64,000 nucleotides of DNA from Diadema setosum (Eukaryota > Echinodermata > Echinoidea > Diadematoida > Diadematidae), in NCBI GenBank assembly GCA_033980235.1, contig CM067069.1, positions 37,571,992 to 37,635,991 of the forward strand, read 5' to 3'. The notes below the pieces were generated by a model that saw only the letters and a list, made by a program, of their open reading frames with translations, was not told where the DNA came from and did not search any database. Made by a program: the position numbers and the translations under genes. Shown one piece after another: positions 1 through 64,000 of this stretch (position 1 is the first letter of the stretch; each line of letters begins with the position of its first letter).

Positions 1-1020
1 CTACATGGCCTAGCCGCTAACTACCATCTACAATACTAGATCTAGATCTGTAGAGTCTAGGCTACAGTCTGTCTAGACCAAAATAAATCTAAATCGGATG
101 TCTGGACCTAGATCGATCTAGACTAGGTCTAGTTTTTATATCGTTTATTCTAGGCTGGCTACGTAGCAGGCTACACGAGTCTACAGCCTCAGGCTATGCA
201 CGATACTCACAGAAAAAAAAAAAATAGCCTAACGTTAGAACTGCAGAAGGTTTAGATAGTCTAAGCCCTACACGAGACAGGACTCTTTAATTAGAAAAAA
301 ATAAATCTAGAACCGGTCTAGATCGAAGTGACATCCACTCTCCAGGCCTATTCCTTCTGGATTGAACCTAAGTTTGTTATGTCATGTAAATTTGTAATGT
401 AACTTTTTTACTTGTAAGTTGTAGCATGCAGCATGGAATCATGCATGCATTTTACGCAACCTAGTCTCACTAGGGTCTAGACACTGTCTAGATCCGATAA
501 GAATTAAAATACAACTTCTTCTTAACTGTCTCCATTTTGTCCATTTACCGTGGGTACCTATTTTTCACATAATCTATTTTCAACTAGATGATCATCGCTG
601 TCTATGTAATTTTAAGACAGTATGGTATGGAGTAGATAATTGAACATTGACACTTCACTAGACTTAGGAATAGGATTCTAAGTGGTTAAGTTTTAGTCTT
701 AGACTTCTTTCTTAGTTTTATAAAAAGGCCTGCCCTAGAGTAGGCCTGTTCTAGTCCTACACTACATCTTTCTTTAGACTTTCGGAATACGGACCCTGAA
801 AGTTCTGATTAACGTTAAGTCTAACGTTAGAAAAGAGACGCAAGACTCAAACGTTACTGTCTAGACAAGTCTTAGACTTGGACTTATCTAAATATACGGT
901 CTAACATGTTAGTATAACGCGACGTTTATCCGATACAACACAAATAGATCTATTGCCTTTCAACGAAACTGTCAGATTTGGAGCCTGAGGAATTTTGACA
1001 AGGGTCTAGACTAGGCCTAT
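1..1020. repeat. CTAG-rich region
   Basis: By eye about two dozen CTAG tetramers occur here, mostly inside TCTAGA, CTAGAT or GTCTAG contexts, against about four expected by chance. No gene, open frame or TIR is visible. It may be a decayed satellite or the inner part of a repeat beginning outside the window. Confidence 0.55.
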
Positions 1021-1082
1021 CAAAGTTACTTCACAACAAGTTAATATTGAAATAGTACGGAAGATGTTCATCATCGAGGTAG

Positions 1083-1222
1083 AATATGAAAGAAAAGCTG
1101 ATCGTTAATCACACGAAGCGAGGTATGCATTTGTGTTTAGAACTCTACCTCGCTTCGTGTGACAAACATGCATTTGTGTTTACCTCGCTTCGTGTGACAA
1201 ACGATCAGCCGTATTCTTTCAA
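1083..1222. repeat. Hairpin with direct and inverted subrepeats
   Basis: GCTGATCGTT on the left is answered by AACGATCAGC on the right. Inside, CACACGAAGCGAGGTA is inverted as TACCTCGCTTCGTGTG, and that inverted arm occurs twice in tandem with GCATTTGTGTTT. Confidence 0.7.
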
Positions 1223-1637
1223 CATTGAAATAGTTTTGAATAACTTACTCATTATCTGCAGATAATTTTTTTCTTGAGGGCTAGGCTCACGAGTAATTTT
1301 AATCCAAGTACACACTCACACTGTATGCTGACTAGCCGGCCGGGCCCTGTGCTGACTGCATGCTCAGTGCAGCCAGCTAGCTGCAAGCTGTCAGTGTTGT
1401 GCTGTGATTTGTTTAATGTGCACTCGGTTAGTCTTAATCACACACTGTGTTTTATATTAGGATCACGATCTCATCAAAATATTTACTAGTCAGTATTGTT
1501 TCGGTTAGATATTTGGAACATTATGTCTTATTATTGAGCAAGTATATCTAAAGAAAGTAATTTACGTTCAAATTACAGAACAACCGGCAAAGTATTCACA
1601 TATATAAATAACAGTGTCTGGTAATTAAGACTAACTT

Positions 1638-1890
1638 TGTAGATACTGCGTTTTTCCTTGGGGAAATATTCATCATGTAGATACTGCGTTTTTCCTTGGG
1701 GAAGGTGCAAGTTAAGTGTAGATACTAGTACTGCGTTTGGCAGTTACGGAAAAGCAGCTTTCCGAACATTTTTTTTTTCAAAAATCTGAATATGTCATAT
1801 GAAGAAGGATTGCCCACTGACTATATTTATGCAAAAAAGTGAAAATCGCCAAAAAATGTTAGATACTGCGTTTTTCCTTGGGGGGGGGGG
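1638..1890 (+). repeat. Dispersed tandem repeat TGTAGATACTGCGTTTTTCC
   Basis: The unit AGATACTGCGTTTTTCCTTG occurs in full three times and once in part, with irregular spacing. It is non-coding, and the last copy runs into a G tract. Confidence 0.7.
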
Positions 1891-2130
1891 GCAGCGCAGG
1901 TCCCGTGAGTAATCAGATTAGGGGAAGTTTAAAATGCGGATGTTTTTTAAGTTTTTTTATGTTTTATGTTTTGTGTATGTTTTTTTTTTTTCGATAACCG
2001 AGTGGAACAATAGGTGCATGAAGAGGGCAACAGGCAGACTGATCAAAAATAGTGTTCATGGTTAGGATCCCGCCGGACTGCTAATAAGGGATATACAAGG
2101 GGTAACATAAAGAGCAACAAGAACTATGCA

Positions 2131-2389
2131 CTATGCATGCCGTACAATGTAGCTGCTAAGAAGATATTGCTTCAGTTTTCGTTTCAATAAGGTTATAGTG
2201 GTACAACTTACAAGTTCCGTAGGGAGTTCGTTCCAATATTTGGGTCCAGTGAACATATGTTGTTGTTTTTTTCGCGAAAATTGTTCGGGTACGTGGAAGG
2301 TGATATGCGTAACGCTGACGAGTTGGATAATCATGGACTGTATAATTTCTTGTAAACATTTGGGAAAATACGTCCATCGTCAACACCAC
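2131..2389 (-). mobile_element. Non-LTR retrotransposon 3' fragment (reverse transcriptase C-terminus)
   Basis: Two overlapping minus-strand frames together give the typical LINE ORF2 tail: YPTRQRYAYHLPRTRTIF in one frame and FTGPKYWNELPTELVSC followed by KRKLKQYLLSSY in the next. The frameshift shows it is a dead fragment. The catalytic part is absent. Confidence 0.75.
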
Positions 2390-2860
2390 GTCATTCTCTC
2401 CCTAATACCCCTTTTACAGTCATTTTTTTCACTTTTCTGTTCGGTTTCATTTTTTGGTTTGACTTATGTTATCCCAGGGATTATCATGATTTCAAGAATG
2501 CTAATTCTTCTATCAGAGGTTTTCCCAATAAATGGGGAAAAAATCCCGGACACCGAAAAGGCATCACATATAGAAAATATAAATTATGTATAGGCTCTTC
2601 TTCCTGATGATGTTACCTCACATGATGACGTCATTCTCACCCTAATACCCCTTTAACAGTCATTTTTCCCCACTTTTCTGTTCGGTTTCATTTTTGGTCT
2701 GACCTATGTTTTCCCAGGCATTATTATGATTTCAAGTATGATTGTTCTACTATCAGAGGCTTTCCCAATATTGATAATGGGAAAAAATCCCGGACACCGA
2801 AAATACATCAAACGTAGAAAATATAGATTATGTATAGGCTCTTCTTTCTGATGATGTTAC
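2380..2860. repeat. Two tandem copies of the LRR-cassette 3' intron flank
   Basis: 2380-2625 and 2626-2860 are both similar to 4735-4975, the intron just downstream (in transcription) of the 5.1-kb cassette. At about 2610-2630 a few bases of an exon end (CTCACATGATGA) abut the next copy, so a cassette has been deleted between them. Confidence 0.7.
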
Positions 2861-3043
2861 CTCACATGATGATGCTGAGTCAACGGCTGTTGAGAAGAAC
2901 TTTTCAGGCCAGAAGTCGCATGTCAGAGTGAAGCTCGATAGACTTGGCAATGTACACACCCATAGGGCCAATTCTCCTCCCATTGAGGAGTGGTATTTAA
3001 AATCTCTGTCACTGCTTTGAAAATGCAATTTCAGATCGTCAGT
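2861..3043 (-). CDS. LRR cassette exon at 2.9 kb
   Basis: A 183-nt phase 0-0 exon, acceptor TCTACAG, donor GAG/GTAACA. It has TDDLKLHFQSSDRDFKYHSS, then MGGELALWVCTLPSLSSFTL and SASSCE. The conserved Ile-Gln at the start is Thr-Asp and one Arg is replaced by Leu. If the donor is ignored the frame ends at 2828 (tail VTSSERRAYT). I could not find a further LRR exon or a clear terminal exon to its left, so the gene may end here or continue beyond the window. Confidence 0.75.
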
Positions 3044-5466
3044 CTGTAGAAACGCAGAGAAATGAAGTAAAACATAACATTTAAAAACAATATCACAGAG
3101 AATAACAGAATAATACAAATTCAACATATGAGATGATTGCTATCGTAGTTCTTTCGTCCATAATTCTTTTTTTTTAAAGAGAGAGAGGGAGAGAGAGAAA
3201 AATTTTTCATTTCATTTTTTTGTTTTTGCTTTTGTTTTGTTCTTTTTTTTGGGGGGGGTTGTAGTCGTACGTAGAGTAAATCTTACCTGAAAAGCATGCC
3301 GGCAGAGGTTTGACAGAAATCTAAATAGTGGAATATTATCCAAATTGTATGGTGATAAGCAAGAACAAAACGAAACGCCATCTAATGTGAATTTTCTGAA
3401 ATCTTTCCCTACGTACAGACTTAATGTAGACAACTTGTAACAAATAATAGGCTTACGTATAGAAATGTTTTTAGAACGACTAGGAAAACAGCATATCTCT
3501 GTCACTCTCAAGTCAATTCAACAATGTTATTAATGATTCCTGTTTTCAACCCCTATTATAATGTTATTAGAAATGATTCGGTAAGCTCCGACCACAACCT
3601 TCAAAGAACATACAATTGTACATATTGATATGCGAAATTTTAAAAAAAAAAGTAATAGTAAAAAGAAGCATTTTGAAAGTGGTGCAGTTTTGGGTTGTCC
3701 ATATTTTTTCCATTTGCCGAAATGATCACACACATTACATTTATGATATTAATACCAGAGGTAACTTATATAGAAACAAAAGCAACAGATATCTGACAGG
3801 TTGGTACCATACTATCCGTCTTTCCACCCTGGAACTCAAAGTAGCAGCATTTCACCCGGAAGCTTGAAAGACGTGGCATACTGGAAATCCATTTGGTCAA
3901 GTCTCCTTCCATTGAGGAATGACACTGAGAATCTTCAATTGACAAGTTCAGGTCCTGAATCTATCAAAGAAAAATAATAATAATAAAGTGACATATTGTG
4001 GGAAAATACAGATTAGATAATGTCATCACGAATTCAGGATCTTATTGTGAAAAAAATATTCGTCAAAATACAGTCTTCACAATCAAGATGTAATAACCGA
4101 AGATTGAAATTAATGCTGAAATATACCTTCACGCTTTTTTCTTGTCACAGTTATGCCAACTAATTTCTACAAAAAAAAAGAAAATCAACAAATCCAAATA
4201 TAATAAATATCTTCCAGGGTGTCTATGCATTACAAAAGAAAAAGATAGCCATGTTGTGAAGAAATCATGAGGTTCATATCGACTATTGTAATGGTTCAAA
4301 GCACTATAGTGTGGTTATTAATTTTGCCACGCTCTTTTCCCAAGTATTTTACCATGTCTATTCGTCAAACTTGTGCTAAAGTATGTGAGCAGTCACTAGT
4401 GAAAGAATACAGGAAAAAAGTTTGAATTTAAACGCAAAATACGAGAGATCAGAACCCAGTGGTTAATGAGTCAGCTCGTTATTTTCAAAGTTCGGCATTT
4501 CGAATAACATTTTTCTCGATTCTCGTTCTCTATCGTCTGCTGCTGTCTCCCGTCCGTCTCTTTGACAGTGCAATATTCTTCTCGCGACAGTTATGGTAAG
4601 GAACACGGCAAATTTTTACATATTATTTCATAAACAATTGGATGGATAGAACATTCACATGGAATGTATCGTTAAGTTCGAGGAGGAAAGAGAGCATATT
4701 ATCCGCACAACATCGAATAAGATAACTCTATCATCGTCAACACCACGTCATTCCCACCCTAATACCCCTTTTACAGTCAATTTTTTTTTTCACTTTTCTG
4801 TTCGGTTTCATGTTTGGTCTGACCTATGTTATCGCAGGGATTATTATGATTTAAGAATGCTTATTCTACTATCAGAGGTTTTTCCAATAAATGGAAAAAA
4901 AATTTCGGACACCGAAAAGGCATCACATGTAGAAAATATAAATTATGTATAGGCTCTTCTTCCTAATGATGTTACCTCACATGATGATGCTGAGTCAACG
5001 GCTGTTGAGAAGAACTTTTCAGGCCAGAAGTCGCATGTGAGAGTGAAACTCGAAAGACTCGGCAATGTACACACCCATCGGGCCAATTCTCCTCCCATTG
5101 AGGAGTGGTATTCAGAATCCTCATTGCTGCTGTGAAAATGCAACTTTAGATCTTGAATCTGTAGAAACGTAGAGAAAAAAAGCAAAACATGTAATAAAAA
5201 CGGCAAAATCATGTAAATAAGGAGTAAGAAAATATTCAAGAAATAATCATCGACTGCGGGGGTAATGATTCAATCTAACACCACCGAGGTAATCCGCAAG
5301 GTGTCTATCAGGTCGAGCCTAAATCAAGGGCTGATAGATACCTCAAGGATCACTGAGGCGATGTTAGATGACATCCGTTGTCCAAGAAATAGGAGATGAT
5401 CGTTTGCTTTATATCCCACATCGATTAACAAACTTGAGATTTGATGAAAATGTATTTAATCAAGCA

Positions 5467-5511
<45 letters not shown>

Positions 5512-8500
5512 TACAATCATGCTGAATGTTAATAACACATGTAAGCCTAGTTGTAGCGTAAAACCACGGTCCGCGACACGGCGGCAGTCGAATGAACGAG
5601 AGTGAAGTAACATCTAAGCGATAACCAGCGATAGTGATGACATCAGTATCGCTTGTTACGGCTTCGATCTAACGTAACCAAGATACCAAGATACGTTATC
5701 GTTATCGTTATCGATACATTGTATCGATAATTTATTATGTGATGTGCACGGATATGCGCCACCAGAACTTACTACTTCCCGCGTGGGAGATACATGCGAG
5801 AGATACCTTTATCGATTATATTCGCGGGTATGTAAAAAGTGATGTCGAAAAAGATTATCACATGATATTCCAAGGGCATGGATGTTGGGAGAAAAACATC
5901 TCTCGGTAACGAGTTCCAAATTGAGTAATCCCATTGGTCTAATATACTTACGTATCATGGCCGTGCAATTAAATACATCGGTATACACTGATCGCTTATT
6001 CCGCCTTAACTCTTTGCCTTGAGAAGTTCATAAACTTTGTACACTTTTTTTCCCTAGATTCACAGTCGTATTGTATATCAACGGTACTTAAAAGTTGTAT
6101 TTTCTGGGGATTGAAAGAATTTGAGATATTAAAATACTGTCCATTATATGCCAATAATCAAACGCAGACACTACGAAGAAAGTCAATGTGAATGTTCTTT
6201 ACATCCTTCCCAACGTACGAACTAAGTGCAACCAACTCGCTCGTAAGATAGCGTGCGCAGAAAAAAAAAATGTTTCATTACCCAGGCAATGACAGATAAT
6301 TGTCGCTGTGAAAATAGGGGGAGGATATTTGTTGGCAGGCATGTTGTTGTTGTTTTTTGTACCAACATACAAAATTATTTTCTACAACTACAATGCTGCA
6401 AGATTACTCCTGCAATTTTGTTAAGGGTTAATGAAGGCAAACACTGCTCCATAAACAAAAGTTCCTGATCCCAAAGTAGATTTTTTTTTTAAATTGCGCC
6501 CACATCATAAGTCAAAAAAGTCGTCAATGATAGGTTTGTCGAACCCCATTGTACACAGAGAAGATCGAAATTGTTCAATGAACATACCATCTCCGAACCC
6601 CCAACCAACGAGAAAACAAAATGACAAACTATAGAAACAATAATTCGTCTGTTGAGAATGAGAAGGGCTTTAAGTGGTCTCGAACACTATGGGTTTTGTG
6701 GTCACTTAACGCCCTTATCATTCTCAACCAACGATTTAATAACGTAACAAACCATTAGTTTTTGCATGTGGTTATACAACATCCCTGGTATTTTTTTTTA
6801 CATACAACAATAATGACAAACAACAATTTTTCTTCACATCATATGATACAAGATTTCTGCTACTGTTTGTAGATGCATGTATCATAAATGCAGAAAACTC
6901 ACTCTTAAGACGGAAGTACGCTTTGATATACTTACCCACATTTTGTCAAAGACATGCCTAATCATTTCGGGTTAAGGTTTTATAAATCCTTGCATTACAA
7001 GTTAAATTGATATTGAACTGAAAAAAAAATTACATAGCACTTTGTGTAGCATTTACGACATTCTTATTAACTATTGTCATGGTTCAAGGCAATGCACTCT
7101 CAAGGACTTGTGGTTAGTGTTGCCACATTCTTTCTTTTCTTATGCTGAGTGGTGAAATCGTCACGCGTCGATTGAAGAATATGACTGTCATTGATCGTTT
7201 AAGTATATAAAAGGTGATTTGTCAATACAGAATACGAATGATCAGAAACCAGTCAACTGAGTCAGTGGTTTAGGTTTGGCATATTTAGCGATGATTTCGC
7301 TTATCGTCCGTCTTATCCTGTTTTTTCGTCTCCCGTCAGTCTCTTCGAGAGTTTCATCTTCTTTTCTTGAGATTTATGTGAAGGTACTCGGCAAACATAT
7401 AATATCATTTTTCCTGGCAGAAAAAGAACATTCATAGAAAAAAAATACAGTTGAGCTCAGGGAGGACCACGGGCATGATGTATACATACATCATCGAATG
7501 AGATAACTCTATCATCAACACACATGTATGCGATGTCCTCCTGTCTTCCCTACAATAATTCTTACCCTGTAACACTCATTTTACCAAAATTTTTTTTTCA
7601 CAAAAATGTGATCCTCATACAAGATAATATGTGTTGTTTGCCATCAAATCTCTGACAAAAAACGGACAAAAATAACAAGGGATAACAGACATGGAAAATA
7701 TGAATTATGCATACCTCTTGTTGAACTCACCTGACAGGTTGATGCGGAGTCAACGGCAGTTGAGAAGAACATTTCAGGCAAGAAGTCGCAAGTCAGATTA
7801 AAGCTCAAAAGACTTGGCATTGTACACACCCATCGGGCCAAGTCTCCTCCGATGGATGAGTGATATTCAGAATCCTTGTCACTGCTTTCAAAATGCAGCT
7901 TCAATTTCTGAATCTACAGAAACGCAGAGAAATGGGAGTAAAATATGCCATTAAAGATTATCACGTAAAATGGAAATAACAAAATCTCACCAATTTAATA
8001 AGTGTGCTGGAAAACTAATCAATAACAAAGAAGAAAAGAAGAAAAAGACAAGAAAAGATAAGTAGCGTGGATACAGGTAACAGTGTAGGAGAGAGAGGAA
8101 AGGGAATTGAAATACTGATTTTGATTTGATTTGATTTAGTGATCAACATGGCTACTCTTTCTGTAACACTGCAAAAAAAAATGCTCCTTGAACATCTAAG
8201 AATTTACATTGGTCACTTGGCCAAGTATGAAGTCATATGATCAGAAAACGACGGAGTCAATTAACCTATATCAATCTTATTCATTTCATATTTCAAAAGG
8301 CTGTTACCGTGATATAGGTATATGGCACAGGTCAACATCGACGAAGGATAAACTTTGCACATTTACATAGTGCCGCGATAGTGATGGACTAATTACCTCC
8401 GCCAAGGGAGGAGGTTATGTTTTCGTTACCGTTTGTTCGTTTGTGTGTTCGTTCGTCCCTGTGCAAAATAACTCAAAAAGAAGTTAACGGATTGGAATGA

Positions 8501-11500
8501 AACTTGCAGAAAAGGTTGAGAATGACAAAGTAACAAACAAATAACTTTTGGTAGTGATCCAAGAATTTTAGGGAATTTATGTAGGATTTTTGACAATTTT
8601 AGCAGGTAGGGTCATTGAACTTAGGAGTTCAGGCTGCGCGTATTTGAGGTTTGCATGGTGCTCAAGCTTCTGCTAGGGCGAGGCGCGTCGTGCAACTGAG
8701 GGTTTATGACATAACAAAGGATTCTATATTGGGGAAATCTGGCGACTTTCAGCACACACAATGCTATATAATGTAAGTAGTATGGGTGGAAATCACTGAT
8801 ATCTCTATGGAAGAGCAAGATCAGTGGTGGAAATGAGCTGCATGCTTGGCGGAGGTCTGCGCTCTCAGAGTGTTTTTTTTTTCTAGTTTTAAATTATGAG
8901 CGCTAAAAGTTAGGGTGTGAGCTCCATCCAATTTCGAAATTATTTGGACAAAAATTCCAGTGCCAGATACAACATCCTAAAACTCACATAAGAAAGAAAA
9001 ATGCGTCTTGCACCAACGAATATTTCATGGAACATGTTCTGAATTTCAATCAAACCGTTTTTAATCTGAGAGGGAGGAAGTTGATCCATAGCATTTACGA
9101 CATTCTTATTAACTATTGTCATGGTTCAAGGCAATGCACTCTCAAGGACTTGTGGTTAGTGTTGCCATATTCTTTCTTTTCTTATGCTGAGTGGTGAAAT
9201 CGTCACGCGTCGGTTGAAGAATATGACTGTCATTGATCGTTTAAGTATATAAAAGGTGATTTGTCAATACAGAATACGAATGATCAGAAACCAGTCAACT
9301 GAGTCAGTGGTTTAGGTTTGGCATATTTAGCGATGATTTCGCTTATCGTCCGTCTTGCCCTGTTTTTTCGTCTCCCGTCAGTCTCTTCGAGAGTTTCATC
9401 TTCTTTTCTTGAGATTTATGTGAAGGTACTCGGCAAACATATAATATCATTTTTCCTGGCAGAAAAAGAACATTCATAGAAAAAAAAATACAGTTGAGCT
9501 CAGGGAGGACCACGGGCATGATGTATACATACACCATCGAATGAGATAACTCTATCATCAACACACATGTATGCGATGTCCTCCTGTCTTCCCTACAATA
9601 ATTCTTACCCTGCAACACTCATTTTACCAACTGACGTATTCGCTTCTTTCTTTCTTTTTTTTACTTTTCGTCTCTCCCAAAGTATCACAAAAATGCGATC
9701 CTCATGCAAGATAATATGTGTTGTTTGCCATCAAATGTCTGACAAAAAAACGGACAAAAATAACAAGGGATAACAGACATGGAAAATATGAATTATGCAT
9801 ACCTCTTGTTGAACTCACCTGACAGGTTGATACGGAGTCAGCTGCAGTTGAGAAGAACATTTCAGGCAAGAAGTCGCATGTCAGATTAAAGCTCAAAAGA
9901 CTTGGCATTGTACACACCCATCGGGCCAAGTCTCCTCCGATGGATGAGTGATATTCAGAATCCTTGTCACTGCTTTCAAAATGCAGCTTCAATTTCTGAA
10001 TCTACAGAAACGCAGAGAAATGGGAGTAAAATATGCCATTAAAGGTTATCACGTAAAATGGAAATAACAAAATATCACCAATTTAATGAGAGTGCTGGAA
10101 AACTAATCAATAACAAAGAAGAAAAGAAGAAAAAGACAAGAAAAGATAAGTAGCGTGGATACAGGTAACAGTGTAGGAGAGAGAGGAAAGGGAATTGAAA
10201 TACTGATTTTGATTTGATTTGATTTAGTGATCAACATGGCTACTCTTTCTGTAACACTGCAAAAAAAAATGCTCCTTGAACATCTAAGAATTTACATTGG
10301 CCACTTGGCCAAGTATGAAGTCATATGATCAGAAAACGACGGAGTCAATTAACCTATATCAATCTTATTCATTTCATATTTCAAAAGGCTGTTACCGTGA
10401 TATAGGTATATGGCACAGGTCAACATCGACGAAGGATAAACTTTGCACATTTACATAGTGCCGCGATAGTGATGGACTAATTACCTCCGCCAAGGGAGGA
10501 GGTTATGTTTTCGTTACCGTTTGTTCGTTTGTGTGTTCGTTCGTCCCTGTGCAAAATAACTCAAAAAGAAGTTAACGGATTGGAATGAAACTTGCAGAAA
10601 AGGTTGAGAATGACAAAGTAACAAACAAATAACTTTTGGTAGTGATCCAAGAATTTTAGGGAATTTATGTAGGATTTTTGACAATTTTAGCAGGTAGGGT
10701 CATTGAACTTAGGAGTTCAGGCTGCGCGTATTTGAGGTTTGCATGGTGCTCAAGCTTCTGCTAGGGCGAGGCGCGTCGTGCAACTGAGGGTTTATGACAT
10801 AACAAAGGATTCTATATTGGGGAAATCTGGCGACTTTCAGCACACACAATGCTATATAATGTAAGTAGTATGGGTGGAAATCACTGATATCTCTATGGAA
10901 GAGCAAGATCAGTGGTGGAAATGAGCTGCATGCTTGGCGGAGGTCTGCGCTCTCAGAGTGTTTTTTTTTTTCTAGTTTTAAATTATGAGCGCTAAAAGTT
11001 AGGGTGTGAGCTCCATCCAATTTCGAAATTATTTGGACAAAAATTCCAGTGCCAGATACAACATCCTAAAACTCACATAAGAAAGAAAAATGTGACCGGC
11101 GACAACGGTTTCAGGCAAAAGTCGGGCATTTTGAAAATTCATTTTTTCATTGAATCACATTGCCCATTTCCTAAGCTTTGCATTGATATAAAACACTTGC
11201 ATTCTTTGGCACCATAAGTGAGCATGGAAAGCGAAATAAAATGCACTTTTTAAGTTGTTAGCCTGACAAAATTGCGAGAAAACGGGCTTTGAAGATTCAC
11301 CTCTTTCTAAAAGCAATGTCCGAGCGGCGATGCGAGGTGAGAATCACCCATCCGTACGATGGTGCCAATCGATGTTAAGCTCCGCCTCTAGCAACCACAT
11401 CGCCTTCTGATTGGCTCACTGAGAGAGTCAAATTTCCCGGGCATCCTTCCTAGGAGCTCAGCGTATGGAGCCGAAAAACAATGCGGTTCGCTGGGGTTTG

Positions 11501-14500
11501 TGTTACCATTACGTCTTTCAATATGGCGGATACGATAATTGCACGTATGGTGTACATTGTGCAACATGTATGGGCGCACGCATTACGCAATGGCATCCAC
11601 ACGCCATGACCATGTGCATGTAACAGTAGCGGGTGGCGAATCCACACATTTACAAATCGCGTTTTCATTGTTGTTGATTTGACTTTATCATTGGCGACCC
11701 TTTTGTAGGCAGAAAAATGCCAGTGCTGGCAAAGGTCACGCTTCCTGTTTGTTTTGCTTTTACAAGCCGTGCATATGTTGCCTTGTTCAGTGGTGTTAAT
11801 TATACAGTACTAAAACAAACAAACAAACACGACTCGTTAGTTTCGTGCGATCTTGATGTGTAGTATTTGAATATAACTGGTTTCATGTGACCTCTCCTTT
11901 CCTCTCATCTACCTTCCCTTGAGTCAGTCTGCTGTCATAATTTTTACTACATGTACAAGTAGACTATCGTTTTTTCTTTTCACACGATTATATGTCGTGC
12001 TAAATGATATTTGTTGCACTTCCGTTGTCGAACATTGCGGTAGAATAGTTTGGATAGAAAGCCAAACGAAGAGCACGCACTACAGCGTATAAACCACTAT
12101 AGCAAGAACAATGGAGCATGTAATCATGCATGCGTGGACAAAGCATTCCCCAAACGCTGCAACTGGTGTCTCCGAAAGCCGAATTATGTAAATGTGTGCG
12201 ACGCACCAGCCAATCGCATGCGAGACCTTGCGCCGTAGCAACGCTGGGGATATTGGCGCGGCGTTCGAAAGAAGCTCGAAACTGACGAGTGCGATCCAAC
12301 ATAGGGTGCTTAAAATTCCATTTTCGATAGGAAAAGCGTAGTCTTATGCTATGAAATTTAGTGTAGATGTAGAAAACATATCAAAGATTCGATTTCTGCA
12401 AAAAACCCGAATCTGCGAAAATAATGGTAAAGATCTTTGTACCCCACCTAGGAGGAAATTTGGTCTTGCGACTTTTGCCTGAAACCGTTGTCGCGGGTCA
12501 CAAATGCGTCTTGCACCAACGAATATTTCATGGAACATGTTCTGAATTTCAATCAAACCGTTTTTAATCTGAGAGGGAGGAAGTTGATCCATAGCATTTA
12601 CGACATTCTTATTAACTATTGTCATGGTTCAAGGCAATGCACTCTCAAGGACTTGTGGTTAGTGTTGCCATATTCTTTCTTTTCTTATGCTGAGTGGTGA
12701 AATCGTCACGCGTCGGTTGAAGAATATGACTGTCATTGATCGTTTAAGTATATAAAAGGTGATTTGTCAATACAGAATACGAATGATCAGAAACCAGTCA
12801 ACTGAGTCAGTGGTTTAGGTTTGGCATATTTAGCGATGATTTCGCTTATCGTCCGTCTTGCCCTGTTTTTTCGTCTCCCGTCAGTCTCTTCGAGAGTTTC
12901 ATCTTCTTTTCTTGAGATTTATGTGAAGGTACTCGGCAAACATATAATATCATTTTTCCTGGCAGAAAAAGAACATTCATAGAAAAAAAAATACAGTTGA
13001 GCTCAGGGAGGACCACGGGCATGATGTATACATACACCATCGAATGAGATAACTCTATCATCAACACACATGTATGCGATGTCCTCCTGTCTTCCCTACA
13101 ATAATTCTTACCCTGCAACACTCATTTTACCAACTGACGTATTCGCTTCTTTCTTTCTTTTTTTTACTTTTCGTCTCTCCCAAAGTATCACAAAAATGCG
13201 ATCCTCATGCAAGATAATATGTGTTGTTTGCCATCAAATGTCTGACAAAAAAACGGACAAAAATAACAAGGGATAACAGACATGGAAAATATGAATTATG
13301 CATACCTCTTGTTGAACTCACCTGACAGGTTGATACGGAGTCAGCTGCAGTTGAGAAGAACATTTCAGGCAAGAAGTCGCATGTCAGATTAAAGTTCCAA
13401 AGATTTGGCATTGTACACACCCATCGGGCCAAGTCTCCTCCGATATATGAGTGATATTCAGAATCCTTGTCACTGCTTTCAAAATGCAGCTTCAATTTCT
13501 GAATCTACAGAAACGCAGAGAAATGGGAGTAAAATATGCCATTAAAGGTTATCACGTAAAATGGAAATAACAAAATATCACCAATTTAATAAGTGTGCTG
13601 GAAAACTAATCAATAACAAAGAAGAAAGAAGAAAAAGACAAGAAAAGATAAGTAGCGTAGAAACAGGTAACAGTGGAGGAGAGAGAGGAAAGGGAATTGA
13701 ACTCCTGATTTTGATTTGATTTGATTTAGTGATCAACATGGCTACTCTTTCTTCAACACTGCAACAAAAAAAAATGCACTTTGAACATCTAAGAATTTAC
13801 ATTGGCCACTTGGCCAAGTATGAAGTCATATGATCAGAAAACGATGGAGTCAATTAACCTATATTAATCTTATTTAATTCATATTTCAAAAGGCTGTTAC
13901 CGTGATATAGGTATATGGCACAGGTCAACATCGACGAAGGATAAACTTTGCACATTTACATACTGCCGTGATAGTGAGTGAGTAATTACCTCCGCCAAGG
14001 GAGGAGGTTATGTTTTCGTTACCGTTTGTTTGTTTGTTTGTGTGTTCGTTCGTCCCTGTGCAAAATAACTCAAAAAGTAGTTAAAGGTTTGGAATGAAAC
14101 TTCAGGAAAGGTTGAGAATGACAAAAGTAACAAACAATTAACTTTTCGTAGTGATCCCAGAATTTTAGGGAATTTATGTAGGATTTTTGATATTTTTAGC
14201 AGGTAGGGTCAATGAACTTAGGAGTTCAGGCTGCGCGTATTTGAGGTTTGCATGGTGCTCAAGCTTCTGCTAGGACGAGGCGCGTCGTGCAACTGAGGGT
14301 TTATGACATAACAAAGGATTCTATATTGGGGAAATCTGGCGACTTTCAGCACACATAATGCTATATAATGTAAGTAGTATGGGTGGAAATCACTGATATC
14401 TCTATGGAAGAACAAGATCAGTGGTGGAAATGAGCTGCATGCTTGGCGGAGGTCTGCGCTCTCAGAGTGTTTTTTCTAGTTTTAAATCATGAGCGCTAAA

Positions 14501-17500
14501 AGTTAGGGTGTGAGCTCCATCCAATTTCGAAATTATTTGGACAAATATTCCAGTGCCAGATACAATATCCTAAAACTCACATAAGAAAGAAAAATGCGTC
14601 TTGCACCAACGAATATTTCATGGAACATGTTCTGAATTTCAATCAAACCGTTTTTAATCTGAGAGGGAGGAAGTTGATCCATACCATTTTGGTATGTTTA
14701 CTATGAAAATGTGCCGTTGCAAAGACAACGCATTACCCGATACAGACGAAATGAGATTCATGTGACAAATCTTACAGTATGATTATTCAAAATCTGACTG
14801 AGTACTTCGATCCATACAATGCGTAAGATTGGCCAACGAACAGACCAACCAACGACCGTCCAGCCAGCCACACTCAGCGTGATTCATACCACGTTCATTT
14901 ATACGTTATGAATAATGTGAATGTGATTAAAAAAACAAGAGTGATGTGAACAAGGGGATATAGATATTGCAAAATGTAAATCTTGAAATGTTCATGTTGA
15001 ATATACCTGGCACGATGATGCTGACGCAGCGACTTTTGAGAAGAAACTCTCTTGAGAGTAGTGACATGTCAAACTAAAGCTCGAAAGACTTGGCATAGTA
15101 CACACCCATTTAGCCAAGTCTTCTCCCATCGAGGAGCGGTCTTGAGAATCCTCATCCTCGCCATTAATAAACAACGTCAGATCTTGAATCTACAGAGAAG
15201 GAAGCAAATGGAACCATGTTAATGGGAAAAGTATTTCAAAATTTAAGTACAAAAGATCACAGACTATGCTAAAAATGGAACCTGCCAAAAAGACGTATTT
15301 GTAATCAAAACTATAGTGACAGATTTAATTATTGACTCTTGTATGCAACGGTGTAAGCAATTGTGCACCACGTTACTCTGACACCGCAACGCGCGGGCAT
15401 TTTGGAAAACATATTATGATAATAATATTCAAAGCAATGTAATTTTTCTTTATAGAAGTCTAGGCATGACATAAATCGAGAAAAGTTGGGGAGAAAATCC
15501 CAAGCATTGCTGCAATGAAAATTTTGGAGAAAGCTATTACAACTTCTCTTGCAACTAACCAGTACACCAGTTTTGTTATGAGCTTTAACAGGTTTGACAG
15601 GCAAGATTTTTGGACACACACAACCGTGACAGAAATTTAGAATTTAACTGTAAGAAAACCGCTGCCTATTCAAATACCAGTCTAAGCGTGTAAGTTATAA
15701 TGTTTTATGAATGAATGTTCATCCTTGTGATGAATTATGATCCCCCTATAAATGTGAAAAGTATTAAGATATATCCAAGGAAGTTTGCGATTAAAGAGAG
15801 AATGGACAGTAGCTATATTTCGTGACTGAAATTTTCTGTGTATATTTGTGTCGTCATAGTAGATCTTAATTCAATAATAGATGCACAATCTACGAAAGGA
15901 GTAGAGGAGTAAACTATATACAAGTGTATTACGAAATCAAGTAACCTAAAGACAACATTTCATTACCAATCATGTGAAATTATAAGCTGTATGTAATATT
16001 CCAATAATCCCACTTTGAGAGCTATATCATTCCCTTGTGTTGAAGACCAACACCTTAGAATGTCATTTAGAAATAACGCATACCACATGAACCTGAGCTA
16101 CACAGAATATCTTTTTATGTACAACTAGCTCTCAACATATGCTTAAAGGTCTTACCTTACAGTTCGAACCCTCTACGTTGAGGATTTCGTAGAATTGCTT
16201 ATGAAATCGCGATTGACGTATCGTGAGTTTGTTCAATACAGAGCTTGAACAGATATTCTCCGCCAGGTCACACGACGTGACTTTTCCACAGGTCATTCCT
16301 TGAACGGATAACGTTCGCTGATGGGAATGAGTATTGATTAAAAATTGATAACATAGATAATCACTAAACCATTCTCTTACAAGATAGAGTTTGCAAAATA
16401 AATCAGGCTATTTGATACGTATAGTATGATCTAAGAAATAATTGTTGTTCTATTTACGCGTATACGAATTAACAGTTGTGGAAAAGAGAAATGTACAAGA
16501 CAGATGCAATAAGACAGCTGATAAAGATGAATTAATTTACATACGAAAAGTTTGAATGATCATGATGAAAAAAAAAATAAGGTCCTTATGAATTAGTTAC
16601 AAATAGAGTATGACCAATTATTCTGCATTCCATACATAACAAGAAAATTTTTGGAAGATTATACGTACATCTTAATTATCTTCTTGGTTTTGTTATTATT
16701 ATTATTATCATTATTTTTTATTCAACACAATACATGTGTACATGGATAAACACAAAACACATTTTGGTCAGCATAACAAAGATAAGATAAATTATAACCC
16801 AGAGAGAAAGCACAACTGAGAGAAAAAAAAACTAGGTTGTGACAGAAAACAGGGCTGCCAGGGGCAAGAAAAGGTAAACTTAATTACCATGACCCGCTCG
16901 TGTTCTATCCCACATCACATCAATTCTGTCAAAATCTGTACATGAAATACCACTTATTGTATCAGTCACAGTGAATTAAACATGTAGTCATACAGGAACA
17001 AAATGGGGATATTAGGAGGGCATATCAATATGCTCTATTTATTGGGCCTATATGACCGTCATTCCCTGAAATAATATCAGAACTACAACTTAAACCCTCT
17101 TCCGAATTGCACTTTTGAGAACTTGTAGACAATGTGAATTATCTTTAAATACAACATACATTCTCTCATCTGAATAAAGTCTTTCCAGATTACTTGAAAT
17201 ATATAAATTTTTGTTTGTCGCAACCGTTCGGCTCTGGCTTGACGAAGAGAAAATCTGACTTCGTATACAAATGTACTAGATGTCTTTTACGGAGTAACCT
17301 ATTTTGTAGGCAGATTCAATCCCAAATATTTCAAGTGATAGAAGTGTACTACCTGTGTATATTGATTGGAAATAGAAAAAAAAAACATGAATGTGAACTT
17401 GCGTGTGTGAAATAAAATGAAATGAAATAGACAGATGTATGTATAGATTTGTTCATTAACGTCTTCAGGTTTATAGACTTACTTACCAATGGAACTCGAA

Positions 17501-20500
17501 GGCACAACATAAAGGTACAAAACACCTATCGCGTACAAACCTACATGTTTCTACTAATATCAGTTTGTATAGTAAGTGCAACTTTCGAAGATTTTACTCT
17601 CGCGTAGAATTTTTTTGCCCGTGAAATGCAATTATTCCCTCATTACAACTCTAAATCAAAATATTTCTAAAAGACTCATAAGTAGACATACAATGTACTA
17701 CCAAAAAAAAATGAGCAGATAAGTTTACATTTTTATCTATAACTACATTTCGCTTAATCTTGCGAGTAGGCCTACATGTACATTATGAAAGCAAAAGAGT
17801 TATACCTGCCCAACAAACTTTCTTAATCAATATTTACTAACAATTTCAGCTCAATTTTCAATAATCCGCAAGATTTGAAATGACTGCAAATAAAGTGGTT
17901 CAGAATTTTTGCTCTCAGAATTACATCCCATCTTACAGAATATCACCGTCTGTCTGTGGCTTTTGATATCGATATCCAATTTCACGTGACTCACCACTTG
18001 ATCACAGTTCACCATGAATGCAACTCCTGCCTTGGTATGTTCTGACGAGTTAGGTGATAGTGTGTATTCCTGCCATTGTTCTCCCACTGCTCTGGTCGCC
18101 TCCTTAGTATGACATTCAAACGCAACGTCAACGCATAAATCCTTGTCACCTATCTTTATCAAGTCGTTGATAATATCGAGACCAAGTTCTTTCTCTAAAG
18201 CTGAGGCGAAGTAGAGTAAGTAACGGAACTCCAAAGATCGAGGAAGAAGCTTGGTCTTCAGATTGTTGTAGTTGGTATGATCCTTGGAGAATGAATTCGC
18301 AATATACACTCCAGCAATATATTCTTGAAATAATGTGTGGGGAAAAGAAACCGTTGACTTAACGAAGGATGGAACGTTGTCACCACGCCGAAGCTTCTTA
18401 CTCTTGACATTTTTTTTTATTGTCAAAACACCAACTTTGCAACATGTCTCCATGGCAACGCGACACTGCTTGAAATGATCTTCAGGAAATGAAAAATTCC
18501 TGTCCAATAAACCGTTTAGTGATATCTCACTTATTTCTTGAATTGCCCTACCAGCTTCACTTACATTTTCAACAACGTCTTGTGTCTGCAGATTTACACT
18601 CATTTTCGATACGTAGTGCTCTTTCAGGAAAGAGATCATTTCCCCAAAAATCTCCGAAAAGGTTTGCATTTTCATCATTTCTGTTCGTCTCTCTTCACTG
18701 AATTCTCTCCACATGAGGCAGAGCATTGCACTGTAAATTGGAAACGGGGCCATGTTCGACTGTATGAAATCATTTTCCTTCATAAAAGTGATTAAGCTCT
18801 CTGCAAGATCGCCTTTCTTTCGTATGCGAAAGTATTTTCTGATGTAAGTTGATAAGTCCTCCTTGTTAAAGCCTTCGATGTTAACGAAGGTATAAATGTC
18901 GGCAAGATTAATGTTCATTGTGAATTCATGTGTCCTCCATGGCCGAGAGGTCAAAATTACCTTGCATGACTTATATTGTTCTGATGCTAGAATGCGAATG
19001 ATCTCATTGTTGTCTCTGTCTTCCATATTTCCTTTAAACTCGTCAAACCCATCAAATACCAGAAGAACTTTAGCTGGATTTTCTGTGATAAAAAGGCCTA
19101 TCTGGCGTGGTGTTGCGTCATTTGAATCGGAGAGATACCTTTCCACAATACTACCAACACTCTTCTCCACAGGGACATCTCGAAGAGGAATTACAAGCAC
19201 CATGTCCAAATTCTCGAGAATCCTTCCTTGGCACCAGTCCCACGCGATCTTAGCGCAAAGCGTTGTTTTTCCTACACCTCCTTCACCGTGAATAAGAAGA
19301 CGCTTTGAAATATTTTCGTTTTCCTCGTTGGTCAAAATGTCCACATACGTCATTGGTGTTTCATGCATGCTTATCAGACTCAAATTGGTATAAATTTCAT
19401 CCAAGTTAACTCGTTCCATGAAGTTAAGTGGATCAACAGTTACCTTGCGTCGTGTCTTACGGTAGTACGCCTTCAGCTCCTCTTTGCATTGTCTTACTTG
19501 CTGTTTCGTAAGCGCCGGGGTTAACGACAATGCGTTTATATTTGATGGTCCTTGAAGGCAAAGAAAGAAAGAACATCATTACCATAAGTTCGTAATCTTT
19601 CATCCTCCCCATGACCCCCGGTTGATTGTATGTAATTGTACTACTAAAAAAAGGTAGTTTTGTAATACTTATAGGAAATTAAAAAAAAAATCAATGCGGC
19701 AAAAGCTTATCAGGTTGAATCATATCAGTTGCCCTGAAGGTATCTTATGCCAGGTGCAGCTTTGTGAATCACACTTTTTTTCAACATCTTTAGATTCATT
19801 AACATGGTTTAGGAGGGATGTCATAAGTAAAAGTTTATTTGAGTAGAAGAAATGGTTTGCAAATGCAAAGATGGATAGTATGAAAAATATTTTGGGGTGT
19901 TTTTTTTAGGAAACTGTCCTGTCATTTTGAGAGTTCTGCGACTCGTTCTTTTTTGTTCTTTTTTATTACTTTTATTAATTTTCTCTTTTGCTGCTGGCAA
20001 GCAAGGGGAGGGGAGGGGGGGGGGGGGAGGAGGAAGATCTCCGGAAGTCATATTTGTTTTTTTTTTATCTTTTCTTAAACCATTAAGACCGATATTTCAA
20101 CTGAGATATAGCAGAGAAAAACACTTTTTAGTTAATACTGGAGGAAAAATCATATATAGAGATTATTGAACTTAAGCATAATGTGGCTTCAATCAAGTCA
20201 AGCGCTTAAGATTAGATATTTGATATAATAGAATACACTAAAATACATATACACAGATAACAAATACGATTGTTTCATTTCTTGCACTTCATAGGGGTGA
20301 TATTTTGGTTGAGATGGCGATGCAAGTTTTAACTGATAAAATAAATACAAACCACTTATGTGAAATATGAAAGAGCGATAAGATGAATTCAATAATTATC
20401 TGATTATTATCTTTGTTATTATCATTATGATTGCTTTTGTTTTAGGTTTTCCCTGAAAATTTCGCACCTTTGCTAGTTCATTTGATAGAAGGTTCATTGA

Positions 20501-22256
20501 ATTTAGCAAAACCCTTCGTTATCGCACAATCTGTCTTTGAAAATTGCAACTTGGGCGTTTAATACAGCTTTTCGATAGATACATTTGCACATGTGCCTTT
20601 CGAATTCTCAAAAGGGGTGTTCCAATTTGCTTGCACTCTACGTTCATTCAAATTCGCCACCACTCGCCCAAAAGGGCATTTGAGTCATTCAATTTCGCAA
20701 ATTTGCAATCAAATCACAAATATGTTCATTCAAATTAACGTCATGTTATTCTTTTTTGAAAAGGTGAGAACATTTAAACGTGTGAATTTCTATGTGATTT
20801 CTTTTTTTTTTCATTTACACACTGCTAGGCAGTGACAGCAACATACTTTGACCCTATATAGCTTGAGTTTGTAATTCTGCGATGCCCCTTTTCTTTCATA
20901 CATGTCATTATAGGCTTACATGTACCAATACTACAGATTAACTTCATCTTCATACAGTCATGACAGCACAAGTTGGATACAGAAGATATCTCAAAAAGAC
21001 AGAGAAAGAATCAAAGGAACATTTGATGATCATAACCTCGCCTTCCTAGAACTCTGGCCGACACACTCGGTATAAAGCGCTCAACGGCCAAATAAGTTGT
21101 GGCCACATGCACTATCTTCGGACTGGGATACACGATATGCACATTGAAAAAAAAAAAAGAACTGTTGCAAGCCAAAATCTCTTAAATGAATACGAAAATA
21201 TGAAATGTAATGATGCCTATAAAAAAAAAAACTGTGTTGAAAAAATAAGAAAAACAAAACAAAGCAGAAACATGAGTGCTAACTCATGGTTTCCACCATG
21301 GCACATAAAGAATTAAAGTTAAAACCTGAATCCCATCTGAATAAAACGACACAATCTGTATACGGGCGCTGTTCATGTTTTTTTTTTTCTTAAACGATAA
21401 TGTATCTCAAACCCATTATCAATCCTTCCTCGTCAACACGCTGCCTATTCCTTCGTCTGGGGCAGAGTTTCCAGCCACATCCTGTGAAACGTAACAATAC
21501 CCATAACGCTGAGAGCATAATAGTAATGATCAAAATCCGATGTAAATATATATATATATATATATATATGTGACCGTGCACCTCAAAACGAACATAAAGT
21601 CGCACACACTGATTTTGCGTGAGGACTGAAAATAAGTGAAATGGGTCAACATAGCCGAACTTGACTTTTTCATATTTCTGAAAGAGCGGGTCTTCTTTTA
21701 CATTATGCTAAAATTTGGTATCATAAAACGAACGGGAAAGTGTGTTTTTTTAGCAGTTTATCTCGCAAAACATTTTTGGTAGAACAGTGTGATTAGGTTT
21801 GCCTTTAGAATCCCTTTTTCATTTCTGAAAAACCTTGTCCACACTCTTCACTTTCAACTCTAATAACTTTTGAAAGGATTGTGCTACTGCTTTTAAAGTT
21901 GGCATTAATTATGAACAGAATGTGTTAATGAGGCATGCTTAATTTCAGTATAATTTGATAATCCCTTCATTGTTGTTACTCGGGTGGTTTACTTCCTGTT
22001 TTTTGTCCCATTCATAGCACAGCCAACACGGTTTGGTAAAGATTTAGCGCTTGAATAGACACTGTACTTCAAAGCCTCTTTTCTCAGTTCAAACTTTTCC
22101 TGAGTTTGTGCTTTCTTTCCAATATCTAGATAGGTTAGGAGAGTCCATTTGATTTGAGTTATACATCATTCTAAAGCTTAAAGTCTGTTCTTTCAGAATA
22201 TGGTCTTAACTAGAAATTCATGTCTGGCGACTTTTTGTTTGTTTTGAGGTGCAGTG

Positions 22257-22340
<84 letters not shown>

Positions 22341-25300
22341 TGTATAGGGACATTTATTTGAATAATTGATGTGTACGTTCATGCAATGAAAATTATTTTA
22401 AGGTCGATTGTTGTCTCCAATAGACATTTATCTAGCAGTATCTGCAGAATAACAAAGAACTCAATGCCTATAATGTTACGGTTCCGTTACAGTTACAGTT
22501 TCTACCTTTCATAGGAAAGTTTTTCTCTGATCATGCATGGGTATGCTATGACCCTACTATGCGTAACTTTAATTAACGCTAATCGGTCCTAAAACATGCA
22601 ATCTTTTATTTGAAGGAGTGATAAAAGTCATAGTGTCCCGCTCGTTTCAGTGAATCGTGATTTTATGTAGATCGAATGTTATTCGCTTCGATTTGATTGG
22701 TAACGGTTTCCAAGTAAATCAAATTTTCACACCTTTTCGCGGTAGGTAGTCCGGGTGGTATTTTTGCAGAAAGATTCCACCAAGGAGAAATAGGATGGAT
22801 AGGGCGACAGGCACACCAATGGCTAGTCCAATGATGAGACCCAAAGTATCACCTTTTTCTGAAATTTAAAATATAAACAGATAGACAACTCTTGAGCTCA
22901 TTTCTGGAATTTGAATACGTTATAAATGGAAATAACGACGCTGATAATTTCACAACGCGTATATTTTGGTGTACCGTCAAAGAAATAGTCTACTACATGG
23001 GTAAAGCCGTGATGATATTTTCGGCTTATTGCTCAGAAAAAAAAAAGTAAATCATTGTAAGTTTTATTTATTTACCTCTATACTAGATGAAGGAGATCCA
23101 GTGATGATATATATATATACATATAATTATTTTGTACGTTGTATAATTACATTGCGTCTGAGGGAATGATTATTTTACACAAAAATATAAGATCAAGCTC
23201 ACCCAAATCATATTCGAATCAAAATATTTTGAAACATTTTTTTTTTCGTTCCTTACTGTTAGGCAATGGGTTAAGATTAATACATGATCTCGGTATTTGA
23301 ACAATTGATAATAATAATAATAATGAAAGTGTCATGATTTCACGAAACCTGATAAAGTCCGAACGATAATTTCTTTGGTCCACGTTCCATTCAGCGAGTC
23401 ACCGGTAGCATTGCAAGTGAAGGCCTGCTGAGTCCCACGTGGAACTGAAACGGCGATTGTCTCGAGCCTCTCGTATGAGTCGTCAAATAGCGTTTTCTGT
23501 TGTGAAAGTACGGAATGCAGTATCTCTCCCGATTCTTCTGTCCAAAGCATCGAAATATTGGGTTTGAATCCACTGACGACACACGTAAGGTTAATGGAAG
23601 GGGTGTTTGAGGGAGTTTGGTATATACACCGGCTTTGATCGGAATGGTTGTCATCGATGCATTCCTCGATTACATGTTTTGACGCCATCGCTATAGAAAT
23701 AATAGATAGTATTCAAACAAATTCATTTTTCATTTGAATTCAAATCTGTATCCAACAAATATTCTACGCCCTTGTTATAGAAGTCGTCATTGAAAAAGAT
23801 GTATTATTGCTTTCCAACAAAATGGCAAGAGTATAAGAGCATAATGCATATGCACGAGAGACATACGATCCAATACTATATCGTTTCGCGATCATAGCTA
23901 CTCATCAGATTTGCCTTCGGTGAACTTGTAATAATTGAATTCTGCTGCAGTTCTCCATATTTTGAAAGGGCATACGAAGTGAGGTTAACAATCGTGTATG
24001 CTTTAAAGGAAATTGAATATTTACGAAATCCTGCGTCTTTTCTTTTACCTTGGTACGATTTTGATTGTTTTCTGTATCATGCTATTTTGGTTTGTGTGAA
24101 CAGTCGCTATGTCGTTTGTATTACTATTGTAAATTGCGTTATTGATTAACACTGTAATCGACCAAAAAAAAAAAAAAAAAACCCTAACTAACAATACATT
24201 GAGCGGAGTAGTCTGTTGCAATGCATGCGACGCGAGTAATGTGTCTTGCTCCGGGATATACTTATTATACGCACAATTGTTTTTACGCCTAAAATGAGAT
24301 ACCACACATTAAGGAAAACTCATTTTATTCTTCTCTACAACAGATAAAGAGAAAAACTGACACAGTTTTGAGGAGATAAAAAAAGAGTCCAAATAACCCA
24401 AACCAGAAGTGGATGGTCCTGTTTATGTATATAAAAAATATACTGTAAATATAAAGTGTCTGTTAGTTTGAATAGATGGAACGACCGTATGTGGTAAGTT
24501 GTCTTTGACAAAAATACAACAATCTTCGCGGTAATTCCATGACAGTATATCGAATGAATAATGTGACCTCAATAAGATATCAACGACGTTACAGCCCTCA
24601 CCCATGGCAAAGAAAAGTATTAGAAATGTATGAAGACCGTCGGTTTTCGGGATCACATCCAACCAGCATTTCCAATATTAAGACAACGTGGACATCTACC
24701 AGCGATCTCCGCGACTCACACAGAAAAAAAGGTTTGCCCATGCTCAAAACTTGGCTATAGATTTTCCACATTTTTTTTTTTCACTGCATCTTCTTGCAAA
24801 AATAATCTATGACGGATTTTCACCCAACTTGGCAAGGGTGCGATATGATCTGAATTTGCTAAATAAGACCCCAAAACCATCGCCGAAGAGGAAAGTTGAA
24901 GCCTGTTAGTGTCCCTCTTAACTCTGGACTGTTTGATCTTCTTCTGTCGAGTTGGAAAAAAAAGAAGAAGAAGAAGAAGATAGAAATGAGTTACTGCTAT
25001 GAAGACTGTAATGACTGATATCTCATGTTTGATTTTGGCGGATCCAGGGGTGCCCTGATAGGAGGGGGAGCCGGGGCATCAGCATCTTCATACAAAATCT
25101 ATGACAGATATTAACCAAACGTTGGAGGTAGCATTCCTGGGGTAACAGAATTCCATTTTTTTCGAAGGGGCAATAAGTCCGGGGGTTGGGAGACGGGTTT
25201 GGGTGAAACGAAGTCCCAAATTCAAGGGATTTTTTTTTTTATCACGTTAACCACAAATGACGAGAAATGACGATGCTTTATTACTAAATACATTTCATAC

Positions 25301-28300
25301 ATGTAGGTTCTGCCAAGTTCGATGAAAATCCGTCATAGTTTTAGCGGCCACCGTGCGACGCCCTGAAAACATCGGTGACGGGCGACCGCAGGTAGGTGTC
25401 CACGAGATATTCGACGCAAACTCGCCGACCGGTCGCGGAGCTGGCTGATCTTGTTGGGGTCGTGACCATAGCCCACGTTAGATAATCAATTGACAAGCCT
25501 CAATTGTAATTGATTTCGTTATTTCCTGAGCTAGCACGTTCACATGTAGTCTAGCAGCCAGAAAGGGTCCCCGTGCACCCCCCCCCAAAAAAAAAAAAAA
25601 AAACAATTCTACGATATGTCCGAAGATCGTCAGAACCTGAATTTTCCGAATCCGGTTGTCGCCAGCGGAAAAAAAAAAAAAAGGTTGCGCGCGCGTCTAA
25701 TTTGCATATTTCTAAGATGGCCGCCGCCCGTTGCTAGGAGACGGATTATTTTTGAATAACTTTAGTTAGGAATATCAAATTACCATAAAAATGGTATCAT
25801 TTTGTAGAAAATTAAATTTCCTACAAGTTGATACCCCATTTGATGGGATAAATAGTTTTTGTCATGAAATATCAAGGAAGGAATTATGTTTTTTAACATT
25901 TTTCCAAAAATACGGCATTTGGTAATAATGTTCTTTCCATACATTTAATATGCGTTTACAAATAACATTTGAATTTTCCTAAAATTATTCCCAAAACATA
26001 ACTATTATCATGTGAAAACGGCTTTCCAATACACCGATTCCTTTTAAAGTTACACGACACCAAAGGGGATATGCTTCAATAGGTTTTGCAGCAATATATA
26101 AGGGTTATAATGTCTCCGCGCGCAATTGCGTACGTTCAGTCTTTGGGGTTTGTTGGTGATCACTGCTATCTCTTGATCAAATCTCATCGAAATCGGTGAA
26201 GCAAGAAAGAAAAATTATATTTTCTATTTCTTATTTGAAATATATTTTTTCCTATTCTGTGTCACCAAACTCAATCCATTCAGCTTCCCATATCAACAGT
26301 TTCTTGTCTTTTTAGTTTCCCATCAAAGAACGTGAAATTAATCACAACTTATATGCCATTAAAAAGTTAAAGAAAAAAATCAAATATGACAGTTTTCTCT
26401 TATTGGACGATTAAAGTAAATAAAATCTTATGCTAAAAGCGCTAATAAATAAAGAACCTGTTAAATGGCCTTTTAGAGTTTAAAATGAAACATGGCTACC
26501 TTATTTTTTTTTCATAACAAAATGAAGGGAAGTATCTGTGTAGTTCATGGCGGCCGATATTAGGTTACATCATGAATTCTTCAGAAAGGGTCCTTGTACA
26601 CTTCCCCTCCCCCCCCCCCCAAAAAAAAAAAAAAAATCTACGATATGTACGAAGATCGTCAGAACCTGTATTTTCCGAATCCGGTTGTCGCCAGCGGGGA
26701 AAAAAAAACAAAAGGTTGCACGTGCGTCTAATTTGCATATTTCTACATAAAGATGGCCGCCGCCCGTTAGGAGACGGATTATTTTTGAATAACTTTAGTT
26801 AAGAATATCAAATTACCGTAAAATGGTATCATATTAAAGAAAATTAAATTTCCTACAACTTGATAACCCGTTTTATGTAATAATATAGTTGTCATGAAAT
26901 ACTAAGGAAGGATTATTTTTTACATTTTTCCCAAGAAATACGGAATTCCTCAATATTTTTCCATACATGTAATATCTGTTTACAAATTACATTGAAACTT
27001 TCCTTAATTTAAACCCCATAGATAAGTATTATTATATGGAAGCGGCTATTCAATACACTAATTCTTTTAAACGTTACGGGACATTGAAAGGAAAAGGTTC
27101 AATACAGAAATTTAAAGGTAATGTCGACGCCCGTACTTGCGTAACGCGTGTAATAATGTAATAATTATTGCAAGTATGAGACCCTATCACCTCTTACATG
27201 CAAATTATTGATTAGATATCATTTAATCTTATGGAATACGAAAGAAAATTTGATTTTCTATTCGCTATCACCTTTGATCCACTCAGCTTCACTTTTGGTT
27301 TACGTCTTTTTTCATCAAATAGAGTGAAGGCCTTACGAGAGGTGTAATTTCATGACGGCCGAAACGGGCTTATCTAGATATGGATTTTCATCATATTGAT
27401 ATTAATCAAACTTCTCTTCATTAAATCTTACACTGTAAAAACATCGGTGTTAGATCTAACACCACGGGTGTTAAATCTAACACCGATCAAGCTTCAATAA
27501 AGGACCACACCCACAGGTGTTAAAAATGCACTGTGATGGTGTTGAAAAGTATTTACTTGACACTTCGTGGTGTTAATTTGACACTGTACCTGGTGTTATT
27601 TTGACACTGTACTGGTGTTAATTCAAAAATGACACCACATGGTGTTGATTTGATATTTGTTGGTGTTAATATCAATGGTTTAACACCCGTCCAGCTTCAA
27701 TAAGAGACCACACCAGCTGGTGTTACTTTGATGTAAATTTATTTTCAATTTTTTTCAAAAATCTAGTATTTTAATGTAAAATTCTTGATCGTCTTGTTTA
27801 TATTAAAAATCAACAAGAAGTGCAGTTAGTAAGAAACTCTTCAAAAAACAGTTTAAAATTTAGAAATGACACCCGGACGTGTTAATTTAACACCATAAAT
27901 GAGCACCGAAAATTTAACATCAGCTCGGTGTTCACTATTTAACACCGGACTTTTTGCAGTGTAATCATCTGATAATCTTCACACACATACTCACACCTTC
28001 AGTATCACACACAGGCATTCATACAGGGGAAATGAATAAGCTCAGTCGTAAATTTCGTGAATTTTTGAATACGTCATTAATGCATTCATGGAACATCAAA
28101 CTCGAATGCTTTATTCAGATGTCGAAATAAGAGATACATGTATACCGCACAAGCGAAATGTTTCTCACCATGATCTAGCATGAAATCAGTTAATCTTTAT
28201 ATGTATAAGATCGCACACACGTGTTCTCATTCTTTGGTGGTTAGCCTAGTGGTTTTTTTAAGTATATTGATCATACGTTTATTATTGCCAAGAAACAAAT

Positions 28301-29774
28301 AGATAAATTGACCAAGGAATATCATTGATGAAAACGAATACTGCAAGTCAAATCCAGTCGCTTTCAAAGTCTGTTTTTCTTATATAAGGAATGATTTCAT
28401 GCACTTAATTTCATCACATGGGTTGATTTAAATGCAATACAATGTAAACTTGCTTGTTAAATCCGTCAGGGGTGACCAATAGTCAATATTATACGAATGA
28501 GAGAGAGAGAAAATGTTCTGGTTAGGTAGACCTTAAAGGTAGGGGATACCTTTTACAGACCTCCCAAAATGCAGCAAAACATTAAATATGAACCTCAGAT
28601 GACTTGTTTAGGCCACTGATGAGAAATTTGGAAGTCCACAGTTATCTACAATTTGAATAATGCACAAAACTCAACTACTCAGTAGTTCTGTGTGTCAGCC
28701 ACACTTAAGCCTTTTTGTTGCAGTCTTGCAACAAGCCGTTTTGTTGCAGTCATTTTTTATCTATAAACACAAATCTAAAAGTATAAGAGCTGATGTAATA
28801 ACATATAGAGTGTGTGGCAAGAATGTATATAGAAATGTTTGTAAGTTTTGATGAACTTTCTTCACAAAGTATAGGCCTACATGATGGACACACATGCAGT
28901 GCATGGGTCTGCAAAGGTAGCCTAGTAATGTATTGGAATTTACGGTGAGCCCCGAGAAAAATTCAATTCAAAAGCTAACGGTCAATAAAAAATGTACTAA
29001 ATGTTACCTTCCACTTTCAATACTTTATGGGAGTTTGTAAAATGATACTCTCTTCAACATACCACTGTATTTATACAACTCTTCATTTAAGGCATGCAAA
29101 TGGGATTCCCTACCTTTAATGCATGGATCTATATAAAACATGAGGGAAAAGTCAGAGGGAACATTAACCATGCATGCGTGTATGTATGTGTGTATGTATG
29201 TACGTATAACTGAGTGTATATTATTTTTATGTATATAATCCCATATGTATATGGTGCGAGAGATGGTTCCCTTCCCAAACGTGCACGGTGCCTCATTGTT
29301 GATTGCATACTGAAAGAAATTAGACTGAGGCGGACGTTGCTCTCGATCTTGAGTCTCCTTTTTATTCAGTCAAGCTTTCGGCCAGTCATCAGGCCTTCCT
29401 CAGGATCTACCAACAGAATAGTTATTATCTGAATAACCGGGGCCTGTTTCATAAAACTTGTCACCAATGACAAGTTGTCATAGATGTGACAAGCTACTGA
29501 AATCCTTGCAGCTGATTGGCTGAGAGCAAATTTGTCATAGAAATATGACAGTTGTCACTGATGACAAGTTTTATGCAACGGGCCCCTGATGTGTCATATA
29601 ATAATGTAATGCAATTATGTATGTGGCTGTGTGTGTATGCATCCTTGTACATATAATACGCAACGCAAATAGATATATGAATATAATATATGTATGATTT
29701 TGTTTGTAATTATTATGGTCAAAATTATGAGAAAATATGGTTATTATATGTCAGCAGTTTGATATAAGAATCTA

Positions 29775-29817
<43 letters not shown>

Positions 29818-30083
29818 ATATATGATGTTATTTTGATGATGAGATGAGGCTAGATTGGATTTGTATTGAATTGAATGATTGATTTGTGTACTGTATGTAA
29901 GGAAAATAATTCTGAAGATTGGCAATGGTTATGGAATTGCATTACATATTACGACACATCAGGTTATTAAGATAATAACTACTCTGTTGGTAGATCCTGA
30001 TGAAGGCCAGATGACTGGCCGAAAGCTTGACTGAATAAAAGGGAGACTCAAGATCGACAACAACGTCCGCCTCAGTCTAATTT

Positions 30084-30148
<65 letters not shown>

Positions 30149-33100
30149 TTATATTTATGCAGGTCTGTATGAGTTTGTGTTGTGTGTGTTTGTGTTTTAG
30201 GATGTATGTGTTTGACTAATGTGTAAAACATTAGATATATTCAGAGTGTAAATGTTTAACCACAACGAAAACAGTATTTTCATGTTTTCCACAGAAATTA
30301 GACATCTATTATAATTTAGATAGATTTGCTAAGAATTATTTGAAGTGTATTTGCTATAAGCGCATCTGACGTGCAATCCACTTCATAGTGCGCATATAAT
30401 TTCCGCTGGAATAAACTCATGCATGAATTACACCATCCAATGTTTTCAGATATCCATGCTCTACTCGTCCGCCGATCGTTTTTAGATAGCGTATAGTACA
30501 AATGTGCATGATCGATACCCAAAAGATTATTGACATTGCACGTTAAACACTTTCACTAGGTTCCCATCGTCGCGCGACTCGATATGCTAATATGTACTAT
30601 ACATACCACGAATTGATTCTTAGTCTACGAGTGATCGTGGTGATCTTATCATGGCTTATCACATCTTGAGGTCTATGGTGGTAATCGTGTTGATCGTAGA
30701 AGAATTATTGGACTGTTCGAAAAATAACTACGATCAACAGAATGTCTTTGACTGACATGAAGATTTGATTAGGCCTACCCCTGATGATCAGCACGATTAG
30801 TCCCCGAGTAAGACCACGATTTCGGGCGAATCGAGAAAGTGGAACCAGCTTAGTGAATTCCACGAGAGTGGTAACGTACCATAAAGGATAATCAACACGA
30901 CTGTTTCAATACCGCACGTATCAATATTTACATAATTTCAAAGATTACTTCACTTATGTGAGCTAGATTCCTTTTTTTAATCTTACAACGAAGATTAAAA
31001 CTATCATTAGCAATTGGTAATTTAGCGGTGTACGAAGACTAACTCACATCATTATTTGAGTCGCTATTCTACTGTACAATTGATGAAAACCCTATAAATC
31101 TGATTTTAAGGTTATATATGATAACAGGTCTGTGTCAGTAACGTCACTTTCATGGGCATAATATCATGCATGCCTTAAAGAGGGGCAATCCCTTTTGCAT
31201 TCCTTCCCAAATAGCACGGAACATGACACATTCCATCAAAATGATAAGACTATTGTAAAGCTATAACATTATGTGATATTTGAAGGTTGTTAGTCGTTAA
31301 AATTCAAATAACACACCATTGCTCACCGTAACGTATTCTGCTGCTTAGGCATAGCTGCTGCATTCATTCTCCTGTGGTTGTAATATTATGATACTCATAC
31401 TTCGAACAAAAGATACGCATGTTAAGCTGTCAGAAAGGAAGAATTCGCTAGCTCATTTTACTTTATAATATATAGCAAATAACAACACACCACTTAATGA
31501 ACTAAGTGCATCACACAGATATGTAAAACTGGAGTAGTAGTAGTTCAGATTTGTAATTTGTAAAATTATTCAAATCTGAACGGTCAATTAAATTCAACAA
31601 ATAAAGATCCTCTTGAGTTCGAAATTTACAGAAGGTTGCCATATATTTTGTTCTTCAATACGTAAGGGTTCTCATCAATTTTTCTTTATACTTAAAGCAA
31701 TATTATGAAAGCATCTATTTCAGACATCAATTCACGTCTAAACGGAGCCCGTCTGCACTACACTTTGAATTAAAAGTTTGATACAGATGATGAATCCTGA
31801 TGGTGTAATGGAGAAGAATATTTTATCTTCCAACATCATTTGTTATCAAATTAAAATTAAGCGTTTTGGAGGTATGTAGGAGGCCCGTAGGATTCTTTGA
31901 AAGGGTTGGGGGGGGGGGGGGTTCCGTACGTTATTGATTTTGAGAAAACGGACCTTGGATGTATGTGAAAATGTCGGACTACTTTTTCTCTATAACAAAT
32001 AATATGGAATGTCTTACCACTGATGTATACAATTCAAAAAATTGTCATTACTATGTCATAGAATAATACCTGATAAAATAATGTCCGCGAGTAAGCAAGC
32101 GCTTCACAAATTGATTATTTTCATGTCACACACAGAATTATGGCATCAGAGCATCGTCATCAATGACGCCGGAAGCTTTTAAATGCCCTATATATACAAG
32201 CGCGTTTTTTGTACTCTTGGTTTTTACACCCTAGTCCCACTCGGTCGCTTTGCTCCCTCGCCGAGGATCTCACACCGTAACATAATGTACCCCCTATTTA
32301 TATAATCGTATAGTCCTTCGCACTCATTATTTTTCACTATATTACATTTTTTCCTAGAAATTTGCTTTTAAATGCTCTATAAACGCGACTTTTGTCCTCT
32401 GTTTTCAAAAAAAAATCCCTACCCTGGGAGAAGGAATTCCCCCTCTCACACCCTCCCCCGCTCGGTCACTTGGCTCCCTCTCGCCGAGGATCTCAAACCA
32501 TCACATAAATGTACTCCCGTATGTTATAATCATAGTCCTTCGCACTAATTTTTCCACTATGTTTAATTTCCTAGAAATTTGCTTTTAAATGCTCTATAAA
32601 CGCGACTTTTGTACTCTGTTTTTACAAAAAGTCCCTACCGTGAGAGGTGGTATCCCTCCTCCCACATCCTACCCGTACTGAATTCAGTGTTTCTAGGGAA
32701 AATATGTGAAAAAACATAATTCCTTCCTTAATATTTCAACAACTATTTATCCCATAAAATGGGGTACCAACTTGTAGGATATTTAATTGTCTTTGGTATG
32801 ATATCATTTTTACCGTAATTGGATATTTTTAACTAAAGTTATTCAAAAGGAGTTCAAAAATAATCCGTCTCCTAGCAACGGAGGGCGGCCATCTTAGAAA
32901 TATGCAAATAAGACGCACGCGCAACCCTTTCTTCCGCTGTCGACAACCGGATTCGCAAAACACAGGTTCTTACGATCTTCGAACATATCGATTTTTTTTT
33001 TTTTTTGGGGGGGGAGCACGGGGACCCTTTCTGATCAATTTATGATGTAACCCAATATCGGCCGCCATGAACTACACAGATACTTCCCTTCATTTTGTTA

Positions 33101-36100
33101 TGAACAAAAAAAAATAAGATAGCCGTGGTTCCTTTTAAACTGTAAAAGGCTATTTATCAAGTTCTGTATTTCTTAGCGTTTTTAGCATAAGATTTTTTTT
33201 TTTCACTTTAATCTGAAAACTGTCATGTCTAACTTTTTTCTTAAACTTTTAAATGTTATAATATGTTGTGATTAATTCCACGTTCTTGGAGGGAATCTAA
33301 AAAGACAAGAAACTGTTGATATGGGGAGCTGAATGGATTGAGTCTGGTAACACAAAATAGAAAAAAAAAATATTTCATATAAGGAAAAGAAAGTGTAATT
33401 TGTCTTTCTTACTTCACCGATTTCGATGAGATTTGATCAAGAGATAGCAGTGGAGAACGTACGCAATTGCACGCGGAGACATTATAACCCTTAAATATTG
33501 CTGCAAAACCTATTGAACCATTTCCCCTTTGATGTCGTGTAACTTTGAAAGGAGTTGGTGTATTGGAAAGCCATTTTCACACGATAATAGTTATGTTTTG
33601 GGAATAATTTTAGGAAAATTCAAATGTTATTTGTAAAGGCATATTAAATGTATGGAAAAGAACATTATTACCGAATGCCGTATTTTTTTGGAAAAATGTT
33701 CAAAAACATAATTCCTTCCTTAATATTTCATGACAAAAACTATTTATCCCATCAAATGGGGTATCAACTTGTAGGAAATTTAATTCTCTTCAAAATGATA
33801 CCATTTTTATGGCAATTTGATATTCCTAACTTAAGTTATTCAAAAATAATCCGTCTCCTAGCAACGGGCGGCGGGCATCTTAGAAATATGCAAATTAGAC
33901 GCGCGCGCAACCTTTTTTTCCTCTGGCGACAACCGGATTCGGAAAATTCAGGTTCTGACGATCTTCGGACATATCGTAGAATTTTGTTTTTTTGGGGGGG
34001 GGGGGGTGCACGGGGACCCTTTCTGGCTGCTAGACTATTGCTTTGATATAACAGATTCATTTACGGACTTTTAAAGGTAGATAGTCCCGGTAGAGTAGAG
34101 GGCGCTGTTGATGATACTGCTGATCAACGTTAGCATTGATACGAAGATTACCGAAGTTGAGCTGTCATCAAGAGTAAAGTGCGTAGGTGTTGCTAAGTAA
34201 CGTTGCCTACGTTGTCTTCTCTGCGCAACGCGCAGTCTGTAGTAATGCAAAAGGTGCTTGCATATGTGCTTCGTATTATGACTTCACAAAAAAAGTTTGC
34301 TAAAGTTATTATTCCTCTCAGCCGAATCATGAACCGAACTGTGATCGGACCACTGACTACAGTGGATCGGACTTCTTCGGACTCGGGGAAGTGGGCCAAA
34401 GCGTAAGCGCCAAAGAGGAGTCAATAGCGTTGGTCCTTATAGGAAACTTGCGCCGTGCACCCGCGTACACATTTGACTAAAACATTGGGACGATGCACTT
34501 TTGATAGTGACACACCCGTCTCTTCGAAATATGTTATTATAACAAAGGAGAACTTACAGTAAACTGTCAAAAATGTAGAATTTCCAAAATCCTGAAGGTT
34601 TGCCAGGGTCACGTCACAATAGTAGCGTCCCTCATCTGCCACCTCCAAGTCGCTGATGACGAGGCTAAAGTTCTTGTCGATGTCGAAGCGCTCCTCCACG
34701 CTCTCAAAGTTTCCTTCGACGAATCTAGCTTTGACTGTCCTTGCTTGCTGATCTGAGCCGGTCTCCTTGGACCAGTACACAATGATAGGCTCCTCCTGGA
34801 TGTCGCACTTTAGTAGGATATCTTCCCCTCTCCATCCCTGAACGTCGGGGGCAGTGCCTACTACTGAGGCTAGACGATTAAAAATGTGAATACAACAGCA
34901 AGTTCATGTCTTCATAAATGAGTGAATGAATGAATGCATGCATGGATTAATTCATGAACGTAATAACAACGTATAAGGAAACATAATACTACAGTATTAG
35001 TATAGATGAGAATTGGGCTTTTAACTTTTTGTGAGATACCAAAAAAACACTTATGAAAAAGTACAGAGCATACCATTTTTAAGATGATTTCAAAGTTTAT
35101 TTGATGTAAATCGGGTTTGGAATGAATGAAACATCCAAAACAAAGTAAAATAAAGCGATCGTAATGAAATGTGGGTCCCACACTTCATTGAATCGCTCTG
35201 TTTTGGATATCTCAGCCATTTCAAAACCAATTTTTATCTCCTTAACCCAAACCACAGCGAGAGGCTCCTCCTGGATGTCACATGGAAGTCGCCTATCTTC
35301 CCCTTTCCGTCCCTGAACGTAGGGGGCCGTGTCTACATCTGAGACTAGACGATTGAAATGTGAGGAACACACTGCCATGACACACACGTTAACACCTAAA
35401 TTACGCCATTGTAAACTCTTGGAAGGCATGGTACGGGGATGTCATAGTACAACAAAGCCGTTTTGAGCAACAGATAGATTGATTAACAATTTATCATATC
35501 ATATAGATAAATGTACATCATCTACATAATTGGCAAACAAGGCTTAATTGACGGATTCTTTTTATGAACACCAATGAACAACGTCATTATGAACATTTAA
35601 CCGTTGATGTAGGTTCTTCCGTTCATGGTAGCTTGTAATCTGAGCGAATTACCAATAGCAGGTAATCACTAGACGCCGAGATTCTATTAAGAAACAACCA
35701 TCGAGTGCTAATCTCTTAAAAAATTGATTCTGATCTGTCTTCTCTCAAATGTATTCATAGATCATGTCATGATAATAGAAATAGTTATAATTGCAAATAC
35801 TTGCTAATGTTCTAATAGAGGTAGATCAAAACATCCCTACAATTCAGAGCTTTTATCATGATACCCATTCAAGAGGATGTAATGCTTAAAGCATTGTACC
35901 AGGTATTTGTATCGGGCTGGTGTTAAACCAAAATATCCCCCCCCCCAAAAAAAAAAATAAATAAATAAATAAATAAATAAATATCTGTACCTTCATGGAT
36001 ACGAACATGAAGGTTCGATTGAAAAGATTTATTTTAAACTTTCTTTAATCAACGGATATCCAAGCACAGTTAGACTAATATATAGTAATTGGTCGTTTTT

Positions 36101-38605
36101 AATCAGTATTGCTTCAGCTCTGCAGTGATAATGTAATAGGTCCTAGCAGTGAGTCTTGTATTGATCATATAAATGTGAATAACTTTATGGTCCTTGAAAT
36201 CTTCAAGGGTTATTTCTGAAAGGACGTGATGTGGAAGAAAAAACTCGGTGTTCATTTTAACTTTAGGACACGAAGAAAATCTAGAACTATCGAAATATTA
36301 CACAGTCGGGCATGGAATATAAACGCTATATAGATTATCTTACTAGTATCTCTTCTAAAGTGCACAAGGGTTATAAAAATGGCGCTGTAGTCGTATTTAG
36401 ATAAGAGGTCTCTCGTTGGGTCGCTAACCAGTTTTTACTCAAATGTTTGTAACAGAATTTCTTTAAATAGTTCGATGAAATGCTGATGATCTCAACTCCT
36501 GAACTCCCTGTGTGCCAAAGTTGCATATTGGAGACTTGGAATATAACAGTGCACTATGAATGCCATCTCATTCAGGTACTTGTAGTACCCCCATATCAAC
36601 GAAATACCATTGTGTGCTAGTGTGGAGAATAAATTGAGCAATCTGCTTCACAAATATTCTTAAATAAGTTTTCATGAAGCTGTATTTGTGAGTGTATGTA
36701 TGTGTGTTTCTTGCTTGTTTGTTTGTTTTATGTTTGTTTTCTGTTTGTTTGTATGTTTTGTTTTGATTTGGGTTTTTTGGGGGGTGGTATGTTTTTTATG
36801 TAGAAAACGCCAGGTGTTGGCGCTGGGATTAAATTCTTGGTTAAAATAAGCTGCAGGTAAATACTGCAGCGATGTTTTTCACCAAAAGACTCCCATTACC
36901 TTACTAAAAATGTTTTGTTTGAACGAAACCGTACATATCTACACCATCCAACCAAATTTCACCATCGTAGGAAAATGACATGGACATCTATTCAAAATCG
37001 ATTCGCAATCTTGCATGGATCTGCCATTTCGAATTCACTACCTCCCAGCATGCGACATGCACAATTTAAAAGGTCGTTAAAACAATAATCGAACAATAAT
37101 TGGAAACGTTTCTCCTCACTGACTATTAGTTTCATTTTGTTCACACTTTTGATCCGAAACCTGTGATTATTCTTAGCTGTTGAACAGCGTTGCAATTTGT
37201 TCCATTCCTGTATCAATCAACTCCTTCCAACATTGAATCAGATGATCCACAAGTGAAAGGCCATGAACATGCGTTTTGTTTTTGTTTTGTTGTTTTTTTT
37301 TTTCGTTTCGTTTCGTTTCGTTTTGTTTTTGTTTTTGTTTTTTCTTTCACCAGAAACCATTTTCTTTCAGTTTACTTAACGGCTGCTTACTTCTCCTTTC
37401 TTATTTTTCCTCTTTAGCTTACATTCTTACAACTTTTTTTATGATGACTTAAGTAATCCCTATGATATGTGTTCCGTGTGAAATACGCTTTATTCTATTT
37501 TTTTTGTACATACTTTGTACATTGAAAGAAATAATAATAAAAGAGAGCCGACACTGAGAAGCGTGTGGAGATCACAGGTTTTTGGACGTCATCGGGTTGA
37601 ATAGAAGGGGTTTAAATCAAAGTTGTACATCGAAAACAGCCGCTTCTATTTTTTGTTCGATTTGGTTCGCTATCTGTTATATGTTGCTCCATAGCTCAAC
37701 CACGGTTGTAGAAACAGCTTTCAAAAGTAATAATATTCCAACTTGCCAACATTAATAACTGATAGATTCCAGTGATAGTTGCTCAAAATCTTAAACAACT
37801 GACTTAAGATGCCTTTACTGATGGCTAGGACAATTTTAATCAAATTATCAAATTATCACTTACAAATTACATTCTGAAACAAGCTCTAGAATCGGAAAGA
37901 ACGTTTGTATACTCGTCCTAGCTTGAAAGTAACTTTTGCCTCCCAGATTGGTCCGACGTTGTAGACCTACACTAAAGCAAGGCGAGGGTGAACCCTGCTA
38001 AAAAGTCACTAATGAATCTATCTCTATAATTATGCAATTATCACTTAATTTCCAAAATTACTCAACAACACTGACCGAAAACAAACAACGAAACATAACC
38101 AACAACAATGACCTTAGAAACCTTTTAGTTGTATCATTAGTACATTATTAATCAATTCACAGAAATAAACAAACTGTCTCAAATACAAATGACGAAGTGT
38201 ATGCAATTAACAGAAATATGTTTATCTGAACTGAATTCGGCATGAAACAGGAGGGGAGTAATTTGTATAACACGGTGCCCATAATTATAGGGTAACATAA
38301 CGAAAATGTGCTTTAGAAAAAATGCATACCATATATGAATGCATGCCCTTTCATTGAAAGGGACGTGTCGTTGCAAATAACCATATTGTAAACGTCGTGA
38401 ATTTCTACTCTGGTTTGCCTAATTTGTTTAATTTGTGCCACCATTCAGTGATATCAATCAGTGAGACCAGGTAACCCTCACGTAACACGAGTGAAAGTTC
38501 ATAGAAATATAAGAGTCATATATAGTCACGCTTACCACCAGAGCCACAAAATGCAGAAGAGGCCAATGTTAGGAGCAGAACCAGATCGTATCTTCTATCC
38601 ATCAT
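2861..38605 (-). CDS. Ig-Ig-TM-NACHT-LRR membrane receptor gene (multi-exon, 3' end uncertain)
   Basis: Spliced gene model, at least 1,222 codons if all intact cassettes are used. Exons in transcription order: 38605-38536, 34869-34558, 23690-23349, 22858-22733, 19550-17995, 16317-16156, 15189-15007, 13504-13322, 10001-9819, 7913-7731, 5158-4976 and 3043-2861; a doubtful one lies at 3960-3793. Phases agree at every join: phase 1 up to the NACHT exon, phase 0 afterwards. Predicted protein: signal peptide 1-22, V-type Ig about 28-127, second Ig about 138-240, TM helix about 247-272, NACHT core about 365-700, LRRs from about 803. The known role of NACHT is nucleotide-dependent oligomerisation in STAND-class innate immune proteins. 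The inference is that ligand binding by the ectodomain, or sensing by the cytoplasmic LRRs, controls a membrane-tethered NLR. No DEATH, CARD or PYD domain is visible. The true last exon, transcription start and poly(A) site are not identified, and a fusion of two adjacent genes is not excluded without RNA data. Confidence 0.82.
3793..3960 (-). pseudogene. LRR cassette at 3.9 kb with lost splice donor
   Basis: An acceptor (GATAG) and the opening IQDLNLSIEDSQCHSSMEGD identify a cassette, shorter by five codons than the others (168 nt). Its central region is divergent (WISSMPRLSSFRVKCCYFEF). The usual CAG/GT donor reads CAG/AT, and translation stops eight codons on (TAA at 3768-3766). It is either a dead exon that is skipped, or a terminal exon giving an alternative C-terminus. 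A weak GTACCA donor in phase 0 about 20 nt earlier is a further possibility. Confidence 0.65.
4976..5158 (-). CDS. LRR cassette exon at 5.1 kb
   Basis: A 183-nt phase 0-0 exon, acceptor TTCTACAG, donor GAG/GTAACA. It encodes IQDLKLHFHSSNEDSEYHSS, MGGELARWVCTLPSLSSFTL and FFSTAVDSASSCE. It is closest to the 2.9-kb copy and about 20-25% different from the 7.8/9.9/13.4 group, so it belongs to an older duplication. Read-through past the donor reaches a stop about 12 codons later. Confidence 0.83.
5273..5368. repeat. Short inverted repeat (MITE-like)
   Basis: TCTAACACCACCGAGGT and a nearby TATCAG are matched in reverse by CTGATAGATACCTC and GATGTTAGA. This gives an imperfect hairpin of about 95 bp with no coding content. 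Confidence 0.5.
5466..5502. repeat. (TA)n microsatellite
   Basis: An uninterrupted TA run followed by T9. Apart from the 6651-6728 hairpin, I see nothing recognisable from 5510 to 7040. Confidence 0.9.
6651..6728. repeat. 78-bp hairpin
   Basis: GTTGAGAATGAGAAGGGC at the left pairs with GCCCTTATCATTCTCAAC at the right, and AAGTG with CACTT inside. It is a compact palindromic MITE or a solo foldback. Confidence 0.7.
7048..9089. repeat. Segmental duplication unit A (contains 7.8-kb LRR cassette)
   Basis: A unit of about 2.04 kb beginning AGCATTTACGACATTC and repeated at 9090 and 12593. It holds one LRR cassette and, at about 8395-8560, an old dispersed repeat starting ACCTCCGCCAAGGGAGGAGG. Identity with unit B is very high, especially from 7920 to 9080, so the duplication is recent. 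Confidence 0.88.
7731..7913 (-). CDS. LRR cassette exon at 7.8 kb (duplication unit A)
   Basis: A 183-nt phase 0-0 exon with intact CTGTAG acceptor and CAG/GTGAGT donor. It has the same two-LRR layout as the 9.9-kb cassette, with FFSTAVDSASTCQ at the end. If the donor is not used, the frame continues for about 30 residues to a stop at 7644, giving a short hydrophobic tail. Confidence 0.87.
9819..10001 (-). CDS. LRR cassette exon at 9.9 kb (duplication unit B)
   Basis: A 183-nt phase 0-0 exon, acceptor CTGTAG, donor CAG/GTGAGT. It encodes two LRR units: one with IQKLKLHFESSDKDSEYHSS, the other with MPSLLSFNLTCDFLPEMFF ending in STCQ. It differs from the 7.8-kb copy by four substitutions (two silent, two replacing Ala/Val). 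The intron after it contains the 1.4-kb TIR element at 11091-12502, which lies upstream in transcription. Confidence 0.87.
11091..12502. mobile_element. 1.4-kb TIR DNA element inserted in unit B
   Basis: Termini TGTGACCGGCGACAACGG and CCGTTGTCGCGGGTCACA form TIRs of about 35 bp that extend through TTTCAGGCAAAAGTC. The uninterrupted sequence in units A and C (GAAAGAAAAATGCGTC) shows the empty site, and an AA dinucleotide looks duplicated. No transposase frame is visible. The interior has CCAAT-like and GC-richer stretches (11330-11480). Confidence 0.85.
12593..14693. repeat. Segmental duplication unit C (contains 13.4-kb cassette)
   Basis: The third copy, about 2.1 kb. Its left part matches unit B almost perfectly, while 13570-14560 shows many small differences from A and B. 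It ends where the similarity stops, after TTGATCCATA at about 14692. Confidence 0.85.
13322..13504 (-). CDS. LRR cassette exon at 13.4 kb (duplication unit C)
   Basis: A 183-nt phase 0-0 exon with CTGTAG acceptor and strong CAG/GTGAGT donor. Protein features: IQKLKLHFESSDKDSEYHSY, WVCTMPNLWNFNLTCDF, and FFSTAADSVSTCQ. It is nearly identical to the 9.9-kb cassette. The differences I can see are five bases clustered in about 60 nt, all amino-acid changing: Ser to Tyr, Ser to Asn, Leu to Trp, Ser to Asn. Confidence 0.86.
15007..15189 (-). CDS. LRR cassette exon at 15.1 kb
   Basis: A 183-nt phase 0-0 exon (CTGTAG acceptor, CCAG/GTATAT donor). It starts IQDLTLFINGEDEDSQD, continues with GEDLAKWVCTMPSLSSFSL and ends with SASSCQ. 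Each cassette encodes about two LRR units: one ending in the conserved AxxAxxCQ and one starting with IQxLxL. This copy is the most divergent of the full-length cassettes and its flanking introns are unlike the 2-kb duplicated units, so it is probably an older member. Confidence 0.85.
16156..16317 (-). CDS. Exon 6: first leucine-rich-repeat exon
   Basis: A 162-nt phase 0-0 exon, acceptor ATCAG and donor AAG/GTAAGA. It reads RTLSVQGMTCGKVTSCDLA and later LNKLTIRQSRFHKQFYEIL. The two LxxLxIxxxxF-type units, with a terminal Cys-Lys, match ribonuclease-inhibitor-like LRRs, and phase 0 is the only frame free of stops. It diverges in sequence from the 183-bp cassettes that follow and is probably the fixed N-terminal cap of the LRR region. 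Confidence 0.78.
16318..17994. other. Intron between NACHT exon and first LRR exon
   Basis: AT-rich, with no coding signal or transposon I can recognise. If the splice at 17995 is skipped, translation ends at 17851. Confidence 0.6.
17995..19550 (-). CDS. Exon 5: NACHT domain (STAND-class P-loop NTPase)
   Basis: A 1,556-nt exon (phase 1 in, phase 0 out) coding for residues 284-802. After a basic linker (KQQVRQCKEELKAYYRKTRR) comes Walker A HGEGGVGKTT (372-380), an extended Walker B VLLVFDGFDE (445-454), the sensor-like ILTSRPWR (about 482-489), and the helical/winged-helix hallmark FPHTLFQEYIAG (about 686-697). These are the defining NACHT features of NLR proteins, and all catalytic residues appear intact. 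The linker plus NACHT resembles NLRs in which a DEATH domain precedes it; here the TM exon takes that place, leaving only about 20 residues between membrane and linker. I chose the GTGAGT donor after NCDQV because it is strong and gives phase 0, the only open phase of the next LRR exon. Without splicing, the frame runs 47 more codons to a stop at 17851. Confidence 0.93.
21569..22261. mobile_element. TGTGACC-ended non-autonomous DNA element, copy 1
   Basis: About 693 bp. Starts TGTGACCGTGCACCTCAAAA and ends TTTTGAGGTGCAGTGTCA, so the ends are inverted repeats. It sits inside (TA)n and is shared with 48237-48926 and, inverted, 50520-51225. No transposase. Confidence 0.82.
22262..22340. repeat. 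(TA)n microsatellite
   Basis: About 80 bp of near-perfect TA repeat next to the element end, probably grown from the TA target duplication. Confidence 0.9.
22733..22858 (-). CDS. Exon 4: transmembrane segment
   Basis: A 126-nt phase 1-1 exon. It encodes a polar lead (EKGDT), an uncharged stretch of about 26 residues starting LGLIIGLAIG and ending LLGGIFL, and then a juxtamembrane tail QKYHPDYLPRK rich in basic and aromatic residues. This predicts a single-pass type I membrane helix (residues about 247-272) with the following NACHT domain in the cytoplasm. The acceptor is TTTCAG and the donor AAAG/GTGTGA. The phase fit to both the Ig exon and the NACHT exon is the strongest sequence evidence that these modules belong to one transcript. 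Confidence 0.87.
23349..23690 (-). CDS. Exon 3: second immunoglobulin domain
   Basis: A 342-nt phase 1-1 exon. It contains INLTCVVSGF (Cys164), MLW (Trp177) and QAFTCNATG (Cys220), a C-like Ig fold with a short strand content. Two extra cysteines (138 and 149) lie N-terminal to the core. There are several potential N-glycosylation sites: N161-L-T, N172-I-S, N221-A-T and N228-G-T. This fits an extracellular stalk domain. The acceptor is CTATAG. The donor TCAG/GTTTCG is weaker than the others but is the only one giving the required phase before an in-frame stop at 23332. It sits 11 kb downstream of the V exon, across the window's largest intron. Confidence 0.85.
24798..25350. mobile_element. 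Degenerate TIR element
   Basis: CTATGACGGATTTTCAC with AACTTGGCA on the left is matched in reverse by TGCCAAGTTCGATGAAAATC and CGTCATAG on the right. The interior repeats a related segment near 25090. No coding sequence. Confidence 0.5.
25557..27365 (+). repeat. Tandem dimer of a ~1-kb repeat (forward locus)
   Basis: Unit 1 (25557-26575) and unit 2 (26583-27365) both begin with GAAAGGGTCC, a C tract, an A tract, then CTACGATATGT and GAAGATCGTCAGAACCTG. The same dimer occurs inverted at 32690-34030. Confidence 0.8.
27431..27961. mobile_element. MITE with iterated ACACC/GGTGT motif
   Basis: 531 bp with CACTGTAAAAA and TTTTTGCAGTG ends and a TA duplication on both sides. The interior repeats GGTGTTA or TAACACC more than fifteen times in both orientations. 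Confidence 0.8.
29336..29414 (-). ncRNA. Hammerhead-ribozyme-like core, copy 1 (candidate)
   Basis: The minus strand reads CTGAGGA (fits CUGANGA), a short stem-loop GGCC..GGCC, then GAAA, a possible stem III CTTGA/TCAAG, and an ATC cleavage-type triplet. Outer GTTG/CAAC could pair as stem I. It lies in one arm of an inverted pair with 29986-30061. Confidence 0.45.
29439..29586. mobile_element. Hairpin MITE with CCAAT-containing centre, copy 1
   Basis: GGGGCCTGTTTCATAAAACT at the left is matched by AGTTTTATGCAACGGGCCCC at the right, with the central GCTGATTGGCTGAG. It is related to 51569-51739 and 52561-52711. Confidence 0.8.
29780..29815. repeat. (TA)n microsatellite
   Basis: A TA run between the two hammerhead-like arms. 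Confidence 0.9.
29986..30061 (+). ncRNA. Hammerhead-ribozyme-like core, copy 2 (candidate)
   Basis: CTGATGA (29997-30003), stem II GGCCAG/CTGGCC with loop ATGA, GAAA (30021-30024), stem III CTTGA/TCAAG, and then ATC with the predicted cleavage after 30055. Stem I would be TC/GA plus GTTG/CAAC with an internal bulge. All invariant core bases are present. Such motifs are known in Penelope-like elements and other retroelements; activity is untested. Confidence 0.5.
30087..30143. repeat. (TA)n microsatellite
   Basis: A TA run directly following the second hammerhead-like arm. Confidence 0.9.
32170..32690. repeat. Three imperfect tandem repeats of ~205 bp
   Basis: Each unit starts near TTTTAAATGCTCTATAAACG and the first two contain CTCGGTCRCTT and CGCCGAGGATCTCA; the third is truncated. 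Non-coding. Confidence 0.75.
32690..34030 (-). repeat. Inverted copy of the 25.6-27.4 kb dimer
   Basis: 33010-34030 is the reverse complement of 25557-26575 with few differences, and 32690-33010 matches the start of unit 2. The two loci lie in inverted orientation in the same intron. Confidence 0.8.
34558..34869 (-). CDS. Exon 2: V-type immunoglobulin domain
   Basis: A 312-nt phase 1-1 exon with a CTAG acceptor and a GTAAGT donor. It carries the Ig V-set hallmarks: first cysteine in ILLKCDI (residue 45), core tryptophan in VYWSK (56), and the D-x-G-x-Y-x-C signature DEGRYYC ending at Cys108. A possible N-glycosylation site is N120-S-T. The symmetric phase-1 single-exon organisation is typical of animal Ig domains. 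The domain follows the signal peptide directly, so it would be the membrane-distal, ligand-facing module. A decayed duplicate of this exon lies at about 35170-35344. Confidence 0.9.
35170..35344 (-). pseudogene. Decayed duplicate of the V-type Ig exon
   Basis: The segment begins with the same acceptor context as exon 2 (CGTCTAG) and reads DTAPYVQGRKGEDRRLPC and then DIQEEPLAVVWVKE. It therefore keeps the first Ig cysteine and the tryptophan. Past FNEVWDPHFIT the similarity fades. The second half with the D-x-G-x-Y-x-C motif is missing, and I see no GT donor in phase 1 before the frame stops at about 35097. Its intronic flank also resembles that of exon 2, so it is a tandem exon duplication. 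It could be a pseudoexon or, less likely, a divergent exon using a donor I cannot recognise. Confidence 0.7.
35941..35985. repeat. C tract, A tract and (AAAT)n
   Basis: A simple-sequence block in the intron between the Ig exon and the signal-peptide exon. The remaining intron from 35430 to 38530 shows nothing recognisable. Confidence 0.8.
38536..38605 (-). CDS. Exon 1: start codon and signal peptide
   Basis: Two consecutive ATG codons open a 70-nt coding exon. It reads MMDRRYDLVLLL and then TLASSAFCGSG: a basic start, a leucine-rich core and small residues before the likely cleavage point, which is a classic signal peptide. It ends in phase 1 (one G left over) at a GTAAG donor. The phase matches the Ig exon acceptor at 34869. 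This is the only signal-peptide-like exon I found upstream of the Ig exons. No TATA box or other promoter element stands out above it. Confidence 0.83.
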
Positions 38606-41600
38606 AGGTAGTCTGTAATAGACACATTTTATATTTTAAAGTGAGCACTAGTTTTGATTCCAACGTAATGTAAGCCTGTCTAATAATCACAACGATAACA
38701 GTTCCAGAAAGGGAGAGAAAGACAAGCACATCCCATGCAAAGAACCCTGTAGAGAAAACAGAATTCCTTCAGCAAGAGAAATGTAAGAAAGTAAATGAGT
38801 CGTTCCACAGCTTGCGTGTTATCTAGTTTGCCCAAGTCCCTGTGTCTCGAACATTGACGTGGCATTTCACGTCCTGCTGACATGTTTATCTTGCTGGGGA
38901 CATAGTTCATGTTTCATGAGGTTTACTTGTATATTGACTATTTGCAGTGGTTGATAATGCTTTCGAATGAGGCACAACACGACCCTGACGTTGTTTATTT
39001 TGTTCTCAACCAAAGGTCAATTTCAAATGTAATTTGCATTATGGAGCTGGTGTATGCGTGCAGTCTAACACAGTGTGTGATAAAGTATGCAATATTACTT
39101 TGTTATTGCGTTATAGAGATAACACTTCAACCTTTCACGATAATACCATAAATTACTCCGAGGATTAAATACAAACTCGGATTCATTAGGTATCTTTTCC
39201 CATCTGAAATTTTGAGTGAAAATGTTTAGTTTCACTAGTTTCGGAGTTACCTCAGGGATCACTTGAAGAGTGAAAGTTTTCACTCTTCTTTTTTGAGAGA
39301 GTAGGTCGTCCGGATTCAGTTTTCTGTTCTACTTGTTAGCATATGTTATTATGGTCACTGGGTAGATATGAAGAGTGGTTGAGATGAGCTCATCCTAATA
39401 ATCATGATTTCACATTAATTGTTCTTCATTCAGACAGCTTATCTTAGATTGATATCATTTAAGTACCAACTCGTGTACTTAGTACCATCAGTGTTTTGCC
39501 AATTCTGAAGTCTCTTCTCTTTCCTGTTCTTGTGTATTGTATAATTTGTAGTTTTGTGACTGCGTCAAAGGGGCATGAGCGTCCAAAGGTTGAACTGTTT
39601 GTTAATACAGTAAGCAGGTTGTTCCCTCCCAATTCCATCACTTTTGCATTCGTAGTCAAAAAAGGCTCAAAAGAGTAGTTCAAGTTCAAACGAATTTTAT
39701 CAGCACCCTACCTAGTTTATTTTCGATTTTTAAGCATTCAATTTTATTGCATATCGGTGATTTTTATTATCTCGAAGGCCTATTAAATGAAAAAAAAAAC
39801 GGTTTGTTGATATGCACTTTTTTTGCAATTTTGGTATATAAGACTAACTTTTTTCCCATTTTTGGATTAACGACTCATCGAAATAAAAAACCTTCGCAAA
39901 AACAAATGTTTCATATTCGAATTCACAAAATGTGTAAATGGAAATAGCGAATTTTGTAACATTTTCGATTAAATGACCCGTCGGAATAACAAGTTTTAGT
40001 CATTAATCCTATTGAAATCTATTTCATACAATCAAAACAGAAATTCATTCAATTTAACGAAGAGAAGTTGTCATTCAGTTTCGTAGTTTCAATTTATTCC
40101 TAACCTAACAGAATGAATATGACACTTAACGCTTAAGATGGAATAGTCACAGCCCATCCTTTTTATCTCCAGTCCACTTCCACATTTCCACGTCATTGTT
40201 TACATTTTTAGTCCCACGTATAGCTTTTGAACCTCCCTGTGTCAGAAATATCAGTTGCCACAACCGACCCTAATGTAGATCTATGTTTTTGTACTGTTTT
40301 GTTTTTCTAAGAATGTCTTGCTAGTTTCAAAATGCCCCAACCAACCTATATCGGACGTGCAGTTGAGATATTTTCGTATACTCTCTCTGACCGTCATAGC
40401 CTTGCATGAATGAATGTCTATTGTGTATTACTATTGTTTATTTATTTTTATTAGAAGTAGTAGTAGTAGTATCATCATCGTCACTATCATCATCATCATT
40501 GTTATAATGGGGTAGAGGGGTCCACAAAATAATGTATATATGATGTGACTATCCAGGTTATTTGACCATTGACAGCCACAAAACGACATTGGGATATGCA
40601 TATGATTACGTGTAGGACATGTTATAGAAAATCTCGATTGTCGGTGATCATTTAATAGCTACCATGAATCTTTTTTGTGTGTATTATGAAAAACATTCTT
40701 TGCTAAATATGAGAACAAAGTCAAATGAAGCCAACTCCCATCAGAGACTAAAGTATTATTATCGTATGGCTTTATTCTAGAGGCTATGGTATCCGAAACA
40801 TTCACCTTTGATCATTCTTGGTGACAGAATGCCAGAGTATGAAATATCATTGTATTACTTAAGCAGTAGGCTTTTCAAAAACGAGAAAATAATTCAAATT
40901 TTATACATGTTTATGTAGAAGAAAAAGAAAAATAAATGCAGTAGTAACATATCGGATATGCCGTGCTAAACGTTGTTGCATTTATAACTTTGTAAGAAAG
41001 CTATACTAGTTTACAGCAAGTCAGCAAAGTTAATGATTAATGCTTTATTGTCAATTTCATATGTATGAATAAATACTGAACTTCGAATTGTGTTAGTGTT
41101 CACGTAAACACTGGAGATGCCCGTTCACGGTTGTTTTCGGGAGTAGGCAGACTTCGATTCATGATAAAGTTACACTTACACTTCCATGTAGCCTATTATA
41201 GAATATTATGTCGATCAGATTTATATTTCTTATCTTTATTGAACAGTTACGATAAAACAGCTTCTACTGAGTAGACCTGTTAACGTTCTGTCTAACTATA
41301 CGGTGTCATAAATATGAAGGATAATGAAGGGCAAAGTTTTTTTTATATGATGAAACATAATAAACCGAAAATTAACTCCGCAACCCGTGGAGAAAGGAAA
41401 TGCGTAATCTTCCTAAGAATAATGATGAAAAGTTATGGTTTTGTTTATCCCGTGCTCGTTTTTTTTTTTTGTATACTGTTTCATATGTTAACCTTAATTT
41501 CAGCCATAACTGATGGGCTTCAGTATGTCTAACTGTACATGATTTATTCACTGGCATAGCAATTTGAATCATTATTTTTTAGAAGACTCCTCCCTTACCC

Positions 41601-41850
41601 TTACGGACAACATTACTTAGAGTGCTTTATAACCGAATTGGTTTATACTGAACTGCCAAGGGAAACTTTAACACAGTGTTAGCAAGTCCAAGTGTTAAGT
41701 GCATATAAACAGAGGACCGATATAATTTCAAGAACTATCACTTCGTGTATCCGTATTATGTTGCTCATTTCTCTCTTCTTTTTTATTTGGGGTGGGGGGG
41801 GGGTGGGGAATCATTTTTTCCATCTGATACAGCTGCTCTGGTTAGTCCTT
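38606..41850. other. Intergenic DNA left of the peptidase gene
   Basis: AT-rich DNA between the divergent genes. I see no convincing exon, RNA gene or transposon end here. Confidence 0.5.
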
Positions 41851-41994
41851 CATGGGTCTACCTGTAAGGGCCTCGGGTGGATCTCTTTAAGGAGTTATGC
41901 ACCCTGCTCTTTACAATAAATGAACAAAGTGTTAGTTTTTTTAATACATACGTTGTGACTATCCCACAAAGGGGACCTGTATTAATCATGGGCA

Positions 41995-42139
41995 CTGACT
42001 GTTGAACATCTTCAAGACAGGGAAGCATAACACGCAACATAGCTTGGTAAAACTGGTATTCGAATCTGAGCCCAAAGTCGAGCCTTTCGTATTCAAAGGA
42101 ACGCAGAAACTCCACCAACTGAGCCTCCCCGCCGCTCAT
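41995..42139 (-). CDS. Possible first coding exon of an unknown gene (weak)
   Basis: A minus-strand ATG opens MSGGEAQLVEFLRSFEYERL and continues DFGLRFEYQFYQAMLRVML with protein-like codon composition, preceded by a GC-rich stretch (GGCGCCACCTCT) that could be a promoter or 5' leader. No good splice donor follows, the frame ends at 41858, and I do not recognise the sequence. It could be chance or a fragment carried by the neighbouring repeat. Confidence 0.25.
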
Positions 42140-42826
42140 GTGACGATAAGAGGTGGCGCCCTCTTCCGAAACTTCTCAACATGTCTGTACGTTTTTATGT
42201 CCCCGCCACGAAGTGTCGTCGGAGGCGTTATTTTTTCGGATTGTCCGTCCTTCCGTCCTTCCGTCCGTAATAGATGTTGTGGACAGCGTTACTAAAAGTC
42301 GTTTGAGGTATCGTAATGAAACTTGGCATGTGTATGTATGAGTGGGCGAAGTTGTGCCTATCAACTTTTTTTTTGGGGGGGGGGGGGTGGAGGGGGCGGG
42401 CATATGCTCAAGGTCAAAGGTCAAAGTTCAAGGTCAAATTGTCAAAATTTCACCATTTCCCCCCATATCTATGCAATGCTTGAAGGTATTTTCTTGAGTC
42501 AAAAGAAATTTCAACTTTGAATTTTCTTGAGTCAAAAGAAATTTCAAGTCTGAATCCGAGTCAAAAAATTTTCACTCCGATCCGTGTAAATCTAACACCA
42601 ACCGTGTACTTCTGACACAAATCCGAGTTATCATTTTGGTTATCGGACTTTTTACACCTGCGCAGAGTCACATCAGAAATACCCAGCGCGGTGTACATGA
42701 CATACGCGCGCTACAATTGGACAAAACATGTCATGTGACGTAGTACCCCCGCGAAAGAAAAAGCGTAATTAATTTCTCGACGATCCGCCGCGACCGCGAG
42801 ATGTCTTGCAACTTTTTGTCTTCAAG

Positions 42827-42893
42827 ATGGACAATCTTGTGTGCACTTTTCTAGAGGAATGCGGAATGGAGGAATACATAGGAATTTTCATCG
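42827..42893 (+). other. Exon-like sequence inside a foldback (SAM-domain-like start)
   Basis: An ATG after a GC-rich leader opens MDNLVCTFLEECGMEEYIGI, then FI, and meets a GTGAGT donor. LEExGMEEYI resembles the first helix of SAM domains. It lies at the edge of the inverted repeat and is partly mirrored in the other arm, so it looks like a captured first exon rather than a working gene. Confidence 0.4.
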
Positions 42894-43382
42894 GTGAGTA
42901 CCCACCTCATTCACAACACTCATATAAATGAATGCCTGAAACATGGTCTAAACAGTTAGTTTTATATAGGGCAAAATGAAATTTCGACACGGACACTATG
43001 ACTGGTAATGGCGAAGCCGTAGGCGGCCGTACGGTAGCTCGTACATTTTGTACGTAGCACTGGGCTATATGCTATACGTTAGAACCAATCTACAATAGAT
43101 GTGAACCTACCTAGCTACACCTCCACTGTACATGCATAAAATACACCCTAAGTATACGTTCTTGATTGCTAATTCGAGCTACCGTACGGCCGCCTACGGC
43201 TACGCCATTACCAGTCAATGTGTCCGTGTCGAAAGTTCATTTTGTCCTAAATGAAACTAACTGTTTAGACCATGTTTCACGCAATCATTTATATGAGTGT
43301 TGTGAATGAGGTGGGTACTCACCAATGAAAAACTCAGTCCTATGTATTCCTCCATTCCGCATTCCTCCAGAAAAGTGCACAC
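42839..43382. repeat. Foldback inverted repeat with ~270-bp arms
   Basis: GTGTGCACTTTTCTAGAGGA at the left is matched by TCCTCCAGAAAAGTGCACAC at the right. Continuous similarity runs inward through GCCGTAGGCGGCCGTACGGT to a short AT-rich centre near 43110. Confidence 0.88.
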
Positions 43383-43384
43383 CA

Positions 43385-43715
43385 AATCCGAGTCATTACT
43401 ACACCAAAATGGGTTAATTACAATGCGAGAAACGACACCGTATCAGAGTGAAATTGTGATCTTTTGATTCGGAAATCCGTGTCATTTTGCTGGAATAGAT
43501 TGCACCTAACTGACCCCATTTCCGAGTCAAATTTGACACTTTCCGAGTTAATTTGACGCCACAGAAATGACTCGGAAAGTGACTCGGAATCCGAGTGAAA
43601 TCATTTGACTCGGAAGTCCGAGTAGCTTTCACTCGGAAGGAGTTGACTCCCAGCTGGCGCCATTTCCGAGTCACATTTCACATTTTCCGACTTATTTTTG
43701 ACGCCGCAGAAATAA
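43385..43715. repeat. Iterated CCGAGTC / GACTCGG region
   Basis: More than ten copies of CCGAGT or ACTCGG in both orientations. The same motif also occurs left of the foldback at 42550-42640, so the foldback and the motif arrays form one element. Confidence 0.7.
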
Positions 43716-43728
43716 GAGGGCTACCCAA

Positions 43729-44214
43729 AAGAGATTGAGTATATGAATATAAGAACGACCCAAGTCCATGGAAGACCATTTCGAGTAAACTTAAAAAAAC
43801 TTCCTATCTTTTTTATTTGTCCAATAATATTCTAACTGTGATGGGAAGGCAACATCGTATATACAAATTAGAACATATATTATTATGACAATTAACATTT
43901 ACATTAATTGTGGAGAGGCCATTTTGTGTGATGGACTTGGGTCGTTCTTTGATTCATATACATGATATTCTGCTATAGAGATGAGGGAAGGACGAGAGAG
44001 GGCGCTATAATATGAATGTAAGAATGACCCAAGTCCGTCATTCTTACATTCATATAAGATTTATCTCATTTATTTCAGGCACTTCCGGGGGTAATTAGGA
44101 TTTATCATTTATACACAAGATGAGTCCATGCATAAGCTACAATTTCCCATGTCAAACTGAATTTTGCCAAAAATTGGACTTGGGTCGTTCGTATATTCAT
44201 ATACTCGATTCTCT
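43729..44214. mobile_element. TIR MITE (ACGACCCAAGTCCA ends)
   Basis: GAGTATATGAATAT and ACGACCCAAGTCCA on the left are mirrored by TGGACTTGGGTCGTTC and ATATTCATATACTC on the right. Internal copies near 43930 and 44020 suggest nested or tandem insertions. Confidence 0.8.
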
Positions 44215-44729
44215 GAGAAAATGCTTGGCAAAAGGTCAAAGGTCGAAGGTCAAGTGAATGTGCTAAATTTTACTTCTTCCTCCATATCTCAAGAGTGACT
44301 CAAGGTATCAAGAAACTTATTATATATTTATGCATATACTATGTGACAGTGATTCTCTTTGGACTTTTAGGGTCATGGGGTCAAAGGTCAACTGCCAAAG
44401 GCGTGATGAAATGCTGAAATTATACTTTTTCTCCATACATTGAAAATCATTCAATGCATAATCTATAAAAGGGTCAAAAGTCAAGTAAAAATCCTCAAAT
44501 CCTCAAATATAATACAGGTCAGCACTCCTAGTTATTCATCCAAGTAAAGCTAGTTCAAGGAAAGTAAACATTCAGCATATTTGCGACAAACCTGTCATTT
44601 TGATACTCTGCCAATTACATGAAACTCTCATCACACATTTTCAAGACATTGTACTGTAGACCTACTAGGACAACCATGTATTATGGCGGAGGCATACCAG
44701 TCGCCAGAGCGACATTTCTAGTTTTATTA

Positions 44730-47300
44730 TGCATCTGTTGTATCTCTTTCCCCTAGAAGTGACGTATATATTCGACGCACCTAACTCAACACGTGTCAAA
44801 AAAGAAACGACATTGGTCACGAGGCCCTTAATACAGAAATCCAACTTAAGAGCAGGAGCCACCAGTAAACTAAAGACCTTCCATTGCTTCAGAGTCATCC
44901 CTTACAAGCCACCGCTGACTGCATGATTGTATTAAATTTACAACAACAATCACAACAATGGGATAAAGTTGTCGTTTTTTTTTTTTCAATATGTCTCCCT
45001 CTACAGATGAATTTTGGAAGATCGCAGCTGCTGATCGTAGTTGGGCCACTCACTGCAGTCTAACTGATCATAGACATAATAATTACAAATACAATGCATT
45101 ATGTGCGTGAATGAGGCATCACCTTGGAACATCATAAGCCTCGGCTTATATTGGAGACCCTTCTGTTTAAGTTCCATAAGCTGTTTGTATTTGTCTTGTA
45201 TAATTGTACTAAAAACTATGTGTCGATATACTGTTTGTCATAAATGACATGTGCATAATCTTATCTGATGTAACGGAATTAAGCAGAAATAAATCAAATA
45301 AAATAAAATCATACACAGTGAGGCATTACAAACATGAAATGCATTTCTTACTCAAACTATTTATCTCAATGAAGCATTTTAAGTTAGTTTGCACAATCAT
45401 GGTAATATTGCATTTTTTTAAAATGGAACTTCAGAGCAGTCATGATTTGGTCCAGCCCTGTTGAGTCTAAATATTCTAAAAAGACTACTGACCAGGTATA
45501 ATGTTTATGGGTTTGGTGTTTCGTGGAACTGTCTTCCAATGTTTCGTTTTGTTTTTGTTGTTGTTTTTTGAAAAGCGACTTGTTAACGGCATGTTGGGTT
45601 CAGGATAACTTCCCCCCCCCCCACTTTCTAAAAGGAATGAGAAGAAAAAGTATCAATGGGCAGAGTTTGAGGTTCGGATGCCATGCACGAAGCGAACAAA
45701 AAGAAAGAATTGACACGAGCACACTTAAGAAACACGTACACAAATGGACATTCGCACATGTGGTCATATTATGAGAACACTTTTTTATGTATGTTGCTCT
45801 TCACAATTCTAAGGAATATAAATATGTGCAGTTTAAATTGTGTTTGTATAATTGCATTATATCAAAAGTATAAAATGAAATATAGTAAACAAACACATAT
45901 TTGCAAAGACAGGCATCGTATGTATTTGTATTAGCGTTTAGTAGAGGATTAGTAGAGGTTTAATAGTATAGCATGATTATCATGTTTCACAGATTTCACT
46001 TATTTGTGTATTCCATCTGTTACTTTCATTTGATATTCTTAATGCGACTCTGAAACCGTGTTTGTTATATTGGACTCTAAAAGAGGATCATATTTGTCTC
46101 AAGCTTTTGCCTTTCTCTGTGATCTTCCAGTCAGAATTTTACACAGTACTTATTACTGCTGTTTTGATTATTATAAATAGAATGATTTTTGATAAAATCT
46201 CTTTCTCGCTGTGTCAAAATATTAATCTCTCTTCTTTCTTCGTTGTTCATGTACAATATTGAGCTATTTGTGAGAGTCATTTCCTTCCAGCCGATTTTCC
46301 TTGTAAGAGTGACTTCATTCTTTAACTTGCGATGAAAAGTCAGAACAGCGGCAACGACTTCATAACATCCTATAATACGTTATAATCAGTGTTTGTTAGA
46401 AGTTTGCCTTGAATAGTAGTGTAGAGTCTAGAGTGAAATGTATAGAGTAAAATAAATGTGTACACGTCGAACAACCTTCTTAAATGGGCTTGATATAAAG
46501 GAGGCGTTCCCCATAGGCAACCACAAGTAATCATTTCCTACCATGCTGACATTCCTTAATCAATGTTAATCTGTTTATACGAATAATCTTTCCCCCCGTA
46601 TTACGTTGGTGACTTTGGCTCCACAGAATAAGAAGACTCAAAAGGCGCCCTTGAGAGTGAGACCAATAAGGTCCAACAGACCGTGGAGAGTGTCAGGCAG
46701 GGCTGTCAATAGGACCTCTTTAAAGGTGAATCCAACATAGGGATTTCGTTGGCCAAATCATTGAACTGAAGGATATCGAGCAATTGAACTGGAACGAACT
46801 ACTCGGCATGGCTCACGCAACCATTTTGGGGGTAGACTGTATAGAAACGTACTTAAATGAGTGCATCGGAATAATGAATGTACCACATCGTAGAGTCGGC
46901 AGCTCCCCCTTGTTGTGGCGCAACAGCTGGCGTGGAACTTCAAGTTGCTTTTTTAGTTTCATCGAAGTAGGTGTAGATGTCTCGGCGTACAGTCAACGTG
47001 CCAATAGCGATGACCCCAAGAGGTGGCGCCTACCACGGACAAGTTGATTCGAGAACCACTCGCACAGGACAGATGATTCGTTTACATGCTTTTCAATCGC
47101 GCTTTACGAACGTAGGACTGAAATAATGGATGATCATTAGTGAATCGGGAGGCAAAGGAAAACTTTTGTAGATCACACTGATCCAGAAACGATTCTTCGA
47201 CCAGCTGAGCGCGCAACTCGATACAATGGGTACTACTACTGGGTACAAACACAAAAATCGCGGGCAGGTGGAAACGTCAGCGTACTCGTGTGACTCGGGT
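44730..47300. other. Intergenic DNA upstream of the peptidase gene
   Basis: AT-rich. Nothing recognisable apart from a C tract at 45614-45623. Short open frames near 46784-47047 show no conserved features. Confidence 0.5.
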
Positions 47301-47301
47301 C

Positions 47302-47406
47302 ATGCGAGCTATTCTGTTGTTAACCCTCCTTCATCAATGCATGGGATTATCACATGAAGGCCTTCTCGAAGGGAAGTGTTTTACTCCGCCTGTAGATTAT
47401 GACCAG
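47302..47406 (+). CDS. Peptidase exon 1: signal peptide
   Basis: The ATG opens MRAILLLTLLHQCMG, a typical signal peptide, followed by SHEGLLEGKCF and a GTGAGT donor in phase 0. The upstream frame is open to a TGA but has no earlier in-frame ATG, so this start is the best available. The promoter is not recognisable. Confidence 0.82.
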
Positions 47407-47596
47407 GTGAGTGTATGGGGACTATAACGGTGGTCCTTATGTGACAGTTTTCGTCGTCATCTTCTAGCTTTTTTTTTTCCCGTCATTTTTTCAAGACTCA
47501 AGACTTTAATGTCAACTCTCCTTTGTTAGAATACCAAAGCAAATATTTAGCAATTTAGAGCCATGTTAATACTACAAAGTGATACTGCAATCGCTG

Positions 47597-47638
<42 letters not shown>

Positions 47639-50600
47639 CATATCACAATAATGATACCTTTATATATGAATATTCAAAAAATCTAAACAAAATATTTTAT
47701 TCATTATTCTTTCCATCTGTCAGGAGCTTATTAAAAGTATTAGGAATATTGTTCAGTCATGTACTCCCTTCTAAAGTGTAAAAAGAACAATTTAGAATCC
47801 AATACATGTAAGAGATACTCTTATACCACAATTGACAATGATTGATAAAGATGCGGGTTGCTTTTGTAGTTTGTTTGTTTTGTTTTGCTTTGTATTGTTG
47901 TTGTTGTCGTCGTCGTTGTTTTGGGAGTCTTCCTTCACTCAAGTGATGCCACAGTGTATTGCAAATATGATGGTTTTTGTCTGGCACTCACTGCATGAAC
48001 CCACGTGAGATGTCTTACTGACAGTGTCATGATTCGATGTTAATTGAGCTCCTTCTATAGCCTGCAATTTTTACAGCTCTGTATTTTCTTAGTTTCTCCA
48101 AAAATGATGTTTCCTCTTCAGAAATAGAAATTAGGTTTCTGTATAACTAGGCTAGTGTACTCAAACAAGTTTTCCAGGCCAAATATAGTTACTAGAATAT
48201 GCTACGGTACCTGAAGAAATGACATTTTTATCCATATGTGACCGTGAACCTCAAAACGAACATAAAGTCGCACACACTGATTTTTGCGTGAGGACTGAAA
48301 ATAAGTGAAATGGGTCAACCTAGCCGAACTTGACATTTTCATATTTTCTGAAAGAGCGGGTCTTCTTTTACATTAAGCTACAATTTGGTATCATAAAACG
48401 GGCAGGAAAGTGTGCTTTTTTTAGCAGTTTATCTCGAACATTTTTGGTAGAATAGTGTGATTAGGTGTGTCTTTAGAATCCCTTTTTCATTTCTGAAAAA
48501 CCTTGTCCACACTCTTCACGTTCAACTCTCATAACTTTTGAAAGGATAGTGCTACTGCTTTGAAAGTTGGCATTGATTATGGACAGAATGTGTTAATGAG
48601 GCATGCTTAATAACAGATTAATTTGATAATCCCTTCATTGTTGTTACTCTGGTGGTTTACTTCCTGTTTTTTATCCCATTCATCGCACAGCCAGCACGGT
48701 TTGGTAAAGATTAAGCGTTTGAATAGACACTGTACTTCAGAGCCTCTTTTCTCAGTTCACACTTTTCCTGAGTTTGTGCTTTCTTTTCAATATTTAGATA
48801 GGTTAGGAGAGTCCATTTGATTTGAGTTATACATTTTAAAGTTTAAAGTCTACTCTTTCAGAATATGGTCTTAACTAAAAACTCATGTCTGGCGACTTTT
48901 TGTTTGTTTTGAGGTGCAGGGTCACATATACATCTCTGAGATCATAATATGCGCACAAAATGTACACTGTACAGAATTGCCTGTATTCATATATCCCTTG
49001 GACCTAAACTGATAACATTGCGTAGTATATAACGAGTAACTTTGACTTCGCCGTAATTTCGTTTCGCCTGCTCAGCTCATCGACCACGCACACACCCACC
49101 CCTCCGCCTCGCCTCGCGTGTCCCGTCGCAGCGTCGATGCTCAGAGGATGGCTATACACGTCGAGTACCACCAGAGTGTACTGGAAAGCACGTACAATGA
49201 AACCATACAGGTAAAGTCAAAGGGCCATGTCGGACCAGACAAAAGTAAGTTTAAAAACGAAAGAGTAAAAAGAGTAAAATATTTCAAAGAGGAAAATGTA
49301 ATAAAATTCGAAAAGAAAATTTGTAATAGAAAGTTATGACACTGGAAGTTTCCCCTAATTCGGTCATACAGCTCTTTTATTTCCATTAATGAATTGTTTT
49401 GAGAAACTTTGCAGCACTTAACAATTGCGAATCTCCAAAATTCTATTGTTTGTTTTTTTTTATTTCGCTCTTTCTTTTCAGACTATTCCTTTTAGCAAGC
49501 GATTCGCCAGTGCATGACACATAAGTGTGGGTGTGTGTCTGTTCATACATGTTTTCTTATGAGTGTATGAGTGTGTATTTGTGTGTAGCATGATTGTTAA
49601 ATACTGTACTTTTTCATAATGCCGTCTTAAAGGCCCACATGTTTTGTGAAACAGAAATATTGATAGCAACCACATTACACCAAAGTTGTACACGGGATCG
49701 CAATTTGAGGAGGCCATAACATCGCCTGATGGAAATCTTTTGGACCTGAACACTTATCTGGCAACGGGTATTTCTTACATCTTCTTATAGTTCTTTTGTA
49801 GGATTCCAATAAAACATTCGACATTTTGTAAGTGTCATTTTCAAACTGTTTACTGAAGGGGAATTGAACATGAGGTGTGATGGCATTAGACGTCCAGCTC
49901 ACTACATTTTAATTCTTGTTCTTGCTTTTGCACATTACACAGAGGATTACCACTGAAACACTAAATCGGATAGCCAACCTTCTTCAAGTAAAGGGAGAGA
50001 GAGCAGATATTGCTGTCGACTGGTAAGTCACACTCTGAATAATAATTCTGGTATCAATATTCACATGATTCACATGAACAATCAACCTTGCCTCACAGCT
50101 ATGGAACACTGTCATTCAATATCGAGCTTTGTCACACGTGCTAGTTGTTTTGTTGTTGTTGTTGTTTTTTCAATTGCAACTCAAATTTTTACTGTCACAG
50201 TAGCTGAGCACAAATCAATTGCGTGAACTGACATTCGTTTCCGTCAAAGTTTACTAAAACTGTCCCCGGATCACGCGGATGAACAATGCTGGAACTATTG
50301 CCCTGATCGAATCGTTTACTCATCAAATTTACGGCCTTTAATCATATACGTAAAACATGGTTTCTATTCACAGGACTCACTTTAGCATCATACCTACATG
50401 ACCTATTCCCTTCAATAACACAGAAAACAGTTTTTTATCAACTTGTTACACCACACACACATTACATGATGCAACGTGGTTAACCCTCGATATATAAAGG
50501 CCCATTAATGTATAACATTTGTTGCCCTGCATCACAAAACGAACACAAAGTCGATGGACATGAAATTTTAGTTAAGAGCATATTCTGCAAGAGCAGAATT

Positions 50601-52745
50601 TAAACTTTAAAATGATGTATAACTCAAATAAAATGGACTCTCCTAACCTAGCAGTGTATCTAAATATTAGAAGAAAACACACATTCGGGAAAAGTGTGAA
50701 CCGAGAAAAAAGGCTCTGCAGTACAGTGTCTATTCAAGCGCTAAATATTTACCAAGCCCTGCTGGCTGTGCGATGAATGGGACAAAAAACAGGATGTAAA
50801 CCACCAGAGTAACAACAATGAAGGGATTATCAGATTAAACTAAAATTGAGCATGCCTTAGCAAAACATTCTTTCCATTATCACTGCCAACTTTCAAAGCA
50901 GTATCCTCATCCTTTCAAAAGTTATTAGAGTTGAAAGTGAAGAGTGCGTTCAAGGTTTGAAGAAATGAAAAGGAGACTCTAAAGACACGCCTACTCACAC
51001 CATTCTACCAAAAAAAAAATGTTCGAGATAAAATACTAAAAAAAAACACACTTTCCTGCAGGTTTTATGATCCCAAATTTTACCATAATGTAGAAGAAGA
51101 CTTGTTCTTTCAGAAAATATGAAAAAGTCAAGATCGGCTAGGTTGACCCATTTCACCTAGTTTTAGTCCTCACACAAAATCAGTGTGTGCGACTTTTTTG
51201 TTTGTTTTGTGATGCGCGGTCACATTTGATCAATTTCATCGACAGGAAAATGAATTTGTTTGACAATAAAATGATGAATTTCATCATGACATTCCGAAGT
51301 CGTCAAACACGCTATGCGAACATGCAAGATCGAGCTATTGTCTAGAAGATACCATCTCATTCGTGACTTATACCAGAATTCCAAATGAGATATGTTTCCA
51401 GACATTGATCAGTAAATTCATTTCGGGTCCTGCACTCGACACATATATCGAACAATGTCAGAGAAATATGACGAGGTAACGGTGTTGTTGTTGTTGTTGT
51501 TGTTTTCATAATCTGAACGTTAACTGAATTGAAGTGAATTTATTTCCACGTCACGGGGTAGAACATCCTGGGAGGCATTTCATGAAGGAACTTGTCGGAT
51601 AAAATGTCCGACAAGTCAATTATATCCGACAAGTTCAGAGAAATCAGCCAATCAGACCAAAGAATTTCTCAAAATTTGTCGGATAGAAGAGACTTCTCAG
51701 ATATTTCATCCGACAAGTTCCTTCATGAAATGCCCCCCTGATCAGCAGAGCTCTTTTCAGAGGGGTCCACATATTAATGAGCGTAACGTGTGTAAACTTG
51801 TATTGACGAATGTGTTTACTTGTGCGCGCATTGTAATGCTTTCCAAACCTTGACTCCGTCGGATCATGGAGCTACGTATTCGATAGTAGCTCCATGGTCG
51901 GATGGAACCATAGTGACGTCTGGTATTAATCGAGAACACAATCGAATCAATCTTTTCATGCATTAGCCTTGGATTCATGTGAATGGCTTTTGAAATCAGA
52001 TCAACCCATAAGAACGAGAGCGACACAACTCATGGGTGTTATCATTGCAACTCTATACGTTTTTCTTTTTTTTTCAGGGAATCGACCTCCCTATAGCTTT
52101 TTGGTTTCTTGACGAGAAACTCAAACGTATTCTAAATCGTATAAGAATGAGAAAAGTTATAACCAGAATTTTTGTAGTTATTAAACATTAATAATGTTAT
52201 GACCATACAAAAATCAATGAGTGAGTTGATGATGTCATAATCCCTTCACCCCTCACAATTGTCCATTATCGTGTTGAAAAAAAAAAAGAAAATTCAGATT
52301 TTCTGGTAGTTAGTATGAAAGTACGATATTATTCCCCGGCTAATTTCGAAATAATGAGAAGTTAGATATAGATACTAGTATCTTAGGCTTAGGTACAATT
52401 GCGTTCTAGCAAATCAAAAATGGCAATTTTGTGATTTCTTGTGGACATAATACAGACTGCAGTACAAGTATGTCAATATATACGGTGCCTGTATGGGCAA
52501 CTGCCTATTTCATGCTAGCCGGAATCGGTTCAGAAAGTTGTCATTCCTTACATAAATCCTGGGTCCCGTTTTATACTGAAACTTGTTATCAGTAACAACT
52601 GCCACATTTCTATGACAAATTTCGTCTCAGCCAATCAGATGCAAGGATTCCAATAGGTTATAACAACTATCGGAACTTGCTGATGATAAGAACTTTTATG
52701 AAAAGGGGCCCTGATCGCATCTTTATTATGCTGTCGTTGATGGCG

Positions 52746-52792
<47 letters not shown>

Positions 52793-55700
52793 ATCATTTT
52801 ATCATCTTCGAAGTTCACGGGATCAAACATTATTGAAATATCCATCGGGGAAAATCAAAAGTTACTCTTCGTGACAGGGCATTTTTGTACGCTGTACCAA
52901 AATTATGGAATAATCTCCCTTTGTTTGTAAGACAAGCAGTTACAATTAATGAGTTTAAGGCCAGGTTAAAAAGTCATCTTTTGAAGTAGTGTATTTTCTG
53001 TTTGAATTTCTTGTTTGCATGTCATTTTGTAATGCGCAGTAGAGTATATCATTATAGTAGCTGCGCAATATAAATGTCCTTTTATTATTATTATTATTAT
53101 TGTTGTGTAGGGAAATAGCGATTTTGTAACTCTACCCTCGTTAATTGTTAAACACAGTTTTGATGATTCCCACCATGCAGGGCTTGTCCCCAAGGCACTG
53201 CTAAGATCGAAAACGGAACTAGATACTGCATCCACGAATGCGCTCGTCCGTATTGTCTGATTGCACTGCCTGAAAGTCACCTTGAGGTGAGTTTGGTGAC
53301 GCCGATCTCTCCTGAACTGTTTAGTTTGTTTAATTGCTAATTATATCAAGAATTGTGTGTGTGACATTATCGAATGAGACAAATCAAAGAAAGAGGATCA
53401 CTGTGAAATATTGGGAATCGACAACGACGCATTGCTTGCATATGAAGATGAAGTAGCACCCATACAGAAGTTACTTAGATTCTGTACTAAAAAGAATCAT
53501 AACACTGTTTGTAGATTCCGTCTATTAAAATTCAAGAAATGAATCGTTTTCATCCTCTCCTCAGCTATATCAATTTATAACAATATGAATGTAAAATTAT
53601 ATCTATATATCATGTATAACATTATATACCGTAAATATCGTATATCAATAACCATAAAAAAATTACATATCATTTACCAAAATTATAAATTTTGTCAGCC
53701 TTAATTTTATGAAGGGGCATCATAACTTTATAATATCTAATCCACTGATATCATTGCTTCATGAAAACAGGTGGAAAAATACAATGTTTATAGTAACAAT
53801 GAAGTGTAACACTCACCATTCATTGGGAGATTGATTGAGGTTTTCAAAACCCGTTGAGGACGAGTCCCGAGTATACTCAGGCAGGAGTCTATGGAAAATG
53901 CGTATTATCAAAATTAGCCCGTCCTCAACGGGTTGAATTAATTACGCACGAGGTACTTTAGGCCATGAGGCCTATATACCCCGGAATTTACGGTAGTCGG
54001 TTATCTATTCAGTCTTGTATTTCTTTATCAACTTTGTTTTGTTACGCTGCCTATGTATTCATTTTACTTGTTTTTCATCATGTACACTACCCTTCTGTCC
54101 TGCCCTTCATAGCCATGTTACACTTGTGAAGTGGAGAATGGAACGGGGAGGCTGTACGACTGTCGGGGATCTCACGTAAATGACACAGCCACCTACGGGG
54201 TCCAAGACGTCCACTATGTGCTACACGTGGCTGCCTTGTCGGATTCCTGTGTCGGAGGCATCTTGGCTTTTGCTAGTCCGTGTTATTTGAGATCCGGTGA
54301 TTACAGGTGTGTTGCAGTATTGTTGGTCACTTGAAGACTAGTCAAATAAAAGCAACAACCTACATCAACAATGTCTTATGTGTCACATCGTTATGGATAA
54401 CGTCATTTTTACATGAATGTCAGGTTAAGACCCTACCAATTACTGTATAATTATCATAATTTGAATAAATATCATTTTCTGAAAGATGTCCAGGATTTGT
54501 TCTCAATTTTTGCTATGTATAATCCTATCTATATTTATCGTGTTGTTTTCTTCGTGTTTGCCTGCATTCATTTTATTCATTGATAGATTTCAAACAAAAT
54601 TTTGAAACAAAATCCATGTATACTGGTAACAGATAAAAGTGCTGGATTTTTAAATGAGAGAAACATACTTCTTAAAATACATTTTACACATGTGTATATA
54701 ATGGCATATATAACACATAATATTATGTCAGATTCATCACTTCCATCAACTTTATTTCTTTTTTACTTTTTTAATCTATTTCTAACAATCTTTATTGACT
54801 TGTGTTCTTTTTTTTAGTAATGTCCTGTTGATATTTTTGTATATGATTGTATTTTGTATATTATTAATTGTACTGTATATGATATATAAAGTAAGATGAA
54901 TATCTATCTATTCTCATTCACATTCATGAAATTCTTCACTCGAGTTGTTTCCATTGCACCTGATTATTACTGTTCTCATCATCCAATCTCCAGACCATTG
55001 ATTGGCTTCATTAATATGTGTCCTCGGTGGATAGACTTTTTTGCCCAGTTTGATGAGGGCATTTTCGACATCATCATTCAGCATGAAATATTCCATGCAT
55101 TAGTAAGTATAGTCTCAAATCACCCCTTTCCCACTTTGTCTCACATGTCAGGTCTTGAACAAAATTAAACGTTGGAGAATTTTGTTGAGGTTTTATAGAT
55201 TTTCTTCGGCATGTGCTCCGTGGAGATTATTTAATCACCTAATAATAGCACATAAAAAGATATACTTGGGCAATATGTCATTCATTTTGAGAAAGCAGTA
55301 GACCTTCATAATTATAATCACTTTCAAAAACCATTATGAGGCTAAATTTTACATCCGGAACGTTAGTTGTCAGACTATTAATGCTACATTGAACTCGTTC
55401 CTTGTCGAGAAGTTACTACAAGAGAGGGTTACTACGGGTGATATGCATTTCACCAAAATCGTTTAACAACAATGACAGTGGGCGCCTCAAGTAAATTGTA
55501 AAAAAAAAAACAATGGTTCGCTTACTTTCTACACTCAAAAAATGCCGAGACAAAAAAAAAAAAAAAAATCAGCAAAATGGCTATTGATATGGCCACATAT
55601 TTTAAAGCTTCATTTTCAAAAACCACAACAAGCTAGCCTTGGACTGGCTCCAAACAGTCTCTCGGTTCAACACCTTGACAGTGCCATAACGCTGTGAGCA

Positions 55701-56994
55701 CACGAGTTGGGCTCAGAGACATCATATTATACAGAACCTCAGCCGTCGATAAATGTGCAAACTTTCAGTCAATTTCTTTGTAAGCTGTCAATATATATTA
55801 TAATGGTACTGTACTTTTTACCATTACCTTCTTTCCCTTGTCAAGGGCTTTAGCCCCGCACTGTATGCCTTCTTCAGAGATGAAAACGGTGATCCGAGGA
55901 CTCCCGTCAACGAAACAACAGGTCTACCCGAAATCAACTACGAGTAAGTTGCGTCCAGCTTGTGGGCATTCATTCAGGTGTAAAAAAAAAAGCATGGAAT
56001 ATTTAGAGAAAGTGATGCCTTAATTGACCCTCTTAAACTGGAAACCTTACACGAATATCGTATCATAATTGAGAGTGTGTCTAATGAGCAATTTAGTAGA
56101 ATTCAATGTGTGTTATGAAGATGACATGAGGTATTGCAATTTTCGCCTGAAGAAAATCACCTATATAGAACTGTAGGACGGTATAATAATTATTATAACG
56201 ACAGATCCTAAGCTGCTCGAGGAAGATTAACATTTTTCATGAGCGTCAATCTATTCTCTGCCTCGTTTTTTTTTTTTTTTTTACAAAGTGCCTGTGAGAA
56301 TTAGTCCACGACATATGACTTAAGATATAGACAATAGACATTATAAAGGACTGTATGATTAAGACATTTACTTTTTTTAGACGTCTAGTTCTTGCAATAA
56401 GCATTAGACGGATTTTAGCAACGATTATTGCCAGAAGAGTCGAAGAGTGACAAAAGATGTGAATAAGGGGCTCGGCAAGTGGGAATATTACGGCGATGTT
56501 ATAGTTTTCGGCACTTTGAGGTGGTTATAGAACTGGTTGGAGTGTATAAACAACATTTCTTATCTTCTGTGTCTTTTTTCATCATCAACATACTGTGTTC
56601 TACTATTATTCAAGGCTTGGTGTATACCAGTGGAGTGATGCTGTTATTAAGGAAGTGACATTAGACTGGGATGTCAGAGAAGGCGTGTTCAATCGTACCG
56701 TCCGACTCTTCGTCACTCCAAATCTAGTGGTGAGTTGAATCAGAATAAACTACTTCTCCTACAACATAATATCAATGTAATTATCTCATGGAATTTATAA
56801 CTGATTTCATTGCAAAATGTATTTGGACATGGGCTGCATAAATATGTCATTATTTGGATGATTATTAACATCATTAATATCGTTGTCACATTTTACAACA
56901 AAATATCCGGCTCCAATTTCCTTTCCATAGATTTACATTATCTTTAAACAAATTCAAAAAAGGAGAACGGAACCCCCCCCCCCGGAAAAAAAAA

Positions 56995-57042
<48 letters not shown>

Positions 57043-60000
57043 GATAGATCTGGAATTAACATTTCGGACGATTCTTTGATTAAGTCTACTCGGTCAGTGG
57101 CGGTTATGTAAAACTTGGCTCAGTTTGAAGAGTTCTGTGGAAAAACGGAGGGCGTTTTATTATCATAGTGCATTATATCTCTCATGTATATTCATATGTA
57201 TGTATATGATATATTATATGAGAGAGAAAGAGAGAGAGAGAGAGAGTTTTTTGAAAAAAGAGGGGCAGGTAGAAACAAAATTCTGATAATTCTTCGCGTC
57301 TTTTTACAGAGGGAGGCGCGGGAACATTTCGGCTGTCCGACACTCGAAGGAGTGGAGATAGAAGATAACATGGGACAGACAGGAGGAACCGGTCTCGCGC
57401 ACTTCGAGCAACGAATCATGGGAGTAAGTTTCCTATCCTCTCTTCTCATGTTGCTTGATTTCTTTTTCCCTTTCTCTCTCTCTCTCTCTCTCTCTCTTCG
57501 CGTACAAGATGCATAGAAATAAAACAGTAAAATTTTTTGTTGTCTTTTTTTTTACAACAGGGAGAAGCCTTGTCAGTAGAATAGTATGTCTTTACTTTTT
57601 CGCCTCCACATCATTTTACACTTTATAGAACGTCATAACTTGCAGTCGAAGTGTGTATTTATAACTCTTTTGCGTATTGTGAACTTGGAAGATGTCTCCT
57701 GAGGTTTTAATGGAAGTGTTATGAAGCAGACTGACACGAATATAGAAGTACATAAGACTACACTAAGCAGATTGTTTAACGATTATCGATAGCTATAGAA
57801 AGCTTACTTCTGGAGAATTCGACTTCTTTTTGTGTGTCTTTGAATGTATCATTGAATTTGTTTTAACAGGCCTGCCAGCACTGCTGATATTCCTGGTTAA
57901 TTCCGTTGTCCTCATCCATTTTACAGTGAAATATATGAATGGCGCAAAATACTAAGGTGTCCATCGGGCGTAAGAGATTAAAATGTTTGTCAATATACGT
58001 TTCAGATAGGTATTAACCGTCCCTCCCTCAAATGGTTTGAAAATTGTTTATCTGACCGAAAAATAATAACTAGTATAGGTAATTGTACCTCTGAAGAACT
58101 GGATATTAAGCTCGGTGTGCCACAGGGATCGATATTGGGTCCATTGTTGTTTATTATCTTTATAAACTACTTACCTTTCGTATTTAATTCATGTCAAGTG
58201 TATTTATATGCACATGACACCGTCAGTTTACTTTTCTCACAAAGACCCGTGCACAAACAGTACAAACAACTTTGAATAAGGAATTATTTATCTTAGATTG
58301 TCGGATGTGTAAGGACAGACTGAGAGTTAATTATGACAAAACTGTGAGTATGTTTATTGGTAGTAGACATAATGTTGAAAAGATACAACAGATTGGATTT
58401 GAGTATAAAAGGTCACGAAATTATTCAGGTGAAAAGCTTGACATACCTATAGGACTGTCCATCGATGACGAACTCAGATGGAACGTGCATGTAAATCATC
58501 TGTGTGAAAACTTAGACCGCATGATTTCCTTCCTTTGTCGTTTGAGACATTAAGTAAACAGGAATTCTTTGAAAATTGATATGCAGAAATTTGATTCTTC
58601 CTCATTTAGATTTTGCAGGTGTAATTTAGGAGTCCTCATGTGAAGAATCAACTGCAAAGACTGCAAATTAGAGCAGGAAGAATTATTCTGAAGATTAATC
58701 CTAAATTACACTTGTCTGTTATGTCAATGCGTGGCATATTACAGTGGGAAACGTTGAAATCTTGTCAAAAATTTCATATCGGAGTGATGATTTTCGAAAT
58801 TTGAATAATTTAACACCTACGGCCTACTTACCTACACGAAAATATATTCTATTCCCCCAACCCTACCAATTTCGGCATCGTAGCCTCTGCCTTCCAAATC
58901 CTCGGACAAACTTTTGCAAACGTGCATTTTTCTATCCAGGGGAGCCAAATTATCGTATAACAGCCTTCCGCCTACTGTCCACTGCACGTCACTGAACGAT
59001 TTTAAACGGCCCTTTCTGAATCAGTTTAATCTCAATTACATAAATCCACCTATTTGCTTAGATACAGAAGAAATGTATTTACACACCGCAAGAAAGTTTA
59101 TATTGCCTTGAGATCTTGTACAATATTGCAATATAAAACAATGTTTGATGAGAATATTATAATTGTGCATTTTTATGTTACCTTCTACTCTCTTTTTTCT
59201 TTCCTAACCCTTTATAAATGGGTCCCCATGGAAGACCAGCGCCACCAGAAAATTGCAACTGATTATGGGCTATCCAGCCGTTATCTTCATCTATTCCTAC
59301 ATTCTATTCTTTTTCGTCTATCGATGACACCTCATACTATTCATTTGCTATGTATTAATGTTTCATTTTATGCATGATGTATCATTTTCCTTGTATGTTA
59401 TGATGTTTTTATAACTGTATGTATGTTTACGACGGAACTAAAACAAAGAAACAAACAAACAGATCATTACTGTCGTCGTCTTTTCCCGTCTCTCTCCCTC
59501 TCTCTCTCTCTCTCTCTTTCTCCATCTCTTTTCCACTCTCTTCCTCTCTTCCTCTGACTCACTGTAGGGAGAGAGTATGACGGGTTTTATCAGCTTCCTT
59601 CGGATTTTCTCTCGCTTCTCCCTCGCCTTCTTCGAAGACACGGGCTGGTACAGCGCCATTTACGACCAGGCTGATCCCTTTAATTACGGCAAGAATCTTG
59701 GCTGTGATTTCGTCACAAAGAGCTGCAAGTGGTGGATGGATACTAAGAGATCCAGGTGAGATTCTTTGAGTTCAACCTTTGGGTTTTGATACTGACATTA
59801 TAGGAAAGTGTATATCCCTCACTATAGCAGGGGCGGATCCAGGGAGGACCGCAACCGGCGCACGCCCCCCCCCCCCTTTAATTTTTTGTTGAAACAAAAG
59901 AAATAAAAAGAAAAAAATGGGGGGAGGGGTGCGTGCGCCCCCCCCCCCCCTTAATTTTGTAAACGCGCCCCCTCTTTACGAAATTCCAGGATTCGCCCCT

Positions 60001-63000
60001 GCTATAGTGCACCAGAAAATGCTGTACTTATGCTTAGACCAAGCTCATGTTTTTCTTTTAAAGAAATCCTTTCTAACCAAGCATTGAATGAAATTCAACA
60101 ATGTGATAAAAAGAACACATTATCAAGCCTACAACCAAGCATACGTAAATGATATCAATTATGAATTCAAGTGCTGACGAAATGTGTATAGTGTGTATGA
60201 CACTGCATCTGATAAAAGGGAATAAAATTGATCTCAGTGCAGACAATAACCCCATTCACCAATTTTTCATACGAAATCTGAAGCGAGTGAAAATATTGAC
60301 CATTTTACTCCCTTGAATGCTTTTTAATCAGACGATGGGGCCATATTGCTGTGAACCTTCAGCATCATCAACAAAATTGAGTTTCTTTACTTTTCCCTTG
60401 CAAAGAGAAGTGTCTATAGAGCCCTTCTGTGACCAAATCAACGCTCCCCAGTGTGACGCAGAGAGAGGGTTCTCAGGCAGGTGTAACCTAATGCGATTTG
60501 ATCAACCTCTTCCAAGTCTTTACCAGGTACTTCAAGAAAACTACCCAACCATCTCCAAATTACTCCTATCAACTAACGTATATAACGTATCACTTGCAGG
60601 GTATTCTAGCAAAATGTGATCGTACAAATTTCATTATAAAGTCTGGTAATCATCAACGAATGCCTATTTTCAATATTTGCAAAGTATCAGTTCCTTTGCC
60701 ATCTTCTCTAAGTTTATTCCACTATGGTCATTTTGGTATAGATATGACGGAAGTCGTTGAAAAGGATACAGTATACAGTGGTATATAAATGCCGTATTAC
60801 AAATCATTCTTTGTCGTACTATTCTCGCAGCTAGGGTTTGTGAATGAATTAGCATAGATAGAAATCAATAATTTTTCACTGTTTTTTTTCCAAAAATCAA
60901 TCATAACATAATAGCATTTATTTTCAAGTACAATTTGAATATTCAAATATATCTCGAAATTCACATCTCGAGTGTATCCCTGGTAATGTTGAAAAATATC
61001 TTACCCGACTGCGTGCAAGTGGTTGTGCAAATATTGGTACAATCACTAAAGTAGCTATAGTACATGTCTTTTCCCTATATACTAGAAAGAATACAGTGTC
61101 CCACAGTGTGAGGCTCAATGTGAATGACAGTGTGAACAAAATGTGAACACAGTATGAGATCTCTTCATGTTGTTAAATTCAAGCGTCTTAATATTATGAA
61201 TACAATGTGAATCATCGAGTCATAGTGTGGAACAGAACGTTGAGTAACCTAATACCCCTTTCATAAACTCACCCTTCAATTATCCGCATAAGAATAATGC
61301 GGACAATTCAATAAAAAATGCGTTCACAAACTCTGAAAATAATCCGCATTATTTTTACGAGCGCCAGTCCTGAAAAAGGCGGATAATCGTCATGGTGACT
61401 GCACACGTCCCTCCTGCGGGAAAGACAGGTGACGTTTGACCGCACCCTGGCAATTATCCGCATTATTTGGGTTTGCGTTCATAAACTCCAAATCTGGTCC
61501 CGATGTTGCTATTATGCGGATAATAGAAGGGTCGAAAAAAAAAAACGCATTATTCTGTCCCCGCTCCGATTTTACGACCAAATGTTGCGGATATTATCCG
61601 CATTATTGAGTTTATGAAAGGGGTATAAGAAAGCCACACCACAATGTCAAATCATTTTTCACAATTTAGATTAGAGTGTTTTCACACAGCCGACAGGCAG
61701 AACACACTGTGAACACACTGTAGGAACCTGTGTTCTTTCCAGCAGTGATGTTTCTCCGGATTCGTCGGCAGAAATAGTTAGCAGATATCAGATTACATGA
61801 TTGTCACATCATATTTCAAGCGACTAACAATCTATTCCGAGATATTGGGGCGTTTTGTTTGTTCATAAAATGATTATTCGAAAATGCTTCTCATTACTGA
61901 CCGTACCTTGACTCTAGAGAGGAAAGAAATTTGGAAGTTTCTTTGTAAAAACGTAAGAAGCATGCAGTCGAGAATCTTTCGGATATGACTACTGCCGACA
62001 ATGCGTAATAAGAGCCATTTCGCTTTGTCCGACATTATGTTTGATGAGACTCATGACATGGCTGGACGATGAATGTTTAACGTGACATCTTTCTTTTTTT
62101 TCCCCAAATGATACAATTTATTCAGCATTTCTCGAGGCATATGGCAATGTAACAATAGATGAATTTTACATGTACGAACTTACAGAAAAGAGAAAAAAAG
62201 GGTAAATTATCCAATGAAAAGAACAAAAGGGGGAAAACAGAAAAGAAACAAAGCTTCTCGTACCTTAAAACAATTGATGAATGAAATGAGCCAGGCCAGC
62301 TTAATTGAGCTAGAATTTAATCGAATCCAATAGCAACGAAACAGAGTCTACTTCACTCTATATTCATGATGCTTTTTTTTCGTAATAGTCCCACTGTATT
62401 GAGTTTCCCAACTGGTACAGAAAAACGACATACACGCTTCCCACAGACCCGGCACAGAAAGGATAAGTGGAAAAGTGACGAGAAATACCTGTTCAATCCA
62501 AAACGAAACTATAGATATATACTACTATGAACAGTGGAACTAAAATAAGAGACACGTTTTTATAAATCAGAAAGACGTTTCCTTTAAACGCATTTCCTCT
62601 CAAAACACACTTTTTTTTTGTTCCAGTACTTTGACTCCTTACCGGGCGTACAGAACGAGACGGAGCTTGCCTACTACGGCGGACGGTATGGAACTGCTGA
62701 CCACTGTCCGTATGTCACTGTAAGTTGAACTGAAATGAAGATAACTTAAACTCACATTGGCTTAATTGGAATACAGATTTAACATTACTTTTTTGATCGC
62801 TACCAAATTGTTCTACAATGAAGTTTCAAGTTTACTTTCACTGCTTTCATTGTGTTTTCTTTTTTCAATTACCCTATACATGCTTGATTAAAATTCTGCC
62901 TGTACAATCATATACATATCACACTCAAAAGTTGTCAAGCAATATATTAGATACTACATCTATTAAACCGATGTAGTTGCCACTACACTTTGTAGTGAAG

Positions 63001-63669
63001 ACGTAAAGGTATACCGCTGTCCTTGATTTTTGAGTTTAAACGTGTCAGCGCGGTATTATTCTTTCGTTTTAAGATTAGATTTAGTCAGAGCAGCTGTAAT
63101 TAACAATGTAGATTTACTTCAAACTGAAAAAAAGAGTCTTGTTGTATCTTTAGATAATCAAAGATGTCAATCATAACAATTGTCATCTTTCAATCATCTC
63201 AAAAGTAGAGAAGATTTGAATTCCAGAAAACTGCGACTTTTCTGTCGCTTTGCTGGATTTCGCCAACCATGATATTAATTCCTTTGGCCTAAGAGTTAAC
63301 ATGATGTTTTATCATGTTTGCGTACTAAGTATGTTTATATCTTATGTGAATATGATTGTCGAATGGTACTGTGAGGGTTAATGTGGGATATTGCAGCAGA
63401 GCCAGTTATCTTTCATAGTCCTTTGTAGTGATTTTTTCCCGTCTTCATCAAGATTTTCACAAGTCGCTGAAGGAACATTCATATTCAAGGTAGATCCGTT
63501 TACTTAATATCATATGGATTTCTGCTAGAGGATGATGTGTTTGTTTGTGTGTTTATTCATCAGTTTGTTTGTTTTTTATATATTATATTTATATTTATTT
63601 TTGTATATAACTTGTAAACAGGGGAATGTATATGAGTTGGGAAACGACTACAGGAGGACAACGTGTGAA
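47302..63669 (+). CDS. Leishmanolysin-like zinc metallopeptidase (M8), 3' partial, 13 exons
   Basis: Spliced model with 502 codons in the window; the phase is consistent at all joins and all introns are GT-AG. Exons: 47302-47406, 49076-49210, 49943-50022, 53181-53286, 54113-54306, 54994-55102, 55846-55943, 56615-56729, 57310-57423, 59568-59755, 60406-60526, 62627-62719 and 63622-63669. The protein starts with a signal peptide. It has a cysteine-rich pro/N-terminal region, the zinc motif HEIFH (237-241) followed by ALGFS, a distal histidine in GLAHFEQR (345) and the Met-turn ESMTG (about 354-358). Collinear similarity to animal leishmanolysin-like peptidases (LMLN family) continues through LGCDF, SCKWW and AYYGGRYGTADHCP. 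These enzymes are secreted or surface zinc endopeptidases implicated in cell migration and adhesion. The C-terminal Cys-rich end and any membrane anchor lie beyond the window. Whether it is the LMLN or the CIROP/LMLN2 orthologue cannot be decided here. Confidence 0.9.
47600..47636. repeat. (TA)n microsatellite
   Basis: A TA run in peptidase intron 1. Confidence 0.9.
48237..48926. mobile_element. TGTGACC-ended element, copy 2
   Basis: 690 bp with TGTGACCGTGAACCTCAAAA and TTTTGAGGTGCAGGGTCACA ends, flanked by TA on both sides. Near-identical to 21569-22261. Confidence 0.85.
49076..49210 (+). CDS. Peptidase exon 2: N-terminal propeptide region
   Basis: 135 nt, phase 0-0, acceptor GCTCAG, donor CAG/GTAAAG. 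It encodes a His-rich start (DHAHTHPS) and a dibasic RVSRRS that could be a furin-like processing site, then VEYHQSVLESTYNETIQ with one N-glycosylation site. Confidence 0.8.
49943..50022 (+). CDS. Peptidase exon 3
   Basis: 80 nt, phase 0 in and 2 out, acceptor ACACAG, donor TG/GTAAGT. It encodes RITTETLNRIANLLQVKG, a helical segment of the N-terminal domain. The split tryptophan codon is completed by the first base of the 53181 exon. Confidence 0.8.
50520..51225. mobile_element. TGTGACC-ended element, copy 3 (inverted, diverged)
   Basis: Opposite orientation to the other two: TGTTGCCCTGCATCACAAAA at the left and TTTTGTGATGCGCGGTCACA at the right. More diverged than copies 1 and 2. Confidence 0.78.
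51569..51739. mobile_element. Hairpin MITE, copy 2
   Basis: GGGAGGCATTTCATGAAGGA pairs with TCCTTCATGAAATGCCCCCC. The centre contains CAGCCAATCAG, as in the other members, and internal repeats of TGTCGGAT or ATCCGACA. Confidence 0.82.
52561..52711. mobile_element. Hairpin MITE, copy 3
   Basis: GGGTCCCGTTTTATACTGAA at the left, ACTTTTATGAAAAGGGGCCC at the right, central CTCAGCCAATCAGATGC. Confidence 0.7.
52740..52792. repeat. (TTG)n microsatellite
   Basis: About 15 TTG units between the hairpin MITE and the LINE fragment. Confidence 0.9.
52855..53040 (+). mobile_element. Non-LTR retrotransposon 3' fragment
   Basis: Encodes VTLRDRAFLYAVPKLWNNLP and then FKARLKSHLLK, the characteristic C-terminus of LINE reverse transcriptases, followed by a short A/T-rich tail. 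5' truncated and inactive. Confidence 0.75.
53181..53286 (+). CDS. Peptidase exon 4: cysteine-rich segment
   Basis: 106 nt, phase 2 in and 0 out, acceptor ATGCAG, donor GAG/GTGAGT. It encodes CPQGTAKIENGTRYCIHECA followed by RPYC; the regularly spaced cysteines are expected in the extracellular N-terminal domain of M8 peptidases. Confidence 0.83.
53848..53934. repeat. 87-bp inverted-repeat element
   Basis: AACCCGTTGAGGACG at the left and CGTCCTCAACGGGTT at the right form perfect 15-bp inverted ends. Confidence 0.75.
54113..54306 (+). CDS. Peptidase exon 5: catalytic domain start
   Basis: 194 nt, phase 0 in and 2 out. It contains VQDVHYVLHVAALSDSC and GGILAFASPC, matching the beta-strand block that precedes the active-site helix in leishmanolysins. 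Confidence 0.87.
54994..55102 (+). CDS. Peptidase exon 6: HExxH zinc site
   Basis: 109 nt. It starts by completing an Arg codon, then reads PLIGFINMCP and ends IIQHEIFHAL before a GTAAGT donor. HEIFH supplies two zinc-ligand histidines and the catalytic glutamate. RPxxGxxNxCP followed by HExxHAL is the family signature. Confidence 0.93.
55846..55943 (+). CDS. Peptidase exon 7
   Basis: 98 nt, phase 0 in and 2 out. It reads GFSPALYAFFRDENGDPRT and then TTGLPEINYE; the GFS continues directly from HEIFHAL across the splice and is highly conserved in the LMLN family. Confidence 0.9.
56615..56729 (+). CDS. Peptidase exon 8
   Basis: 115 nt, phase 2 in and 0 out, donor GTG/GTGAGT. It encodes LGVYQWSDAVIKEVTLDWDV and VRLFVTPNLV, a collinear part of the inserted domain between HExxH and the third ligand. 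Confidence 0.88.
57000..57040. repeat. (TA)n microsatellite
   Basis: A TA run in the intron before exon 9, after a C tract and an A tract. Confidence 0.9.
57310..57423 (+). CDS. Peptidase exon 9: third zinc ligand
   Basis: 114 nt, phase 0-0, acceptor TTACAG, donor GGA/GTAAGT. It encodes AREHFGCPTLEGVEIED and GGTGLAHFEQRIMG. The histidine of AHFEQR aligns with the distal zinc ligand of leishmanolysins. A (GA)n run lies just upstream and a (CT)n run just downstream in the introns. Confidence 0.9.
57990..59455 (+). mobile_element. Inactivated non-LTR retrotransposon (reverse transcriptase)
   Basis: Same strand as the host gene, in the intron before exon 10. One frame gives PSLKWFENCLSDRK and GVPQGSILGPLLFIIFINYL, with YAHDT where a YADD-type catalytic motif is expected. 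A +1 frame continues with MCKDRLRVNYDKTVSMFIGS and WNVHVNHLCENLDRM; later shifts lead to NSLPPTVHCTSLNDFKR near the 3' end. An A-rich tail ends near 59455. Frameshifts and the altered catalytic motif make it dead; the 5' part is missing. Confidence 0.8.
59568..59755 (+). CDS. Peptidase exon 10: Met-turn
   Basis: 188 nt, phase 0 in and 2 out, acceptor CTGTAG. It starts GESMTG (the Met-turn expected after the third ligand), continues FSRFSLAFFEDTGWYSAIYD, then NLGCDFVTKSCKWWMDTKR. The short stretch FISFLRIF between the Met-turn and FSR appears more hydrophobic than is usual for the family. Confidence 0.89.
59822..60007. mobile_element. Hairpin MITE with G/C tracts
   Basis: CTATAGCAGGGGCGGATCC at the left and GGATTCGCCCCTGCTATAG at the right, with C tracts in the arms. 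Palindromic, non-coding. Confidence 0.78.
60406..60526 (+). CDS. Peptidase exon 11
   Basis: 121 nt, phase 2 in and 0 out, acceptor CAAAG, donor CAG/GTACTT. It encodes PFCDQINAPQCDAERGFSGR and CNLMRFDQPLPSLYQ, part of the Cys-rich C-terminal domain. An earlier GTGTAA at 60487 is a worse donor; the chosen end joins in frame to YFDSLPG in the next exon, as in the family. Confidence 0.83.
61254..61624. mobile_element. TIR MITE (ACCCCTTTCATAAACTCA ends)
   Basis: 371 bp with perfect inverted ends ACCCCTTTCATAAACTCA and TGAGTTTATGAAAGGGGT. ATCCGCATTATT occurs several times inside in both orientations. It lies in the intron between exons 11 and 12. Confidence 0.88.
62627..62719 (+). CDS. Peptidase exon 12
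   Basis: 93 nt, phase 0-0, acceptor TTCCAG, donor ACT/GTAAGT. It encodes YFDSLPGVQNETELAYYGG and RYGTADHCPYVT, collinear with the conserved YYGG...ADxCP block. Confidence 0.88.
63622..63669 (+). CDS. Peptidase exon 13 (last visible)
   Basis: 48 nt, phase 0-0, acceptor AACAG, donor GAA/GTAGGT. It encodes GNVYELGNDYRRTTCE, similar to the segment that follows ADxCP in the family. No stop codon; the gene continues past the window. Confidence 0.75.
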
Positions 63670-64000
63670 GTAGGTATATAATAATTATGTGTTATATTTT
63701 TCCTGTATTTAAATTTGTTTGTGTGGCCTCTGATGACTAAAATGATAAGGAGCACGCCCGTGAAATGAAGGGAGACATAATGAAATGTGATTATTTTAGT
63801 ATTACTGATTTGGAATCTAGTAATGAGATTCTGTGTCAAATGAACCTACCCATGTGTATTTTGTGCCACAATGAACTGTGTATATTCACTTTAGGATGTT
63901 AATACATGCTCGTATGATATACTCATGTCGAGTTGTTATGTCTGAGTATATAGCGATTTTATGCAGGTATTTACATACTTTCGCGAAACCAATGTTGATA

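What the first reader, a model, noticed from the sequence alone, without database searches (positions are those of the whole stretch)
17995..38605. A cell-surface Ig receptor fused to a cytoplasmic NACHT-LRR: a membrane-tethered NLR
Seen: signal peptide, two Ig domains, a TM helix and a complete NACHT domain in five collinear minus-strand exons. Each has matching phase 1 boundaries and a valid GT-AG junction, followed by phase 0 LRR exons. Known: NLRs are normally cytosolic with DEATH, CARD, PYD or similar N-terminal domains, and Ig-TM receptors normally signal through ITAM, TIR or kinase tails. Inference: the Ig ectodomain occupies the place of the NLR effector domain, so extracellular binding may seed NACHT oligomerisation, or intracellular LRR sensing may be reported at the surface. 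I do not know of a described family with this order.
Basis: partly seen in the sequence, partly recalled or inferred. Interest (0 to 1): 0.92.

Follow-up and report, generated by a model that had tools for sequence, protein, structure and literature searches.

The report
Ig surface receptor fused to NLR
A sea-urchin-like gene joins an antibody-like cell-surface receptor to a normally internal immune sensor in one protein, a layout already reported in a sea cucumber and here part of a large Diadema family for which I found no description.

Summary
The signal-peptide, V-type Ig, C-type Ig, TM and NACHT exons are on the minus strand exactly where stated, with matching phase-1 junctions and AG/GT borders. 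Predicted proteins of Diadema sea urchins contain the same chain: 72 of 169 fetched database proteins have Ig-V, Ig-C, TM and NACHT in one polypeptide, so the fusion is not an exon-chaining accident. Repeats after NACHT fold as LRRs in a relative. A precedent exists: the Apostichopus receptor AjNLRC4 (Ig-TM-NACHT) was reported at the coelomocyte membrane, binding bacteria and driving actin-dependent phagocytosis (PMC8699970). Beyond it: LRRs, a widely shared juxtamembrane exon, and a large Diadema family that looks like one N-terminal exchange for a Death-type domain (moderate support). None of 39 other-urchin NLRs listed has homologous Ig/TM modules. Most likely mechanism: the ectodomain binds microbes, the receptor clusters and is internalised, and NACHT-LRR couples this to cytoskeletal or inflammatory signalling. 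No transcript was available; the genome search did not complete.

The parts
38536..38605 (-). Exon 1 (coding part): ATG and signal-peptide-like hydrophobic N-terminus, phase-1 donor
   Evidence: similar N-termini in P0007, P0009 and P0010
34558..34869 (-). V-type Ig exon, phase 1-1
   Evidence: Pfam V-set E 3.1e-13
23349..23690 (-). C-type Ig exon, phase 1-1
   Evidence: weak C1/C2-set; 69% identical to P0018
22733..22858 (-). Transmembrane exon, phase 1-1
   Evidence: hydropathy 2.76; 71% identical to P0004
21413..21481 (-).
   Evidence: aligns with GCSWNPC...EGLMMG-type linkers of relatives; one tblastn hit (P0027, 58%)
17995..19550 (-). NACHT exon with P-loop GEGGVGKTT and the following helical part; phase 1 in, phase 0 out
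   Evidence: NACHT E 4.1e-23; 5irm and NLRP3 the best solved relatives
16156..16317 (-). LRR exon 1, phase 0-0
15007..15189 (-). LRR exon 2, phase 0-0
13322..13504 (-). LRR exon 3, phase 0-0 (in a tandem copy)
   Evidence: 79% identical to P0007
9819..10001 (-). LRR exon 4, phase 0-0 (in a tandem copy)
7731..7913 (-). LRR exon 5, phase 0-0 (in a tandem copy)
4976..5158 (-). LRR exon 6, phase 0-0; assignment to this gene likely, not shown
3799..3957 (-). LRR-type exon homologous to P0003 residues 863-915; assignment to this gene uncertain, borders not refined
   Evidence: 92%
2861..3043 (-). LRR-type exon, phase 0-0; assignment uncertain. The terminal exon was not found and the gene may run on beyond the window
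   Evidence: (94% to P0004)

Best explanation
One gene encodes a type I membrane receptor: signal peptide, V-type and C-type Ig domains, TM helix, a juxtamembrane exon (two cysteines, basic patch, acidic stretch ending DEEGLIM), then a complete NACHT-LRR inside the cell. It belongs to a large Diadema gene family that most likely arose when Ig-TM-linker exons (all phase 1-1) replaced the Death-type N-terminus of an ordinary urchin NLR. Shown here: the exon chain and the homology; supported but not proven: one origin. Inferred, mainly from AjNLRC4: the Ig domains bind microbes outside, receptors cluster, receptor and cargo are taken in, and the NACHT, now concentrated at the membrane or phagosome, signals to the cytoskeleton or an inflammasome-like complex; the LRR either restrains NACHT or adds a second, cytosolic check.
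For: Exon chain with phases. Collinear Diadema proteins: 165 hits, the 120 listed all Diadema; 72 of 169 fetched proteins carry IgV+IgC+TM+NACHT, 49 D. setosum and 23 D. antillarum by the names in the listings. Alignment with P0009 and P0010 has no gap at the V-C and C-TM junctions; short indels lie at the signal-peptide/V junction (2 residues, P0010), before the linker (7, P0010) and just after it (7 and 6). All 89 rows with an Ig or TM hit, the window among them, fall in one 111-row NACHT clade at 98% SH-like support (FastTree); in a careful tree of 40 chosen rows the 27 rows of that clade are one side of a branch, support 72/93, not starred. Structure of relative P0009: helix 276-304 at the TM, confident NACHT and LRR parts; best solved matches NOD2 and NLRC4. 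The V exon is more variable among the 72 (mean identity 63%) than the C exon (74%) or NACHT (69%); the TM exon is as variable (60%). AjNLRC4: membrane location, Ig-dependent bacterial binding, dimerisation, NACHT-actin binding (PMC8699970: abstract, passages, section 35); Ig binding to caspase-1 after internalisation (PMC11932488: passages).
Against: No transcript or proteomic evidence was available; the Diadema proteins are predictions. I saw no function measured in any urchin member. AjNLRC4 is reported to lack LRRs and to have a second TM, and no holothurian protein came up when the Ig-TM-linker part was searched, so carrying its mechanism over may fail. The strict acidic dileucine form [DE]xxxL[LI] is in the window linker but in only 6 of 53 relatives' linkers (shuffle mean 1.3, maximum 6). 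The Ig part of the P0009 model is of low confidence. One-clade support in the careful tree is moderate, and the FastTree run warned of long branches meeting. The model without the linker exon fits 11 of 125 relatives better. 11 of 39 other-urchin NLRs have hydrophobic stretches upstream of NACHT by simple hydropathy, so membrane attachment of NLRs may not be special to the Ig family.
Confidence: 0.6

Rival explanations
1. Two neighbouring genes: an Ig-TM receptor with a short tail ending soon after the TM or linker exon, and a separate NACHT-LRR gene with its own start.
For: If the linker donor is not used the frame stops soon after (EGLIMGLRYIIV*); TM-exon read-through stops after RKGVKI. Some Diadema predictions end without NACHT (P0098, P0110), and 29 of 118 Diadema rows of the NACHT tree lack both Ig and TM hits. 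AATAAA or ATTAAA occur 7 times between 22900 and 19400.
Against: 72 of 169 fetched proteins join all four modules; no Death-type domain in the window and no in-frame ATG directly upstream of the NACHT acceptor; the linker exon is phase 1 on both sides and aligns with relatives' linkers.
Confidence: 0.05
2. Alternative splicing makes both: a full Ig-TM-NLR and NACHT-less Ig-TM forms that act as decoy, co-receptor or brake.
For: Short-tail Diadema predictions with Ig-TM and a different tail (P0098, P0110, P0101); database names mention isoforms for several members, mostly D. antillarum; atypical donors at the C-type Ig and linker exons.
Against: No isoform of the window gene was seen; the short forms may be separate genes or prediction errors.
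Confidence: 0.3
3. Inside-out sensing: the LRR-NACHT detects a cytosolic ligand and changes the Ig ectodomain, which other cells read, as butyrophilins do with an internal B30.2 domain (recalled).
For: The domain order V-C-TM-juxtamembrane-internal sensor is the same; the best, sub-threshold Pfam match of the C-type Ig is the butyrophilin Ig-C family; LRR exons in recent tandem copies suggest that the LRR is still evolving.
Against: The V exon is the more variable Ig module, which suits outside recognition; AjNLRC4 experiments support outside-in (PMC8699970).
Confidence: 0.12
4. Opposite topology, Ig inside and NACHT outside, as reported for AjNLR-new.
For: PMC13133943 reports this for an Apostichopus protein with Ig, TM and NACHT (abstract and passages).
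Against: Here an N-terminal hydrophobic signal-like stretch precedes the Ig domains and a single TM is followed by a basic patch (RKGCGWKLCPRRRNR), which by the positive-inside rule (recalled) puts NACHT inside.
Confidence: 0.03

Closest known systems
AjNLRC4 of Apostichopus japonicus (PMC8699970; PMC11932488)
   Same: Ig ectodomain, TM, internal NACHT; reported Ig-like 31-132, Ig 251-353, TM 483-503. The spacing between its two Ig starts (220) is nearly that between the two V domains of the V-C-V-C Diadema protein P0001 (16 and 234, i.e. 218).
   Different: Reported with a second TM after NACHT and no LRR; about twice the ectodomain of the window gene; its sequence was not in hand, so common descent is not tested.
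AjNLR-new of Apostichopus japonicus (PMC13133943)
   Same: Ig, TM and NACHT in one protein; reported as membrane receptor for Vibrio.
   Different: Reported with the Ig between two TMs and reversed topology (NACHT outside).
Death-type NACHT NLRs of sea urchins (S. purpuratus, Lytechinus, Diadema)
   Same: In the other urchins 32-41% identical to Diadema P0007 over 42-69% of the query part; Diadema Death-type NLRs are the nearest outgroups of the Ig clade.
   Different: 36 of the 39 other-urchin proteins match the Death-type N-terminal profile and 0 of 39 have a hit to the window's Ig or TM exons.
NOD2, NLRC4, NLRP3 (solved structures)
   Same: NACHT and LRR fold.
   Different: Cytosolic, with CARD or PYD effector domains (recalled).
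Butyrophilins (recalled)
   Same: V and C Ig, TM, juxtamembrane part, internal sensor domain.
   Different: Internal domain is B30.2, not NACHT-LRR; no B30.2 in the Pfam scan of the model.

Membership tests
NLR (NACHT-LRR) | NACHT NTPase with P-loop | tested here: met
   Pfam NACHT E 4.1e-23, GEGGVGKTT; P-loop residues invariant in alignment A1 of 46 relatives
NLR (NACHT-LRR) | C-terminal LRRs | tested here: met
   No Pfam LRR hit, but the homologous repeats of P0009 (about 850-1085) are modelled as alternating strand and helix, block pLDDT 66 to 96; the window's exons are homologous to them
NLR (NACHT-LRR) | N-terminal Death-fold effector domain | tested here: not met
   Death-type profile: no hit in the six frames of the window (best E 3.2); 14 of 14 Death-annotated NLRs found as a positive control. 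Other effector types (CARD, PYD) were not sought by profile in the window
Ig-TM-NACHT receptors (AjNLRC4 type) | Ig domains N-terminal to a TM, NACHT C-terminal to it | tested here: met
   relatives
Ig-TM-NACHT receptors (AjNLRC4 type) | Absence of LRR, as reported for AjNLRC4 | tested here: not met
   LRR exons follow the NACHT exon
Ig-TM-NACHT receptors (AjNLRC4 type) | Sequence homology of the ectodomain with the holothurian proteins | tested here: inconclusive
   Search with the Ig-TM-linker part of P0125 among proteins of about 980-3110 aa: 46 hits at E<=1, 45 Diadema and one fish hemicentin; the search needs shared 5-residue words; AjNLRC4 sequence not in hand
Ig-TM-NACHT receptors (AjNLRC4 type) | Membrane location, microbe binding, internalisation | not testable with these tools
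   Needs experiments in urchin coelomocytes
Butyrophilins | Internal B30.2 domain | tested here: not met
   None in the Pfam scan of the 917-residue model

The most novel reading that the evidence does not exclude
Diadema urchins carry a large surface-NLR family: dozens of genes in which a diversified V-C Ig ectodomain is wired by a dedicated juxtamembrane exon to a complete NACHT-LRR, arising from one exchange of a Death-type domain for Ig-TM and followed by at least one reversal. Each receptor would be a two-site detector, microbe outside through Ig and effector or damage inside through LRR, using NLR assembly rather than an ITAM, TIR or kinase tail as the output of a plasma-membrane receptor.
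Probability: 0.35. Interest if true: 0.8.

Novelty: new variant of a known kind. Interest (0 to 1): 0.55.

Why it matters
NLRs are textbook cytosolic sensors. A surface NLR with an Ig ectodomain has been reported for sea-cucumber proteins, one of them without LRR. A multigene urchin family with LRRs makes the question of how an NLR works from the membrane testable in animals with accessible immune cells, and shows how phase-1 exon modules let NLRs and Ig receptors trade parts. Diadema is also ecologically important and subject to mass die-offs (recalled), so its immune receptors are of practical interest.

Tried and rejected
Two-gene reading: rejected as the main account because relatives join the modules and no Death-type domain or ATG directly precedes the NACHT exon.

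Acidic dileucine sorting motif as a family-wide feature: 57 linkers were extracted from the 120 proteins, and 53 unique ones shorter than 50 residues kept. 38 of 53 fit the loose form [DE]xxxL[LIM] against a shuffle mean of 1.9 (maximum 7 in 1000 rounds), but only 6 of 53 fit the strict form (shuffle mean 1.3, maximum 6). The rows are close relatives, so the loose count is not independent evidence; kept only as a hint. Motif meaning is recalled.

Death domains by Pfam: of 14 Diadema proteins without a recognised Ig that I scanned (P0112, P0079, P0126, P0127, P0128, P0105, P0092, P0117, P0071, P0073, P0077, P0080, P0087, P0099) only P0112 passes the Death cut-off; P0087, P0071 and P0080 have sub-threshold Death matches and the other ten none at the limits used. 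The profile was built from 12 of these, so their own hits to it are by construction; that it finds all 14 Death-annotated urchin NLRs is why I call them Death-type.

Identity of the species: nearest proteins are all Diadema, but no row of the NACHT tree came closer than 71%, so the window may be an unannotated paralogue or another diadematoid. Not settled.

Structure of the V exon alone without alignment: mean pLDDT 63.5, strands only; not used further.

Gene models fused with transposon parts (P0016, P0035, P0124) were counted but are plainly imperfect predictions.

Literature: the listings of searches (20 of 25 papers shown) show no paper on Ig-NACHT genes of Diadema. The two D. setosum genome papers (PMC11066563, PMC13264686) hold none of the words NLR, NACHT, immune or immunoglobulin in the text held (term searches only). 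The library holds open-licence papers only.

Full report
What is there. On the minus strand of the window a single open chain of exons runs from 38605 down to at least 15007, and probably to about 4976 or further. Further phase-0 exons of the same repeat type are at 13504-13322, 10001-9819, 7913-7731, 5158-4976 and 3043-2861. The first twelve coding exons read as 1184 residues without a stop; the terminal exon was not found.

A missed exon. Between the TM and NACHT exons lies 21481-21413, a 69-base phase 1-1 exon coding GCGWKLCPRRRNRQRVDEEGLIMG with its split end codons. In P0009 the same place reads GCSWNPCRGQARTQRSYVEGLMMG. 69 of 83 fetched proteins with both TM and NACHT hits have the cysteine motif between them. 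The model with this exon matches 82 of 125 relatives better by more than 5 bits, the model without it 11, with 32 ties; some relatives therefore may skip it or use another cassette. Its features (two cysteines beside the membrane, a basic patch, an acidic stretch with DEEGLI) look like a juxtamembrane anchoring and sorting segment; that reading is recalled knowledge and inference, and the strict sorting motif is rare in relatives (6 of 53).

Is the fusion real? The strongest evidence is homology. The 917-residue model (without linker) found 165 proteins among the 7991 candidates scored; the 120 listed are all predicted proteins of Diadema setosum or D. antillarum, the best about 55-67% identical over most of the model. 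Of 169 proteins fetched in three searches, 72 contain IgV, IgC, TM and NACHT: 49 D. setosum, 23 D. antillarum, species assigned from the listings. These are predicted proteins, each standing for a cluster at 90% identity, so the count is only a rough guide to gene number. tblastn of the 120 proteins listed finds in the window only the modules of this gene, the LRR-type exons, a decayed second V exon near 35336-35238 and one short weak match.

Modules. Pfam sees a V-set domain (3.1e-13) and NACHT (4.1e-23) on the single exons; the C-type Ig is below cut-off on its own but passes C1-set in relatives such as P0101. The NACHT exon's best solved relatives are 5irm (rabbit NOD2) and NLRP3. The model of relative P0009 (1139 residues, 46 sequences, mean pLDDT 70.2) has a helix at 276-304 that covers the TM, confident NACHT and helical parts, and from about 850 to 1085 alternating strands and helices typical of LRRs; its Ig part is of low confidence. 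Foldseek ranks NOD2 and NLRC4 first. Pfam has no LRR hit in the window's repeats, so the LRR label rests on this fold and on homology.

Origin. A search with part of P0007 reached beyond Diadema: 161 hits, 120 listed, 39 of them from Strongylocentrotus and Lytechinus. None of these 39 has a hit to the window's Ig or TM exons, and 36 of 39 match the Death-type N-terminal profile. Against a simple contrast, 11 of the 39 have hydrophobic stretches upstream of NACHT by a plain hydropathy scan; these do not resemble the TM exon and were not followed up. A FastTree NACHT tree of 157 rows (the window and the 156 of 169 proteins with a NACHT part of 400-700 residues) puts all 89 rows with Ig or TM hits into one 111-row clade (98% SH-like), with P0127, P0112, P0105, P0126 and P0092 (Death-type) and P0117 (N-terminus missing) outside it. 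In a careful tree of 40 selected rows the 27 rows of that clade form one side of a branch, but with support 72/93, not starred. Inside the clade are 22 rows without Ig or TM hits; six (P0071, P0073, P0077, P0080, P0087, P0099) have a Death-type N-terminus, sub-threshold or absent in Pfam, which suggests a secondary exchange back; five others (P0079, P0081, P0103, P0106, P0108) keep a linker-like N-terminus and look like truncated predictions. The window gene groups with P0003, P0009 and P0010 (100/99), with P0121 and kin, at most 71% identical in NACHT. Its species is not settled.

How it probably works. By position the Ig domains are outside, and the NACHT-LRR inside next to the membrane. The published relative in layout, AjNLRC4, was reported at the coelomocyte membrane, binds bacteria and polysaccharides through its Ig domain, dimerises and is internalised on infection, and its NACHT part binds beta-actin and supports Arp2/3-dependent uptake (PMC8699970: abstract, passages, section 35); later work reports that its Ig domains bind caspase-1 after internalisation (PMC11932488: passages). 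I take the same outside-in scheme as most likely, with the LRR as a restraint or second sensor. In the family the V exon is more variable (mean pairwise identity 63%) than the C exon (74%) and NACHT (69%), the TM exon being as variable as V (60%); this is weak support for the V domain as the contact part.

Known or new. Ig-TM-NACHT is published: AjNLRC4 (2021) and AjNLR-new (2026; abstract and passages). The published domain positions of AjNLRC4 fit the V-C-V-C-TM-NACHT layout of Diadema P0001 closely (distance between Ig starts 220 and 218), yet a search with the Ig-TM-linker part found no holothurian protein, so shared descent is open. Differences from AjNLRC4 are the LRRs, the linker exon, the size of the family and the host class. 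I therefore call it a new variant of a known kind. The literature searches named under Tried and rejected found no description of the Diadema family.

Noticed in passing
window 7047-14689: Three tandem near-copies (95.6-99% identical), each holding one LRR exon: a recent amplification of LRR exons inside the gene.
   Followed up: partly
window 21566-22265: A roughly 700-base repeat in the TM-linker intron, 93% identical to 48234-48930 and 84% to an inverted copy at 50525-51228.
   Followed up: no
window 25547-26948 and 32680-34037: Inverted copies of a 1.4-kb repeat (86%) in the long intron between the two Ig exons, with further partial copies.
   Followed up: no
window 35238-35336: Remains of a second V-type Ig exon upstream of the used one (79% over 33 residues to P0098).
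   Followed up: partly
window 57982-58275: Reverse-transcriptase fragment on the plus strand (Pfam RVT_1 E 4.6e-9).
   Followed up: no
database protein P0101 (Diadema antillarum): Same Ig-TM-linker front but a different cytoplasmic tail without a recognised domain: the front may be shared by several output tails.
   Followed up: partly
database protein P0151 (Diadema setosum): Ig-TM followed by a part of the NLR core without a P-loop: possible surface NLR without NTPase, or a prediction error.
   Followed up: no
database proteins P0053, P0057, P0059, P0064 (Diadema antillarum): The juxtamembrane linker is extended by tandem repeats of a PNxPEQCHEESECLRG-like unit.
   Followed up: no
database proteins P0001, P0002, P0008: Doubled ectodomain V-C-V-C before the TM; in P0001 the spacing is close to that published for AjNLRC4.
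   Followed up: partly
database proteins P0130, P0133-P0135, P0138, P0139, P0141-P0143, P0155, P0161 (other urchins): Hydrophobic stretches upstream of NACHT by plain hydropathy in 11 of 39 other-urchin NLRs: perhaps other membrane-tethered NLRs, perhaps gene-prediction artefacts.
   Followed up: no
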